Of a stretch of 64,000 nucleotides of DNA, positions 1-64,000 are shown one piece after another. The stretch comes from Asterella californica. Its lineage: Eukaryota; Streptophyta; Marchantiopsida; Marchantiales; Aytoniaceae. Location of the stretch: positions 10,639,001 to 10,703,000 of the forward strand of contig JAYKYS010000010.1 of assembly GCA_036924285.1 (NCBI GenBank). The letters run 5' to 3'. The first letter of the stretch is position 1; each line of letters starts with the position of its first letter. The notes under the pieces are model-generated. The model did no database searches and had not been told where the DNA came from. It saw only the letters and a list, made by a program, of their open reading frames with translations. The position numbers and the translations under genes were made by a program.

Positions 1-547
1 GAGAACAACTCAAGGAACCTATCTGTCTCGGAGGGTGATGCACCATTCTTTTTTCATCGAGGACGCAGTGGCTTCCGAGCTCTAACTTTTTCTTGCTTAT
101 CGAGCATGTGGCTCGTACATCAATTGTGAGTCGCTGCATCATGTACTGGAGCGATTACAGAGAGAATTCGCCCATGACAATGACATGTGTTAACTGAATA
201 GATAAATAGAATGAAAGCCGAAAGGAATGCTTTTGTGTTGACGTGAAATCAGTGAAAGTTTGAACAAGCTTGATGAGTTTTCTTTCGGTTGTGGTTGTGG
301 AGATAGTCAAGTTTGACCTCCACAAGTTCATTACTGCTGTTAAGACTCCGTTACATGTATTCATGTGTGGTATCTTATGGTGTTTCTTGTGACGACACGG
401 CTAAGTTCGAAAGATTGACTAGATGAGTTACTGTGCATCCAGTCCATGCTCCAGGTTGTGACTTTTGTTACTCGCTTATCCCTCCTGGCTTCGATTTTCT
501 TTTGAGTCCTTGAAATACCATGACCATTAAAATTGAATTGTTTGCAG
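1..547. other. no gene seen; possible intron or upstream sequence
   Basis: Only short frames are open. If the terminal exon proposed at 548 is real, this would be intron and earlier exon sequence of that gene, but no donor/acceptor pair with a convincing frame could be fixed by eye. Confidence 0.2.
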
Positions 548-601
548 TTCTACAGTCTTGTCGCACACAACGGTGGCCCTTTCAAGGACTACTGGAGCTA
601 A
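548..601 (+). other. possible terminal exon of an unidentified host gene
   Basis: A pyrimidine-rich stretch ending in TTTGCAG (acceptor-like, AG at 546-547) is followed by 17 open codons and TAA at 599-601. The encoded end reads FYSLVAHNGGPFKDYWS, which looks like the conserved tail of a real protein and not random translation. I do not recognise the family and cannot place upstream exons in the first 547 bases. The sequence after it, to about 1000, could be 3' UTR. The alternative is chance: the exon is very short and rests only on a splice-like motif and a plausible peptide. Confidence 0.25.
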
Positions 602-1854
602 TGACAATGATTTGGTAACAAAGCAATAGTTCCTTTTTTAGGTTGTCTACATACGTCGATCAGTGATGGATAATGTGTATCATAAGCATTGCAGTCTACA
701 TGATGATCAGTATGATTTTTCGTCAAGAATTCTGCTTCTACCGCACCTACAGACTCAAGATCTCGAGTTCATTGCTTGTGATGCCTTACATGTTTGTTCT
801 TCTGTAGTAGCTTATATTGCTCGTCAATAGCAGAAAACAACTGAGCGGAGAATTGACAGGTATAGGAGCTGTCAGGCAATGGCTTGTGACCCCAAACACT
901 GTATTTGAGTCTGGTGAGGAGGTATTGATGTAATGAGATTTAACCGATACAGTGACTTGTGACCAAAGCTTGTGATATATCTGTGAGGTCTCCTTATGGT
1001 TTTATGTTCGGAGTGAGTTTATAACGTAGGGGAATTTGGTGCGCTGATTTTCTCTAGTGTTGTCTGGTTCGCAAGCTCTGTTACACTTTGAATCTCTGAA
1101 ATATGAGACTTGTTTCATAGACGGAGTGATTGGAAATATATCTTAGTTTGGAAGAGGCAAGCGAGTTTAGGTCCCACGCACCAGTATCTGTGATGTTTCA
1201 AGTTTGCATTTTTTGTGGCTCGCAGGTTTTGGACGAACTCAAGGCTGCTGCTCAGTGCTCTGAAATGACCTGAAACCCCCAGAGCTCGTCTTGCTGTGAC
1301 CAGACCTTCCTCAGCGCTTCCGGGTGACTTCTTTCATATGACTCAGCCTAAATGCCCCAACCAAGGTTCGGTGTCTGCACATTGCTTTCATCTGGTTCTA
1401 TGAATCATGAGACGATGAAAATGAAACGATGAGATTCACAAAAATTGTCATGGGTATCTAATGATCAGAAGGGAAGCCTCAAGCAGCAACGAAAAGGAGA
1501 CGTGCATCGCTCGACGAGACGAAAGTTCTTGCTGTGGGGTTGATGGATTTGACTCTTCTACGTGCAGAGAAATAGTTTCTGAGTGGCTTTGGATGTTAAA
1601 CTGAGAGAGTACTTTAGTTCTCTAGATCAGTTTAGATGGATTTTTAGGAGCTTGTGATATATTATGCTTTCAAGATTTTAGTTAAATCGTTCAGAGATCT
1701 GCTGTTGTGGAGTATATGATCAAGTATTCCAGATCCTGTCTGCAAATCAAAATTTTCGTTTGAGAAATGAAGCTGTCGTGCTCAAGTCTTGTGGAAGGAC
1801 TGCTTAACGAAGACATTGTCTACTCTTTTACCCGGTTGCTAATCACTATACCGG
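602..1854. other. non-coding spacer, nothing recognised
   Basis: No long frame and no repeat shared with the rest of the window. It may contain the 3' UTR of the gene suspected upstream. It ends at the target palindrome TATACCGGTATA, which is split by the first solo LTR. Confidence 0.4.
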
Positions 1855-3129
1855 TGTCGCGCTACTTGGCGGCTACATGTTATATTTCTACTCCGACGCT
1901 TGAGTTTAGTAGTTCTAGAAGTTAGCTTATATTACTTCTAGTCGTTTATGTATATGTTTGACACCTTTGCATACGGTGTTAACACTATTTTGAGTCTTAG
2001 TAGGTTGATTACCATGTTGATAGGGCTTAAGCTCATGGGTTGTATTTGCGTGTCGCCCATGCACGCTTTCTAGCTGATTTAAGTTATTTTTCGGGGCTGC
2101 GTGTCGTTTTAAGTAATTTAAGTTTTACGCTGGCACTCTAGGGGGCTTGATGTGGTAGCCTATGAGTAAAACTAAGTTGCCACGTGGTTTAGGGTACTAA
2201 AGGACAACCAAGTGGAGCTATGAACTCCCATTGGTCCATTTTTGTCTTTTGTTAAACTCTAAATTTAGAAATAGAGCTCTAGAGTGGAGTTCGAGCATTT
2301 GGTGAGGGATCTTCGAAATCTGAGAGCACAGGGAGAGAGGTCTCGTCATGCCAAGCACTTCCAGTGAAAATTTCGATCGATTTGAGTCAATAAAGACGGA
2401 GTTATGAGCAATTGAAGTTCGGATTGTGCTAGAATTGAATCATTTTGGTTGGATTTAGGGTTTTCAGTGTCACTCGCAGCAGATTTGAGGAAATTGCTTC
2501 AAAACTTCGAGGTTGTGTTCTCCGCCAGCAGGGCTACGATTTCACAAAAAGTTTCATATCGATTGAGCAACTGAGTAATTCAGGGCGGCCGCTGAAGCTG
2601 AGGGGGTCTGAAAAGCTCTTAATCTAGAGCAGCGACTTCAGAGGAGGAGATCTACAGTTCTGTGTACATTCAGGAGTCCCAACTTCACAGGGATGTTCAG
2701 CACCCTGTAGACTGCAAATCCTGTAAGAAACTTCGAAATTGATCGAGCCAAACTCCTGTTATAAGTTGAAATAGCCAGCTAGGTACCAGAAATTGCCGTA
2801 GTTTTCTTGCTTTTCTGTTCATATCTCCGTGTCAGAATTTGATCTCAGGCTGAAATTTCGTCTGTGAGTTCAGTAGTACCTCATTTGCATGTAGGGGAAG
2901 TTTAGAGGTCTAAACCTTCATAGTTTTCCTCTCCGTGAGTGTCAAAGTTCACCGCCGAATCCTATTACTGCCAGCTAGACCTGAATTTCGCCTTCTGGGT
3001 ATATTACTAGATCTTACACATCTGTGTGAGTGTTTATAGCCCTATTGTGACCTGAAAGCCAACCTCTTGAGTGAACAACCACAGCCAGAAGCCCGGCGCT
3101 TTCCTAGGTAGACGGATTACACTCCGACA
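1855..3129 (+). mobile_element. solo LTR A, Ty3/gypsy family alpha, TSD CCGG
   Basis: A 1275-bp unit begins TGTCGCGCTACTTGG and ends CACTCCGACA, so the termini are the inverted TGTCG/CGACA. It is flanked by the direct repeat CCGG (1851-1854 and 3130-3133), and the flanks join to the palindrome TATACCGGTATA. It matches the 5' LTR of the gypsy element at 30661-32029 along its whole length except for a roughly 90-bp deletion near its first third (the segment seen at about 30813-30900). No internal coding region is attached, so this is a solo LTR left by LTR-LTR recombination. Confidence 0.9.
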
Positions 3130-3133
3130 CCGG

Positions 3134-3747
3134 TATATAATCAGAGTTGTCTTAAACAGAACATAATACAAGTCATTTAACTCTAGAAATGTGTTGTTGC
3201 TAAATTCATAGTTTTCTGTCACCAGTTAAGAACTTTAGTTGAAAAACTTTAGTTGAAAAACTTCAGTTGTGTGATATTCTGTGTGTTTACTATTTACTGG
3301 TTACCTCCAGTGGATGTGAGAAGTTCTTGCCTTGCGCTGCATTCCATATACACGGGGATATATCCTGACCTCTTCTTAATTTTCGAGTGCACACCTACTT
3401 ATCAGCGGTGTCAAATGAGCTTTCAGACCACGGCCGGGCAACTGGCAGTTTGAACGTGGAGCTGTGCTCGTTGCTTGCTTCATGCTCTCATCGGTTATTG
3501 TTATAAGAAACTTCTCTTTCCCTAATGATGGTTATGTTCTGCTATTCTTTAGTCCGTTACTACAAATCCAACACACAAATTTACTTCAGTCTTGTTTCAG
3601 TTTGTCCAATTCAATTGTATGGCTTCTCTTAGCAGTTGATGAACAGGTCAGTGAAGAGGAGGAGCTATATCGAGCTCTGCTTACACCAGTCTTTAAACGA
3701 TAAACGATACTCCTTACAGAGGTCTAGCATGATAGGAAAGAGAACGG
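3134..3747. other. spacer between inverted solo LTRs
   Basis: About 0.6 kb of unique sequence with small open frames only. Three short tandem copies of an AACTTTAGTTGAA-type unit lie at about 3231-3270. This would be the loop if the flanking inverted LTRs were transcribed together. Confidence 0.5.
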
Positions 3748-5122
3748 TGTCGGAGTGTGATCCGTCTACCTAGGAAAGCGCCGAGCTTCTGGCTGTGGTT
3801 GTTTACTCAAGAGGTTGGCTTTCAGGTCACAACAGGGGCCATAAACACTCACACAGTTGTGTAGGATCCTCTAATATGCTCAAAAGGTGAAATTTAGGTC
3901 TAACTAGCAGTAATAAGTTTAGGCGGTGAACTTTGACACACAAAAAGAGAGGAAAACTATGAAGGTTTAGACTTCTAAACTTCCCCTACATGTAAATGAG
4001 GTACTACTGGACACACACACGAAGTTTCAGCCTGAGATCAAATCCCAGCACTGAGATGTGGACAGAAAAGTTCTGAGTAAGAAAATTGCAACAATTTTTG
4101 GTATCCAGATGGCTATTTCAACCTAGAACAGAAGTTTGGCTCGATGAATTTCAAATATTCTCACAGTATTTGAAGTCTACAGGATGCTGAACATCCCTGT
4201 GAAGTTGGGACTCCTGAATGTACACAGAACTCCAGATCTCCTCCTCTGAAGTCGCTGCTCTAGATTAAGAGCTTTTCAGACCCCCTCTGCTTCAGCGGCC
4301 GCCCTGAATTACTCAGTTACTCAATCGATATGAAACTTTTTGGGAAATCGTAGCCCTGCTGGCAGAGAACGCAACCACGAAGTTTTGAAGCGATTTCTTC
4401 AATTCTGCTGCAAGTGACACTGAAAACCCCAAAATCAACAAAAGTGATGCAGTTTTGGCATAATCCGAACTTCAATTGGGCATAACTTCGTCTTTATTAC
4501 CTCAAATCGATCAAAAATTTCACTGATAGTGCTTGGCTCGACGAGCTCTATCTCCCTGTGCTCTCAGATTTTGAAGATACCTCACCAAATGCTCGAACTC
4601 CACTCTAGAGCTCTGTTTCTAAACTTAGAGTTAAACTAAAGACAAAAACAGACCAATGGGAGTTCATAGCTCCACTTGGTTGTCCTTTAGTACACTAAAC
4701 TACCTGGTAACTTATCTACACTCATAGGCTACCACGTCAAGCCCTCTAGAGTGCCAGCGTAAAACTTAAACTACCTAAAATGACACGTAGCCCAAAAAAA
4801 TAACTTAAATTAGCTAGAAAGCGTGCATGGGCGACAAGTAAGTACAACCCATGAACTCAAACCCTTATCAGCATGGAAACCCTAAGTTATGTACATTGAA
4901 CGTCATAGACAAGTAAGAAGTCACTTGCACAAGCGCACAAATGCTTGAACAAGATAACTAACATACTATCAGCCTACTAGGACTCAAAATAGTGTTAACA
5001 CCGTATGCAAAGCTGTCAAACATATACATAAAGGACTAGAAGTAATATGAGCTAACTTCTAGAACTACCAAACCTAAGCGTCGGAGTAGAAGTCAAGCAT
5101 GTAGTCGTCAAATGACGCGACA
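3748..5122 (-). mobile_element. solo LTR B, Ty3/gypsy family alpha, inverted, TSD ACGG
   Basis: A 1375-bp unit that is the reverse complement of LTR A (start TGTCGGAGTGTG, end GACGCGACA on the plus strand). It has its own target duplication ACGG at 3744-3747 and 5123-5126. It keeps the roughly 90-bp block missing from LTR A, so A and B are independent insertions and not one inverted duplication. No coding remnants are attached. Confidence 0.9.
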
Positions 5123-5126
5123 ACGG

Positions 5127-6312
5127 GAACGAATTCGAAATCAGTAAAACGAAAACATCGATTGCCAAATGCCCAAACTTCGAAAATTGCCAAGTGTACC
5201 CGCACGCGATGGAAATACTTTTCTTTCGAAAAATTACATTCGTGATAGTCCAGTGTGAAGACAAAAGTTTTCTGCACAAACATCAAGAAAAATCATCTAG
5301 TCTTACGACGAGTTTTCAGACACCAGCTAGAGAAAAAAAAGACTGGTGGGAAGAGGCCCTTACATCTTTTCATCTCAGTCCTGTAATTCTCATTAAGAGG
5401 GGAGGTTGAGTGACACTACTACAGTTCTAAACTCACAGGTTTAGTATGAGACTAAACTTCCTTTGAAAGCATAGGTCTTTGTGCTCCAAACACATAGAAA
5501 CAAAGATCTTGTGAACACTAGACTTGTTATTCAATTTTTCTTCTTTCTTTTCAGGTTTAGTTTTTAGCCTGACACTTGTTCAGTCTTGGAGCTTACTCCA
5601 CCGAACAGAGGAGATATTGACTAGACTTGTGATTCATTAAACCAAGTCGCAGTGGGCATGAAATGACATTTCTCTCAAGTTCTTGTAGAAAGGGCTGCTC
5701 TTTTAGTGTCTATGGTACCTTTTCCCAGTGTCCTCATGTGAGAAAAGAAAAGAAAACCAGGAAAAAGTACTCTGCCAAGACCTCCGAAGTTGCATTGGTT
5801 TGGGAAATTTCTACTTCATGGTTCCAGTTTAACAACAAGAGGTCCACGAACGAAATAACTATAGTGAGTTTCAAACATGGGCAATGTATAAGATAATGCA
5901 CTGCGCTTACTGCCCGCAGTAAGCGCACGCATGTAAACCACTGTCCAAGTGCATGGATTACGATGCCAGTAAGTACACGCCGGGCAGTGCTTTAGATTAC
6001 GTAAAATATGTAAGAAAAAATTCCGTACATGCCTGTAATTTCACCGCGCCTGCACGTGACATTACGTTGTTCGACGGAAATTTTCCAAGTGCTTTACGTA
6101 TATGACTAGATTCGAGTTATGAGGTTTCTCGAATTTCATTCTGCTCACCTCTGGAACTTCCGCAAGGAGATATGGGATTTCCTCCATTCCCGTAAGGAAA
6201 TGTGATCTGAAGTTCAATTTTGACACGGTCCATATTAATTAAACCCCAATGTCTCTTTAAGTACTCCTCGTAACATAAGGAGAGAACCAAAAGTTCAACT
6301 GTTAAAAGCAAA
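5127..6312. other. spacer, nothing recognised
   Basis: The open frames of 60-77 codons overlap one another on both strands and show no family motif. A TTCTTTTCAG acceptor-like site near 5555 has no supporting exon. Confidence 0.4.
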
Positions 6313-6566
6313 ATGCTTTCATGATAAATCTTCATGTGAGAATATATCTTTAAAGTGATGAGTTAAATCTAAGCTCTTAACAAGCTTTACACTTCGTAAT
6401 TCATCTCAAAACAAACTGATTAGAACCAACAATCATCTATTCAGCGCTAAATGCTTTTCATGATAAATCATTCATGCGAGCATGAAATCTTTGAGGTGAT
6501 GAGTTAAATCAAAGTTCTTCACGAGCTTTACACTTTATAATTCACCTCAAACTAAGTTGATTTTTG
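6313..6566. repeat. local tandem duplication, about 137-bp period
   Basis: Two diverged copies of one unit start with ATGCTTT(T)CATGATAAATC at about 6313 and 6450. Both then run through GTGATGAGTTAAATC and the shared AGCTTTACACTT. The divergence suggests an old duplication. No coding potential. Confidence 0.7.
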
Positions 6567-7929
6567 AAGAATGTAGACAATAAATTTTAGGGTTCCTTGG
6601 AACCAAAGAGGGTACTCTCTACAACGTGAAGTACCTTGTGAAGATAGAGAAGAATATTCCTTTTTGTCGTTTACACTCGCGTTGGGGATTTGAGTGTTTG
6701 CACTTACGATACTTGACTATGTGTTAACATTCGCTTCTTTCGAACTAGACATAAGACTTATGGAATTCAGGCGGATTCGATGGATTACGGGTAGTTTCGT
6801 GAAGATACCTCGTTCTTCCATTTTAGACTCGGAACTCGATTCATTCTCTTATAGTGTCGGTGAAAATCTGAACGTCTTGTGTCCTCGGAAATGATAGGAC
6901 TCACTTCCGGAATGGGATCTATTCCTGGAAAGTTAAAGATTAATTAATTTAATCATATAATTAATTTTGTTTGAAGGGGTGATAAAATCACTCTAGTATA
7001 TAAAAGATATCCGAATATGTTCTAAGGGGGAATAATCCTTTTAATATAATAAGATATAAACAGAAAAATAACACATTATATACAAAACAAATGTTCACTG
7101 TACGCCTCGAGACTAGTTACCCCAACAGTGCATGAGAATACGCAAAGTATTCCGTGAAGTTGCTGTAGCGGTTTAGTTTGTTCCATTAGTTTGAAGTTAG
7201 TCGTGTGCTAAAACCATCTTCAGGTTTTATGTGTATTTACATTCAGCATAAACTAAAGGAAAGATGGACTGCATTGAAACGAAAACTTCCATCTGCATGG
7301 CACATATAATGGAAAGTAAATCTGGGTTTGTAATTGGTTGTGAAAAGATTGAAGAAGAAACCTACGACTTTTCTAATTTATACAGAAGTGTTGTAAGAAT
7401 CTTTCAGTTATAAATATAATATCATTATTTTGGATCATGACACAAAAGAACGAAAGAGATATAAATATAACATTTTTTGTTATAAATATATTAAGTATCG
7501 AGCATCTATTCATCGAACATGACTACTGCAGTGACAATAGCTCGGGTCTGGAGATGCATCCGTCTCTGTTCGAATCCTCAATCCTATTGTTAGAAGAAAA
7601 TAACTCTATGAGGGTTTAGGGTTCATGTTTCATGTTTCACCCTAAACATGTTCATAGAGCATGTTATCTCAGATTATTTCCTTGATTAAAAAAAGAATTT
7701 CTCAGCGTTCACTAAAGCCGTCTAGAGCAACACATGATTGGTTGAGAATGAAAAATGAATCATGTATAAATACAATGAGATCTAAATACAGTGAATGAAC
7801 TAGACTTATGTGATAATGCAAGCTTATCCAACATGTTATGTTGACAAACTTGCACCTCTCTCTCTTGTTTACTTCCAAGTACGTTGCATTGGTTTTGTAT
7901 CTATGTAACAAGAAAATCAAAGTAGACCT
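6567..7929. other. AT-rich spacer, nothing recognised
   Basis: No convincing gene. A block at about 6976-7090 (GGGGTGATAAAATC onwards) is similar to one at about 9168-9290, so it belongs to a dispersed non-coding repeat. A lone TTTAGGG at about 7616 is not a telomere array. Confidence 0.4.
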
Positions 7930-8435
7930 TCGGGTCAATTCTCTTGAACTTTTAATTTTTGGAGTTTCCACTCGAGAGATAGTCAAACATTATTATAAAA
8001 TCATATGTGGTATAATATAGGTCTTAAAAAATAATGTAGTATCAATCCATATTAGAATAATAATAAAAACTATTAAAAACTTTTTGAATTGAACTTCTAA
8101 GAAAAAATACTAAAGTGACTAAAAAATTCCAAAAGAGTAATTTAAAAGAGAACAATCTAATCATCATAATATGATATGAATGATATGTAATATTTGACTT
8201 GTAAGTTTTTGGGCCAATTCTCTTGAACTTTTAATTTTTGGAGTTTCCACTCGAGAGACAGTCAAACATTATTATAAAATCATATATAGTATAATATAGG
8301 TCTTAGAAAAATAATGTAATATTAGAATAATAATAAAAACTATTAATAAACTAAACTACTTTTTAATAGTTTTTATCTAACAATCTAATCATCATAATAT
8401 GATATGAATGATTTGTCATATTTGACTTGTGAGTT
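7930..8435. repeat. imperfect tandem duplication, 230-280 bp period
   Basis: The segment beginning CAATTCTCTTGAACTTTT occurs at about 7935 and again at about 8215, and both copies continue through the CACTCGAGAGA and GTCAAACATTATTATAA blocks. A second marker, AACAATCTAATCATCATAAT, is repeated at about 8151 and 8379. The differing offsets show an indel between copies. No gene. Confidence 0.75.
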
Positions 8436-10990
8436 TTATGGTTGTAACAAGTGATTGTTAACCTAAACAATGTAACTACTTGGATATCCGAACAATTAGA
8501 AGTTGAAACAATTCCACATCGAAGGGCTTTCTTAGCAGCTGGAGCCCGGATAACGTAAAGCAAGAAAGTTCACAGTATTTGTCCTTTTTTAACACTCAAC
8601 CATAAAGAGAGGGAGCTCACTTTTTGGAGAAGGGTCCGAAAGTGCGTAAGCATTGTCAGACAAGAGACGGCTTTCATCCTCAGGGCACCTAGTGGTGTAA
8701 GGTCCTTGTGCACTTCCTTGATTGCTCAACTCAGTTCCTATGTTAGAATTTTTTGACTGTCCGACAACCCTGAATTTTTTCCGTTTTCTTTTTACCGATT
8801 CCATTACTTACTGAATCGCACTTTGCTCAGCCAAATAAAATATATATTTTATTTGCGCTATGAGTCGTTTGGGAGAGACTTAATTTTTTATCTGAGGCCA
8901 TGCGCGTAGTCCGGTTCCGACCCGATCCAACACCGAACCATAGAGGATACCTTTGCTAGAGATGAACAAACCTACCTTAAGAAAGTACATGTTTTAAATG
9001 AGATATCATCTTTAATTTCAGTATTTTTCATGCAATGAAGAGACACATCTCAAGCACCAAAAGTGTCACATCTAAAGCACTAAGAGTTTAAAATAATATT
9101 TAGAAATTTTAAATAATCATTATTTGTAAAATTAAATATATTAACTCATTATTTGAAGTGGGTGATAAAATCTTTAAATTATATAATAAAAATTTTAATA
9201 TATTTTATAAAACAACCTTTATAATATAATAAAATATCAAAAATTTTGAAACATCACACATGATATATAAAGTAAATTTTCAGTATCCCTCCCAAGGGTT
9301 TACATGGAAAATGAAGTCACTGCCATGATATGTTACTACCTATGCATATCCGACAATATGCAAGTCTTGTTATGTCATTTTCAACAGTAGATGAGATCTA
9401 GATCCAATTCTGGTGAACCAAGATAGCCAAACCATGTGAAGTGATCGTGATTTGACGACAGTTTACCTTAGCTATGGTCTGCATATCAGTCATATCGTTC
9501 GATCACGTCATTGAGTCTTGTGAAGTTAAAAATCCACTCATTACTTTCAAGATTACCACTCATTACATATTACATTTATCTTAAATATAATATGTACCCT
9601 AATAGTATTACTCATTGACCCTCAAAGCAGAGTAAATTATCGTATGTACATATCTCTGAATATTGTGCATCCATCTTTAGTAGCTCATTTTAAATTATGC
9701 TTAAAAAATTGATATGAAGTAGTTGGGGATTTAAACAAGCTTGTAGGATTCAAGATATAGAATTTGAATTGTAATGGTTTGATAAGAATACGCCGAGTAT
9801 CATGACACTGTTTTATCTCATTTACATGTACTACGTGAAGTATGAGAACAATGATACAAATGGTCAAAAAAAAGAAATGAAATAAGTGACCGCAGATGTG
9901 AAAGTTTCGTTGTGGAGGGGTCGGTTTGGAAGAGTCTGACAGGATGAAGATGAAATTATGAAGAATATATGTTTTTTAGATATTTCACAAAGCGAGGTGG
10001 ATTCAACAAGAGTAATGATTTTTCGTGGACAAAGTTTTGTTCTTCCTCTCGCAAAATCATGTTGATGGTTGATGAGGATGAACAAGAGTTTATTTTTTCA
10101 GATAAGTACGATTGATTGAGGATCACCATGTGCTTAGAATCTAAAATCTTACTAATAATTTTCAAGTGCCAGTGATCATTCAGTTAGTTGTAGCACTAGA
10201 CAAATTTTGTCCTAATGAAAATGATGCCTATTTTGTTGTTGTTTTTCTTTGAGTGTTTCTAATGGTCCAAGCATGATAAATTACACTAATCGTGTATGAT
10301 TGCAATGGAGTCTCGATTATCTCATTTAGTTCAATGACTCGATCCAATGGAGAGAAGTAATATCTTCATCAAATTTGAGAATAAAGATTTCTAAAATGTG
10401 TTGTGTTTCTCATGTAGAACACTACTCCATAGTCTCTTGTTATCGAAGATAAGAGAGCAAGTAACTGAGCATTCCATCATAGTATATCCAAGATATTCGC
10501 ATTCATTCTCCAAAATTAAGAAATCATCTTTAAGAGTCTTTTTTATGCAGTTGATTGATCAATCGAAAAATGCGATCCTCAAAGATAAAATCATTTATAT
10601 CCTACTCGTTTAGCAATACATTCTCAGACTATTATAGTTTTACCAAGAAACTATCTTAACTATCTACTGCCAATGCACCCGGGCAGTCTATTAAGTACAC
10701 ACCCTATTCAACCAATACATCATCCAGAAGTAAAAAAAATTCAGTCAGATCTAGTGTTTGTATTGTTATTCGATCTACCTTCCCTATAGTCTTCTGACTG
10801 TCTTCTGTACTGTTATTTCTAAAATTTTAGATTGTAAAATATTTTGATAAGTGTTAAATATTAACAGATGAGAGAGTTAGGAAGAGCCTAACATAATCCA
10901 TAAAACAAGCTTGCATATATACGCTTTCAAAACTATAAATGTGAGATTCTATGATCAAATAGATATTATTTGTTATTAAATTATTATTAT
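8436..10990. other. AT-rich spacer, nothing recognised
   Basis: A minus-strand frame at 8589-8804 (71 codons, basic start) is the only one with somewhat protein-like composition, and it has no recognisable motif. The block at 9168-9290 is a diverged copy of the repeat near 6976. Confidence 0.35.
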
Positions 10991-10992
10991 TT

Positions 10993-11043
10993 ATTAATTT
11001 ATTATCCAACCTTTCTTATAGAAAAGTTAGGTAATAAATTAAT
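10993..11043. repeat. imperfect long hairpin, AT-rich (MITE-like core)
   Basis: The arms AATTTATTATCCAACCTTTC and GAAAAGTTAGGTAATAAATT face each other around TTATA. A related hairpin (CCTAACTTTT/AAAAGTTAAG) is found at about 25105-25146 with similar sequence following it. This suggests two copies of one small fold-back element. Confidence 0.5.
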
Positions 11044-11349
11044 CAGCATGATGAAGAGAATGTTGAATCTACACGCATCTCCAAGCAAATAGGCATCCCC
11101 AACGTACTTGTACAGTGAAAATCGTTTTCTCTTAACAGAAAACATATAAGTGTTATAAAAATATAATGTAATAAGCTATAATAAAAAATCAAAATCACTT
11201 ATATATGTTATATGTTAGTCACTCCTGGAGTAGCCAACGCATCTGGAGAAAACCCATAAGTCAAGAGCTGGCTGCTGCGCTCCTGGGGTTATAAGTCCGA
11301 GGCGGAGATTGTAATTCATCGCCGTTTACTTAAAACATTATTTAGTGTA

Positions 11350-11386
11350 CACCTCATGTACACTGAAGTGAAGTGTACATGAGGTG
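11350..11386. repeat. perfect 15-bp hairpin
   Basis: CACCTCATGTACACT (11350-11364) and its exact reverse complement (11372-11386) flank a 7-nt loop. No T-run follows and no gene abuts it, so a role as terminator or precursor RNA is not supported. Confidence 0.7.
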
Positions 11387-14300
11387 AATAAGTAGACATG
11401 CAAATATGCATGCAACTTCAGGTTTTGGTCCGTAGAGAAGCAAAGGACAAATGAGAAGTGAGGGTGAAAATTAGTCTTTGCTAATGGTTACAATTTATTT
11501 AAAAAATAATAAATTACAATAATATAACAAATAATTCAAAAAATTATCCAAGGATGTGTAATAAATATGAGAGAAGAACAAGGGACGATAATTACAAAAT
11601 AAGAGATTAAATTTGAGTTTACAGTTTGAAAGGAAAAAATTCAGTTAATATAACTTTATATTTTTAAAATAATAAAAAGTCACTCAGGTGAATAAACGCA
11701 AGAAATAATAACAGAAAGAGAAAAGAATATAATTACCAACTTAGGAACAAGAGTTGACCTCGCTCCAAAATAAAATGGTTTTCTTTTTCTAAAACTAAAT
11801 AATTCTGTTTTCTTTTGACTTAGTTTTCCAAAATAATTTCTAGGGTGATTAAGAGGTTGGAGGGAGAAAAAGACGGGCCATGGCCATGAGACCAGAATGT
11901 GATTTTCCACTTTTTAGTGCCATAAAAATTAATACTAGAATATATACTACAAATAATGCTAACTGCAGCCAGGTTAGATTTGCAAAGAAGACTGAAAATT
12001 CGGGTTCCTCCTCCCCTCTAGCCTCCACGTACGCTGCAGCTGCTGGAAAGTAAAGCTGCTGTTCCTTCCCTTCGAATCTCCGCGTCCCGATTTTTGAATT
12101 TTGTTTGCTTGCTTGGGACATGAGAATCTGAATAGGCAGCCAGCCAGCTCACAGTAGAAGAACTTTTGTTCCATCGGGTCGGCACAAAACGACAGTGTGT
12201 ATATATGCTGAAGAGATACATTCCGCCTTTATACCACGCCGGAACAATACTCCATCGACAATGTTGGGTAGGGATTGGTGGTGGGAGCGTGTGACGCGAC
12301 GTTGAGTGAAGTTATCAGTATCTGTCTTATCTACTCCCCCTGTGGAATCAATCAGTGTCGATCTCCAGCCTAAAAGGAAGTGAGCAAGTAAGACAAGGAG
12401 ATTAACGAGGGGAAGGAGGACAAGGACGGGCCGGGAAGGATCGATAGTGACGTTGTGCTGTTCTACATGCTGGCTGTGGACATGATGATGCGAGGGGACC
12501 GAAAAGACAGGCGACGAATTTCGGCTTCTTGCGTAGAGTGAGTTCGTAGCTTTGTTCGAACTGAGCAGATTACCTATAGAGAAAGCAGGTGGGGTCGCAC
12601 CGTTCGAATCGAATCGAATCGGATCGGATGACTCGCACGCTGATTCTGAAGAAGAAGAACAAGAAGAAGGAGATGATTCTCTCCGAACTTCTGGCGACTT
12701 TCTTCTCTGGAATATATATTCATCGCAGCGCGCTCTACCGTCGTCAACTCTCTCTTTCTCTCGTTTGAAAATTCGCTGGAGTCCGCGCGATGAATGGATG
12801 ACGCGCTGCCCATTCTTTTCGGTAGCTTGTCAACGGCATGCGGCCTTTTTTGAAAGTCAGTTGAGTCCAGTACCATGAAACCAGCTTCCGACTGGTCGGC
12901 TTGTCGATCGATCTATATTCGGTGCCACGATCGAGAACAAAGACAACGGAATCTAAACTTTTTCACTAGCCCCGCCGTAAACTTCGAAGCAGACAAAATC
13001 TTGCTCATCTTTCTACCTAGCATCGTTTACTGGACTGCACTGGACCGGAATCATCAGGTAAACGAAACGGTGGGCAAGTTGGAGTCAACTTTTGCAGGTC
13101 CGGCCCATTCACGGCTTCTCTTCTCTCCTCTTCAGCTGACCTTGTCACCCAGAGAACGGGCCCACTGTACCGATTAGGAAATTAAACGAGTGCTTTTCCT
13201 TAAATATTCCTTTTCCTTTTGCTTAACAATATTCTTTTCTTAAAAAAATAATATAATTCTTAAATTATTGATATCCCATTCGCGATTGACAGACCTTATT
13301 TTAATTAATCTTGCTTTCTTTTATGGACGGAATATGATTAGCCGTTTCTGGTAAGTTGTATGATTCACAGGTATCATTGTTTAGTAGCGTTATTAGCACA
13401 GCCAAAATAAAGTAAACTAAAAAGTTTATTAGCAGTCTAATTAACGATAATTAATCATGATGAATGTTTTGTTTATAGCTTTGGAAGGAATCAAACGTCA
13501 GTGATTTCTTGCTATATATGTATGACGGGCGGGAAGTTCCTGAATGGATGGATGATTAGGTGACCCAAAGCAGTTATATAGTTCAAGGCAGCAACATACT
13601 CTTCTAGGACCTTAAGATTTTGTTGTCACAGTAGTTTGCTAGACTGATGGGGGACTTCAAGAGCGAGACGTTAAGGAACATGTCAACTCAAGATTGAGAA
13701 ACAATGAATGAATGAACGCTGACTTGAAACGAGATCGTCTTCTTCGAAAGGATACACCTATATCATGGCTCTTTCAGCTGGGCCCGGGAAAGGTCGGTCG
13801 ACTGAGACTCTGAGCAGCAGCTTTTCTAACAAAAACTGGTAATCAAAGTTCCTGTCTCGAAGAACGGTTGCAGCACTCAAGTCAGTCTGCGAAGTACTAG
13901 AACATCACAGGAATTATGGCGGAGGGGGCAAACTACAAGTAGAAATGCAGCTCCAGCAGCACTCAGTCAGTTCTATAGCTAGATCTCTGCCGAAGAAGAG
14001 TCACAGGAATGACAGGAGAGGAAAAGTACTACAACTAGACGAGTGATTCAGTATGTCTGCTGCTCCTGGACTCTCTCTCTCTCTCTAGAAAAGAGTATTT
14101 AAATACTTCCGCTGCAGCTGCTACTGAAAATTCACTCTATCCATCCGTCTTGAAGTGGGATGGAATACTTCTGTTTTCCCGGTGTAGGCCTCAGGGTCAA
14201 ACGTGACACGTATCACAGTTTCCTTACTGCTTAAACTGGATTCACATCAGATTCTGTAGTTTGTGGTTTTTAGGTTCGAATTTGTGGATTTTAGATTTTA

Positions 14301-14590
14301 ATTGTTATCGTATATTAAGAATTTTCACGGTTAATTCTACGGATGGTGAATGCACATAACAGTGTGTTGCTTGAATCTAACTCATAACATGATAAAGGGG
14401 ATAAGTGACAAATCTTTTGTCCACGTTCATGTCGTCGGATATGTATAGCCAAAAATAAGTCTTACAGTTTTGAGATGGAGTGAACGATGACACTCTTGCC
14501 AAGCTTCATTAACAGATTCACTTGTGAAACTTAGTTCACTTACAGTCAAACCTCGTTATAGTCACTCATTGATTAGTTTGTGTTTTGTGA
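11387..14590. other. spacer; GC-richer island at about 12.0-13.2 kb but no identifiable gene
   Basis: Frames of about 100 codons overlap on opposite strands at 11849-12121, 12552-12878 and 12574-12876. None shows family motifs and they contain GAA-rich low-complexity sequence. The island could be a promoter or first-exon region of a host gene, but neither strand nor start can be decided. A (TC)n run lies near 14074-14088. Confidence 0.3.
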
Positions 14591-15039
14591 TAACTGTCGT
14601 GCGCATATACATCGCTACATAACATACATCGCTGCCAGAGATGCACCACACATACACATAACATGGACGATCGCTCTCGGGATCTCATTCCTCAGATTAC
14701 TATTATTCATAGTTCTCAGATCAGTAGTGTGTCGACCTATTCTTAGTCAAATTTTGTGATGAGATAGTGCGGAAGCGTTACTGAAATTTCTCGTGACAGA
14801 TTTTTGGGGTCAATTTGAGATCGACAGATGTGCATCGGTGGATGTCGGGTAGGCATTGATTAGCAATTTCTGGTGGTGATGAGTGTTATAGGAGCGCGCT
14901 GAGAAGACAATTCTAACGCATCAAAAATCATCTGATTTGGTGAAGGATCGAGGGAGTTACAAGAGAAAGAAAGTCACGGGTGCCTTGACGTAAACCCGCC
15001 TGCACGTGCACATTTGGCTGATTTTGATCTTATGGAGTG

Positions 15040-16285
15040 ATCCGAAGTTGTTGTCTTGGGGTGTGTTTCCTTTGGTTTGAGTTTCTACTCTATTCTAAGC
15101 GGAGAGTGAGCGGGAGTGTTGCAGTGTGGAGCGTGTGTTAGAGACTTCGAGGAGTAGAGATGCGTGAGTGCGGAGACGTGAGAGCGGAGTGCGAGAGTGT
15201 AGAGGCGGACGCGGGGTGAGCTGAGCTAGCAAGCCAGCTTGCTGACGTGCGTAAGCTAAGTCCAATTTCAGTGGTGTGAGAGTGAGTAAAATCAAGTCAC
15301 CCATCTCAACACTATTCATGAAGAATGTGCTTAACTATTAGCTCTTAGCTTTGGCTTTATCACTAGACCAATAGCTCTTGGTGTTTTCAAGGGTTGCATG
15401 CAAGTATTTAAGGACTTGTTTAAGATAGTAAGAGATCTTTTCTCACGTTCCTAGAGGAGTTGTAGAGCGATCTTATAGTACTAGAGGGAAGCTGTCGTTG
15501 TTGTAACATTTGTCTATGCCGTAGAGACGCGCAATGGAGGAAGTTGGTGCCAGTTGTCTTGGGTGAGCTAGTAGAGCTACCACGTAGAGACTTTTGGAGC
15601 TACTAGAGGTTTGGACATCTAGTTAATGACCTTAGGTAAATGTTATGATAGTTGGTGGTCATATATTGTGCATGTGGTAACCAAAGAGAAGGCGTCTGGT
15701 CGGATGAGGTTGGGTTTATCTTTTGTGCATGTTTGAGTGTGGAGGGTTATCGTTTGGACTTCTTGTGGTTGGAACCCTTCCACATTATACTCCTTGTTTG
15801 TGCACCGTGTTTGCTTATGTTGGCGCTTGATTTCCGAATTGAGTTCACTCCAATGTGCTGTCGGTAGTGAGACTGGAGTTGCGGACAAGTCAGACTATCT
15901 CTATTTCTCTCACGGTGAGGTTGGACTTGCGAACCAACAGATCGTGAGAGCTTGTATGTGATGATGATATGTACAGATTGTCCTTATCTTGATCGTTCTA
16001 GTAGGATATAAGTGAGCTCAGTATGAGCAGAGTTAGGCAAGTTGGCGTCACGTGTGATGATGAGATGTTCGACGCTCTGGTTAGAGCTTAGTGTTTGTGA
16101 TTGATTGACAAGGGAGTTGTCATCACGGAGGTTCTGACGGAGATTTAGCTGCAGTCAGTAGTGAGTTCACCTGGAGTGATGTGAAATACCAATCAGTAGC
16201 ACCGGTCTCATCGACAAAGGACACCGATTCAGACGGGGCCATGGTTGGAGATACACATAGTGTCACCACACCGTTGTTGTGAGAC
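15040..16285 (+). repeat. LTR/leader copy 1 of gypsy family delta
   Basis: The stretch from about 15095 to 15340 matches the reverse complement of 24230-24480. The stretch from about 15333 to 16285 matches 20641-21367 in direct orientation, ending in both copies just before the gag start context GACATGGACGAGATCTATGAG. The outer LTR limits cannot be fixed because no clean TG...CA pair with a duplication is visible. Confidence 0.6.
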
Positions 16286-17225
16286 ATGGACGAGATCTAT
16301 GAGATCACGAAGGGACCTCGACGATACTCAAATACGGTAGATATCATTGAGCTGGATGATTTCATCCAGGAGTTCGATAGTTGTTGCGACTTGCAGCAGA
16401 TGCGGGATTCACATCTGTTTAAATCCTTCATGGCGTGGAAGAGTTTGTTCCAACACTTGGAGGGATCGCTTATGGACGATTACCATGAGTTCAGACGAGA
16501 CTATAGCGTGGAGATTGAGCTTTGGAGACAATATTCTTCAAAACTCAACATAGTTGGTCTCCCAACTATGTTTCTATCACTACTGGCGTAGTTTCGATAG
16601 ACGTAGTATCTACGAATTCAAGTACTAGTAGTAGTGGTACATCCACGAGTGGTGGAATATCTACTACAAGCGGTGTGTCTACTAGTAGTGGAGCAGGGGG
16701 TAGTACGAGCGGGATACCACTAGGGTTAACCTTGTGGTTCAGTTCTTTCAGTGTTGAGGAAGAACTATCAAGGTGTGCAGACCGACAAGTGAGTTTGCAA
16801 GAGTTCTAGCGGAAGACTGGAGAGAGTCTACGCGAGGCGTTAACTCGCATGAGGCGGTTGATCGGCATTACTCAAGGGGTGATGGAGATACAAGCAGTCC
16901 AGTTTTGGTATGGGATACTAGATCAAGAGCTGCCGTAGGAGGTTTAGAGACACCGCTCCGACGTTGGCGGTTGTCTTTGGTTTGGATGAGCGGATTGAGC
17001 TCAACATGGTGGAGGAGAGAGTGGTGACTGCTGGGTTCAACAGGGAGACATCACATGGAGCGACCACCTCTTCTTGAGGAGTTTTTTGCACAGTGGAGGT
17101 GGAGGTTGTTGGTGGTGAGCAGAAGGAAACTGCTCTAGAGATTACAAGATAGCAGTCAACGACTTTGTCTTCTATCTCTAGCGTGGTGACAGAGGATACT
17201 TGTGAGCCAGAGATTGGACCCAAGC
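16286..17225 (+). pseudogene. gag pseudogene, gypsy family delta, copy 1
   Basis: It begins MDEIYEITKGPRRYSNT and runs about 95 codons with a gag-like helical composition. The frame then shifts into a Ser/Thr/Gly-rich stretch (16600-16730), followed in another frame by a segment whose counterpart (VQFWYxILDQEL) is also found on the minus strand at 23843-24058. Gag would form the particle and bind RNA. Several frameshifts and stops show it is dead. The start is chosen because both plus copies have the same ATG context after the shared leader. Confidence 0.6.
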
Positions 17226-17239
17226 TTATAAGAGAGGAG

Positions 17240-18180
17240 AGATAAAGAGTTCAGATATTCTAGTAGAGTTATAGGAATTATTTTACCTTCAGTATGAAAG
17301 ATTTGGGTACCTTGAAGGGACCAAGTATACGGATCGACTTGGCTAGTGACATGTCAATCTTTCGACGTCCCTACAAATAAAGTGAAATGGAGAGAGCCTT
17401 GATCCAGAGTAGGATTCAAGACTTGTTGGAGGTTGGGTTGGTTGAGATGTCGTATGAAGAGTATGCATTTGTCACAGTTATGTCAGCAAAGAAAGATATG
17501 TATGACAAGTACACGGATAAACAAATGTGTGGAGACTATCGTCGTGATGACACCTGAGGTGATTTTTGATGCAGTGGAACATGTGAAGGTCTTCAGTACT
17601 TTGGACCTTCAAGCAAGATATCATCCGTTGCCGGTGAGAGAAGAAGATAAGTCCAAACCAACATTTTGGAGAATTGACTCTCAGTGCAAAGATTGTTTGT
17701 ATCAGTGACTGTTCTTATCATTTGGGTTGAAGAACGCCCCTGCTGAGTTCCAAAGGGTGATGGACATGATCCTAGCAGGATTGAATTTTGTTTGATGTTA
17801 TATTGACGACATCTTAGTCTATAGTGCTATAGTGGAAGAGCACGAGAGACATTTACGAGATGTGTTCGAGCAGTTGAGAGCTCAGGGGTTGAAGTTACAC
17901 CTTGAGAAGTGTAAGTTCTTCCAAGAGTTGGTAGAGTATCTACCTAGGTGGATTCGGAGTTCAACAGACGAAGGGTGAGACTATGCACGTATTTCACATT
18001 CCACAGATGTGAGTCGAGTTCGGATATTTGTTGGTTTGGTGAACTTCTATCGTCGATACATGAAAGGGTTTAGTGCAATTGCGGAGCCATTGACCAAGCT
18101 GATGAAGATGGACCAAGAGTGACAATGGAGAGATGAGCAGGAGTGAGCTTTTGTAGAGCTCAAGAATATGTTGACATCTG
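17240..18180 (+). pseudogene. reverse transcriptase pseudogene, gypsy family delta
   Basis: Read across frames it shows gypsy RT landmarks in order: MERALIQSRIQDLLEVGLVE near 17390, CGDYR near 17530, FSTLDLQARYHPLPV near 17590, GLKNAPAEFQRVMDMIL near 17735, CYIDDILVYS (catalytic YIDD) at about 17796-17825, and FVGLVNFYRRYMKGFS near 18025, which leads into RNase H. The aspartates of the YxDD motif are kept but stops (for example TGA and TAG near 17550-17800) and frameshifts interrupt it. At about 18185 the homology stops and integrase appears on the other strand. Confidence 0.75.
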
Positions 18181-18464
18181 CTCTCATCTTGAGGAGAGAC
18201 ATTCGTGAGATGGAGTCAAACACAACATGTGCGAACCTCGTAAACAACCATCACACATCAACATACTGGCTGCTCCACCAGCAGACCACCAACATACACC
18301 TCAAGCCCGCACGTACAACTGTTAAGCTTGAGTCAATGATACCATCGATGTTTGGAAGATGACATGGAGTGCAATTACGCACATGGTCCTTCTAAACAAC
18401 AATATCACAGCTCTCTAACATGAGTACTCCAAAAGATAACACCTCACTTTCTTAAAATAGTGCA

Positions 18465-19400
18465 TCATGTGATTACATCCAACGTTGTCGATGCAGTCTG
18501 CTGTAGATAGATATAATCAACAAGATGAAACTTATGAATCGATGGTCGATAACCTCCTCCTCGAATAGTCACATATAGCAACATGTCTCTATGCTGAGCA
18601 ATCGCTAGGTTCTCATAAGTCATATGCATAGCTCTCAGAAATGTCTCAGCTCGTTGAGAACATGCTCTCACTCACATATCCGAGTCATCAAGGTTCAGCA
18701 ACTTAGCAGAATCACAAGGAATGACCAAAGGTAGATCTGGATCTCGGTCATACAATAGAAAATACGATGAAAAGGAAGCCAAAAATACTTACCGGCTAAA
18801 CCGATAGCCCATAGTCAAGCATGATAACTGCAAATCCTAGTCTCTCAAGTGGTCCTTCTGCAAGTCATACTTGCGCAATCCTCTCTTCACCGTCTGAACA
18901 ACTCTCTCTGTCAAACCATCCGCCTCCAAATGATCTCGAGTTATAGTCCGATGATCAATCAACGTCTGATCACACAAGACCTGAAACTCACTAAGAAACT
19001 CTGTACCTTGGTCGGTCAACACTTCAGCTGGTGCTCCAAAATGACTCAGCATTCGATATAAGAACGCCTACGCTGTCTCCTCACTCGTCTTGTCTGATAA
19101 TACCACCAACTCAATCCACTTGGAGAAGTGCTCCACCTTCACCAACACATATCGGTGATGACGTACAGTCAACGATAAGGTCCCGCAAAATCCAAGCTCT
19201 AGCGATAACCCAACTCCATAATCGGTAAGGGGTGTAATTGTGGAGTTGGAGCATTAAATGATGCTCGTACTCAATCACAAACCACACATCGTGCGACAAA
19301 CTACTGCACATCGATGTGCATACCACGTCACCAATACTATCTTTGGAGTAAGCTATGTGTACAGTCCACTCCAAAATGTCTCAACTCCTCATGGGCATGT
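18465..19400 (-). pseudogene. integrase pseudogene, gypsy family delta
   Basis: Reading right to left there is a zinc-binding remnant (ARCVVC-like) near 19290. The core follows with LTDQGTEF (second catalytic Asp) and DGLTERVVQTVKRGL (catalytic Glu) at 19052-18837. Then comes a C-terminal part with AIAQHRD and TIRGGGYRPSIHKFHL at 18671-18465. This is the usual order of a gypsy integrase. Frames are broken between the parts. It is opposite in strand to the RT immediately to its left, so the two are not one intact pol. Confidence 0.75.
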
Positions 19401-20140
19401 CGTACTAACTTGCCCTCTGGGATGGATGTGGAACTATCCGTACTCTCTCTTTGTCTCACACTCGAAGTACATTTCATCTTTTTCGTCGAAATCTCTTAGC
19501 TCGTTGGAGGATGCGATCTCGCTCCTTGGCACTTACTGTGCTTACCACCATGTCAGTACGTAGATATTACATTACTATCACATTGTCATGGATATCTCGC
19601 TGGTCTAGAACATCATCTCTACACTCAGGATCTAGAGACTCACTATCTATTCTCTGCCTTGAGAAAGATATGACATAGCCCTCCATACTAGAATTCATGA
19701 CCAACACGCCAAGAAAGGCAGATGCATGTCACCTTGGCACCATCTCTTCATCAACCTCATCGTGCCATCGAGCTCCAGTCTGATCCTGCTGACTCGTGCA
19801 TGAATTGTGACTCAACCCATTGACATCTAGATTTGCAATCAGGTCTATGCACTATCTAGACGTCATACTCCTATAAGATCAGAGCTCATCGTGCAAACTT
19901 TCCTGTAAGCTTGTCGCACTTCATCAACCACTTGAGCGGCTGGTGATCAGTGATGAGAGTAAAAAGGTTTTCAAACAAATAACATAGGAGGTGTGCAACA
20001 GCCCACACAACAGCCAAACACTCCTTCTTGTATGGATTATATCTCGTCTCTGCCGAATTGTTGAAACGACTCACATATGCCACCACTAGCTCTTGTTCCT
20101 CATCATCATGTTGAGTCAGCACTGCTTCAAGTCCCAACAT
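19401..20140 (-). pseudogene. RNase H and linker pseudogene, gypsy family delta
   Basis: The clearest part is at 20140-19886: VVAYVSRFNNSAETRYNP followed by KECLAVVWAV (RNase H Glu) and LITDHQPLKWLM (RNase H Asp), the standard gypsy RNase H signature. It reads on toward the integrase fragment at 19400, so both belong to one minus-strand copy. The N-terminal RT part of this copy is absent. Confidence 0.75.
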
Positions 20141-20158
20141 ACTCCAATCGGTGTGTTG

Positions 20159-20210
20159 TAGGAAGGGACGCCCCCTAACGGGTCTCAGCGTTAGGAGGCG
20201 TCCCTTCCTA
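20159..20210. repeat. 22-bp hairpin, one mismatch (probable LTR edge)
   Basis: TAGGAAGGGACGCCCCC continuing to TAACG (20159-20180) pairs with the arm at 20189-20210 around an 8-nt loop with a single mismatch. It sits exactly between the minus-strand RNase H and a plus-strand leader copy, and TGTAGG at 20157 could be the start of an LTR. The hairpin is certain, the LTR-edge reading is inferred. Confidence 0.6.
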
Positions 20211-21367
20211 TATCACGTAGTTGCGATATGAGGCTATCTGGAGTTAGAGGAACCTAACCGTCAATTAGGAGAGAGATTGTGGTATACTTGTTATGCATAT
20301 GACATCATCCATGTATTATGTGTATGTATAGTGTACCTCTGACAGCGATGTATGTTGTGTAGCGATGTGTATGTGCATGACAGTTGTCACGTCACAGTTT
20401 AGCACCTCGTCTAGGTTGGCTGAATGCGTAGTGGTTAGTCACGATAGGATTGTAGTGCCGTTAGGGCGGATTCTTGGGCTAGCCCCACTTAAGATATACT
20501 TCGCAGCTAGGGCTTGTAAGCCTTAGTTCTTCGAGTTGAGCCTTCAAGCTCATGGCTATGATGGATAGTCTTGGTGAGAGCAATTTGGATTTTCTGATGC
20601 ACAATGTGTATCATTCATGTGGTGCAATATGGTGGCATAAAATGTGCTTAACTATTAGCTCTTAGCTTTGGCTTTATCACTAAATAGCTCTTGGTGTCTT
20701 TTGGAGATGCGTGTAAGTATTTATGGATTTGTTTAAGGTAGTAGGAGACCTTTTCGTACGTTCCTGGAGGAGTGGTAGGATGACCTTTAGTACGAGACGG
20801 CGAGATTAGTATTAACTCGAATGGACTCTACACCACTCAAATTAACTCGAATGACTCCAGATCTCCTCTTCTTGTTTGTGCGCCGCGTTTGCTTGTGTTG
20901 GCGCTTGATTTTTATAGTGAGTTCACTTCAGTGTGCTGTCGATAGTGAGACTAGAGTTGTGGACCAGTTAGACTATCTCTGTTTCTCTCATGGTGAGGTT
21001 GGACTTGCGAATCAATAGACAGTGAGAGGTTGCTTGTGGTGATGACAGATACAAGTTGTCTTTACCTTGACCGTCCTAGTAGGGGATAGGTGAGCTCAGT
21101 AAGAGCAGGGTTAGGTAGGTTGGCGTCACGTTTGGTGATGAGAGTTTGACACTCTAGTTAGAGCTTAGTGTTCGTGATTGATACGGGAGTTGTCATCGCG
21201 AAGGTCCATGGAGGTTCTGGCGGAGATTCAACTGTAATAAGCAGTGGGTTCACATGGAGTGGTATGAGGTACCAACCAGTAGCGCCGGTCTCATCAGCGT
21301 AGGACACCGATTCAGATCAAGATATGGTTGAAGATACACATAGTGTCACCACATCATTGTTGTAGGA
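20211..21367 (+). repeat. LTR/leader copy 2 of gypsy family delta
   Basis: From 20641 this runs collinear with 15333-16285 at clearly recognisable similarity. Upstream, CGTAGTGGTTAG at about 20430 is also found reversed near 24480. A segment at 20315-20387 is the reverse complement of 14596-14662, another sign of inversion in this cluster. Confidence 0.6.
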
Positions 21368-21590
21368 CATGGACGAGATCTATGAGATCCGGAAGGGACC
21401 TCGACGATACTCGAGTACGTTGGATACTGTTGAGCTGGATGACTTCATCCAAGAGTTTGACAGTTGGTGCGATCTACAACAGATGCGGAAGCCACAGCTA
21501 TTCACACCTTTCATGACGTAGAAGAGTTTGTTCCAACACTTGGAGGGACCGCCTATGGACGAAAACCATGAGTTCAAGCGAGACCACAGT
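21368..21590 (+). pseudogene. gag fragment, gypsy family delta, copy 2
   Basis: It starts with the same MDEIYEI context as the gag at 16286 and matches it to about the position of MDxNHEFKRDH, with frameshift and stop changes. It then joins abruptly at about 21590 to integrase core sequence, which means everything between gag and integrase has been lost. Confidence 0.6.
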
Positions 21591-21717
21591 TACTAGGATG
21601 GAGCACTTCTCCAAGTAGATTAAGTTGGTGGTATTACCAGACAAGATGAGTGAGGAGACATCGTATGCGTTCTTAGACCGAGTGTTGAATCATTTTGGAG
21701 CACCAACTGACGTGTTC
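21591..21717 (+). pseudogene. integrase core fragment on plus strand
   Basis: Reads MEHFSK, stop, IKLVVLPDKMSEETSYAFLD and HFGAPTDVF, the integrase core segment that in the minus-strand copy lies near 19040-19120. It ends at about 21718, where the opposite strand begins to encode the preceding part of the same domain, giving a tail-to-tail junction inside integrase. Confidence 0.6.
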
Positions 21718-22000
21718 CATCATTGCCAACACATACCAGTGGTTACATACAGTCAACGATAAGAGACCCGTAAAATCCAAACTCCAGCGGTAACTCAATC
21801 CGATAATCGATAAGGGGTGTAATTGTGGAGTAGAAGCATTAAATGGTGCTCGTACTCGACCACAAATCACACATCAAGCGACAATTGTTGAACATCGATG
21901 TGCATACCATGCCACCAATACTGTCTTTGGAGTAACCTATACGTACGCTTCACTCCAAAATGTCTCACTCCTCATGGACATATCGTACTAATTCTGCTCT
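21718..22000 (-). pseudogene. integrase fragment on minus strand
   Basis: The minus strand reads RAPFNASTPQLHPLSIIGLS followed by YRWSLDFTGLL and YVLAMMEH, the start of a gypsy integrase core just after the zinc finger. Sequence further right (21890-21960) is similar to 19310-19375 and carries the zinc-finger remnant. Stops and frameshifts are present. Confidence 0.6.
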
Positions 22001-22017
22001 ATGAGATGGATGTGAAA

Positions 22018-22608
22018 CTATCCGTACTCTCTCATCATTTCACACTCGAAGATCATGTCGTCTTTCTCGTTGAAATCTCTTCGTTCGCTGGAGGAGCAAT
22101 CTCGCTCCTCGGAGCGGAGAGTGAGCGAGATACTAATCTGAGGAGGTCGATACACCTTCCTTGAAGGTGCCACTAAACAAAAGATACTACTTCTCTTGTT
22201 CAACAATACTGCACCTGGTGCTAAACTAGCGCGGTCAATCGCCGACCTAGCTGGTAACTCATCTAACTTGACAGTCGCCGCTTGCCAAGTACAACTGGTA
22301 GCCGTCTTGATCCTTGACTCTATGGACACATCTACCGTCTCTCGTTGGACCACCTTAGCACTAGAGGTAACTATATCCTCGGTCCCACTAAGCGTGACCG
22401 CCAAATGAAACACTAGAGTCAAGCTGACTCTCAATGTTCTCATATCCGTGGTTGATAATAGTGGGGCTTGCAGAACTGCTGTAGCCGCCCCCAACATCAG
22501 GTTTGATGTCGGATCCACAAACATCGAGGGTTGACTCGCATCACCTCCACTCTTGGATGTCGATGCCTCCAACTCCACTACGTCATCAGTAGGCCGTTTA
22601 GGAATCAT
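22018..22608 (-). pseudogene. 196-codon open frame, probable gag-protease spacer of gypsy family delta
   Basis: This is the longest unbroken frame of the cluster. It lies on the minus strand between a gag zinc-knuckle remnant (to its right) and an integrase remnant (to its left), so by position it should be gag-protease spacer or protease. I see no retropepsin D-S/T-G motif. The last residues toward 22018 come from a different segment (similar to 19440-19500), so part of the frame is a fusion created by rearrangement. Confidence 0.4.
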
Positions 22609-22629
22609 AGATGTGATCCTCCACGTCTC

Positions 22630-23109
22630 CGATAACGTGAATGGCTGAGGAAGCCTGACCTACCTACCAACCTCTCCGTGTTATGGATCCAGCTCCACCG
22701 ATGCACCTCGTGGCTTAGAGACGAGTACTACACCTCGAGTCACTGTCGCAGACGTCTCAATCTACACCACACCAATCATGAAGTCGAAGTAAACTTCTTC
22801 TCTTCCATAAGATGTTGAAGTCTTTGTTCTCGAACAAAATCTCTGCTGAGCCATAGCCATACTAGCTATCCTTTGCTCCAACTGCTCAATCCGAGTAACC
22901 ATACCTGCATCTGACTTCGTAGCGAGCGGTGGACCAACTGATCCTCTCTTTGGTGCTAGACCTCTACCTCTAATTTGACCACCATGGCCTCCTTGAGCTC
23001 TTCCGTCTCATCCACGATCAGTCTTCTCTTGCCGTAGCTCGAGGTGGAGATCAAAACAACGGTCACTATTGTGACACGGTCGTCTGCAATGCTCACACTG
23101 TCTAGGCAC
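22630..23109 (-). pseudogene. gag C-terminal fragment with zinc knuckle, gypsy family delta
   Basis: The minus strand near 23095-23045 reads QCEHCRRPCHNSDRCFDLHL, a C-X2-C-X4-H-X4-C knuckle in which the usual Gly before His is Cys. The knuckle would bind the RNA genome. Basic and acidic linker sequence follows toward 22880. The frame is interrupted to the right by an inserted LTR-like block at 23110. Confidence 0.55.
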
Positions 23110-23822
23110 TGTAACGACTTATGTTACACATAGAAAGTTTGTCTATTAGTAAGATGTTTAGTTATAAGTAAGTATGGAGAATGTTTATTTGCTGCCGAAG
23201 TACTTTAAGGAGGTATCAAGTTAGTCATGACTAACTAAAGTTAGTTATGGTTAAAGTTAGCTGTACTTTTGGGCAAAATTCAGATATTTTCTAAATAGTG
23301 AGCATTGCTATCTTGTCATCTTGTCTAAAAGATAGAAAGGAAGTGGAAAATATCTCTTATCTCTTTTTTGATTTGATATTAGTGGTGGGACTAAAGTTAT
23401 TGACTTTGTGGACACTAAAAACAACAAGAGATTCCACATGTAACCTTTTTAGTGGGTCTTAGTGTAGAGAGGGGGGTGGAAATTCGAGATTTCTTGAGAA
23501 TATTTCAGAATCCTTCTAGAAGTTGTTGACTTTGAAAGAATAAGCCCATGTGAAAAGATAAGTAGCCATGTGATTAATGCTTTTATCTTAAGTAATATCT
23601 TAGTAAAACTCGATAAAACTAGTTACAGTTGAGGTACCAAAAGATATCAAAGTAACAACCTAGAATGTATAAATAGAGGAGTAGTGAAGAGCTACTCATC
23701 CTTTTTTTCACGTCGTCGTAATGCAACTTGAGCAATATAGAGAGAGTGTGAGACTTTGGAATGTGAGAACTTGAGAGACGTCGTTAGAATAGAGAATTTT
23801 AGTTTTCATAGCCTGTGATCCT
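23110..23822 (+). mobile_element. LTR-like insertion with TATA box (solo or truncated LTR)
   Basis: The block starts TGTAACGACTTATG inside gag sequence and contains TATAAATAGAGG at about 23668, followed by a C/T-rich start region, the layout of a plant LTR promoter. Gag homology resumes at about 23823. I could not find a clean CA end or a target duplication, so the right limit is approximate and the block may be truncated. Confidence 0.45.
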
Positions 23823-24058
23823 TGAGAAGAGATGGTCGTCTCTTATGGTGCATCCTTGCTGAACCCAGCAATCACCATCCTATCCTCCACCATGTTAAGC
23901 TCAATCCGCTCAGTCAAACCAACGACAACCGTCAACGTTGGAGCAGTGTCTCTAAGAAGAGTCGCATCTCTAACTCTCATATGTAGCTCTTGGTCAAGTA
24001 TCTCATACCAGAACTGGACTGCTTGTGCTTCCGTCACTCCTTGAGTAACGATGATCAA
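23823..24058 (-). pseudogene. gag fragment, gypsy family delta, copy 3
   Basis: Reads GVTEAQAVQFWYEILDQEL followed by VGLTERIELNMVEDRMVIAG on the minus strand, matching the plus-strand gag remnant at about 16860-17030. It abuts leader sequence at about 24060 without the roughly 950-bp leader seen in copy 1, so this copy has an internal deletion. Confidence 0.6.
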
Positions 24059-24059
24059 C

Positions 24060-24530
24060 CTTAGTACTATGGTGGTCGTCGTACCACTCCTCTAAGATTG
24101 TGCGAAAAGATCTCCTATTATCTTAAACAAGTCCATAAATATTTACACGCATTCTTAGAAGACACCAAGAGCTATTGGTCTAGTGGAAAAGCCAAAGCTA
24201 AGATGGAATAGTTAAGCACATTCTTCAGAAATAGTGTTGGGATGGGTGACCTGACTTACTCACTCCCACACCACTGAAATTAGATTTAGCTTTCGCACGC
24301 CAACAAGCTGACTTGTTGGCTCAGCTCGGCTCGGCTCGATTCGGCTCACCTCCGCCTCTGCCTCCGCATTCACGCACCTTTGCTCCTCAGAGTCTCTAAA
24401 CCTCTCTTAACGCGCGCTCCACACAGCAACACTCTTGCTCACTCTTCGCTCTCCTTGAACGATGTGCATCCGTACTAACCACTACGCACTCGATCAACCT
24501 AGCCGTGGTGTTAAACTGACATGATATAAT
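24060..24530 (-). repeat. LTR/leader copy 3, inverted
   Basis: Reverse complement of 15095-15480: it shares the Pro/Leu-codon-like repetitive CGGCTC stretch, GGTGACCTGACTTACTCACT and the AGTTAAGCACATTCTTC block. It closes the cluster on the right in opposite orientation to the copy on the left. Confidence 0.65.
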
Positions 24531-25204
24531 AATACTTTGTTATTGTAAATTTATAGTCACATTATTGAACAAAAAATATATATAATGTGATTGTATGTAT
24601 ATAATCATCTCAATGGATGTATGTGTGGTGAAGTAACTTATTCCCAACCGTAGCATTCGCAAGCTTATGACAAAAATCTGGTTTCCATAAGCCGGGTGTA
24701 GCTCGTCTCCAAGACGGTCAGATTATCAGTACGGCACAGTCTCTACCCGCTTCTAAGTATCTGACTAGGTGTATGTGTGGTGAAGCACCTTGTTCCCAAC
24801 CGTAACATTCGCACGTTTATTACAAAAATCTGACTTCAATAAACTGGACATAGATACAACTTAATTCAATTGAATAGATTTTAAAACAGCGACCAAAGAT
24901 CTTAATATAGCAACTTTAGAACGCAAACATGAATTAAAATGAATATGCATCCCAAGTTCACGTGTACGAGAAAATATGTGTCATAATAGAGTAAATTAGT
25001 GGAGGCGTGATTTACCATAATCCATAGCGCATGAAGAAGTGCTTCCAAAACTACAAGACCAGGAGGCTGAAACCGAATGGACATTCATTTGATGTGCATT
25101 AATTTACTACCTAACTTTTCTTGATGAAAAAGTTAAGTAACAAATCAATGAGAGTGCCATCTCTCCCATCTAGGAAGAAGATGAATACGCATACTCATCA
25201 TGAC

Positions 25205-25241
25205 ATTCAAAATTCAACTCTAAATGAGTTGAATTTTGAAT
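25205..25241. repeat. perfect 16-bp hairpin
   Basis: ATTCAAAATTCAACTC (25205-25220) and its reverse complement (25226-25241) around TAAAT. There is no T-run or neighbouring gene to suggest a terminator. Confidence 0.75.
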
Positions 25242-25590
25242 TGTGTCTAGATTTGATCTCTCACCACTACGCTAAAGTAACTTGTTGACAAACTTACCAG
25301 TCAAATACATTGATAAGTCTTGTCTGTGATTTTGCCTTGCCTGACTCTCTCACATGCGTTAGCCATATACACCGCAGGTGCTTAAAACAGCAACATGTAG
25401 TTGTTTCCGGTTTAGATCAACGGATGATATGCTAAGCATGATATGCGTCATCAATCTGACCGCAGATTCATTCGTGTTGTGCGTAAGGCTAAAGCGAAGT
25501 TCACATGTTTGTCTTGCTTCGCTCGTTCCAATAGCTTCATTAATACTTAATGAAGGAAAATCAACCTCAAACAACGACTAAACATGCCAC

Positions 25591-25633
25591 ATTTATATTG
25601 GTAAATTTTCAATGAAAATTTACCAATATAAAT
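25591..25633. repeat. perfect 20-bp hairpin with 3-nt loop
   Basis: ATTTATATTGGTAAATTTTC (25591-25610) is followed by AAT and the exact reverse complement (25614-25633). It may be a fold-back or cruciform-forming remnant. No flanking duplication was seen. Confidence 0.8.
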
Positions 25634-26695
25634 TCTTGGCCATAGTAGATCTTTTCTTTTTACTTTCACAGTCAAACCTCGTTATAGTCACATCTGATTT
25701 TGTCACCATTGCGTATAGTCTCATTTTTTGTGGGAAGGATCATTGTTTTTAAAATTTATCTCATGATAGTCATTATCACACAATATATAAGCACATTTCC
25801 ACAAAATAAATACGGAGACATGTGATTATAATGAAATAAATTCTAGTATTTTTACATAAAAATTTCTCGCATGAATACTTTCTTTTGTTTTGCTTTCCTT
25901 CGTAGAGATTGTTACCAGTTGTTCATGAAACACTAGAAAAGGTTGACATTTTGCATAAGTTTTACCTTAACTCTTTTTTCTAGTCACATTTGTAATTTTC
26001 CTGGGCACTTTTAATGTCTATGTACTCTGAATGTCTCTTCGAACAACTATAGATAACGAACAGCTTTATTCATACATATTGCGCGACATCCCCATTATAA
26101 CTTAAACCCCCTCTTTGTATAAAATGTACTTAATGGAGATATTCCTCTTATATTCTTAGTTTGAATTCAAAATTCCTCTTCAGAAAAAGAGTTTTCTTCT
26201 GAAAAAAACCTCAAATCTTAGATTTTTTATTTTTGATATTTTTAGACGAAAATTAAATTATGTTAAAATGATAGCACTTCTCAATTGCTTTCTAATGCTA
26301 TTTTTCACACCAGATTTTGGAAACCAGATAAAAACAGTATTCACAGCCGCAAAACGTTCTGGGTAACCCAGAGGAGCGCATTTCTTGACCACGGTCACGG
26401 AGAAGTGAAGGGTCTGGATAACCCAAACCCTAAGTATCAAGAGCGGAGGTTTAATGGAAGAGACTTGACGCTTAAGAGTAGTAGTAAAGCTGCAAAAACA
26501 GCAAATTTAAAGCGATTCTGAAAGCATTGATGCTTTAGACGGAAACCAACCCAAGCGACTCTCAATACCCTCCCACAAGAAATTCGTAACCCAAACTCTC
26601 CTGATGAGTTCTCCAAATTGTCTCTCTCTCTCTCACTAACTCGCCTATTTGTCTTCTTCGAGCAGTTGACATGATTCTAGCTTCTCTTCTTGTTA

Positions 26696-27104
26696 GGGCC
26701 TCTACCCACTTGATACTTTAATTCGTTAAGTGCACAATGCAGAACCTTACTTATGTCAACGGCTAAACTAAATTATTTTTTAAAATCCATGAATTTTATA
26801 TATTGTCTTTCAATTGCATGATCGCAGTCTCCAACATAATTTACTGAGGTGAATGATTCTTTTAGAATCTAGAACCGTTAAATAAATCATTTTACAATAT
26901 ATTCTGTATTCACTAATAGAGATATGAAATGTGAAAAGAAAAGACAAATGTACATGCGAAATATGCAGATGGGTACCCCAAGAGGTACATCCAGCCCAAA
27001 GATGTAGAATGTAAGTAATGGTCAAGTAGATAAGCGGCTATTATTACCATACCTCAACTTCGGATGATTCTAAGCAAAATAGAGTACTAAGTGGGTAGAG
27101 GCCT
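26696..27104. mobile_element. Tourist-like (PIF/Harbinger) MITE, TSD TTA
   Basis: A 409-bp unit whose ends are inverted repeats: left GGGCCTCTACCCACTT, right (reversed) AGGCCTCTACCCACTT, with weaker pairing beyond (about 20 of 26). It is flanked by TTA at 26693-26695 and 27105-27107. The GG(G/C)C start and 3-bp TTA duplication are the hallmarks of Tourist MITEs. No transposase is encoded, so it would depend on a PIF/Harbinger transposase elsewhere. Confidence 0.75.
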
Positions 27105-27107
27105 TTA

Positions 27108-27611
27108 TATTCTCTGTTTTCTTCTCTCTCACAGCCGTCAACCGTCTGTCTCTCTCCCGTGCAGGCACGGCTCTATGTTCGAAAAGCTTACGACACGCAA
27201 TCTCTCTCTCTCTCTTGCTGTTTCTTTTGCTTGCACGTGCACAAATAGTCTAGAAATGTTAGTGTTTGTGCAGACCGACAACGTCTCAAGAAGGATTTGA
27301 GCTCTCGTGCTTCTTTCATGTGGAAAGATGGACTCTTGGATCGACATTCTTTCATGTAACGGCTGGTAAGGTCCATGGAAGTAGTTGACTCCGTTACCTC
27401 ACCTCGAGATCGAGAGAGCGAGAGATGAGAATCATGAGATTCGACCGAAAGAGCATAAAAGGTAAGAAAACGAAGAAAAACAAAAGAATTCCTAGTCTCG
27501 TCTTTGCTGTCTGGCTGTCCATCAAGACGAGCTTTGCTATGTGCAAACAACTTCTCAGTTTCATAGTATGAGGAAGAGATCATATTCTATGTGATTCTCA
27601 AAGTTACACTA
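27108..27611. other. spacer, nothing recognised
   Basis: TC-rich runs near 27200 and frames up to 131 codons on the minus strand (27188-27583). These overlap plus-strand frames and are rich in the low-complexity repeat, so they are not accepted as genes. Confidence 0.4.
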
Positions 27612-27619
27612 TCTATGTA

Positions 27620-27836
27620 CAGTGTTCGGGAAGGTTTCTGTCGAAAATCGGTAAATTTCCGGTGGATGGAAGGGAAATTTCAGAAATCTTTAATTTTCGC
27701 CGGAAATTTTGTCTAGTTTCCACTAAAATCTCAACTTTTTCTCTCAGAAATTTTCCGGCAGATTTGGGTAAAGACCGGTAATGTCGATTTTGAACCGGAA
27801 ATGACACAACGTAACGCCGGTACTCCCCGAACATTG
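27620..27836. mobile_element. hAT-type MITE with 8-bp TSD TCTATGTA
   Basis: A 217-bp unit with inverted ends CAGTGTTCGGGAAG and (reversed) CAATGTTCGGGGAG. It is flanked by a perfect 8-bp duplication TCTATGTA (27612-27619 and 27837-27844). CA(G/A)TG ends and 8-bp duplications define the hAT superfamily. The interior is made of CCGGAAAT/ATTTCCGG-type motifs and has no coding capacity, so it is non-autonomous. Confidence 0.9.
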
Positions 27837-27844
27837 TCTATGTA

Positions 27845-28154
27845 GTGTTTGACCTTGACTGCAATCCGAGCCATCGTAATAGTTGTCTGCGTAGGTAACA
27901 ACCACAGGAACGGGTGTAGTAAAGTATGAAAACGTCTACATAAGGATCTAGATAAAGTTTTAGTAGATAAGATGTATACCAAAAGTATTTTCCCGTAACG
28001 TGTGTGAACGGGTGTGGAACAACCCGTGAAGGACTAAGGACTGTGTAGCAATTGCGAGCGTGAAACGCATAAAAGATTCTCTATTTTATTCAATTCTAGT
28101 TCTTTTTTCGAGAGAATCTCTTCTTTTCGTATCGCAATAATAAACTGTGGACAT
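27845..28154. other. short spacer, nothing recognised
   Basis: Unique sequence between the hAT MITE and the copia element, with no open frame of note. Confidence 0.5.
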
Positions 28155-28159
28155 TATTT

Positions 28160-28417
28160 TGTAGGAAACTAAGGCAACTTATTCTAAGACACTTAGCTGG
28201 AAAGCGTACACTGAATGTGTGTGAGAGAGAGAGAACGAGAGAGAGCTGAATAGTCCAAGCCAAAGACAATCTCTGATGAAATGAAATAATAATGGGTAGA
28301 CCAAGTGGGTCTCCCTAATATACAAAGAGAGGGGCAAAGGGTCGAGGGGTGTCTTCCCTTACGTCTCTTCACGATATCTAGTTCAAGGATAGTTACTGTT
28401 CACACAATATTCTATCA
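28160..28417 (-). repeat. copia 3' LTR
   Basis: 258 bp. It ends on the plus strand in CACACAATATTCTATCA. It pairs with 62066-62323, with roughly 18 differences, which marks this as the oldest dated insertion of the nest. Confidence 0.9.
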
Positions 28418-28423
28418 CTCCAC

Positions 28424-30656
28424 TCAGTGACTAGTCCTTAACAATCTGAGTTTGGGTAATAAGTATTCTACTTTAGGAGCTGGTAAACTCTTAGTAAGAA
28501 TATCAGCTGTCATATCAGCTGTTGGGCAGTACTGAACTAATACTGTTTTGAGAGTGACTTGATTCTTTATGAAGTGATATCGGATATCTATGTGCTTTGT
28601 CCTATCATGAAATTTAGTTGTGTCAACAAGGACAATAGCACTTTGGTTATCACAAAATAAGGTTGTTGGCTGTTCATCCTTCAGTCTAGTATATGTGAGT
28701 AGTTGTCGTAGCCAAATTACTTCTGAAGAACATGTACTTAACGCTACGTACTCAGCTTTCGTACTTGACAATGCCACAGATTGCTATCGCTTGGATGACC
28801 AGCTAATTGCTCCTTGACTAAAAATGAAACAATTTCCAGAAGTGAAACGACATGATTCGACATCACCTCCCCAGTCAACATCGCAATAACCGAAAAGGGA
28901 GCGTGGATTAGGAGAGTACATGTACTCAAGATGATAGTCCAAAGTACATTTGATGTATCTGAAAGCTCTCTCCATTGCAGTGTTGTGAGCTGGACCAGGA
29001 CTTGTCATATGATGAGATAATGACTACATACATCTGTCCAGTTGATGGATCCGGCTGCACTTTGATATGGATAGTTGGTGCATAGAGCTGTCTCCTCCTC
29101 ATTGGTGGGAGGATCATGAGCAGGAAGTTTCTCACTTGGTGTCATGGGAGTACTGACAAGCTTACAGTTCTCCATACCAAATTGGAATAGCTTTTGGGTG
29201 AGGTATAGAGATTGACTGAGTCTTATTCATCCTATTGACATGTCCATATTTATCTCTATGCTCAAACAATGATGTACTTCTCCAGTGTCGCTCATCTGGA
29301 ATCAAGAACTGAGTTGTTTTTTTATTTTGATCATCAACTCCATGCTACTGCTTGCTATGATGGTATCGTCAACATACAGGGCCAAAATCATGAACTGGTT
29401 GCCTTGATGTAAGTAGTAAACATTCCCATCGATTATTAGATATCATTCTCGTGAGGACTGTTTTAATCCGTATAGTGTGCGTAGTAACTTGCACACTTGT
29501 CTTTTTATCGAGGCAGTGACTCCTTCCGGAACATTCATGTATATCTCCTCGTTGAGTGTTGCATTCAGGAAAGTTGTCTTAACGTCCGTCTGGTACACAT
29601 GTAAATTATACTGTGCAGATATAGTCAGAATCAGACGTACCAATTGAACTCTTACCACTGGGAAAAAGATGTCGGTGTAGTCGACGCCGTAGATTTGGTT
29701 GAAGCCACGAGCCACCAAACGTGCTTTGTATCGGGAGATAGAACCATCGGAGTTCAACTTTAGCTTAAACGTCTACTTGTTAGTGATGAGACGTCTGTCA
29801 TGTGGTAGGTCAGTGAACATCCATGTTCTGTTAGCTTGATGCGTTTCTAGTTCCTCATGTATGGCTTTCTCCACCACTGTTCTGCATTGGGGGGAAGAAA
29901 GTGCATCTCTATAGGACACAGTCTCCATGAGGATTGGTGAGAGTGTCACCATTAATGCGCTCTTTTGTTTCCTCGGCTTTCTTGGTTTTGAAGGAGCAAA
30001 GGGGTTTTTCTAACCTTCAACATGGTCACGCCTTGGAGACATTAATTGTCTTGTTGATCGTCTCAACACTGGAGGAACGGGAATACTTGTGGATGAAGGA
30101 ATCTCCTCTTGTGAGGAGAAAAATTCTTCGTGAGGAGATTCAGTTGATGAAGTCTCAGGGAGTTGGATCTCCTACGGTGGCCAACGTTGCTGGATGCTTG
30201 GTGATGTCCTCCTGAGGTAGAGATGGTACTGATTTATGTTTTCAGCTACTGGGGATTGATCACGGTGATGGCTTGTCGGTGACGTTGGAGATCGAGGCGT
30301 TGTCAATACAGTAGGTCGACTGTTCTTGTTCAATTGTGAGCTGGATGAACTCGTAATCAGAGTTGGTGTTGGCGCGTCTCCTCCATCACCTCCTCCTCCT
30401 TTGGAATTGGACGGTATGACAGGATGGACGAGCTTACCAGTGATAGGAGGAATAAGAGGCAGCGCGGAAGAGAGAGGGGGCTGAGCTCCCACTGAAATTA
30501 GAGTGGGAGCTTGTGCAAAAGGTACAGGGTGATTGTTATAGAACTCAAAGCTGTTCTGTTCAAAATTCTTCTGTTAGGATAGAATTGTCGGGAGGCACAG
30601 ATGAGAGTACATGAAGAAAAGGAGATTTGTCAAAGATGACGTCTCGTGAAGTGAAA
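28424..30656 (-). pseudogene. copia pol remnant: reverse transcriptase and RNase H
   Basis: Reading leftward from 30656, a Ser/Pro-rich linker of the type found after copia integrase leads into RT: YKARLVARGFNQIYGVDYTD (29757 onward), HVYQTDVKTTFLNATL (catalytic Asp region), LLRTLYGLKQ, and the YVDD motif at 29376-29365. RNase H follows at 28777-28424 with STKAEYVALSTCSSEVIWLR and CDNQSAIVL, and ends near TADILTKSLP. At least four frame changes and stops make it inactive. Integrase, expected upstream, is absent, and the sequence stops at the gypsy LTR at 30661. Confidence 0.85.
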
Positions 30657-30660
30657 ACGT

Positions 30661-32029
30661 TGTCGCGCTACTTGGCAGCTACATGTTACATTTCTACTCC
30701 GACACTTGAGTTTAGTAGTTATAGAAGTTAGCTCATATTACTTCTAGTCGTTTATGATATGTTTGACATCTTTGCATACGGTGTTAACACTATTTTGAGT
30801 CCTAGTAGGCTGATAATATGCTAGTTATCTTGTTCAAGCATTGTGCGCTTGTGCAAGTGACTTCTTACTTGTCTATGATATTCAATGTACATAACTTAGA
30901 TTTACCATGTTGATAAGGTTTAAGCTCATGGGTTGTACTTATGTGTTGCCCATGCACGCTTTTTAGCTGGTTTAAGTTTACTTTCAGGACTGCGTGTCAT
31001 TTTAGGTAGTTTAAGATTTACGTTGGCACTTTAAGAAACTTTGACGTGGTAGCCTATGAGTGGAATTAAGTTACCACATGGTTTAAGGCACAAAAGGACA
31101 ACCAAGTGGAGCTATGAACTCCTATTGGTCCATTTTTGTCTTTTGTAAAACTCTAAATTTAGAAATAGAGGTCTAAAGGAGAGTTCGAGCATTTGGTGAG
31201 GACACTGCAAAATCTGAGAACAGAGGAAGGTAGAGCTCGTCGTGCCAGTCACTGTCGGTGAAATTCTTGATCGATTTGGAGCAATAAAGAAGAAGTTATG
31301 CCAAACTGAAGTTCAGATTGAGTTGAAACTGCGTCACTTTTGTTGATTTTGGGGTTTTGAGTGTCAATTTCAGCAGAAAAGAGATAATCGCTTCAAACTT
31401 GAGTGGTTGAGTTCACTATCAGCTGGGCTACGACTATCTAAAAAGTTTCATGTCATTTGAGTGATTGAGTAATTCAAGGCGACCGTTGAAGCAGAGGGGG
31501 TCTGAAAAGCTCTCAATGTAGAGCAGCAACTTCAGAGAACGAGATCTGGAGAACTGTGTACAATCAGGAGGCCCAACTTCACAAGGGTATTCAGCATCTT
31601 GTAGGATCCAAATTCTATAAGAATCTTCGAAAGTGATCGAGCCAATTTTTTGTTCTAGGTCGAAATAGCCATCTGGGTGTCAGAAATTGTCGTAATTTCC
31701 TCAAGATGTTTCTATCCATATCTCAGTGCTAGAATTCGATCTCAAGCTGAAACTTCGTGTGTATGCTCAGTAGGGCCTCTTTTACATGTAGGAGAGTTTT
31801 AGAAGTCAGAACCATCATACTTTTCCTCACCTTGAGTGTTAAAGTTCACCGCTTGATCTTATTACTACTAGTTAGAGCTGAATTTCGCTTTTTGAACATA
31901 TTAGAGGATCCTAAACACATATGTGAGTGCTTATAGCGCCCTGTTGTAACCTGAAAGACCTACCTCTTGAGTAAACAACCACAGTTAGAAGCTCAGCGCT
32001 TTCCTAGGTAGACGGATCACACTCCGACA
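30661..32029 (+). repeat. 5' LTR of gypsy alpha element
   Basis: 1369 bp from TGTCGCGCTACTTGG to CACTCCGACA. It is collinear with solo LTRs A and B and keeps the 90-bp block that A lacks. Confidence 0.9.
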
Positions 32030-32039
32030 TATTCTCTTT

Positions 32040-32057
32040 TGGTGAACTCGATGTGAA
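32040..32057 (+). other. primer binding site, Trp tRNA type
   Basis: TGGTGAACTCGATGTGAA lies 10 nt after the LTR. From memory, the 3' end of plant Trp tRNA is TTCACGTCGGGTTCACCA, which would match 16 of 18 positions. The same site with one change fewer is used by the young element at 47321-47338. Confidence 0.65.
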
Positions 32058-32442
32058 AACCTAGGGTGGGAGTTTTCTTGAGAGTGTTACAGGATCAGAT
32101 ATCATGACCAACCAAGATTCAGAGAGGGTGACCAAGAGAACGTTCTTGGAGTGGGTGGTTAAGCGTAACAAGGGTTTGTCTGTAAATGAGTTGTTAAGGG
32201 AGTTTGATCATCAGTATGCTCAACTTTCTAGGACAAAGAAGCTTACACTAGAGGTGGAGAAGACTGAGCTTTTCTTACAAGCAGTGGACGTGACTATTCA
32301 GCAGAAGCTTGAGTTGTTGTTCGAAGACAAGAGTGAGGAGAGAGGATTGAAGACTGATTGGAAGGAGGTTGAAGAGGTTGTCTCTTTGCTGACCAAGAGA
32401 CAAAGAAGAAGGGACAAGGTGGTGGTAAGTGAAGTAGCACGT

Positions 32443-34200
32443 TGTCGAGGCGAGAGTTTCCTGGGAAGGGCGAACCTTCTAGCTGTGATACGATCGTGAA
32501 GAGGAGGGCGAAAACAACACACGAAATACGGATCGCAAGAAACCACACCACCACGTTCTCGATCTGGCCAAGATAAAACACACGGCGTGCAAGTAGATCT
32601 TCAACTCCAGGTCATGCAGATTGCAAAGATAACGCTCAGTAACTCTGAATATCAGAAAACTGCTCCTGTGAAGCACCAGCGCGTTCACCTAGAAGCTTCC
32701 CGTCTTCTTTTCAGAAAAGATGTGCGTACAAGTTGTAGGTCTCCTATCTACTCGATTCTGCTCTCTACTCTCAATCCCTCGATATCAAAACTCTTATCAG
32801 ACAGAAGTTCCCTTCGGACGTAACCTCTGTGTAAATCTTCTCCTCAGCTCTATTGTTTCTCTACTCGATAGCTTCCGCACGGTAAATTCTACTCTGCTCG
32901 ATGATCGACAATCTGCGATAATGCGATAATTCACAATGCCATCAGAATTCTCTCTCTCCGGAGTACACCCCTCTGGGTTTTCCTCCATCCTACGCATCCT
33001 TCACTGTCACCTGGCAGAGGTAAAAGATACCCTAAACAGATGACAGCAGAAAATTAAATCACTGGTAAAAAATCTACACGTAAGAAGACTATTTCACTAA
33101 GCTTCGTAGATTCATCTGTACGGACGGCCACCGTCTCGGCTGAACAGTCAGCATCTGACACCTCCACTTGAAGTAACTCCGCCACGGCTACCTCTGGCCA
33201 CCGGAATCACCTCGTTCTGACACGTGGAGCCCGAGTTATCATCATTGTCGTTTTCCGGCCCCCTTAAACTTCGAAGTGCCGTAAGTATTGCCTCAAGTAT
33301 CAGTTTCACTTGATTTTTCGACCCAAGTGAATAATATTTCGAACTCTACATTTTTCTACAAAAGAATTGGTACCTACATTTTTCTACAAAAGAATTGGTA
33401 CCGACTTGGAGTATCTTTGATGCCATCTCGCTACCCCAGGACTTAGAGGGCCGCAACCGAATTCGTACTAATTACCCCGCCAACCCGAAGGTGAGAGGTC
33501 CATTTCGAAACCCGGTGGTAATCTCCCTCTAGCATCCACACTAGGTGACTGCACTAGTGCAGGAGTAGACGGAGGCGTCCCGCATTCACGGTACGTTTAA
33601 GGGACATCTAGTGTCCCGCCCCTAGGCAACTTGGTGCCCCTCATATTCCCCCGAAGGGGCCAGCCTACTCCAAGCCGGTTGTGAGTCTGAAGGGATTTGA
33701 TCCGGAGACCTCCTCCCTGCAAGTTTCTCAGCTACACCACGGAAGCTGATCTCACAACTGGTTTTGAAGACCAGTTTCTAAGCTAATATGCTAGAAAGCT
33801 GTGGTATTTCATCTTTCCTTTGCTAACACGAAGTGCCATAACTTTCTCTAAACATGCTCTTTTTGTACATTTCAAATTTTAAACAAATACTACATACCAT
33901 AATCTACATGAGAAAAATCTAAAAAGTATTTTTCGAACTCACTCTGATTTATGGTAAATTTCCCGGTATCAGAAATCTTGTAGAATAACTCCAAGTAACT
34001 TTTCGTCTGCAACTCCGTTTGCAACTTTTGAACATACCACGGTGATCAGCGCGACGAGACCTACGCCGTGGTGTTTTCAGATTTTTGAATGCTCACTTCC
34101 TCCAAAATCGGCTTCTCTGAGGTTTTATCTTCACTTAAAGAGACTAACTTCAAACTGAGAGGTGAATTATTCACTATGTGGAATAATTCACATCACGACA
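32443..34200 (-). mobile_element. solo LTR, gypsy family beta, TSD ACGT
   Basis: On the minus strand it starts TGTCGTGATGTGAATTATT and ends CTCTCGCCTCGACA. It is flanked by ACGT (32439-32442 and 34201-34204) and interrupts a gag frame. Its ends match the LTRs at 35952 and 59360-60518. Its extra length (1758 against about 1160 bp) is partly explained by a SINE-like block inside. Confidence 0.9.
33330..33762 (-). mobile_element. tRNA-derived SINE candidate
   Basis: On the minus strand an A-box-like TAGCTGAGAAACTTG (33734-33720) is followed by a B-box-like GGATCAAATCC (33703-33693), the pol III promoter arrangement of tRNA-type SINEs. The next about 300 bp are GC-richer than the LTR around it. 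The 3' end has two tandem copies of a 28-bp unit ending in ATGTAGGTACC-type sequence (33341-33397). No clear flanking duplication was found, and the limits are approximate. It could also be an unrelated insertion with chance box matches. Confidence 0.45.
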
Positions 34201-34518
34201 ACGTCTGATAATTCCTGTCAAGCAGTTGCCTACTAAGCCCGCTCTGGTAATTGCTAGAGAGGAAGACTCACCATTTGATGAATTGATTAAGAGTATGAAG
34301 GAGCTTAAGCTTAAGCTCACTAGGTTAGAAGAGAAGGAGCAGAATGTACAACCTGCTATGCAGAGACCTCAGATGAGGGAAGGCTTTGTTCATCGTTGTA
34401 TATGGTGCGATAGCCTAGACCATGTAAGAAGAGATTGTGGATCAAACTGTCGGAAGATGAGGAGGATGAGATTGCTGGTTACTGCTCTCAAGTATCAGAG
34501 GGGAGATCGTATTAGCAC

Positions 34519-34747
34519 GTGAGATTTGAAGATGATGTGGAAGCATCGCAGAAGAGCCATTACTCTCACAACCATTGGGCAAGAGCAACCACAGAGACCT
34601 TAGTGAAGTTGGGAGATATGGAAGAACCTGTGGTGGCATTGATTGATCACAGCTCAAAGATTAATCTAATGTCTAAAGAGCTATACAAGTGTGGGAGGTG
34701 ATCCATAGACAACGACCATGGATGGCTTATCCGTGCTGTCAACAACC
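34519..34747 (+). pseudogene. retropepsin fragment of gypsy alpha
   Basis: Reads HYSHNHWARATTETLV then ALIDHSSKINLMSKELYK. The active-site triad that is D-H-G in the sister elements is D-H-S here. A TGA replaces Trp before IDNDHGWLIRA. The frame ends at RAVNN, the breakpoint with the antisense gag start of the next element. Confidence 0.7.
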
Positions 34748-34862
34748 AGCTCCAGCCTCAGAAGCAGCAGCAGTAGCTCCGCTCTTGCGATCATCTCTTC
34801 TTTGTATCAGAATCTCAACCTCCGCGATCAATCACCCCAAGAGCTCTCAGTGAAGCACCAAT

Positions 34863-35951
34863 TGTCAGGATGAGAGTTTCTTAGGAAGGGCGGAACCTTC
34901 TGGCTGTGGTATGATCGTAAAGACTGTATATGTCTACTCAGCATTGGGCTTCTAGCTGTGGTTGCTAACTCAAAGGGGTAGACTTCAGGTTACAAGTTGA
35001 CACTATAGAACACTCATACATGTCTCTTGGCTCCTCTGATATGTTCAGGAAACAAAAAATCAAGTTGACACTCAGGAATAAGAAATATGTGAAGGTTTAG
35101 ACTTCTAAACTTCTCCTAGATGTAAAAGAGGTCCCACTGGACACACACACGAAGTTTCAGCCTGAGATCAAATTCTAGCACCGAGATGTGGACAGAAAAG
35201 TTCAGAGTGAGAAAATTACAACAATTTCTAGTACCCAGATAGCTATTTCGACCTAGAACAGAGAATTGGCTTGATCACTTTCGCTCATTCTTACAGGACT
35301 TGGAGTTCACTGTATGCTGAACACCCCTTTGAAGTTGGACCTGGTGGTTGTACACGGTTTCCAGATCTCGAACTTTGAATTTGCTGCTCTAGATTGAGAG
35401 TTTTTCAGACCCCCTCTGCTTCAGCGGTCGCCCTGAATTACTCACTCAATCAAATGACTTGAAACTTTTTTGACAGTCGTAGCCCTGCTAACAGTGAACG
35501 CAACCACGAAGGTTTGAAGCACTTTCTTCAATTCTGCTGCAATTGACACTGAAAATCCCAAAATCAACAAAAGTGATGCAATTCTAGCACAATCTGAACT
35601 TCGATTTGGCATAACTCCTTCTTTATTGTTCAAATCGATCAATAATTTCACTGACAATGACTGGCACGACAAGCTCTATCCTCCTGTGCTCTCAGATTTC
35701 ATAGTATCCTCACCAAATGCTCGAACTTCCCTTTAGACCTCTACTTCTAAGTTTAGAGTTTTACAAAAGAAAAAAATGGACCAATGGGAGTTCATAGCTC
35801 CACTTGGCTGTCCTTTAGTGCCCTAATCCACGTGGTAACTTAACTTCACTCATAGGCTACCACGTCAGCTCCCTAAAATGCCAAGGTAAATCTTAAACTA
35901 CCTAAAATGACACGCAGTTCTGAAAGATAACTTAAACCAACTAGAAAGCGT
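34863..35951 (-). repeat. 5' LTR of minus-strand beta element, 3' portion
   Basis: Ends (plus strand left edge) TGTCAGGATGAGAG, a one-base change from the usual CGACA terminus. It continues after the nested element at 60519-60911. The complete LTR would be about 1.48 kb, longer than that of the nested element because it keeps the alpha-type module near its start. Confidence 0.85.
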
Positions 35952-37004
35952 TGTCGTGATGTGAATCATTTCACATAGTAAATGATTCACTTCTCTGTCA
36001 AGCGTTAGTCTCTCTGAGTGAAGTTAAGACCTCAGAGAAGTCCATTTTTGGAAGATGTTATATATTTTGAGTCTTAGTAGGTTGATTACCATGTTCATAG
36101 GGTTTAAGCTCATGGGTTGTATTTGCGTGTCGCCCATGCACGCTTTCTAGCTGATTTAAGTTATTTTCGGAAAGTTACGTGTCATTTTAGGTAGTTTAAG
36201 TTTTACGCTGGCACTCTAGGGGGCTTGACGTGGTAGCCTATGAGTGTAGATAAGTTACCAGGTAGTTAAAGGCACAAAAGGACAGTCAAGTGGAGCTATG
36301 AACTCCCATTGGTCCATTTTTGTCTTTTGTAAAACTCTAAGTTTAGAAACAGAGCTCTAGAGTGGATTTCGAGCAATTGGTGAAGGTAATGCAAAATATG
36401 AGAGCACAGTGAGATAGAGCTCGTCGAGCCAAGCACTGTCAGTGAAATTATTGATCGATTTGGATCAATAAACAAGGAGTTATGCCCAATTGAAATTCGG
36501 ATTGTGCCAAAACTGTATCACTTTTGTTGATTTTGGGGTTTTGAGTGTCAATTGCAGCAGAATTGAGGAAATCGCTTCAAACCTTCGTGGTTGCATTCAC
36601 TGCCAGCCGGGCTACGACTGTCAAAAAAGTTTCAAGTGATTTGAGTTACTGAGTAATTCAGGGCGACCGCTGAAGTAGAGGGGGTCCGAAAAGCTCTCAA
36701 TCTGGAACAGCAACTTCAGAGAGCGAGATCTGGAGTTCTGTATGGAATCAGGAGGCCCAACTTCACAGGAGTGTTCAGCAAGCTGTGTACTGCAAATCCT
36801 TATGACCTCATTGACATGTAGGAGGAGTTCTGAAGTCTGAACCTTCACATATTTCTCAATCTTGAGTGTCAAAGTTCGCCATCTGATCTTATCATTGCTA
36901 GTTGAGTCCAAACTTTGCTTCCTGAACATATCAGAAGAGCCAAGAGACTTATATGAGTGTTTTTCAGTATCACCTTGAGACCTGAAGCCTATCCTTTGAG
37001 TAAA
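35952..37004 (+). repeat. 5' LTR of beta element, first part
   Basis: Starts TGTCGTGATG and holds a perfect 11-bp hairpin GTGAATCATTT/AAATGATTCAC (35961-35971, 35980-35990). It shares with solo LTR A the roughly 90-bp deletion after TTAGTAGG. It is interrupted at GTAAA (37000-37004). Confidence 0.9.
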
Positions 37005-38999
37005 TGTGGTGCCCACAAATTACAGGATTCACAAATTTTTGAAATTTTTAAGAATAATAACTTGTTTGTATAACTAAAGAAGCGTTGTTACTTAAGGTTA
37101 CGTCTTCCTTAGCAGGAAGATGATCTTAAGGGTTGTTTGTAATAATAAGTTGACTTTTTCGGAAGACGACCATCTTCGGAAGAACGTCTTCTCAGTTGCG
37201 TTTTCGAAAGACGGAAGACGACAGAAGACACCCATCTTCCGGAAGGCAGCGACCGCGAAAGCCTAACCATGAATTTCCAGGAAGAGAGTGGGTGTACCTA
37301 CTAGGTAACACCAAGGTGGTAGGTAGGTCGAGTAAGCCACCTAGGGTCGAAATCCCTAATCTACGGGGAAGATGCGCAAGAAGCGCATTAGCGCATTCCA
37401 ACTTCCCGCAGCAAGCACTCTCTTCAGAAGATTGAAATCAGCGAGGTGAGCTTCGAGTGAGGAAATCAGCAAGGAGAAATTGAGTGAGGACATAGCGATT
37501 AGAAGCTAGCAAGAAAGCGAGGTCGAATTGCTGAAGCACAGGAAGCATACTGAGTGAAACGCGTTTCCTGAGAATCTCCCGGAAGCTGACATTGGACATT
37601 GGAGCAGCTGAGTGGAATCAGAGGTGGACGGCTTGATCGATTGAGACGTAGACTGGAGCTGACGACGGAGGCAGCTCAGTGGGATCGCATTGGAGCTAGG
37701 ACCAGAGCCAGAAGCGCGCAGAAGGTCGAAGGCAACTCGAGAAGCAGAAGAAGACTGTAGAAGTTCTTCCCACGTTCTTTCCCCTTCCCACTTCTTCTCG
37801 CCTTTGTTTGGTATCCCCTGCGCTTCCCCGGTTGTTTGCAGGCAGCCTGATCGATTACCCTCATCTCCATTTTTCCTATTGTGACATTGGGTGCGGAAGC
37901 GCTGCCCGATTTCTGTCAGACATCTTCTTGATTCTTCCTGAGTTCAATTCGAGCTTCCCTACCCATCGTCCTCAAATTGACGATCCCAGCTATCGATTTC
38001 CCTACCCGATTACTCCTCTCCTCCCGAAACCTGGAGCAGAAGACACTTCAGAAGATTGGAACATCTTCGGAAGACTGTCTTCGGAAGTCGACTGTACACA
38101 ATTCGTATCAAGAGTGAATTTGTGTTGCTTTTGTGTTAAGAGAGGCTTGGTACGAATCCTGAGTGGCGTGGTGAGTTGTTTTGTTATTTCGAGAAGATGG
38201 AAGTCGGGAACTAGGCCTGTGTCCCTCGGTCTTCCAAGCTTCTCAACTCCACATCTTCCTAGAGAGACTAGAAGACTGAAAGGCTGGCAAAATGAGCGAG
38301 AAGACGTGAGGGTCCATAGGGTCTCTTTTGTCCGACCCATAGCAGCCGTTCCTTCTTCTTCCCAAACTTAGGAGAGAGTCGTGAGAAGACTTGCTGGCAG
38401 GATCTGGAGAGAATGATCGAGGGTCATGTCTTCCCACCGAGCAGCAAGCTTCTTCTGAGTGTGTATGAGAGGTGAGAAGTCAGAAGAACAGAGTGCAACT
38501 GTCTTGAGTCTGTTGTGAGGATAGATTACGCGTAGGAAGAAGAAGACAGGTGAGGCCAGTGAAGGGAAGTCCGACTTCGGGAGGTCTTCCGAGAAAGACA
38601 TTGAATCAGAAACTGTCCCGAGTGTCTTCCTAGAGGCCACTGTCACCGCAGGAGCCCGCAACCATCTTCCGAACCTGTTATGCACTTTATGTTTCGCGAA
38701 TCTTGTATCTTCTGATAGGAAGTAGGATGTAATGCAAGGTGGGTTGTCTTCTTGGTAATCCATGCGAGGCCTTGCTTAGTTAGGATGGTTTAGATATAGC
38801 TCGGAAGACGAGAGCTATCTAGGAAGTACTGTTAGAATCCCGGAAGACGGAGTAGCTATCTTTTGGAAGACTAGTTTCGTCTTCTGAGAAGTAGAAGCTA
38901 GACTGTGGGCACTTGGGAAGGACTGAGCCTCCAGCTCACAGTAAACACGTGTGGCTTAGTGCAACAGAGTTTTCAAGCATGTCGATGCATCCGTGAGGC
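37005..38999 (+). other. 5' part of LARD-like element, GAAGAC-rich leader
   Basis: The first 135 bp are AT-rich, then GAAGAC/GTCTTC begins and recurs to the insertion of the young gypsy element (about twenty copies counted by eye between 37140 and 39280). Frames up to 187 codons (37808-38371) exist on plus, overlapping minus frames. None has a family motif, and 5' exons of the downstream product may be here. Confidence 0.5.
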
Positions 39000-39282
39000 T
39001 TGGTGTTACCAGCGGCAGAATTGGCCGAGGCCACTTTTTTTCTCAAGGAGTTGGGTCTCGACTTCTTCCTGTGGGATTGGAACCTTGCCGATCAGGGACT
39101 TCTAGAGGAGGTGTGGGCAGCGTTACCACCTCGCAACCGTGTACCTGCGAAGGCAAGAGTAGCTCGAGGAAGACCATCTTCCTGGACTGAAGATTGGTGG
39201 CGCAAGGCTTTCCACAGGCCAGAATCCGAGGACCGAGGGTATTGGTTTGAGAAGAAGATTTTGTCTTGTGTCGTGAGTACGT
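39000..39282 (+). pseudogene. LARD-like element ORF, segment before the gypsy insertion
   Basis: An open frame without an ATG reads LGLDFFLWDWNLADQGLLEE and SWTEDWWRKAFHRPESEDRG. It is in phase with the segment that begins at 49376 once the gypsy element and one ACGT copy are left out, so the insertion split a single coding frame. It looks like a gag-type or plant-mobile-domain-like globular region, but the family is not recognised. The true start may be on an upstream exon. Confidence 0.55.
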
Positions 39283-41314
39283 TGTCGTGTCGGATATTTT
39301 GTGCGTGAAGGATGTCCAGGAAAACGCGAGGTTCCTGGCTGTGGAGATGCTGTGTGCCAAACAGAGACAAGACAGAGAAGAACAACCACGAAACGAACGC
39401 TGCGATATATACCACTCTGAAAGTATGTACAATGTCGGTTCTTTCTCCGAACAGCACAAAACTGAGGAAAAGACCAGAGCGGTCTGTAACCTAAAGCCCT
39501 AAAACAAACCCCTGAAACGCAACCCTAGTCTGAAATCGCCAAAGCGTAGCTCAAAGCAAGAGGAACTTCTCTTTGCTAACAACCAGAGCCACAACAGTAT
39601 CATGCGATCCAAACCCAAGTCCAAACCACATCCACACACTAGCTCTTGGCTAAAGCTAGCTACCACAAGCCATACACAACCAACTAAGTCCTTAACGAAC
39701 TCAAAAGGACGAAACCTGTAGCGAAGGAACCGAAAAAGACCTATCTGGGAACTTTCTCCTTTCGCCAAACGATCTTCAAATGTTGATAGGGTCTCCTTCC
39801 CTGACTCCGTTGGCCCAAGAAACCTTCAGATCCGACTCCCGATAGTCGAGATATCGTCAATTTTCGGTCGCAGGTGACCGAACCTTCAAAAACTCCTCCC
39901 TGCGGCTTAAAACCGCTCACACCGCACAAACGGATCGTCTAAACTGATATCCGTCTTCGCTGGTAGGTAGATCTGGCTACCCTGAACCCAACAAGACTCC
40001 AAACAAGCCGTTTGGAGTTCCCCTTGCAAATCTACTCGAGAAATTTGGTCGCAGGCTACAAAAAACTGACGTAAATCGGCTCCCTGCGGCTCAAATTTGC
40101 TCACCACACCCAAACCAACAATCCAATTCACGTACAGTCTTCTCTTATGAGTAGATGAAGACTCCCTGATCGCATAGGCACCAAGAACGAAGAGCTTGGC
40201 TCACCGATCGCAAAGAACAGCCCAACCTCAGGTCGCAGGCGAACGAAAATCTGATGTAAGCGTTTCCCTGCGAGCCAATTTCACTCAAAACTTCCAACCC
40301 GCCCGATAAAAACTGGTATCGTCTTCAATTTCCTGTAGAACTCGGTGTTCTGATCCCGTTGGATCCAAGGACAGCAAGTTTGGACTCCGGAACGGCCCGA
40401 ACGGTCCAACTCTCCTTCACAGGTAATTGAAAACCCCAAATCTGCTTCCTGCGTCTCAATTTCACTCAGTACGCACTCCCCGATCCGTCTCTTCCCAAAC
40501 CGTTTGAACCAGTGCGTAGCCTGCACAGATCTGAATCCAACGACGCCTTGCGCGCTTGCATTGGACTCCCAAATCTCCCGCACCGTCCGTTGACAGGTCG
40601 CAGGCGCAAGCAAGCCCCTTAAGCAGCCCCCTTGTTACAGTCTGTACGTACGAAGTTCAACCCTCAATAATAAGAAGCAGGCCCCTTGCGTGTTTGATAT
40701 AACGCCTGAAGCCCTAAATACCCAGTCAGCAAGTAACTAGGGGCCTAGCTTGATTTTACCTTTTTCCGAATCGCATAACTTCCGGATCGCATAACTTCTT
40801 CTCTGGATGTCCAAACGAAATAAACAAGATGCCCATGGAAAGCTGACAACGAGCTCTATCCATCTATGCGATAAAAGTAAAGATCCGAAGTTGCGCCAAA
40901 AGCTCGTAAGCTAGGGCCTAGCTTGTTTTCTCCATCTTTCGAGTCCTGTAACTTCTTCACTATGCGTCCAAACGAAGTAGACAAAGTGCCTATAGAATGC
41001 TGACAAGGAGCTCTATCCACTGGTGCGATAAGAACGAAGATCCGAAGTGGTGCCAAAAACCCGTAAGCTGGGGCCTAGCTTATTTTCTCCATCTTTCGAG
41101 TCCTGTAACTTCTCCACTAGGCGTCCAAACGAAGTAGACAAAGTGCCTTTGGAAAGCTGACAAGGAGCTCTACCCATCTATGTGATGAAAATGGAGATCT
41201 GAGATTGTGCCAAAAGCCCGTAAGCTGGGGCCTAGCTTGTCTTCTCATGAGTGTCTTTGGAGCAACAAGTATCGAAGTTTGAATTTCAAGTAGGAGCCGG
41301 TCCACGACACGACA
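39283..41314 (-). repeat. 3' LTR of gamma element
   Basis: 2032 bp. The U3 tandem markers GGGCCTA lie at 40741, 40914, 41071 and 41228, and GGTCGCAGG-type markers at about 39866, 40047, 40231, 40420 and 40596. Small frames such as 39499-39768 are duplicated exactly in the other LTR and are not genes. Confidence 0.95.
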
Positions 41315-41326
41315 TCCACCCCCTCT
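41315..41326 (-). other. polypurine tract of gamma element
   Basis: AGAGGGGGTGGA on the minus strand directly abuts the 3' LTR, where it would prime plus-strand DNA. The beta element has GGAGGGGGTGGA in the same place (59348-59359). Confidence 0.85.
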
Positions 41327-41389
41327 GAACCTGTGCATCCTCCGGTATGCACCAGAGATACCAACCAAGGAGTGGACCGGCTTATCGTC

Positions 41390-44300
41390 CTACTTCCCAT
41401 CGTAACCAACCTCACCTTCAAGATCTTCTGCATAATCCTCATCCTCAAACTGAAACTCCGTCAAGATATCTGCTAAATCGACCTCCTCATCTCTCTTTTT
41501 GAAAATCTTGATGCGTTTACCTGCCACTGGTACCTTCAAGCTTGTTCCATCCAACTCTTGCAGGGCGTAAGTTGCGTTGTCATGAACCTTCTTCACCACA
41601 TACGGACCAAACCATCTTCTGGAAAACTTCCGGAGTGCACTATGCTGGTTGTCTAGACTGTTGTCATAGACTAACACCCAATCACCTTCCTTGATATCCC
41701 TAGGTCTCAAACGATGTCGCTGATCAAATCTGACCTTGTTCTTCAACCGTGCTTCTCGCAGCCTATCCAAAGCAGTTTGGATATCCTCTAGTCTTCTCTC
41801 TAACTGCCTAATTCGAATAGCAAGAAGCTCTTCTCTAGTCAAATTGTCCTCCCAAGGTAACACACTCCATGTCAGAACATGTTCTTCAATCGGCATGATA
41901 GGCTTCTGACCTGTGATGAGTTCCACCGGCATGTAACCTGTCACCGAGCTGTGCGTCGTTCTATCTGCCCATAACGCAAATGGTAAGAGTCGAGGCCACT
42001 CGCGCACCCTTCCGTTGCAAGCCTTCACCAAAGCCTTCACAATGGGTGGATGACCACGTTCACTCTTGGCATTCCCTTCGGGGTTATAAGCAGTTGTCAG
42101 TGACAACCTCACCCCACACCTTGCAAAGAATTCACGAGCCTCATGTGCATCTAGCTCTCCCCGATCTGCAGTGATCTTCCCCACACATCCATACCGACAA
42201 ACAACCTCTTCCAAGAGAAATCTACATACCCCTTCAGTTGTCTTCGTCCGAAGCGCCCTACCCTCGACTTGATTTGAAAGATCCTCTCTAGCAAGTACCA
42301 AGTATCTCATCTGCCATAATCCAACCGGCATAATCACCAAGTCTACCACCCACTTGAAGTGGATTGCCAACGGATAAGTCGGATGTAATCCGTCACGATG
42401 TCGGATATTCGAATACATCTGACATGTCAAACAAGACTCCACAAAAGATACAACATCCTTGTACATGTTTTTCCACCAATACCGCTCTTTCATCTTTGTA
42501 AAAGTGGCCCAAATCCCTCGATGTCCAGCCCAAAGACTCTCATGGAACGCCTTGAGCAACTTCTGCTGATCTTCCTTGTTGCAAATCACCCGTAGCGGTA
42601 CTCCACCTTTTTGCTTCGATCGCTTCCAAAGAAACCCATCCTGCAACATGAAGTTGTAGGCCTTCCTTCTAACTCTCCGAAACCTCTCATCTGTCCAACC
42701 TGTCTGCTTAACCATCGTACTAAGGTACCTCTCGATATCAAGCAAATCACCATCATACAACCCTTCAACAAACAACTCATCTTCTCTTCCTGTCTGTGCA
42801 ATCGAATAGAACTCTGTACCCACGTCGTCAATGTCTTCTACCATCTCATCTTCCCCATCATATCGAGCCCGAGACAACATATCCGCCATCAGATTATCCT
42901 TCCCTGCGATATGTCTAAACTCCGGGTTCAACGACTTGATATATGCGATCCATCGTAACATCGCAATATCAGGAGTTGAACAATTCATGATCATCCCTAA
43001 CAACGGCAAGCAATCAGTTTCAACCACCACTACTGCTCCAATCAAATACTCTTTCTCAGTTTTCATAGCTGAAACAATACCCCACAATTCTCTCTTCACT
43101 TGCGGGTAAGCACGTTGTCGAGCACTTAACATCTTCGCTCCGAACCTAACCGCAAACCTGTCTCCATCCTCATCATCCTGTCCGACTGCCCATCCAATTG
43201 CAACTGGACTTGTATCCACAGTAAGAACCACCGGCCTAGCACCCTTGTAATCAATCCTTCCCAGAACTGGAGGAGATGATAGTAAAGACTTCAGCTTCCT
43301 TACCGCATCAGTATGCTCTTCCTCCCATCTGAATTTATGACCCTTACGCAACAATCCATACAACGGATCCGCCACATGCGCATAATGAGGAATCCAAATG
43401 TGGTAGAATACACAAGCACCCAAAAATCTTCTTACTTCTGTCAGCGAGTTGCAAACCTCCTTCATCCTTCCAATCGCATCCACCTTGTTCGGATCTGGCT
43501 TCCGACCAAACGATCCACACAAATGACCAACGATCAAATCCTCTCTAACTCCAAATGTAGACTTCGCACCTGACAGCGTAAGATGAACTTCCTCAAGTCG
43601 AGATAAGATCTTCTCACAGTCTGCGATGTGATCAGTGACGTATCGCCGACACCCCCTCTGATCTAATGTTTCATCCTTCTCATCTTCCACACATCCTTTG
43701 ATGGGGATGTCATCTAAGAATGGCATCGTCTTTTCGGGGATGAAGTCCCTTAGAACTCGATTCATCCCGTTCATCATGTGTGCTACCGAGTTGGTAGCTC
43801 CCTGCGGTAAGGTACACATCCTAACCAACCCCAAAGGTGTCCTCATTGTCGTGAAGCTTCTGCTCTCCTCCGCTAGTTGAAACTGATCATACCCCGAGTA
43901 AAGATCTCCCATTGAGTAAATCGCTCTTCCTGCAAACGCTTCTGCAAACTCATCCACAATCGGTCCCACCCCAACATTTCTGATTGTTACTGCGTTCACT
44001 GGCTGCATGTCTTGGATGAAGCGCAGCGACCCATTCTTCTTTGGTACTGTAAACCATCTGCTTGAATATGGTGCAAACGACGGCTCCAAGATCTTCATCC
44101 GCATCTTCTCCTTCAGCAACTCCACTAGTTTGGGCAAGTGAGCCCGCGGTACTGGAATTGGTCTCAGGTTCCATGGCACATGCGGTACCGTGAAGATAAC
44201 CATCGGGGTAACAACGTACGGATCTACACATCCAATCTCAAGTGGCTCAAAAGGAAATGCTTTCCCATGTCTTGAAAGCATCTCCTTGAAGCACATCCTC

Positions 44301-44860
44301 TCTTCTGGTAGAAGAGACCCATCAGATCCAATCTTCAGCTCTTCAAGGGTCTTCTCCGTGAACTTGTGTCCTATCATTGCAGGATCTCTCAAACTCTTCT
44401 CCTTTGAAGCTCGATCCATCTGTTGGTTGGTGTCTTCCGGCAAAGGATCAGCAACTGGCTTTACTTTCCTATCCACTGTCTTGTACCTTGTCTCAACTCG
44501 AACCTCCGGCGCACGGAATGATTCGATCACCGAATAGACCTCCCTTGAATGAATCTGCACGACCTTATCCATATCCTCCCATCCAATAGACATGATCTCT
44601 CGCAAGGGATCTTCCAACCCATCCTCTTCATAAACACCAGAAATCCATTCATCCCTTTCTAGCTCACCCAACTCTTTCAACATCAACTCAACACCACGCA
44701 AATGTTTTTGTTCTTTTCTTCTCAGCTCTTCTATCTTCTTGTAGACAGCAATCCCACACTCTGAAAATCCAATAAACCCTGTACAAAAGGCACTATCTCC
44801 ATCAAGCGAGAGTACCTTCTCTTGCGCACCACCACAATCCCGCTCTATAGTGGTACTCAT
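41390..44860 (-). CDS. pol polyprotein of gamma element: RT, RNase H, integrase
   Basis: 1156 residues starting at the ATG shared with the gag stop (ATGA, 44860-44857). RT about 220-500: SMGDLYSGYDQFQL (Asp319) and FLDD (381-384). RNase H about 540-665: Asp549, Glu591, Asp616, Asp660. Integrase: zinc finger His773, His780, Cys810, Cys813; catalytic Asp840, Asp899, Glu934; GPY/F module at 1081-1089 (RRWFGPYVV). The last about 55 residues are acidic and there is no chromodomain. It copies the RNA and inserts the DNA. The separate ORF with its own ATG suggests reinitiation and not frameshifting, an inference from the overlap. All catalytic residues are present. Confidence 0.95.
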   Translation of the reverse strand: MSTTIERDCGGAQEKVLSLDGDSAFCTGFIGFSECGIAVYKKIEELRRKEQKHLRGVELMLKELGELERDEWISGVYEEDGLEDPLREIMSIGWEDMDKVVQIHSREVYSVIESFRAPEVRVETRYKTVDRKVKPVADPLPEDTNQQMDRASKEKSLRDPAMIGHKFTEKTLEELKIGSDGSLLPEERMCFKEMLSRHGKAFPFEPLEIGCVDPYVVTPMVIFTVPHVPWNLRPIPVPRAHLPKLVELLKEKMRMKILEPSFAPYSSRWFTVPKKNGSLRFIQDMQPVNAVTIRNVGVGPIVDEFAEAFAGRAIYSMGDLYSGYDQFQLAEESRSFTTMRTPLGLVRMCTLPQGATNSVAHMMNGMNRVLRDFIPEKTMPFLDDIPIKGCVEDEKDETLDQRGCRRYVTDHIADCEKILSRLEEVHLTLSGAKSTFGVREDLIVGHLCGSFGRKPDPNKVDAIGRMKEVCNSLTEVRRFLGACVFYHIWIPHYAHVADPLYGLLRKGHKFRWEEEHTDAVRKLKSLLSSPPVLGRIDYKGARPVVLTVDTSPVAIGWAVGQDDEDGDRFAVRFGAKMLSARQRAYPQVKRELWGIVSAMKTEKEYLIGAVVVVETDCLPLLGMIMNCSTPDIAMLRWIAYIKSLNPEFRHIAGKDNLMADMLSRARYDGEDEMVEDIDDVGTEFYSIAQTGREDELFVEGLYDGDLLDIERYLSTMVKQTGWTDERFRRVRRKAYNFMLQDGFLWKRSKQKGGVPLRVICNKEDQQKLLKAFHESLWAGHRGIWATFTKMKERYWWKNMYKDVVSFVESCLTCQMYSNIRHRDGLHPTYPLAIHFKWVVDLVIMPVGLWQMRYLVLAREDLSNQVEGRALRTKTTEGVCRFLLEEVVCRYGCVGKITADRGELDAHEAREFFARCGVRLSLTTAYNPEGNAKSERGHPPIVKALVKACNGRVREWPRLLPFALWADRTTHSSVTGYMPVELITGQKPIMPIEEHVLTWSVLPWEDNLTREELLAIRIRQLERRLEDIQTALDRLREARLKNKVRFDQRHRLRPRDIKEGDWVLVYDNSLDNQHSALRKFSRRWFGPYVVKKVHDNATYALQELDGTSLKVPVAGKRIKIFKKRDEEVDLADILTEFQFEDEDYAEDLEGEVGYDGK

Positions 44861-47265
44861 CGAAAATCCTTGAACTCTTCACTCACCCTTGGAAGCGGCT
44901 TCTCCCTCAAACGATCTCGGTTGCGCTCGTGGTTGGACGGTACAGTCAGGAACTGTACCGCTCTCTTCCCATCTTGACTTCGGATCCTAGCATACGCAGA
45001 TCCGTCGTCCAGTACCTTTGTCTCCATCCGGGTTGCTATGATGAAAGGTTGATCCAGAACGAGTGGGTATGATGTTGCTTCCTGAACAAAGAAGTTTTGC
45101 TCAATAGCAACATCACCTACGCGCACTCTGATGTCAGGACAAGCTCCATACAAGTCTCCTCTCGTGTTGTTGGCTGCTCTTATGACCCATCCATGCTCTG
45201 TGTCGATAGGCCACTTCTTCCTCTTGTACAGCTCCTTCGACATGATGTTGATTTCTGATCCATGATCGATCAGAGCAACCACCGGCTCATCCAAGTCCTC
45301 GATCCTCACCAACGTCTCCGTCGTAGCTCGAGCCCAGTGACTGTGGCTGTAATGACTTGAGCTCCGCTTCCCATCCTCCTCTTCATCCTCAAAATGCACC
45401 TTGCGCCTTCGATCTCTTTCTTCCTCTGGAGAATAGACACTGCACCTTGCAAGCTCTCTCTCCTCATCCACTGACATCCTAGTATCCAAAGCATGTGATA
45501 AACCAGTCTCACCCGTAATTTGTCGTTTCCGTTTGATGACATCGATGATGACATCATGAAACTCACGCTTGGCGATGCCTAACACTTCTCTCAAAGTAAA
45601 CTCCACCTTCGCATTCAGAATGCGATCTTCCAAGACTCCCTTCAAGTCTGTTGAAGCCTCGATATCCGACTGTAGCTTGTACGCAGCCGGCTTACCCTTC
45701 TCCTTCTGAGATTTCCCTTTCAATGGAGAAGGAGCATCGTCCATCGGTAGGTCTTGAGCTCCTGCATCCCGAAGCTCTTGGCGAACCTTCTCCCCTCGAG
45801 TCTGTCTCTTTGAAGAAGTCCCTTCTCCTGAATCCTCTGAATCTCGTCTTCTCTTCTCTTCCAACAACGCTTCGTGTTGGTTCTTGGCGATGTACGCATG
45901 CACCGATAGAGCTTCTATCGGATCCTCCCATCCAGTATCCTTTCTGATCGTTGCAGCTGTCCTCTGCAACGTCTCACGTGCCATCTTCCCTTTCTGTTTC
46001 ATGGAGATGGCAGATGACCACAACTCACTTGGCTCAACTTGCTTGTTGAAACTCCTCTCAGCCTGATCCTCTACCCTTGTGCCATAAGTTCCAGCTTCCA
46101 CGATGGCGACTGCTTGTGCTGATAGGTGGTCCTCAACCAACTTCTTCATCCCTCCTCTACCAAAGTTGGTCTGAAGAAGTGCACCTGTATCCTTCAACGC
46201 TACCTTCCCATCCTTCCAGAAGATCACCCCTTGCTGCAAGGTATCACTGAACTCCTTGCAATCTCTGCGCGGATGATCGGTACCATCGCACCAGATACAC
46301 CGCTGGATCCAGCCTTGCTTCTCAACAGGTTTTGCTCCGCTTGTAGATCCTTGCTCCTCCAATCTGGTGAGCTTGATCTGCAAGTCTCGCATCCCACGCA
46401 TGATCTCCTCAAGACTTGAGTCCTTCTTCGGAGATACTATCGGTGTCTGAACAACTGGAACAGCAGGAGCAACCGGCACTACCTGTCTAGCAACAGGAAC
46501 AACTGGTCGAACTACAGGAACAGGTGTTACAGCAGTTGGTGCTGGTGTCAGTCTCCTAACAGGAACCTTCTCTCGCCTCCGCTCCCTCTTGGTGAGCAGA
46601 CCAACAGCTTCTTCAACCTTCTTCCAGCTGCTAGTCAATCCATCGTCCTCCTCCCGGTCTTCCAGAAGTATCTCTAGCTTCTCCTGCAACTTCTCATCTG
46701 CAGCCCGAAGAAATAGCTCTGTCTTGTTGGACTGCAACGTCAACTTCTCCATCCTGGTCAACCGTGAAAACTGCTTCTCAAACTCTCTGAGCAACTCAGT
46801 AGCTTGTAAACCCTTCCTTGGTTGCTCAACCCACTCCAAGAATGACTTCTTGGTGACTCGATCAGAGTCTTCCAAGAAGTACTCATCCATCAAGGCACGA
46901 GCAAAGGTCTCCCAATCCTTGTTAAAATGCTTCGTTAGCATTTTAACATGATCCCTAATCTCTGGAGCTGCTGCCAACTCAAACGTCTCAATCATCTCAT
47001 CTTCTGAGACCCGGTTCAGCTCCATCTCCTTCACATAATGTCTCAGATACTTTGAGACATCTCTTCCATCAAACTGGTCAATCCTGCTGACCACCGCTTG
47101 TAGCGCCTTTGTTGCCAAAGCTTCCTTCCGCTCATCAGACTGTTGCTGCCGTAAGAACATAGTGAAAGCTTGGAACATCGATGCAGTCGCCGGATCCAAC
47201 TGCACCTTCGGTAACCCACTTGAACCACTAGCTCCATCTCCATCACCTTTCCCATCCCCACTCAT
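44857..47265 (-). CDS. gag-protease polyprotein of gamma element
   Basis: 802 residues from the ATG at 47265 (an upstream in-frame TTG at 47286 is not needed). Gag: ELNRVSEDEMIETFELAAAP and RVTKKSFLEWVEQP (residues about 80-150), forming the particle. A Pro/Val-rich linker lies at about 235-280. The zinc knuckle CIWCDGTDHPRRDC (Cys323, Cys326, His331, Cys336) binds RNA. A charged spacer follows, then the protease domain from about 640 with HWARATTETLVRI, ALIDHGSEINIMS (Asp667-His668-Gly669 in place of D-S/T-G) and a second conserved part TSYPLVLDQPFI. The stop TGA overlaps the pol ATG. The frame is fully open, so the protein is probably made. Confidence 0.93.
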   Translation of the reverse strand: MSGDGKGDGDGASGSSGLPKVQLDPATASMFQAFTMFLRQQQSDERKEALATKALQAVVSRIDQFDGRDVSKYLRHYVKEMELNRVSEDEMIETFELAAAPEIRDHVKMLTKHFNKDWETFARALMDEYFLEDSDRVTKKSFLEWVEQPRKGLQATELLREFEKQFSRLTRMEKLTLQSNKTELFLRAADEKLQEKLEILLEDREEDDGLTSSWKKVEEAVGLLTKRERRREKVPVRRLTPAPTAVTPVPVVRPVVPVARQVVPVAPAVPVVQTPIVSPKKDSSLEEIMRGMRDLQIKLTRLEEQGSTSGAKPVEKQGWIQRCIWCDGTDHPRRDCKEFSDTLQQGVIFWKDGKVALKDTGALLQTNFGRGGMKKLVEDHLSAQAVAIVEAGTYGTRVEDQAERSFNKQVEPSELWSSAISMKQKGKMARETLQRTAATIRKDTGWEDPIEALSVHAYIAKNQHEALLEEKRRRDSEDSGEGTSSKRQTRGEKVRQELRDAGAQDLPMDDAPSPLKGKSQKEKGKPAAYKLQSDIEASTDLKGVLEDRILNAKVEFTLREVLGIAKREFHDVIIDVIKRKRQITGETGLSHALDTRMSVDEERELARCSVYSPEEERDRRRKVHFEDEEEDGKRSSSHYSHSHWARATTETLVRIEDLDEPVVALIDHGSEINIMSKELYKRKKWPIDTEHGWVIRAANNTRGDLYGACPDIRVRVGDVAIEQNFFVQEATSYPLVLDQPFIIATRMETKVLDDGSAYARIRSQDGKRAVQFLTVPSNHERNRDRLREKPLPRVSEEFKDFR

Positions 47266-47320
47266 GACTGCCAATCTCTTCTTCAAAGTTCACACACAGA
47301 AGAAATCTCCACCCCAGACC

Positions 47321-47338
47321 TTCACGTCGAGTTCACCA
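47321..47338 (-). other. primer binding site of gamma element, Trp tRNA
   Basis: TGGTGAACTCGACGTGAA starts 4 nt inside the 5' LTR boundary. From memory of the plant Trp tRNA 3' end it would pair at 17 of 18 positions. Confidence 0.75.
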
Positions 47339-47342
47339 CCGA

Positions 47343-49375
47343 TGTCGTGTCGGATATTTTGTGCGTGAAGGATGTCCAGGAAAATGCGAGGTTCCTGGCT
47401 GTGGAGATGCTGTGTGCCAAACAGAGACAAGACAGAGAAGAACAACCACGAAATGAACGCTGCGATATATACCACTCTGAAAGTATGTACACTGTCGGTT
47501 CTTTCTCCAAACAGCACAAAACTGAGGAAAAGACCAGAGCGGTCTGTAACCTAAAGCCCTAAAACAAACCCCTGAAACGCAACCCTAGTCTGAAATCGCC
47601 AAAGCGTAGCTCAAAGCAAGAGGAACTTCTCTTTGCTAACAACCAGAGCCACAACAGTATCATGCGATCCAAACCCAAGTCCAAACCACATCCACACACT
47701 AGCTCTTGGCTAAAGCTAGCTACCACAAGCCATACACAACCAACTAAGTCCTTAACGAACTCAAAAGGACGAAACCTGTAGCGAAGGAACCGAAAAAGAC
47801 CTATCTGGGAACTTTCTCCTTTCGCCAAACGATCTTCAAATGTTGATAGGGTCTCCTTCCCTGACTCCGTTGGCCCAAGAAACCTTCAGATCCGACTCCC
47901 GATAGTCGAGATATCGTCAATTTTCGGTCGCAGGTGATCGAACCTTCAAAAACTCCTCCCTGCGGCTTAAAACCGCTCACACCGCACAAACGGATCGTCT
48001 AAACTGATATCCGTCTTCGCTGGTAGGTAGATCTGGCTACCCTGAACCCAACAAGACTCCAAACAAGCCGTTTGGAGTTCCCCTTGCAAATCTACTCGAG
48101 AAATTTGGTCGCAGGCTACAAAAAACTGACGTAAATCGGCTCCCTGCGGCTCAAATTTGCTCACCACACCCAAACCAACAATCCAATTCACGTACAGTCT
48201 TCTCTTATGAGTAGATGAAGACTCCCTGATCGCATAGGCACCAAGAACGAAGAGCTTGGCTCACCGATCGCAAAGAACAGCCCAACCTCAGGTCGCAGGC
48301 GAACGAAAATCTGATGTAAGCGTTTCCCTGCGAGCCAATTTCACTCAAAACTTCCAACCCGCCCGATAAAAACTGGTATCGTCTTCAATTTCCTGTAGAA
48401 CTCGGTGTTCTGATCCCGTTGGATCCAAGGACAGCAAGTTTGGACTCCGGAACGGCCCGAACGGTCCAACTCTCCTTCACAGGTAATTGAAAACCCCAAA
48501 TCTGCTTCATGCGTCTCAATTTCACTCAGTACGCACTCCCCGATCCGTCTCTTCCCAAACCGTTTGAACCAGTGCGTAGCCTGCACAGATCTGAATCCAA
48601 CGACGCCTTGCGCGCTTGCATTGGACTCCCAAATCTCCCGCACCGTCCGTTGACAGGTCGCAGGCGCAAAGCAAGCCCCTTAAGCAGCCCCCTTGTTACA
48701 GTCTGTACGTACGAAGTTCAACCCTCAATAATAAGAAGCAGGCCCCTTGCGTGTTTGATATAACGCCTGAAGCCCTAAATACCCAGTCAGCAAGTAACTA
48801 GGGGTCTAGCTTGATTTTACCTTTTTCCGAATCGCATAACTTCCGGATCGCATAACTTCTTCTCTGGATGTCCAAACGAAATAAACAAGATGCCCATGGA
48901 AAGCTGACAACGAGCTCTATCCATCTATGCGGTAAAAGTAAAGATCCGAAGTTGCGCCAAAAGCTCGTAAGCTAGGGCCTAGCTTGTTTTCTCCATCTTT
49001 CGAGTCCTGTAACTTCTTCACTATGCGTCCAAACGAAGTAGACAAAGTGCCTATAGAATGCTGACAAGGAGCTCTATCCACTGGTGCGATAAGAACGAAG
49101 ATCCGAAGTGGTGCCAAAAACCCGTAAGCTGGGGCCTAGCTTATTTTCTCCATCTTTCGAGTCCTGTAACTTCTCCACTAGGCGTCCAAACGAAGTAGAC
49201 AAAGTGCCTTTGGAAAGCTGACAAGGAGCTCTACCCATCTATGTGATGAAAATGGAGATCTGAGATTGTGCCAAAAGCCCGTAAGCTGGGGCCTAGCTTG
49301 TCTTCTCATGAGTGTCTTTGGAGCAACAAGTATCGAAGTTTGAATTTCAAGTAGGAGCCGGTCCACGACACGACA
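47343..49375 (-). repeat. 5' LTR of gamma element
   Basis: 2033 bp. The half far from gag holds three tandem units of about 157 bp (marker GGGCCTAGCTT) and the middle holds about five diverged units of about 180 bp (marker GGTCGCAGG), the same as in the 3' LTR. TATA is at 47473-47464. Confidence 0.95.
47464..47473 (-). promoter_or_regulatory. TATA box of gamma 5' LTR
   Basis: GGTATATATC on the minus strand, about 120 nt from the LTR end, predicts transcription starting near 47435 and a short R-U5 of about 90 nt. The same motif is at 39413-39404 in the 3' LTR. Confidence 0.5.
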
Positions 49376-49879
49376 ACGTGGCATGTGCCTGGGAGCACCA
49401 CTTGTCTTTTTGTGGAAGACAGGCAGGGTAGGAATGGGTGGAAGATTGAATCTTACCGGGAACCGAAGAAGCGACTTCTGGCGAAGCTGTTTCTGCATCT
49501 CTTCCCCAAGGGGAAAGCGCAGAAGACGAGGTACCTGGGAGATCAGGACGTAGAGTTCCTGGAAGCAGTGTGGGATGAAAGAGTGTCCATCTACTGGGGC
49601 GCATACGTCCACAACTATGTACAGGCGGAGCTAGCGTACTTGGGTACCTCGGCGGGAGGACACTTGACACCTTTCTTCTGCTACTTGTACGTAGCCATGG
49701 GGGATCTTCGGGAAGATCAGCTGGCGAAGTATGGGCCAACAGGGCAACAGGAAGAGAAGGAAGAGACCTCAAAAGACGACGACAGAGCCAGCAGCCGCAA
49801 CTCCCCCTCCCACTCTGATGCCACAGTTGAGGTCCGGCTCCCACCAGAAGACGCTTCTGATGAGGGAAGACGAGTCTAG
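49376..49879 (+). pseudogene. LARD-like element ORF, segment after the gypsy insertion
   Basis: Continues the split frame with VEDRQGRNGWKIESYREPKK, KTRYLGDQDVEFLEAVWDER and YVQAELAYLGTSAGGHLTPF, a Trp/Tyr-rich globular segment, then an acidic EEKEETSKDDD run and a TAG at 49877-49879. The downstream 508-codon frame starts in a different phase within its last 150 bp, so either a frameshift mutation or programmed frameshifting or splicing links the two. Confidence 0.55.
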
Positions 49880-51257
49880 TGGGTCGGAAGACGCCACGTC
49901 ATCGAGGAAGATGGGTCTTAGAAGTGTACCTAGGAAGCCCACCTCCCTCATTCATTCAAGATCGGAGTCCGACTCGGAAGAAGAACTGCTGAGTACCCGA
50001 TCAGAGCAGAAGGCCGCTTCTGCAACACCTGGGAGTCTTCCGAAGACTCTAGAAGACAAGAGAAGAAGGGATACTCCTACTGCGATGCGAGGAAGCGCAG
50101 TGAAGAGAACTGCTCCTGCCATGAGGGATCTTCCACCCCGGAAGATGAGAAGGGTAGCTTCTTCTTGTGCGCAGAAGATGAAGGCCATCGTGGTGGAAGA
50201 GGCATCCTTGCCTCTGGAAGACAAGGTCGACACCTCCGAGCGAGTGGTGGAGATGAACCTGTCTTCCGCAGGAAGAAGATTGGAAGAGTTCAGCGCCTTC
50301 TTCCACACAGAGATCCAGCCAGCTATGGAGTTTCTGGAGAAGAGAGCGAAGGCTCAAGAGAAGCCGCTACAACCTGGATTCGATCTACGCACCTTGCTGC
50401 GACAGGAAGAAGACCAGAAGAAGACGGAGTCGGTGGAAGCCAGTCTCCGCACCACGGAGAAGCTCGCAGCAAGATACAAGGCGGAAGTAGCCACTTTTGC
50501 CAAGGAGCTGGTGCAGCTTCGGAAGAGCAACCAGGAGTTGCAGGCGCGTGTACAGCAACGCGATCAGGAGGTTCTCCGAGTGCGAGAGAAGATCACCGCC
50601 CTCGCAGAAGAGAAGATGACATGGGCGAAACAGCAAGAAGCCGTAGAAGCGCGAGTTGCAGTCGAGAAGACGCAGCGGGAAGCAGCGGAGGCTCGTGCAC
50701 AGGAGATGCTAGCACAGTCGGTGGAAGCGCTTCGGAAGAAGTTCAACTTCATCGCAGGTAGGAAGCTACTTACCTTGGCTAGAGGATGGGACAGCGAGTC
50801 CAAGACAATGTTGGTAGAATGCAGAGAGAGCATGTTCAGATACTTGGATCGGCAGATAGAGGGAGTGAAGACACTCTATGGTCTTTCCTCGCTTCCGACA
50901 CCTGCAACTGCGTCTTCCCAAGCTCCAGTACCATCTACTGAATCCGGAATGGAGAAGGAGGAGTTCGACCTCGCTGTGCACTTGGTAGTGACAGCGTTGG
51001 AGCCGAGAAGACACCGGAAGACGTCTCGGAAGACAAGATGTCTTCTGGAAGACAGGAAGACGAGCCGTCTTCCCAAGTATTCCGTGTGGAGGAAGCGACT
51101 TCCCCGGACCCCTCAGAAGACCGAAGACGCACCACTTGACTCTGCTTCCCAGAAGATGCTCGCGTCTTCCGAAGCAGAAGCCGAAGCCGAGGAAGACGCA
51201 GCCGCAGCGACAGCAGGGTCAGCGAAGAGTGATGAGGAGGAAGCCACCTCAGTGTGA
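49731..51257 (+). CDS. coiled-coil protein of the LARD-like element (508 codons)
   Basis: The longest frame of this element. Residues 1-150 are basic and Ser/Glu-rich with KRTAPAMRDLPPRKMRR (a possible nuclear signal). Residues about 225-335 are a long heptad-like helix rich in Glu, Gln, Lys and Ala (KELVQLRKSNQELQARVQQR and similar). Residues 340-385 are a conserved-looking block with ARGWDSESKTMLVECRESMF. The end is low-complexity with Glu-Ala runs. No enzyme motif. A structural, gag-like role is inferred from the position in a retroelement. The ATG used overlaps the preceding frame and is uncertain. Confidence 0.5.
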   Translation: MGQQGNRKRRKRPQKTTTEPAAATPPPTLMPQLRSGSHQKTLLMREDESSGSEDATSSRKMGLRSVPRKPTSLIHSRSESDSEEELLSTRSEQKAASATPGSLPKTLEDKRRRDTPTAMRGSAVKRTAPAMRDLPPRKMRRVASSCAQKMKAIVVEEASLPLEDKVDTSERVVEMNLSSAGRRLEEFSAFFHTEIQPAMEFLEKRAKAQEKPLQPGFDLRTLLRQEEDQKKTESVEASLRTTEKLAARYKAEVATFAKELVQLRKSNQELQARVQQRDQEVLRVREKITALAEEKMTWAKQQEAVEARVAVEKTQREAAEARAQEMLAQSVEALRKKFNFIAGRKLLTLARGWDSESKTMLVECRESMFRYLDRQIEGVKTLYGLSSLPTPATASSQAPVPSTESGMEKEEFDLAVHLVVTALEPRRHRKTSRKTRCLLEDRKTSRLPKYSVWRKRLPRTPQKTEDAPLDSASQKMLASSEAEAEAEEDAAAATAGSAKSDEEEATSV

Positions 51258-52954
51258 CACTCGAGGTAACTGCATGGCTTTCTAGCTTATCAGAAGCCGC
51301 GTTATGAGCTCTGATAGGAGCAGATCAGGTAGAGGTTGCCTCCGTGCAATCAAAGTAGATAGTAACCGAAGTGACAAACTCCCAATTTAGTAGGACCGAA
51401 CATGCTATCTTAAGGGTGGCAGTTTTCGATGTAAAATTAGTTAGGACACCATGTGGCAGCATAGGTAGCGTAGGAGAAACAAGGTGGATGGCTAATTAGG
51501 AGGGGGAACCGTTTGCATGTGGGCTGGCAGCCTCCTGTCAGCGCCTCTCTCTCCCTGGTGGTCGCCTCCTTTGATTCTCACGGCAGCGACATAAGTAGGA
51601 TTGCAGCGTAGGAATGGAGCTAGCTGCTGCACACCCATATCGATTCTATGGTACAGGCAGACTAGACACATTAGAGACACATGACAGATAGTTCTTGGCA
51701 CACTACACCCGTCGTTGGAAACATACGAATAGTCTTGGAATACACAGGAGGGGTCTGCATGCTCGTACCAGCAGTGGTTCGAAGATGTAGATAGAGGTAG
51801 TGGACAGTTTAGGAGCAGGGAACGGCATCCTCGTGCAGTCCTGTTGACTAGACTGGTGTGTCGAGGAGTAGACGCAGGAAGTAGAGGGAGTGAGCTTCCC
51901 AATGCCAATGTGACTTCTTCTCGGGGAATGGATTGCTGATTTGAGTGCAGAAGCTTAACTCGTGTCTTCTGGGTGGTGGGTTTTCTTGAATTCGCTCCCA
52001 ATTGTGCATGAGAAGTGTTCTTCTTGAGTGGCGGTGAATGTCAACAGTTGTGGAAGTGTAGCTTGACTCGTTCAGTAGAGCACTTGGGATCTGCGTACGA
52101 ACGGTCTTATGGGTAAGGGATCCCAGAAGACAGAGTAGTCAGAGCAGCGAAGTGAAGAAGAAAGAAGCCTTCTTCCCACAGCAGAAGACGACATCCTCGA
52201 GTAGAAGACGGTGCAACTGTACACATGTTTGTTGTCTTCCTCCCCAAACTATTACAAGCAGGGATGGCTTGTTAGTCAGGATCCGGACTAGAAGCCTGTC
52301 GGAATCTTAATTTCCTCTTTTCATCTTGTTTTCTCTTGTTTGGATTTTCTCTTCTTCCCCATCTTCTCTCATCTTCCCCATCTTCTTACCTTCTTCTAGT
52401 GAGCTTCCGAGACTTCTATTGAGCTTCCGTGAAGGTGAATGTCGTTGTAGTGCTGCAGGAAGACTATTTCCGTAGGCAGAAGCCTGGGAAGGCTACAGGG
52501 GGGCATACACCCTATGATTGATCTAACCCGTTGTAATGTGAGTGGAAGAGTAAGGTGTAACGACCGTTGCTAGTCGACTTCTGTGGAGTAGGGCAATCTT
52601 CTGGAGGTGTGAGAAGACGAGTTGAATCCCCAGAAGACGAGAATCGCTTCGCGAAGAAGGTATCGAGAAGACCGGAAGAAGCAACCTGGAAGCAGGAAGA
52701 TCATCTTCCCGAGCTTCTCTGTGAATAGTTGTGTGATATTTTAGTTAGTAGTTGTTTGTTTAGTTCCAGAGCACCTTTTTGCGTGTCTGGAAGACGCATG
52801 GTCTTGTGAGAAGACGGGATTTCTAGGCAAAACCCGTGTGTTTGTGTGTTAGAACAGATCTTAGAGCTTAGAGCAGCGTTACTTGTGCAAATCCTCTGTG
52901 GGAACGATATCTTGTATACTAAATGGGCAAAAGGAGTAATCCTGCGTCACTACA
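51258..52954 (+). other. 3' part of LARD-like element, non-coding
   Basis: No plus-strand gene. A minus frame at 51492-52001 has no motif. GAAGAC/GTCTTC is again frequent at 52120-52250 and 52600-52820. A G-run (CTACAGGGGGGC) at about 52493 might be a polypurine tract. The last 90 bp (GTGGGAACGATATCTTG onward) have the look of a plant LTR end. Confidence 0.5.
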
Positions 52955-53068
52955 GTAAACCAGCCACAGCCTGAAGCCCAACGCTTCCCTGAGTAGATTG
53001 AACACAGCCTTCAAGCTCATATCACAACCAGAAGGTTCGCCCTTCCCAGGAAGACTCTCAACTCGACA
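52955..53068 (+). repeat. 5' LTR of beta element, last part
   Basis: Begins with the second GTAAA copy and runs CCAGCCACAGCC... to CAACTCGACA, matching the last 110 bp of the 3' LTR. Confidence 0.9.
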
Positions 53069-53070
53069 TC

Positions 53071-53088
53071 TGGTGCTTCCACTGAGAG
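53071..53088 (+). other. primer binding site of beta element (tRNA not assigned)
   Basis: TGGTGCTTCCACTGAGAG begins 2 nt after the LTR end at 53068. The minus-strand beta element has the same site with a one-base deletion (34860-34844). It differs clearly from the Trp-type site of the alpha and gamma elements. I could not match it to a tRNA from memory. Confidence 0.6.
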
Positions 53089-53137
53089 CTCTTGGGGTGA
53101 TTGATTGAGAAGGTTGAGTTTACTACAAGGAGAGAAG

Positions 53138-55681
53138 ATGGATCGTAAGAGCGCTACTGCTGCTACTTCTGCGGCTGCTGCATCTACGTCTACTGCAGCA
53201 CCTTCTGTAGCACTTGTGACTGCAGCGACCTCTGTACCTGGTCTGGATACGGCTGAGATTCTGAAGACGCTTGCGACCTTGGTCCAACAGCATCCGATCG
53301 TTGGAGGGGGTGAGTTAAAATCCACCAAGGCTTTGCAAGCGATAGTGAATAGGTGTGGAAGGTTTGAAGAAGAGATATTTCTAGATATTTGCGTGAGTAT
53401 AGAGGAGAGATGGAGCTGGTTAGGGTTATTGATGCTGAGATGATAGCAAGTTTTGAGTTAGCTGTCATTCCTAAGTTGCGGGACCAAGTTAAGGATGTAC
53501 AGAGAAGAAATCTTGGAATCTGGATGAGTTTTGAGCGATCTCTTCGAGAGGAGTTTCTTGAGGAGGATTCAGAGAGAGTTACTAGAAGGACATTTCTAGA
53601 CTGGGTTGAGCAGCAATCCGATCGTATGATGAGCCTGAGTGAGTTGTTGAGAGGGTTTGATCAGAGATACCGACAACTTTCAACTCTAGAGCGGATAACC
53701 CTAGATGCTAGGAGAATAGAGCTTTTCCTGCAAGCTACCGATGATGCTACGACAGATCGGTTATGTTTTATGTTGGCTGATCGATCTGCTAAGGGAGGTG
53801 TTACTATGGATTGGGGGAGAGTTGAGGATGATGTGGCTTTACTGACAAGGCAGAGGAGGAGAAGAGTGGCTGTGGGAGGACATCCGCTTGCAGAAGTGGT
53901 CACTCCACCTTATACTGCTCCTCAAGTACAGCAACCTTTGGCCCCTGCTCCCAAACCTGTTTTCCCAGCTGCAGTTCTTTTGATGCCAGTTGTGCCAGCT
54001 CTTGCACAAAGGCCATATGTTTAGAGACCTACGGAGAATCATGCTCAGGAGAACCAGATTGAAGACCTAATTCGGCAGATGCGAGAGCTGAAGGTAGAGC
54101 TAGCTGGATTGCAAAGAGAGCAGCCACCGGCGTCTGCTGCTGCACGTCCAGAAGGAGCTCCGATTCGTAGATGTATTTGGTGTGACAGTCCTGATCATTT
54201 CTGAGGAGACTGTCAAGAGCTCACATCTGCTTTGCGAGATGGTGTGGTTCGCTATCAGAACGGTAGGCTGCACCTTTCTTCTACTGGAGAGCCGTTGAGC
54301 ACGCAGTTTGGGCGAGGAGGCATGAGGAGTCTACCTCAGATTGCTGCGGCTGCAGCAGCAACTACGTTGATGGCACCGCTGGTAAATTCTGATGTATATG
54401 CTGGGCATATTGAGGTCTCTTCTAGTCCTACATTGCTAGATAAGACTGCTGAGAAGAGTGTGGTGCCAGTTCCTTCTGAGATATTGAAGAGAGGAGCCGA
54501 GTCTATTCGTAGAGACCCTGTGAGACCCTGTAGATGCTGATTCTATCAGAGCATTCTTGGATGTAGATAGACACGTTCATTGGCAGGATGCTTCTGTGGA
54601 GGAAAAGAGACGACAAGAAGTCTCTGAACTTGATACATGAGTTCTTGAGGAGACTGGGGATAGACGAAGAGTCACAAGGAGATGAGCGGCTCTTCCTGAG
54701 GACATCCCGTCTACTTCTGCAGCTCCTCCACCTGCACCAGGTCCTATGGAGGACGTGCAGAGATCCCAGCAGGAGCCAACGACTGCTGGTAGGCGGTTTA
54801 CTGCCCAAGAGAAAGAGAAGGGACCGGCTTATAAGTCGGCAGCTGATATTGAAACTTCTACTGATCTGAAGAGCATCTTGGAGCAGAGGATACTGGATGC
54901 GTGAATCGAGTTTTCTCTCCGAGAAGTTCTTGGTATTGCAAAGAGGGAGTTTCACGAACTAATCATCGACATCATCAAGTGCAAGAGACAGGTGATGTCT
55001 GAACAAGTGGAAAGTCAAATGATAGATGTGGTAGGAGCTTCTGTGAATGATGTAGAGTTTGGAAAGGTGCATTTTCAGGAAGCTGATGACCATGAAAACC
55101 AGCAAGAAGCGTTAGTTGTTGGTACCAACACTATTGAGTTCGACGATGAGGAAGCTGGCGAGGAGAATCCAGCTACTGATAGTGATTTCAGAAGGAGACA
55201 TTGGGCTCGTGCTACAACTGCTACACGAGTTCGTCTTGGAAGTTTGGCTGAACCTGTTGCTACTTTAGTTGATCACGGATCTGAGATCAACATCATGTCA
55301 CGGGAGGTGTACGAGAGAAGTCAGTGGCCTATTGAGATGAACCATAGTTGGGTGCTACGAGCTGCAAACAACCAGAAGGGTGAGTTATACGGCACTTGTC
55401 CTAACGTGAAAGTGAAGATAAGTGATGTGGATGTGGATCAACATTTCTTCGTACAATCTTCTGCTTCATATCCTGTGATTCTTGACCAGCCTTATATCAC
55501 TGCAGTTCGAATGGGGACCAAGGTAATGGATGACAGATCTCATTACGCTAAGATCCGTAGTCTAGATGATAGACGTTCTATGCAGTTTCTGACCGTTCGT
55601 ACGAACCACGAACGAAACCGACAGACCTTGAGGGATTCTCCTATCTATAGGAGTAAGGGTTTTCAGAAACCACTCTCGTAG
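53138..55681 (+). pseudogene. gag-protease pseudogene of beta element
   Basis: Starts MDRKSATAATSA and shifts frame at about 53370. It then has FELAVIPKLRDQVKDV, ERVTRRTFLDWVEQ and LDARRIELFLQATDD. A Pro-rich linker leads to a zinc knuckle CIWCDSPDHF-stop-GDC (54171-54213) in which an Arg codon is TGA. After a spacer with several breaks, protease follows in one frame (54992-55681): HWARATTATRVRLGS and ATLVDHGSEINIMS, with D-H-G at the active site. Domain order and spacing match the intact gag-protease at 44857-47265. At least two frameshifts and four stops make it inactive. Confidence 0.85.
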
Positions 55682-55699
55682 GAAGGGATAGCGAGAGTG

Positions 55700-58600
55700 A
55701 TGGATCTACTGCTACTATGATCCCGCTTGAGCAGCCTGAGGGATCACAAGAGGCTGATGGAGAGGCTGCTCAAGATTCAAAAAGTAGTTGCACTGTACAT
55801 AGTTGGAAATCTGGTTTGATGGCTTTCAGTTCCGATGATTGGAGTGAGTTCACGCGGATAGAGGATTTGACTGAGAAGAGTAGAAGGTAGATGGAGAGGT
55901 GTGCAGCAAATCTACGTTGTACAGGAGTTCTGAAGGAAGATGAGATGAATTTCTGGTGTTTATGAGGAGTTTGTAGGTGTACAGTCTTTTGTTCGTTGGC
56001 TGGATGATGTAGGTAGGTTGATGGAACAGATGGGAGGTAGGGTGGTGATCCCCATCCATTCTCGTGAAGTCTATGAGGAGATTATCTCATACTTGCGATA
56101 TCTTCCTCATCCGAGACTGGAGAATGGATGGAAGGATGCAGTCTGTTGGTGTGGCTCTCGACAAGAAGCGGAAGTACATGCCAAGTATAAAGCTGTAGCG
56201 AGGAAGGTGAGACCTGTGGCGCCCCAATTACCTGTTAATTCTCAGCAGCAGATGGAGTTAGCGGCTGCTGAGCCTGTGCTTAGAGATCTTACACAGGTAG
56301 GACATAAGTTTACTCAAGAGACACTCGAGCAGCTCTAGATAGGAGGGGGTGGCTTCTTGACTGAAGAAGAGAAACGAGCTTTTGAACAAATGATAGTTAG
56401 CCATGGTAAGGCATTTTCTTTCTCGGCTGAGGAGATAGGTTGTGTGGATTCTAGTGTGATAGCTCCGATGGTTATCTTCACTGTTCCTCACGTACCTTAG
56501 GACTTGAAGCCGATTCTAGTCCCTCGTGCCTTGCTACCGAAGGTGATTGAGTTACTGAAGGAAAGGATGCAGATGGGTATTCTTGAACCATCTATGGCTC
56601 CGTACTCTAGCCGATGATTCACAGTACCTAAGAAGATAAGAGCTCTGCGCTTCATCCAAGACTTGCAGCTTGCCAACAACATCACGATTCCAAACGTTGG
56701 AACAGGACCTGTGGTTGACGAAGTAGCTGAGGCGTTTGCTGGAAGGTCAATCTATTCTATTGGAGATCTGTTTTCAGGTTATGATCAGTTTCAGCTTGCT
56801 TTGGAGAGTAGAGACTTGACTACCATGCGTACACCTTTGGGATTGATGCGGATGTGTACTCTTCCTCAAGGTGCGACAAACTCAGTAGCCCATATGCAGA
56901 ATGCGATGCATAAGGTGTTACGAGAGTTTGTACCTGAGGTCACTATCCCGTTTCTGGATGATATTTCCATGAAAGGCTGTCCGGTGGAAGACAAAGACGA
57001 AGCTGTGACTTCTGATGGATGCAGAAAGTTTGTTGCAGACCACATTCGGGATGTGGAGAAGATTCTGATGCGTTTGGAGGAGGTACACCTCACTCTATCA
57101 GGTACCAAATCTCATTTTGGTATGTCAAAGATTGTGGTGGTGGGTCATTTGTGTGGTACTTTTGAGAGGCGTCCAAACCTAGAGAAGGTAGATGCTATAG
57201 CAAGGATAGCTGATTGCACCAACATCACTGAGGTTCGACGGTTCTTGGGAGCTTGTGTGTTCTTTCGTGTGAGTATTCCTCATTATGCACACATTGTCAA
57301 GTCTCTGTATGCACTTCTGAGAAAGGGAAGGAGGTTTACTTGGCGGCAAGAACATCATGAGACGATGGAGCAGCTGAAGGAGATTCTGAAATCTCCACCT
57401 ATACTAAGGAGGCTTAGCTACGAGAGCGGGAGACCTGTGGTACTGACTGTTGATACGAGTCCAAAGGCGATTGGATGGACAGTTGGCCAAGAAGATGCAG
57501 AAGGTGTGCGATTTGTTTCAAGGTTTGGAGCTCGGATCTTAACAGATAGACAGCGTAACTATCCTCAAGTGAAGCGTGAGTTGTGGGGAGCTGTTATTGC
57601 TATGAAGGTAGATCGAGAGTTCTTGATAGGAGCTCGTGTGATACTAGAAACAGATTGTTTGCCTTTGTTGGGTATGATAGCAAATTGCAATACACTAGAC
57701 ATAGCAATGCTGCGATGGATTGCTTATGTCCGGAGTCTGAACCCTGAGCTAAAGCATATAGCAGGAAAGGACAATCCAGTTGCAGATATGTTGTCTAGGG
57801 CTCGCTATACAGATGAGGATGAGATGTTTGCAGAAGTGGAGAATGAAGAGAGGAGAGACGTTTGGTGCCAAGTTGGTCAGCAGATTACAGACTTGGAACC
57901 ACTGCCATTCAATGAGGAGTTCTACTCCTCAGAAAGGTTCCGCGATATTGGATTTTATCTGAGTTCGTTATGCAGAAGAGAAGGATGGAGTGATGCAGAG
58001 TTCAAAGAGATCAGACGGAAGGCGTACAGTTATCTTCTACGTGAAGGTTATTTGTGGAAACGTCCGAAAAGAAGAGATGGAGTGCTTGCTAGAGTGGTGG
58101 ATGATCAACCGACGAAGCTGAATCTGCTGAAAGAGTTTCATGACACCTTGTGGACTGGACATCGTGGAGTATGAGCTACTTACACGAAGATGAAAGAGCG
58201 TTACTGGAAGGGTTTGTATCAAGACGTGGTGGACTTTGTTGGGTCGTGTCTGCACTGCCAGTTCTACTCTAAAGTCCGTTACAGAGATGGACTTGTACCT
58301 ACTTATCCACCTAGTATTCATTTTCAGTGGGTTCTTGATCTTGGGATGATGCCACCGGGGTTATGGGAGATGCGTTACTTGGTGTTGGCTCGAGAGGATC
58401 TCTCCAATTATATGGATGAGCACTACGGACGAAGACTATAGAGAATATCTGCAGGTTCGTGCTTGAAGATATCATCTGTCGCTATGGATCGGTTGGGAGA
58501 TTACGTGCAGATAGAGGCGAGTTGAGAGGCGCTGAAGTGAAGGAGTTTTTTGCTCGTTGTGGAGTAAAGCTTCGACTTACTACTGCTATGAATCCAGAGG

Positions 58601-59313
58601 GTATTGGTAAGAGTGAACGAGGACACTCTTCTATTGTTCACGCTTTAGTGAAAGCATGTGATGGTAGGCCTAGAAAATGGCCGAGACTACTTCTGTTTGC
58701 TTTGTGGGCTGATAGGACTACACACTGTACTACGACTGGCTATATGCCAGTTGAGCTTATGTTGGGTCAGAAACCGATCATGCCTGCTGAAGAGTACTTT
58801 CCTACGTGGGCTACGCTACCGTGGGAAGATGGTATAGATCGTGCTTCACTCCTAAATTTACATATAAGGCAGTTGGAGCGAAGGGAGGAGGATCTTGCTG
58901 ATGCGTAGGAGAGGCTGAAGGTGACTCGAGTCAGAAACAAGGAACGTTTTGACAAGACTCACCGACTACGACCGAAGCCAATACATGTTGGTGATTGGGT
59001 TCTGGTATATGATAGCACGTTGGAGAATCAGCATTCTACACTTCGTAAGTTCTCTCGAAGATGGTTCGGGCCTTATGTTGTGCTAGATGTGTATGAGAAT
59101 GCCACTTATAGTTTGCGTGAGTTGGATGGTACTCTTTTGAAGCTATCTGTGGCTGACAAACGTGTGAAACTGTTCAAGAGACGCGGAGGGTCAGTTGAGT
59201 TATTCAACTTTCTGGAGTCAGAGCTGAGGACAACCAGAGACGGAGACATCCCAATGTCTGATGAGGCTGAGGCGGAGGAGAGCGATGATGATGAAGATCA
59301 AACAGAAGACTGA
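55700..59313 (+). pseudogene. pol pseudogene of beta element: RT, RNase H, integrase
   Basis: The N-terminal region has IPIHSREVYEEII and GHKFTQETLEQL (56040-56335). RT: SIGDLFSGYDQFQLA and PFLDDISMKG (catalytic FLDD) inside the 503-codon frame 56663-58174. RNase H: VLTVDTSPKAIGWTVG, QVKRELWG, LETDCLPLLGM and AGKDNPVADMLSRARY. Integrase: FHDTLWTGHRG and CLHC zinc finger, RADRGEL and KSERGHSSIV (58459-58908), then RRWFGPYVVLDV (GPY/F module). Stops replace Trp at about 56498, 56615 and 58172 and interrupt at 56336, 58439 and 58906. It ends with an acidic tail and has no chromodomain. Confidence 0.88.
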
Positions 59314-59347
59314 GGGGAATGACACATACCGGAGGATGTGCAAGTTT

Positions 59348-59359
59348 GGAGGGGGTGGA
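59348..59359 (+). other. polypurine tract of beta element
   Basis: GGAGGGGGTGGA abuts the 3' LTR start at 59360, nearly identical to that of the gamma element. Confidence 0.85.
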
Positions 59360-60518
59360 TGTCGTGATGTGAATCATTTCACATAGTAAATGATTCACTT
59401 CTCTGTCAAGCGTTAGTCTCTCTGAGTGAAGTTAAGACCTCAGAGAAGTCCATTTTTGGAAGATGTTATATATTTTAAGTCTTAGTAGGTTGATTACCAT
59501 GTTCATAGGGTTTAAGCTCATGGGTTGTATTTGCGTGTCGCCCATGCACGCTTTCTAGCTGATTTAAGTTATTTTTGGGACTGCGTGTCGTTTTAGGTAG
59601 TTTAAGTTTTACGCTTGCACTCTAGGGGGCTTGACGTGGTAGCCTATGAGTGTAGATAAGTTACCAGGTAGATAAAGGCACAAAAGGACAGTCAAGTGGA
59701 GCTATGAACTCCCATTGGTCCATTTTTGTCTTTTGTAAAACTCTAAGTTTAGAAACAGAGCTCTAGAGTGGATTTCGAGCAATTGGTGAAGGTACTGCGA
59801 AATCTGAGAGCATAGTGAGATAGAGCTCGTCGAGCCAAGCACTGTCAGTGAAATTCTTGATCGATTTGGATCAATAAACAAGGATTTATGCCCAATTGAA
59901 ATTCGGATTGTGCCAAAACTGCATCACTTTTGTTGATTTTGGGGTTTTGAGTGTCAGTTGCAGCAGAATTGAGGAAATTGCTTCAAACCTTCGTGGTTGC
60001 ATTCACTGCCAGCCGGGCTACGACTGTCAAAAAAGTTTCAAGTGATTTGAGTTACTGAGTAATTCAAGGCGACCACTGAAGTAGAGGGGGTCCGAAAAGC
60101 TCTCAATCTGGAACAGCAACTTCAGAGAGCGAGATCTGGAGTTCTGTGTGGAATCAGGAGGTTCAACTTCACAGGAGTGTTCAGCAAGCTATGTACTGCA
60201 AATCCTTAGGACCTCATTGACATGTAGGAGGAGTTCTGAAGTCTGAACCTTCACATATTTCTTAATCCTGAGTGTCAAAGTTCGCCATCTGATCTTATCA
60301 TTGCTAGTTGAGTCTGAACTTTGCTTCCTGAACATATCAGAAGAGCCAAGAGACTTATATGAGTGTTTTTCAGTATCACCTTGAGACCTGAAGCCTATCC
60401 TTTGAGTAAACCAGCCACAGCCTGAAACCCAACGCTACCTGAGTAGATTCAACACAGCCTTCAAGCTCATATCACAGCCAGAAGGTTCGCCCTTCCCAGG
60501 AAGACTCTCAACCCGACA
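59360..60518 (+). repeat. 3' LTR of beta element
   Basis: 1159 bp, TGTCGTGATG to CAACCCGACA, directly after GGAGGGGGTGGA. It is uninterrupted and serves as the reference for the split 5' LTR. Confidence 0.92.
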
Positions 60519-60911
60519 GCGTGCATGGGCGATAAGTAAATACAACCCATGAACTTAAATTCTATCAACATAGTAAACTTAATTTATGTACTTTGAACAT
60601 CAAAGATAAGTATGAATTCACTTGAAGAAGCGTACGAATGCTTGAACAAGATAAATAACATACTATCAACCTACTAGGACTCCAAACATATAACACAACG
60701 GTGTTAACATTTGCATAAAGGACTAGGAGTAATATTAAGCTAACTTTTATGACCACTAACTCTCAAGTGTCGAAGTAGAAGCGTAACACGTAGCCGCCAA
60801 TGCTCATAACCTCCAAAATCGACTTCTCTGACGTCTTAACTTCACTCAGAAAGACTAACTCTTGACAGAGAGGTGAATTATTCACTATGTGGAATGATTC
60901 ACATCACGACA
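60519..60911 (-). repeat. 5' LTR of minus-strand beta element, 5' portion
   Basis: Ends ATGATTCACATCACGACA on the plus strand. Inside, at about 60720-60800, is the ACTCTCAAGTGTCGAAGTAGAAG module otherwise found at the start of alpha LTRs. Confidence 0.85.
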
Positions 60912-61082
60912 ACGTATCACATGTTGTCCACGTATGACAGTGCGCTTAGTCCAGTAGATTTAGTGATCATGAGGACCATTCGCGTGTTGTTTTGTTGGTT
61001 GTTGTTGCGTGGGTTATGGCAATTTTGTTGATTTTGTCCTCGGCCTTGTTGCCGATTACCGCTGTTCTGCTGCTATTTGGTG

Positions 61083-61879
61083 AATTATTGTTGCTGGTTG
61101 TTGCTACTTGTTCGGTTGGGACACTCATTGAAGCGGTGTCCAGTTGAGCCGCAACCGAAGCATTTAGTGCTATCTTCTTGAAATCGACGACGAGGTTGAT
61201 TCCAACCGCCTTGGTTGCTACTTCGTCCTCGTCCTTGCTGTTGACGGTCAGCGAACAAGATAGTGGAAGGTTTGAAAGATATTTTCCGAGACATGAGCTC
61301 CTCCTCGATCAAGAAAGATATCATATATTGTAGAGAAAGGTTCGGATTTGTACGCATTGCATGCAAGAAGGTTTGATAGTTGGGTGGCATGCTGCCCATC
61401 AGTGTCAAAATTTGCTCTTGTGCATCTACTATAACGCCAACGAGTTGTTGCACGAGGGCCTTGAAGTTGTTGATGTGGATCATCATTGAATTGTTCGGCT
61501 TCATTCTGAGAAGCCTGAACTTTTCTCTTAGGTGCATACGGGTGGCGTGATCTTGACCAGCAAAGTTTGTGGTCAGAGTTCTCCATGCGTCATTCGTCAT
61601 AGTGCAAGCGAGTATGTGACCGACAACTGAGTTTGCACAGCACTCGTTGATTGTAGTTAGGGCATTTTTCTTCTTCTTGTCTCATTCTGCAGTGCTGCCC
61701 GGTCCGGTAGCTGGTGTCGTTGTTCCGTCGGGACTTGTTGCTCCAAGTCGTGAGATTGTGTCATCCACCACGTCGAATACTTCTTCTGAACCGAGTCGGA
61801 GGGTTATTTCGTGCTTCCAAAAGGTGAAGAAGGTGCCATCGAATACCACTCATCCTTTTGTGTTGAATGGTGCAGTCAT
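61083..61879 (-). pseudogene. copia gag
   Basis: Starts MTAPFNTK near 61879. In-frame stops occur soon after (TGA in the GxxFDGTFFTFWKHEITLRL block, and another near the Ser/Thr-rich stretch). An open part (61600-61085) then follows with MTNDAWRTLTTNFAGQDHA and INNFKALVQQL, typical of the copia gag helical domain. It ends with a zinc knuckle CFGCGSTGHRFNEC (C-X2-C-X4-H-X4-C). After it a Gln/Asn-rich linker runs to about 60916, where the gypsy insertion begins. No protease follows. Role: RNA packaging in the particle, now inactive because of the stops. Confidence 0.85.
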
Positions 61880-62050
61880 TCTACGCAATCTTGATCGCGA
61901 GAACTGAACTGGTCCTTTTTCACGCTGCGCTGGTTTTCAGTGCGGAGAGCGTCCTCTATGCAACGATCAAGGCGTCTTTTGATCGCTCTGATTTCTAATG
62001 TCTAAGGCTTAGAGAGAACCTATGTTATATTAAAAGATCATCTAACAACA

Positions 62051-62065
62051 CGGGCTCTGATACCA
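62051..62065 (-). other. primer binding site of copia element, initiator Met tRNA
   Basis: TGGTATCAGAGCCCG on the minus strand touches the 5' LTR with no gap, the standard copia arrangement in plants. Confidence 0.92.
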
Positions 62066-62323
62066 TGTAGGAAACTAAGATAACTTACTCTAAGACACTT
62101 AGCTGGAAAGCATACACTGAATGTGTGTGAGAGAAGGAGAACGAGAGAGAGCTGAATAGTCCAAGCCAAAGATAAACTCTGATGAAATGAAATAATATTA
62201 GTAGACCAAGTGGGTCTCTCTAATATACAAGGAGAGGGGCAAAGGGTCGAGGGGTGTCTTCCCCTTGCGTCCCTTCACGATATCTAGTTCAAGGATAGTT
62301 ATTGTTCACACATTATTCTATCA
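62066..62323 (-). repeat. copia 5' LTR
   Basis: 258 bp, partner of 28160-28417. Confidence 0.92.
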
Positions 62324-63259
62324 TGTTTATTTTGAATTGTCTCTAAGAGGATAGAATGAGATCATTCATCATGTAGAAGTAACCCCTTGTGGGGTACCTA
62401 AGACCGCTTCAGCTCCGATCAGCCGTACGTACTATATGAAAGTTCAATTTATTTTATGTATTACGGTATACCTCCTTTCTTTCTTGAGCTCTCAAATCGA
62501 GATCAACCTCGATCGAAGTTCGAAGAGAATGATTACTACCTTGTCTTGGTAATAAACATCACCCAGACTTGACTTTACGGTACTTTCCCACCTCAGCTTG
62601 CAACTTCGTCTTCAGCGGTCGAGCGACTTGCGACTTGCAAACTTCGGAGCTTCGAGTCTTCCGAATGCGAGCTTCGAATCGAATATGGGCTTTCGAACTT
62701 CAACCAACGAACTAAAAATCTTTAAATTTTATTTAATTTTAATTCGATGCTTGTTTCTCAAGAAACAACTGAAGTGGTAATGACATGACTTTCGAGTCAC
62801 ACACTTCGACCAACAAGCGATGAAGTTCGATGCTTCGTGTTCACATTCAGAAGATTTCAGAATGTGTTTGTCCGTCTGTCAAGTTTATTATTTTTTGATA
62901 ATTTTCTTTCGGTAAATTTTCCCCAATGGATATTAATTTAAATTACTGAATATGCATACAACTCCCGTCAGCAAGGAGAAGGACGAAAAAGACATATTAT
63001 GGAAAAGTGCTAATAAAATTTGCCAAGCTAATCAGGATTAAAATCCTAGTTCCACTATAAAAGCTCCAGGCCATCCAGAATCTGCAAACGAGTTGAGTTC
63101 AAAATCAGCGAAAACAACCATTAAAACCCGAGTATGAGTACAAGTGCTTTGGTGATCTAGAATACTTTATTCTGCGAGTTTGCTTTGAGAGAAATGAGAA
63201 ATTTAACTGATATGCAGAAAATGATTTTGGTGACTAGGGGTTCATCCCACCTTGAAATT
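62324..63259. other. spacer, nothing recognised
   Basis: A TTCGA-rich stretch at 62600-62840 and a TATAAAAG at about 63054 that could be a promoter remnant. No gene and no LTR limits seen. Confidence 0.4.
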
Positions 63260-64000
63260 TGTGCGATCAGTAGCACTAGGTGCTCGATCTGTAGGGAGAA
63301 CCTTTACCAGGAAGTGTATTTGGTGCGACAGTCTAGATCATCTCAGAGGAGATTGTCAAGACTTAGCGATTGTCTTGCGAGAGAGCTTGGTCAGTTATCA
63401 GAACAACAGGTTACATCTAATCGTCACTGGACAACCTCTGAACACATATTTTGGAAGAGGAGGAATGAGGAGTTTGCTCCCAGCACTTACGGGTGTGAAA
63501 ACTACAGCAATGATTGTGAGCTCTGCAGAAGCTGATGTATATACAGGGAGAGTTGAGGTGCGCTCTAATCCAACTATAGTTGAGCAAGCTGCTGAAGTTT
63601 CAGTTGAAATGATGAAGAGAGGTGCAGAAAGTATTAGGAGAGCTACTGGATGGAGAGACCTTGTAGATGCAACTTCCGTTCAAGCGTTTTGGAAGCGAGC
63701 AGTGAACAAGATGTAATTGTAGAAGATAAGAGACGGCGGGATGCTTTTGACTTAGATGCAGGAGCGCCTGATGATGGTGATCGTCGAAGAATAATGAGGA
63801 GAAGAGCAGCGGAGCCATCACCATCTGGATGGGTACCAGCTGGTAGGTTTCGTACTGTAGAGGATAAGAGGTTTACAGCACAAGAGAAAGAGAAGGCTCC
63901 AGCTTACAAGTTGACTGCAGACATCGAAACGGCAACAGACTTGCGTACTGTTTTGGAGCAACGAATTCTATATGCTAGAGTGGAGTTTTCTCTTCGAGAG
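63260..64000 (+). pseudogene. gag-protease fragment of a further beta-type gypsy element, cut by window end
   Basis: Zinc knuckle CIWCDSLDHLRGDC at about 63315-63356, then LHLIVTGQPLNTYFGRGGMR and KRGAESIRRATGWRDL to 63716. After one frameshift it continues with EDKRFTAQEKEKAPAYKLT and ATDLRTVLEQRIL to the last base. It is collinear with 54171-54930 of the beta element but in places less broken. The N-terminal part of gag is missing, so this copy is truncated on the left. The rest lies beyond the window. Confidence 0.75.

Follow-up and report, generated by a model that had tools for sequence, protein, structure and literature searches.

Strong preference for a central CG in the 4-bp target sites of Ty3/gypsy elements from the liverwort Asterella californica

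Most LTR retrotransposons choose their insertion points loosely. Do the gypsy elements of a liverwort instead demand one particular dinucleotide? The question is raised by a stretch of 64,000 nt of Asterella californica DNA (contig JAYKYS010000010.1, positions 10,639,001 to 10,703,000; here called the window), for which an initial annotation had proposed a gypsy clade that duplicates 4 bp with an invariant central CG. We re-read the five insertions with both flanks intact and found a 4-bp NCGN duplication in each. E1 (1855-3129, plus strand), an LTR-only copy reading TGTCGCGC...CTCCGACA, is flanked by CCGG (1851-1854 and 3130-3133). E2 (3748-5122, minus strand), an LTR-only copy of the E1 family, is flanked by ACGG (3744-3747 and 5123-5126). 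E3 (32443-34200, minus strand) is an LTR-like copy of 1758 bp between ACGT repeats (32439-32442 and 34201-34204). Its terminus is related to that of E4 (35952-60518, plus strand), a full element swollen by nested insertions, with the duplication GCGT (35948-35951 and 60519-60522) and LTRs of 97.2% identity (35952-37004 together with 52954-53068, versus 59360-60518). E3 and E4 represent a third LTR type, known here from the window alone. The full element E5 (39283-49375, minus strand) is flanked by ACGT (39279-39282 and 49376-49379); it measures 10,093 bp, and its LTRs of about 2,033 bp each (39283-41314 and 47343-49375) are 99.6% identical. At the CG frequency of the window (0.0341), a central CG in all five insertions has a chance probability of 4.6e-8.

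Two truncated elements had been counted as further ACGT-flanked cases. The flanks are indeed present. E6, a complete 5' LTR (30661-32029, plus strand), has ACGT on its left (30657-30660) and enters internal sequence on its right. E7 is a 5' LTR on the minus strand that is interrupted by E4; its inner part lies at 34864-35951 and its outer part at 60519-60911, with ACGT on the right (60912-60915). Since the two 5' LTRs are oriented head-to-head, their flanks may be two sides of one chimeric insertion and not two events. The "LARD-like" element at 37005-52953, which had served as a 5-bp contrast, is a weak control for LTR-element duplications because blastn detected no LTRs between its halves.

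The genome (516.7 Mb, 773 contigs) was searched for further insertions of the E1/E2 family. We counted 3' LTR termini whose next four bases fit VNND, with T excluded at the first position and C at the fourth. A central CG (positions 2-3) was present genome-wide in 1664 of 1743 such flanks (95.5%), a figure that applies to the VNND-filtered set, from which flanks beginning with T or ending with C are hidden. The filter also removes the LTR-internal junction of E6, the one full-copy junction seen in this family, because it begins with T; LTR-internal junctions of the E5 type gave 0 matches after the E1/E2-family LTR in the form searched. Among 100 listed places, 98 had CG, the exceptions being GTGG and ACCG. 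The outer bases of these 98 flanks were A (51), C (29), or G (18) at the first position and T (64), G (32), or A (2) at the fourth, T-first and C-fourth flanks having been filtered out. When all rows with the commonest word, ACGT, were dropped in case it marked an LTR-internal junction, CG was still found in 61 of 63 listed rows.

The E5 family has 496 LTR 3' termini in the genome, and we sampled the first 70 in contig order, which come from two contigs. The spacer from the E5 LTR to the primer-binding site (PBS) usually reads TCGG itself, and the rows were therefore sorted by their downstream sequence, giving 25 LTR-PBS junctions and 45 genomic flanks. The script had returned 48 genomic flanks; three of them (L086, L114, and L123), which continue into a PBS carrying a change or an insertion, were moved to the PBS class by eye. 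Central CG was found in 39 of the 45 genomic flanks (CA in 2, TG in 2, CT in 2), compared with a local CG frequency of about 3.5-4%. Among the 39, L093 and L121 begin like the TCGG spacer; without both, the count is 37 of 43. At the other positions of the first twelve flank bases, CG occurred 0-3 times per 48 rows. ATATCCGACACGACAVCG, representing E5-family LTR ends, matched the genome 283 times, a count that has no exact denominator and includes at least two mutated LTR-PBS junctions (L053 and L090).

On the 5' side, 43 pieces were fetched for E5 LTR starts. No start was present in 22 of them; in 4, the start was that of a 3' LTR, preceded by the polypurine tract. The remaining 17 gave genomic flanks, 2 of which lacked a 3' partner. 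Central CG was present in 13 of the 17. The proposed genome-wide excess of central CG was thus found, measured across the genome in one LTR family (E1/E2, 3' side) and by sample in a second (E5). The preference is strong, and "invariant" is too strong a word for it: on the 3' side, CG accounts for 87-95% of flanks.

What, then, are the exceptions? We compared the two flanks of 16 E5-family copies, including E5 of the window, on the assumption that each pair belongs to a solo LTR or to two LTRs at the expected spacing. Six pairs were identical and six differed by one transition (TCAG/TCGG, GCGG/GCAG, ACGG/ACGA, TCGC/CCGC, TCGT/CCGT, and CCGG/TCGG). Four disagreed (GCGT/TCGC, AAGA/GCGA, CCAT/ACGG, and CCTA/CCGG), with one side lacking CG in three of them; these may be recombinant or mispaired copies. 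In two sampled duplications, one flank has CG where the other has CA, suggesting that CG is the state at insertion and is able to decay afterwards. Among the six E5 3' flanks without CG, four have CA or TG, and two, ACTG and CCTG, are not simple CpG transitions. Together, the four CA or TG exceptions and the two CG/CA pairs fit decay of methylated CpG after insertion, and the CG was likely lost through methylation-linked deamination.

We consider it very probable that these elements form a non-chromovirus Ty3/gypsy group whose integrase has a 4-bp stagger centred on CG, and that the non-CG flanks mostly reflect later CpG decay. The observations behind this reading are the 4-bp length, the CG excess at 3' flanks, the small-sample excess at 5' flanks, and a CG in the target of E4; further, no chromodomain was matched, and among solved structures the catalytic core is closest to foamy-virus integrase.

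The alternative that survives best, although we regard it as improbable, is recognition of CpG through its methylation or through CpG-binding chromatin proteins, whether by the enzyme itself or by a host partner, with the CG preference as a by-product of tethering. CG methylation has just this dinucleotide step as its unit, and the decay of CG to CA or TG suggests that the sites were methylated at least after insertion. Tethering, however, would not be expected to centre CG at the cut in 1664 of 1743 sites, and the surrounding DNA is ordinary in CpG content. In 19 3' flanks of 1.5 kb, the CpG frequency was 0.0352 and the observed/expected ratio 0.70, like the 0.0341 and 0.72 of the window, and thus these flanks gave no sign that CpG-rich DNA is sought. 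None of our observations demonstrates the guidance towards or away from methylated DNA that the initial annotation raised as a possibility.

It is far less plausible that the CG is part of the element ends and merely mimics a duplication. CG does recur beside both ends of the copies, but bases 1 and 4 differ among copies, and yet within a copy the two sides agree, in all five insertions of the window and in the majority of the sampled pairs. In addition, related LTR sequence at five places in the window (2055, 4821, 30948, 36132, and 59540) shows the target of E4 unoccupied. Each carries a single GCGT/ACGC, showing that the CG beside E4 came from the target. The varying outer bases and this single GCGT contradict an origin of CG from the element.

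An equally slight chance attaches to duplications of 5 bp whose boundaries had been placed off by one. Including the LTR-terminal A fits three of the five window copies and including the LTR-terminal T fits one, so that a 5-bp reading fits at most three copies, whereas the 4-bp reading fits all five. The E5-family pairs contradict the longer duplication: in the 12 that are identical or differ by one transition, a fifth base agreed, by eye, twice on the A side and never on the T side, which is not above chance. Finally, unspecific insertion followed by retention of CG copies through selection or recombination is scarcely credible, as no point in its support was found, a single dinucleotide stands at a fixed offset at 1664 of 1743 ends, and one would not expect a single base step to be under selection.

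We return to the integrase with a CG-centred stagger and to the element that encodes it. With its LTRs and the order reverse transcriptase (RT) - RNase H - integrase, E5 is a Ty3/gypsy LTR retrotransposon. Its open reading frames (ORFs; 41390-47286) cover 5.9 of the 6.0 kb of the internal part. The first ORF (44857-47286, minus strand, 809 aa), in gag-protease position, has a sub-threshold DUF4100 match alone. The pol ORF (41390-44860, minus strand, 1156 aa) encodes RT, RNase H, and integrase; Pfam places RVT_1, RT_RNaseH, and Integrase_H2C2 in this order, with rve under its cutoff, and the best PDB profile match is Ty3 Gag-Pol. The integrase region (41393-42643, minus strand) contains an H2C2 zinc domain, an rve core with D101, D160, and E195, and a weak SH3-like C-terminal match. 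No chromodomain was among its six Pfam matches with E up to 5, in a search in which the HMMER filters discard most matches above E 0.1. The C-terminal chromodomain by which chromoviruses are recognised was accordingly not found in E5.

Among solved structures, foamy-virus integrase is the best match for the catalytic core of the E5 integrase. By sequence, the E5 integrase resembles Ty3 about as well as prototype foamy virus (PFV). Ty3 makes duplications of 5 bp, so the structural link from foamy virus to a 4-bp stagger is weak. Among the best 120 of 271 matches to E5 pol, the nearest named proteins belong to Riccia sorocarpa, with at most 80% identity across the part used as query; one further match in this set is from the fern Adiantum nelumboides. 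A distant query aimed at relatives in mosses had Riccia, including Riccia fluitans, as the sole named genus among its best 120 of 150 matches. No named Physcomitrella sequence was present in either set of 120. Viral contigs, scanned with the pol protein and with an alignment, yielded no relatives.

How could such an integrase select CG? It would join the LTR ends (TGTCG...CGACA) to a target cut with a 4-bp stagger, the CG step lying at the centre, so that host fill-in would leave V-C-G-B-like 4-bp duplications. The integrase may assemble like the foamy-virus intasome and bend the target at the central pyrimidine-purine (YR) step, and direct base contact could have tightened a general YR preference into a demand for CG. 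Most of the non-CG flanks would then have arisen by CpG decay after insertion. A further reading, which we hold to be less likely than not, is that the integrase reads the central CG, perhaps together with its methylation, through contacts that differ from those described for foamy-virus integrase. YR bendability might in this way have become a strict two-base code, retained while LTR subfamilies diverged and common to moss and liverwort elements.

A demand for one dinucleotide at a constant offset, repeated over hundreds to thousands of insertions in a single genome, makes base recognition by an integrase testable, and it places each insertion at precisely the CpG that is subject to methylation in plants. 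The phenomenon is already known for a moss, where it is stated in one sentence: the clade Phygy of Physcomitrella patens has an NCGN insertion preference (Neumann et al. 2019, PMC6317226). Beyond that paper, we found no report of a retrotransposon NCGN preference in the open-licence literature, nor any of a liverwort gypsy element with a 4-bp target site duplication; a search of PMC11302176 for passages on a CG target found none. As far as these searches show, several points are new relative to that literature: a liverwort as host, counts made across a genome, a preference seen in LTR subfamilies that have diverged, outer bases of VCGB-like type, decay of the CG once the element is in place, and the parallel drawn with foamy-virus integrase. 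The extension from moss to liverwort suggests that CG targeting is of long standing in the gypsy elements of bryophytes.

Comparison with known systems sets the bounds of the initial annotation. A Ty3/gypsy group with a 4-bp, CG-centred target does differ from most plant elements: 93.4% of those surveyed have 5-bp duplications, and outside Phygy the duplicated sequences are described as highly variable (PMC6317226). The supposed invariance, the generality of the contrast, and the lack of a prior report are not supported. Duplications of 4 bp are commonest in Phygy, Galadriel, and Bryco, and 4-bp duplications overall have GC-rich central dinucleotides (Jedlicka et al. 2019, PMC6911290). Nor is this length unusual for Ty3/gypsy generally, as elements of the Gypsy group in Drosophila show a strong preference for 4 bp and favour palindromic motifs (PMC3276498).

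Phygy is the closest parallel. Like the Asterella elements, it is a bryophyte group without a chromodomain that combines an NCGN preference with 4-bp duplications (PMC6317226, PMC6911290), and its polyprotein region spans nearly all of the internal part, as in E5 (PMC6317226). The hosts differ, moss versus liverwort, and the likeness concerns described traits alone (PMC6317226). Phygy is also called rather short, in passages that set no length limit (PMC6317226), whereas E5 has 10,093 bp with 2-kb LTRs. The Drosophila errantiviruses of the ZAM, gypsy, and Idefix groups share the Ty3/gypsy type, the 4-bp length, and palindromic, sequence-specific targets (PMC5408687, PMC3276498). They are, however, animal elements, and by their description the targets are TATA, CGCG (the ZAM group; PMC5408687), or ATAT and not NCGN (PMC5408687, PMC3276498). 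PFV integrase, the closest structural match to the E5 integrase core, makes a 4-bp stagger with the consensus VYRB around a flexible YR step (PMC4176367). Its preference is weak and extends to any YR (PMC4176367), whereas the liverwort elements choose CG alone. The two base-contacting residues of PFV integrase touch bases beside the YR step (PMC4176367); at the position of one PFV residue, Ala188, E5-type integrases carry a nearly invariant Glu (E163).

Each 2-kb-class LTR of E5, the full Ty3/gypsy element at 39283-49375 (-), contains 2.8 copies of a tandemly repeated 157-bp unit (40809-41246 and 48870-49307). The spacer between the 5' LTR of E5 and the primer-binding site (47339-47342) reads TCGG, which is itself an NCGN word, and it is retained in many of the sampled copies of the E5 family. 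In three E5-family duplications in the genome assembly, the sole mismatch between the two flanks was C versus T in the opening position of a CCG/TCG word. Decay through non-CG methylation at CCG could be the source of these differences.

E5 is hosted by another element (37005-52953; ends TGTGGTG/CACTACA), which is inserted in the 5' LTR of the full element E4. The target duplication of this host is 5 or 6 bp (GTAAA or AGTAAA). When its two halves were compared, no LTRs were found. It contains a 508-aa ORF (49731-51257) without a Pfam match.

E6 (30661-32029) and E7 (34864-60911) are head-to-head 5' LTRs of different subfamilies with internal sequence in between. ACGT was present at both outer flanks of the pair, which is possibly a single chimeric insertion. 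A Copia-type gag fragment was also detected (61085-61600, -).

Finally, several E5-family LTR ends in the same orientation were separated by 4.3-4.6 kb on contigs C1, C2, and C11 of the assembly, rather than by about 8.05 kb. This shorter spacing suggests a non-autonomous derivative family sharing the E5-family LTRs.
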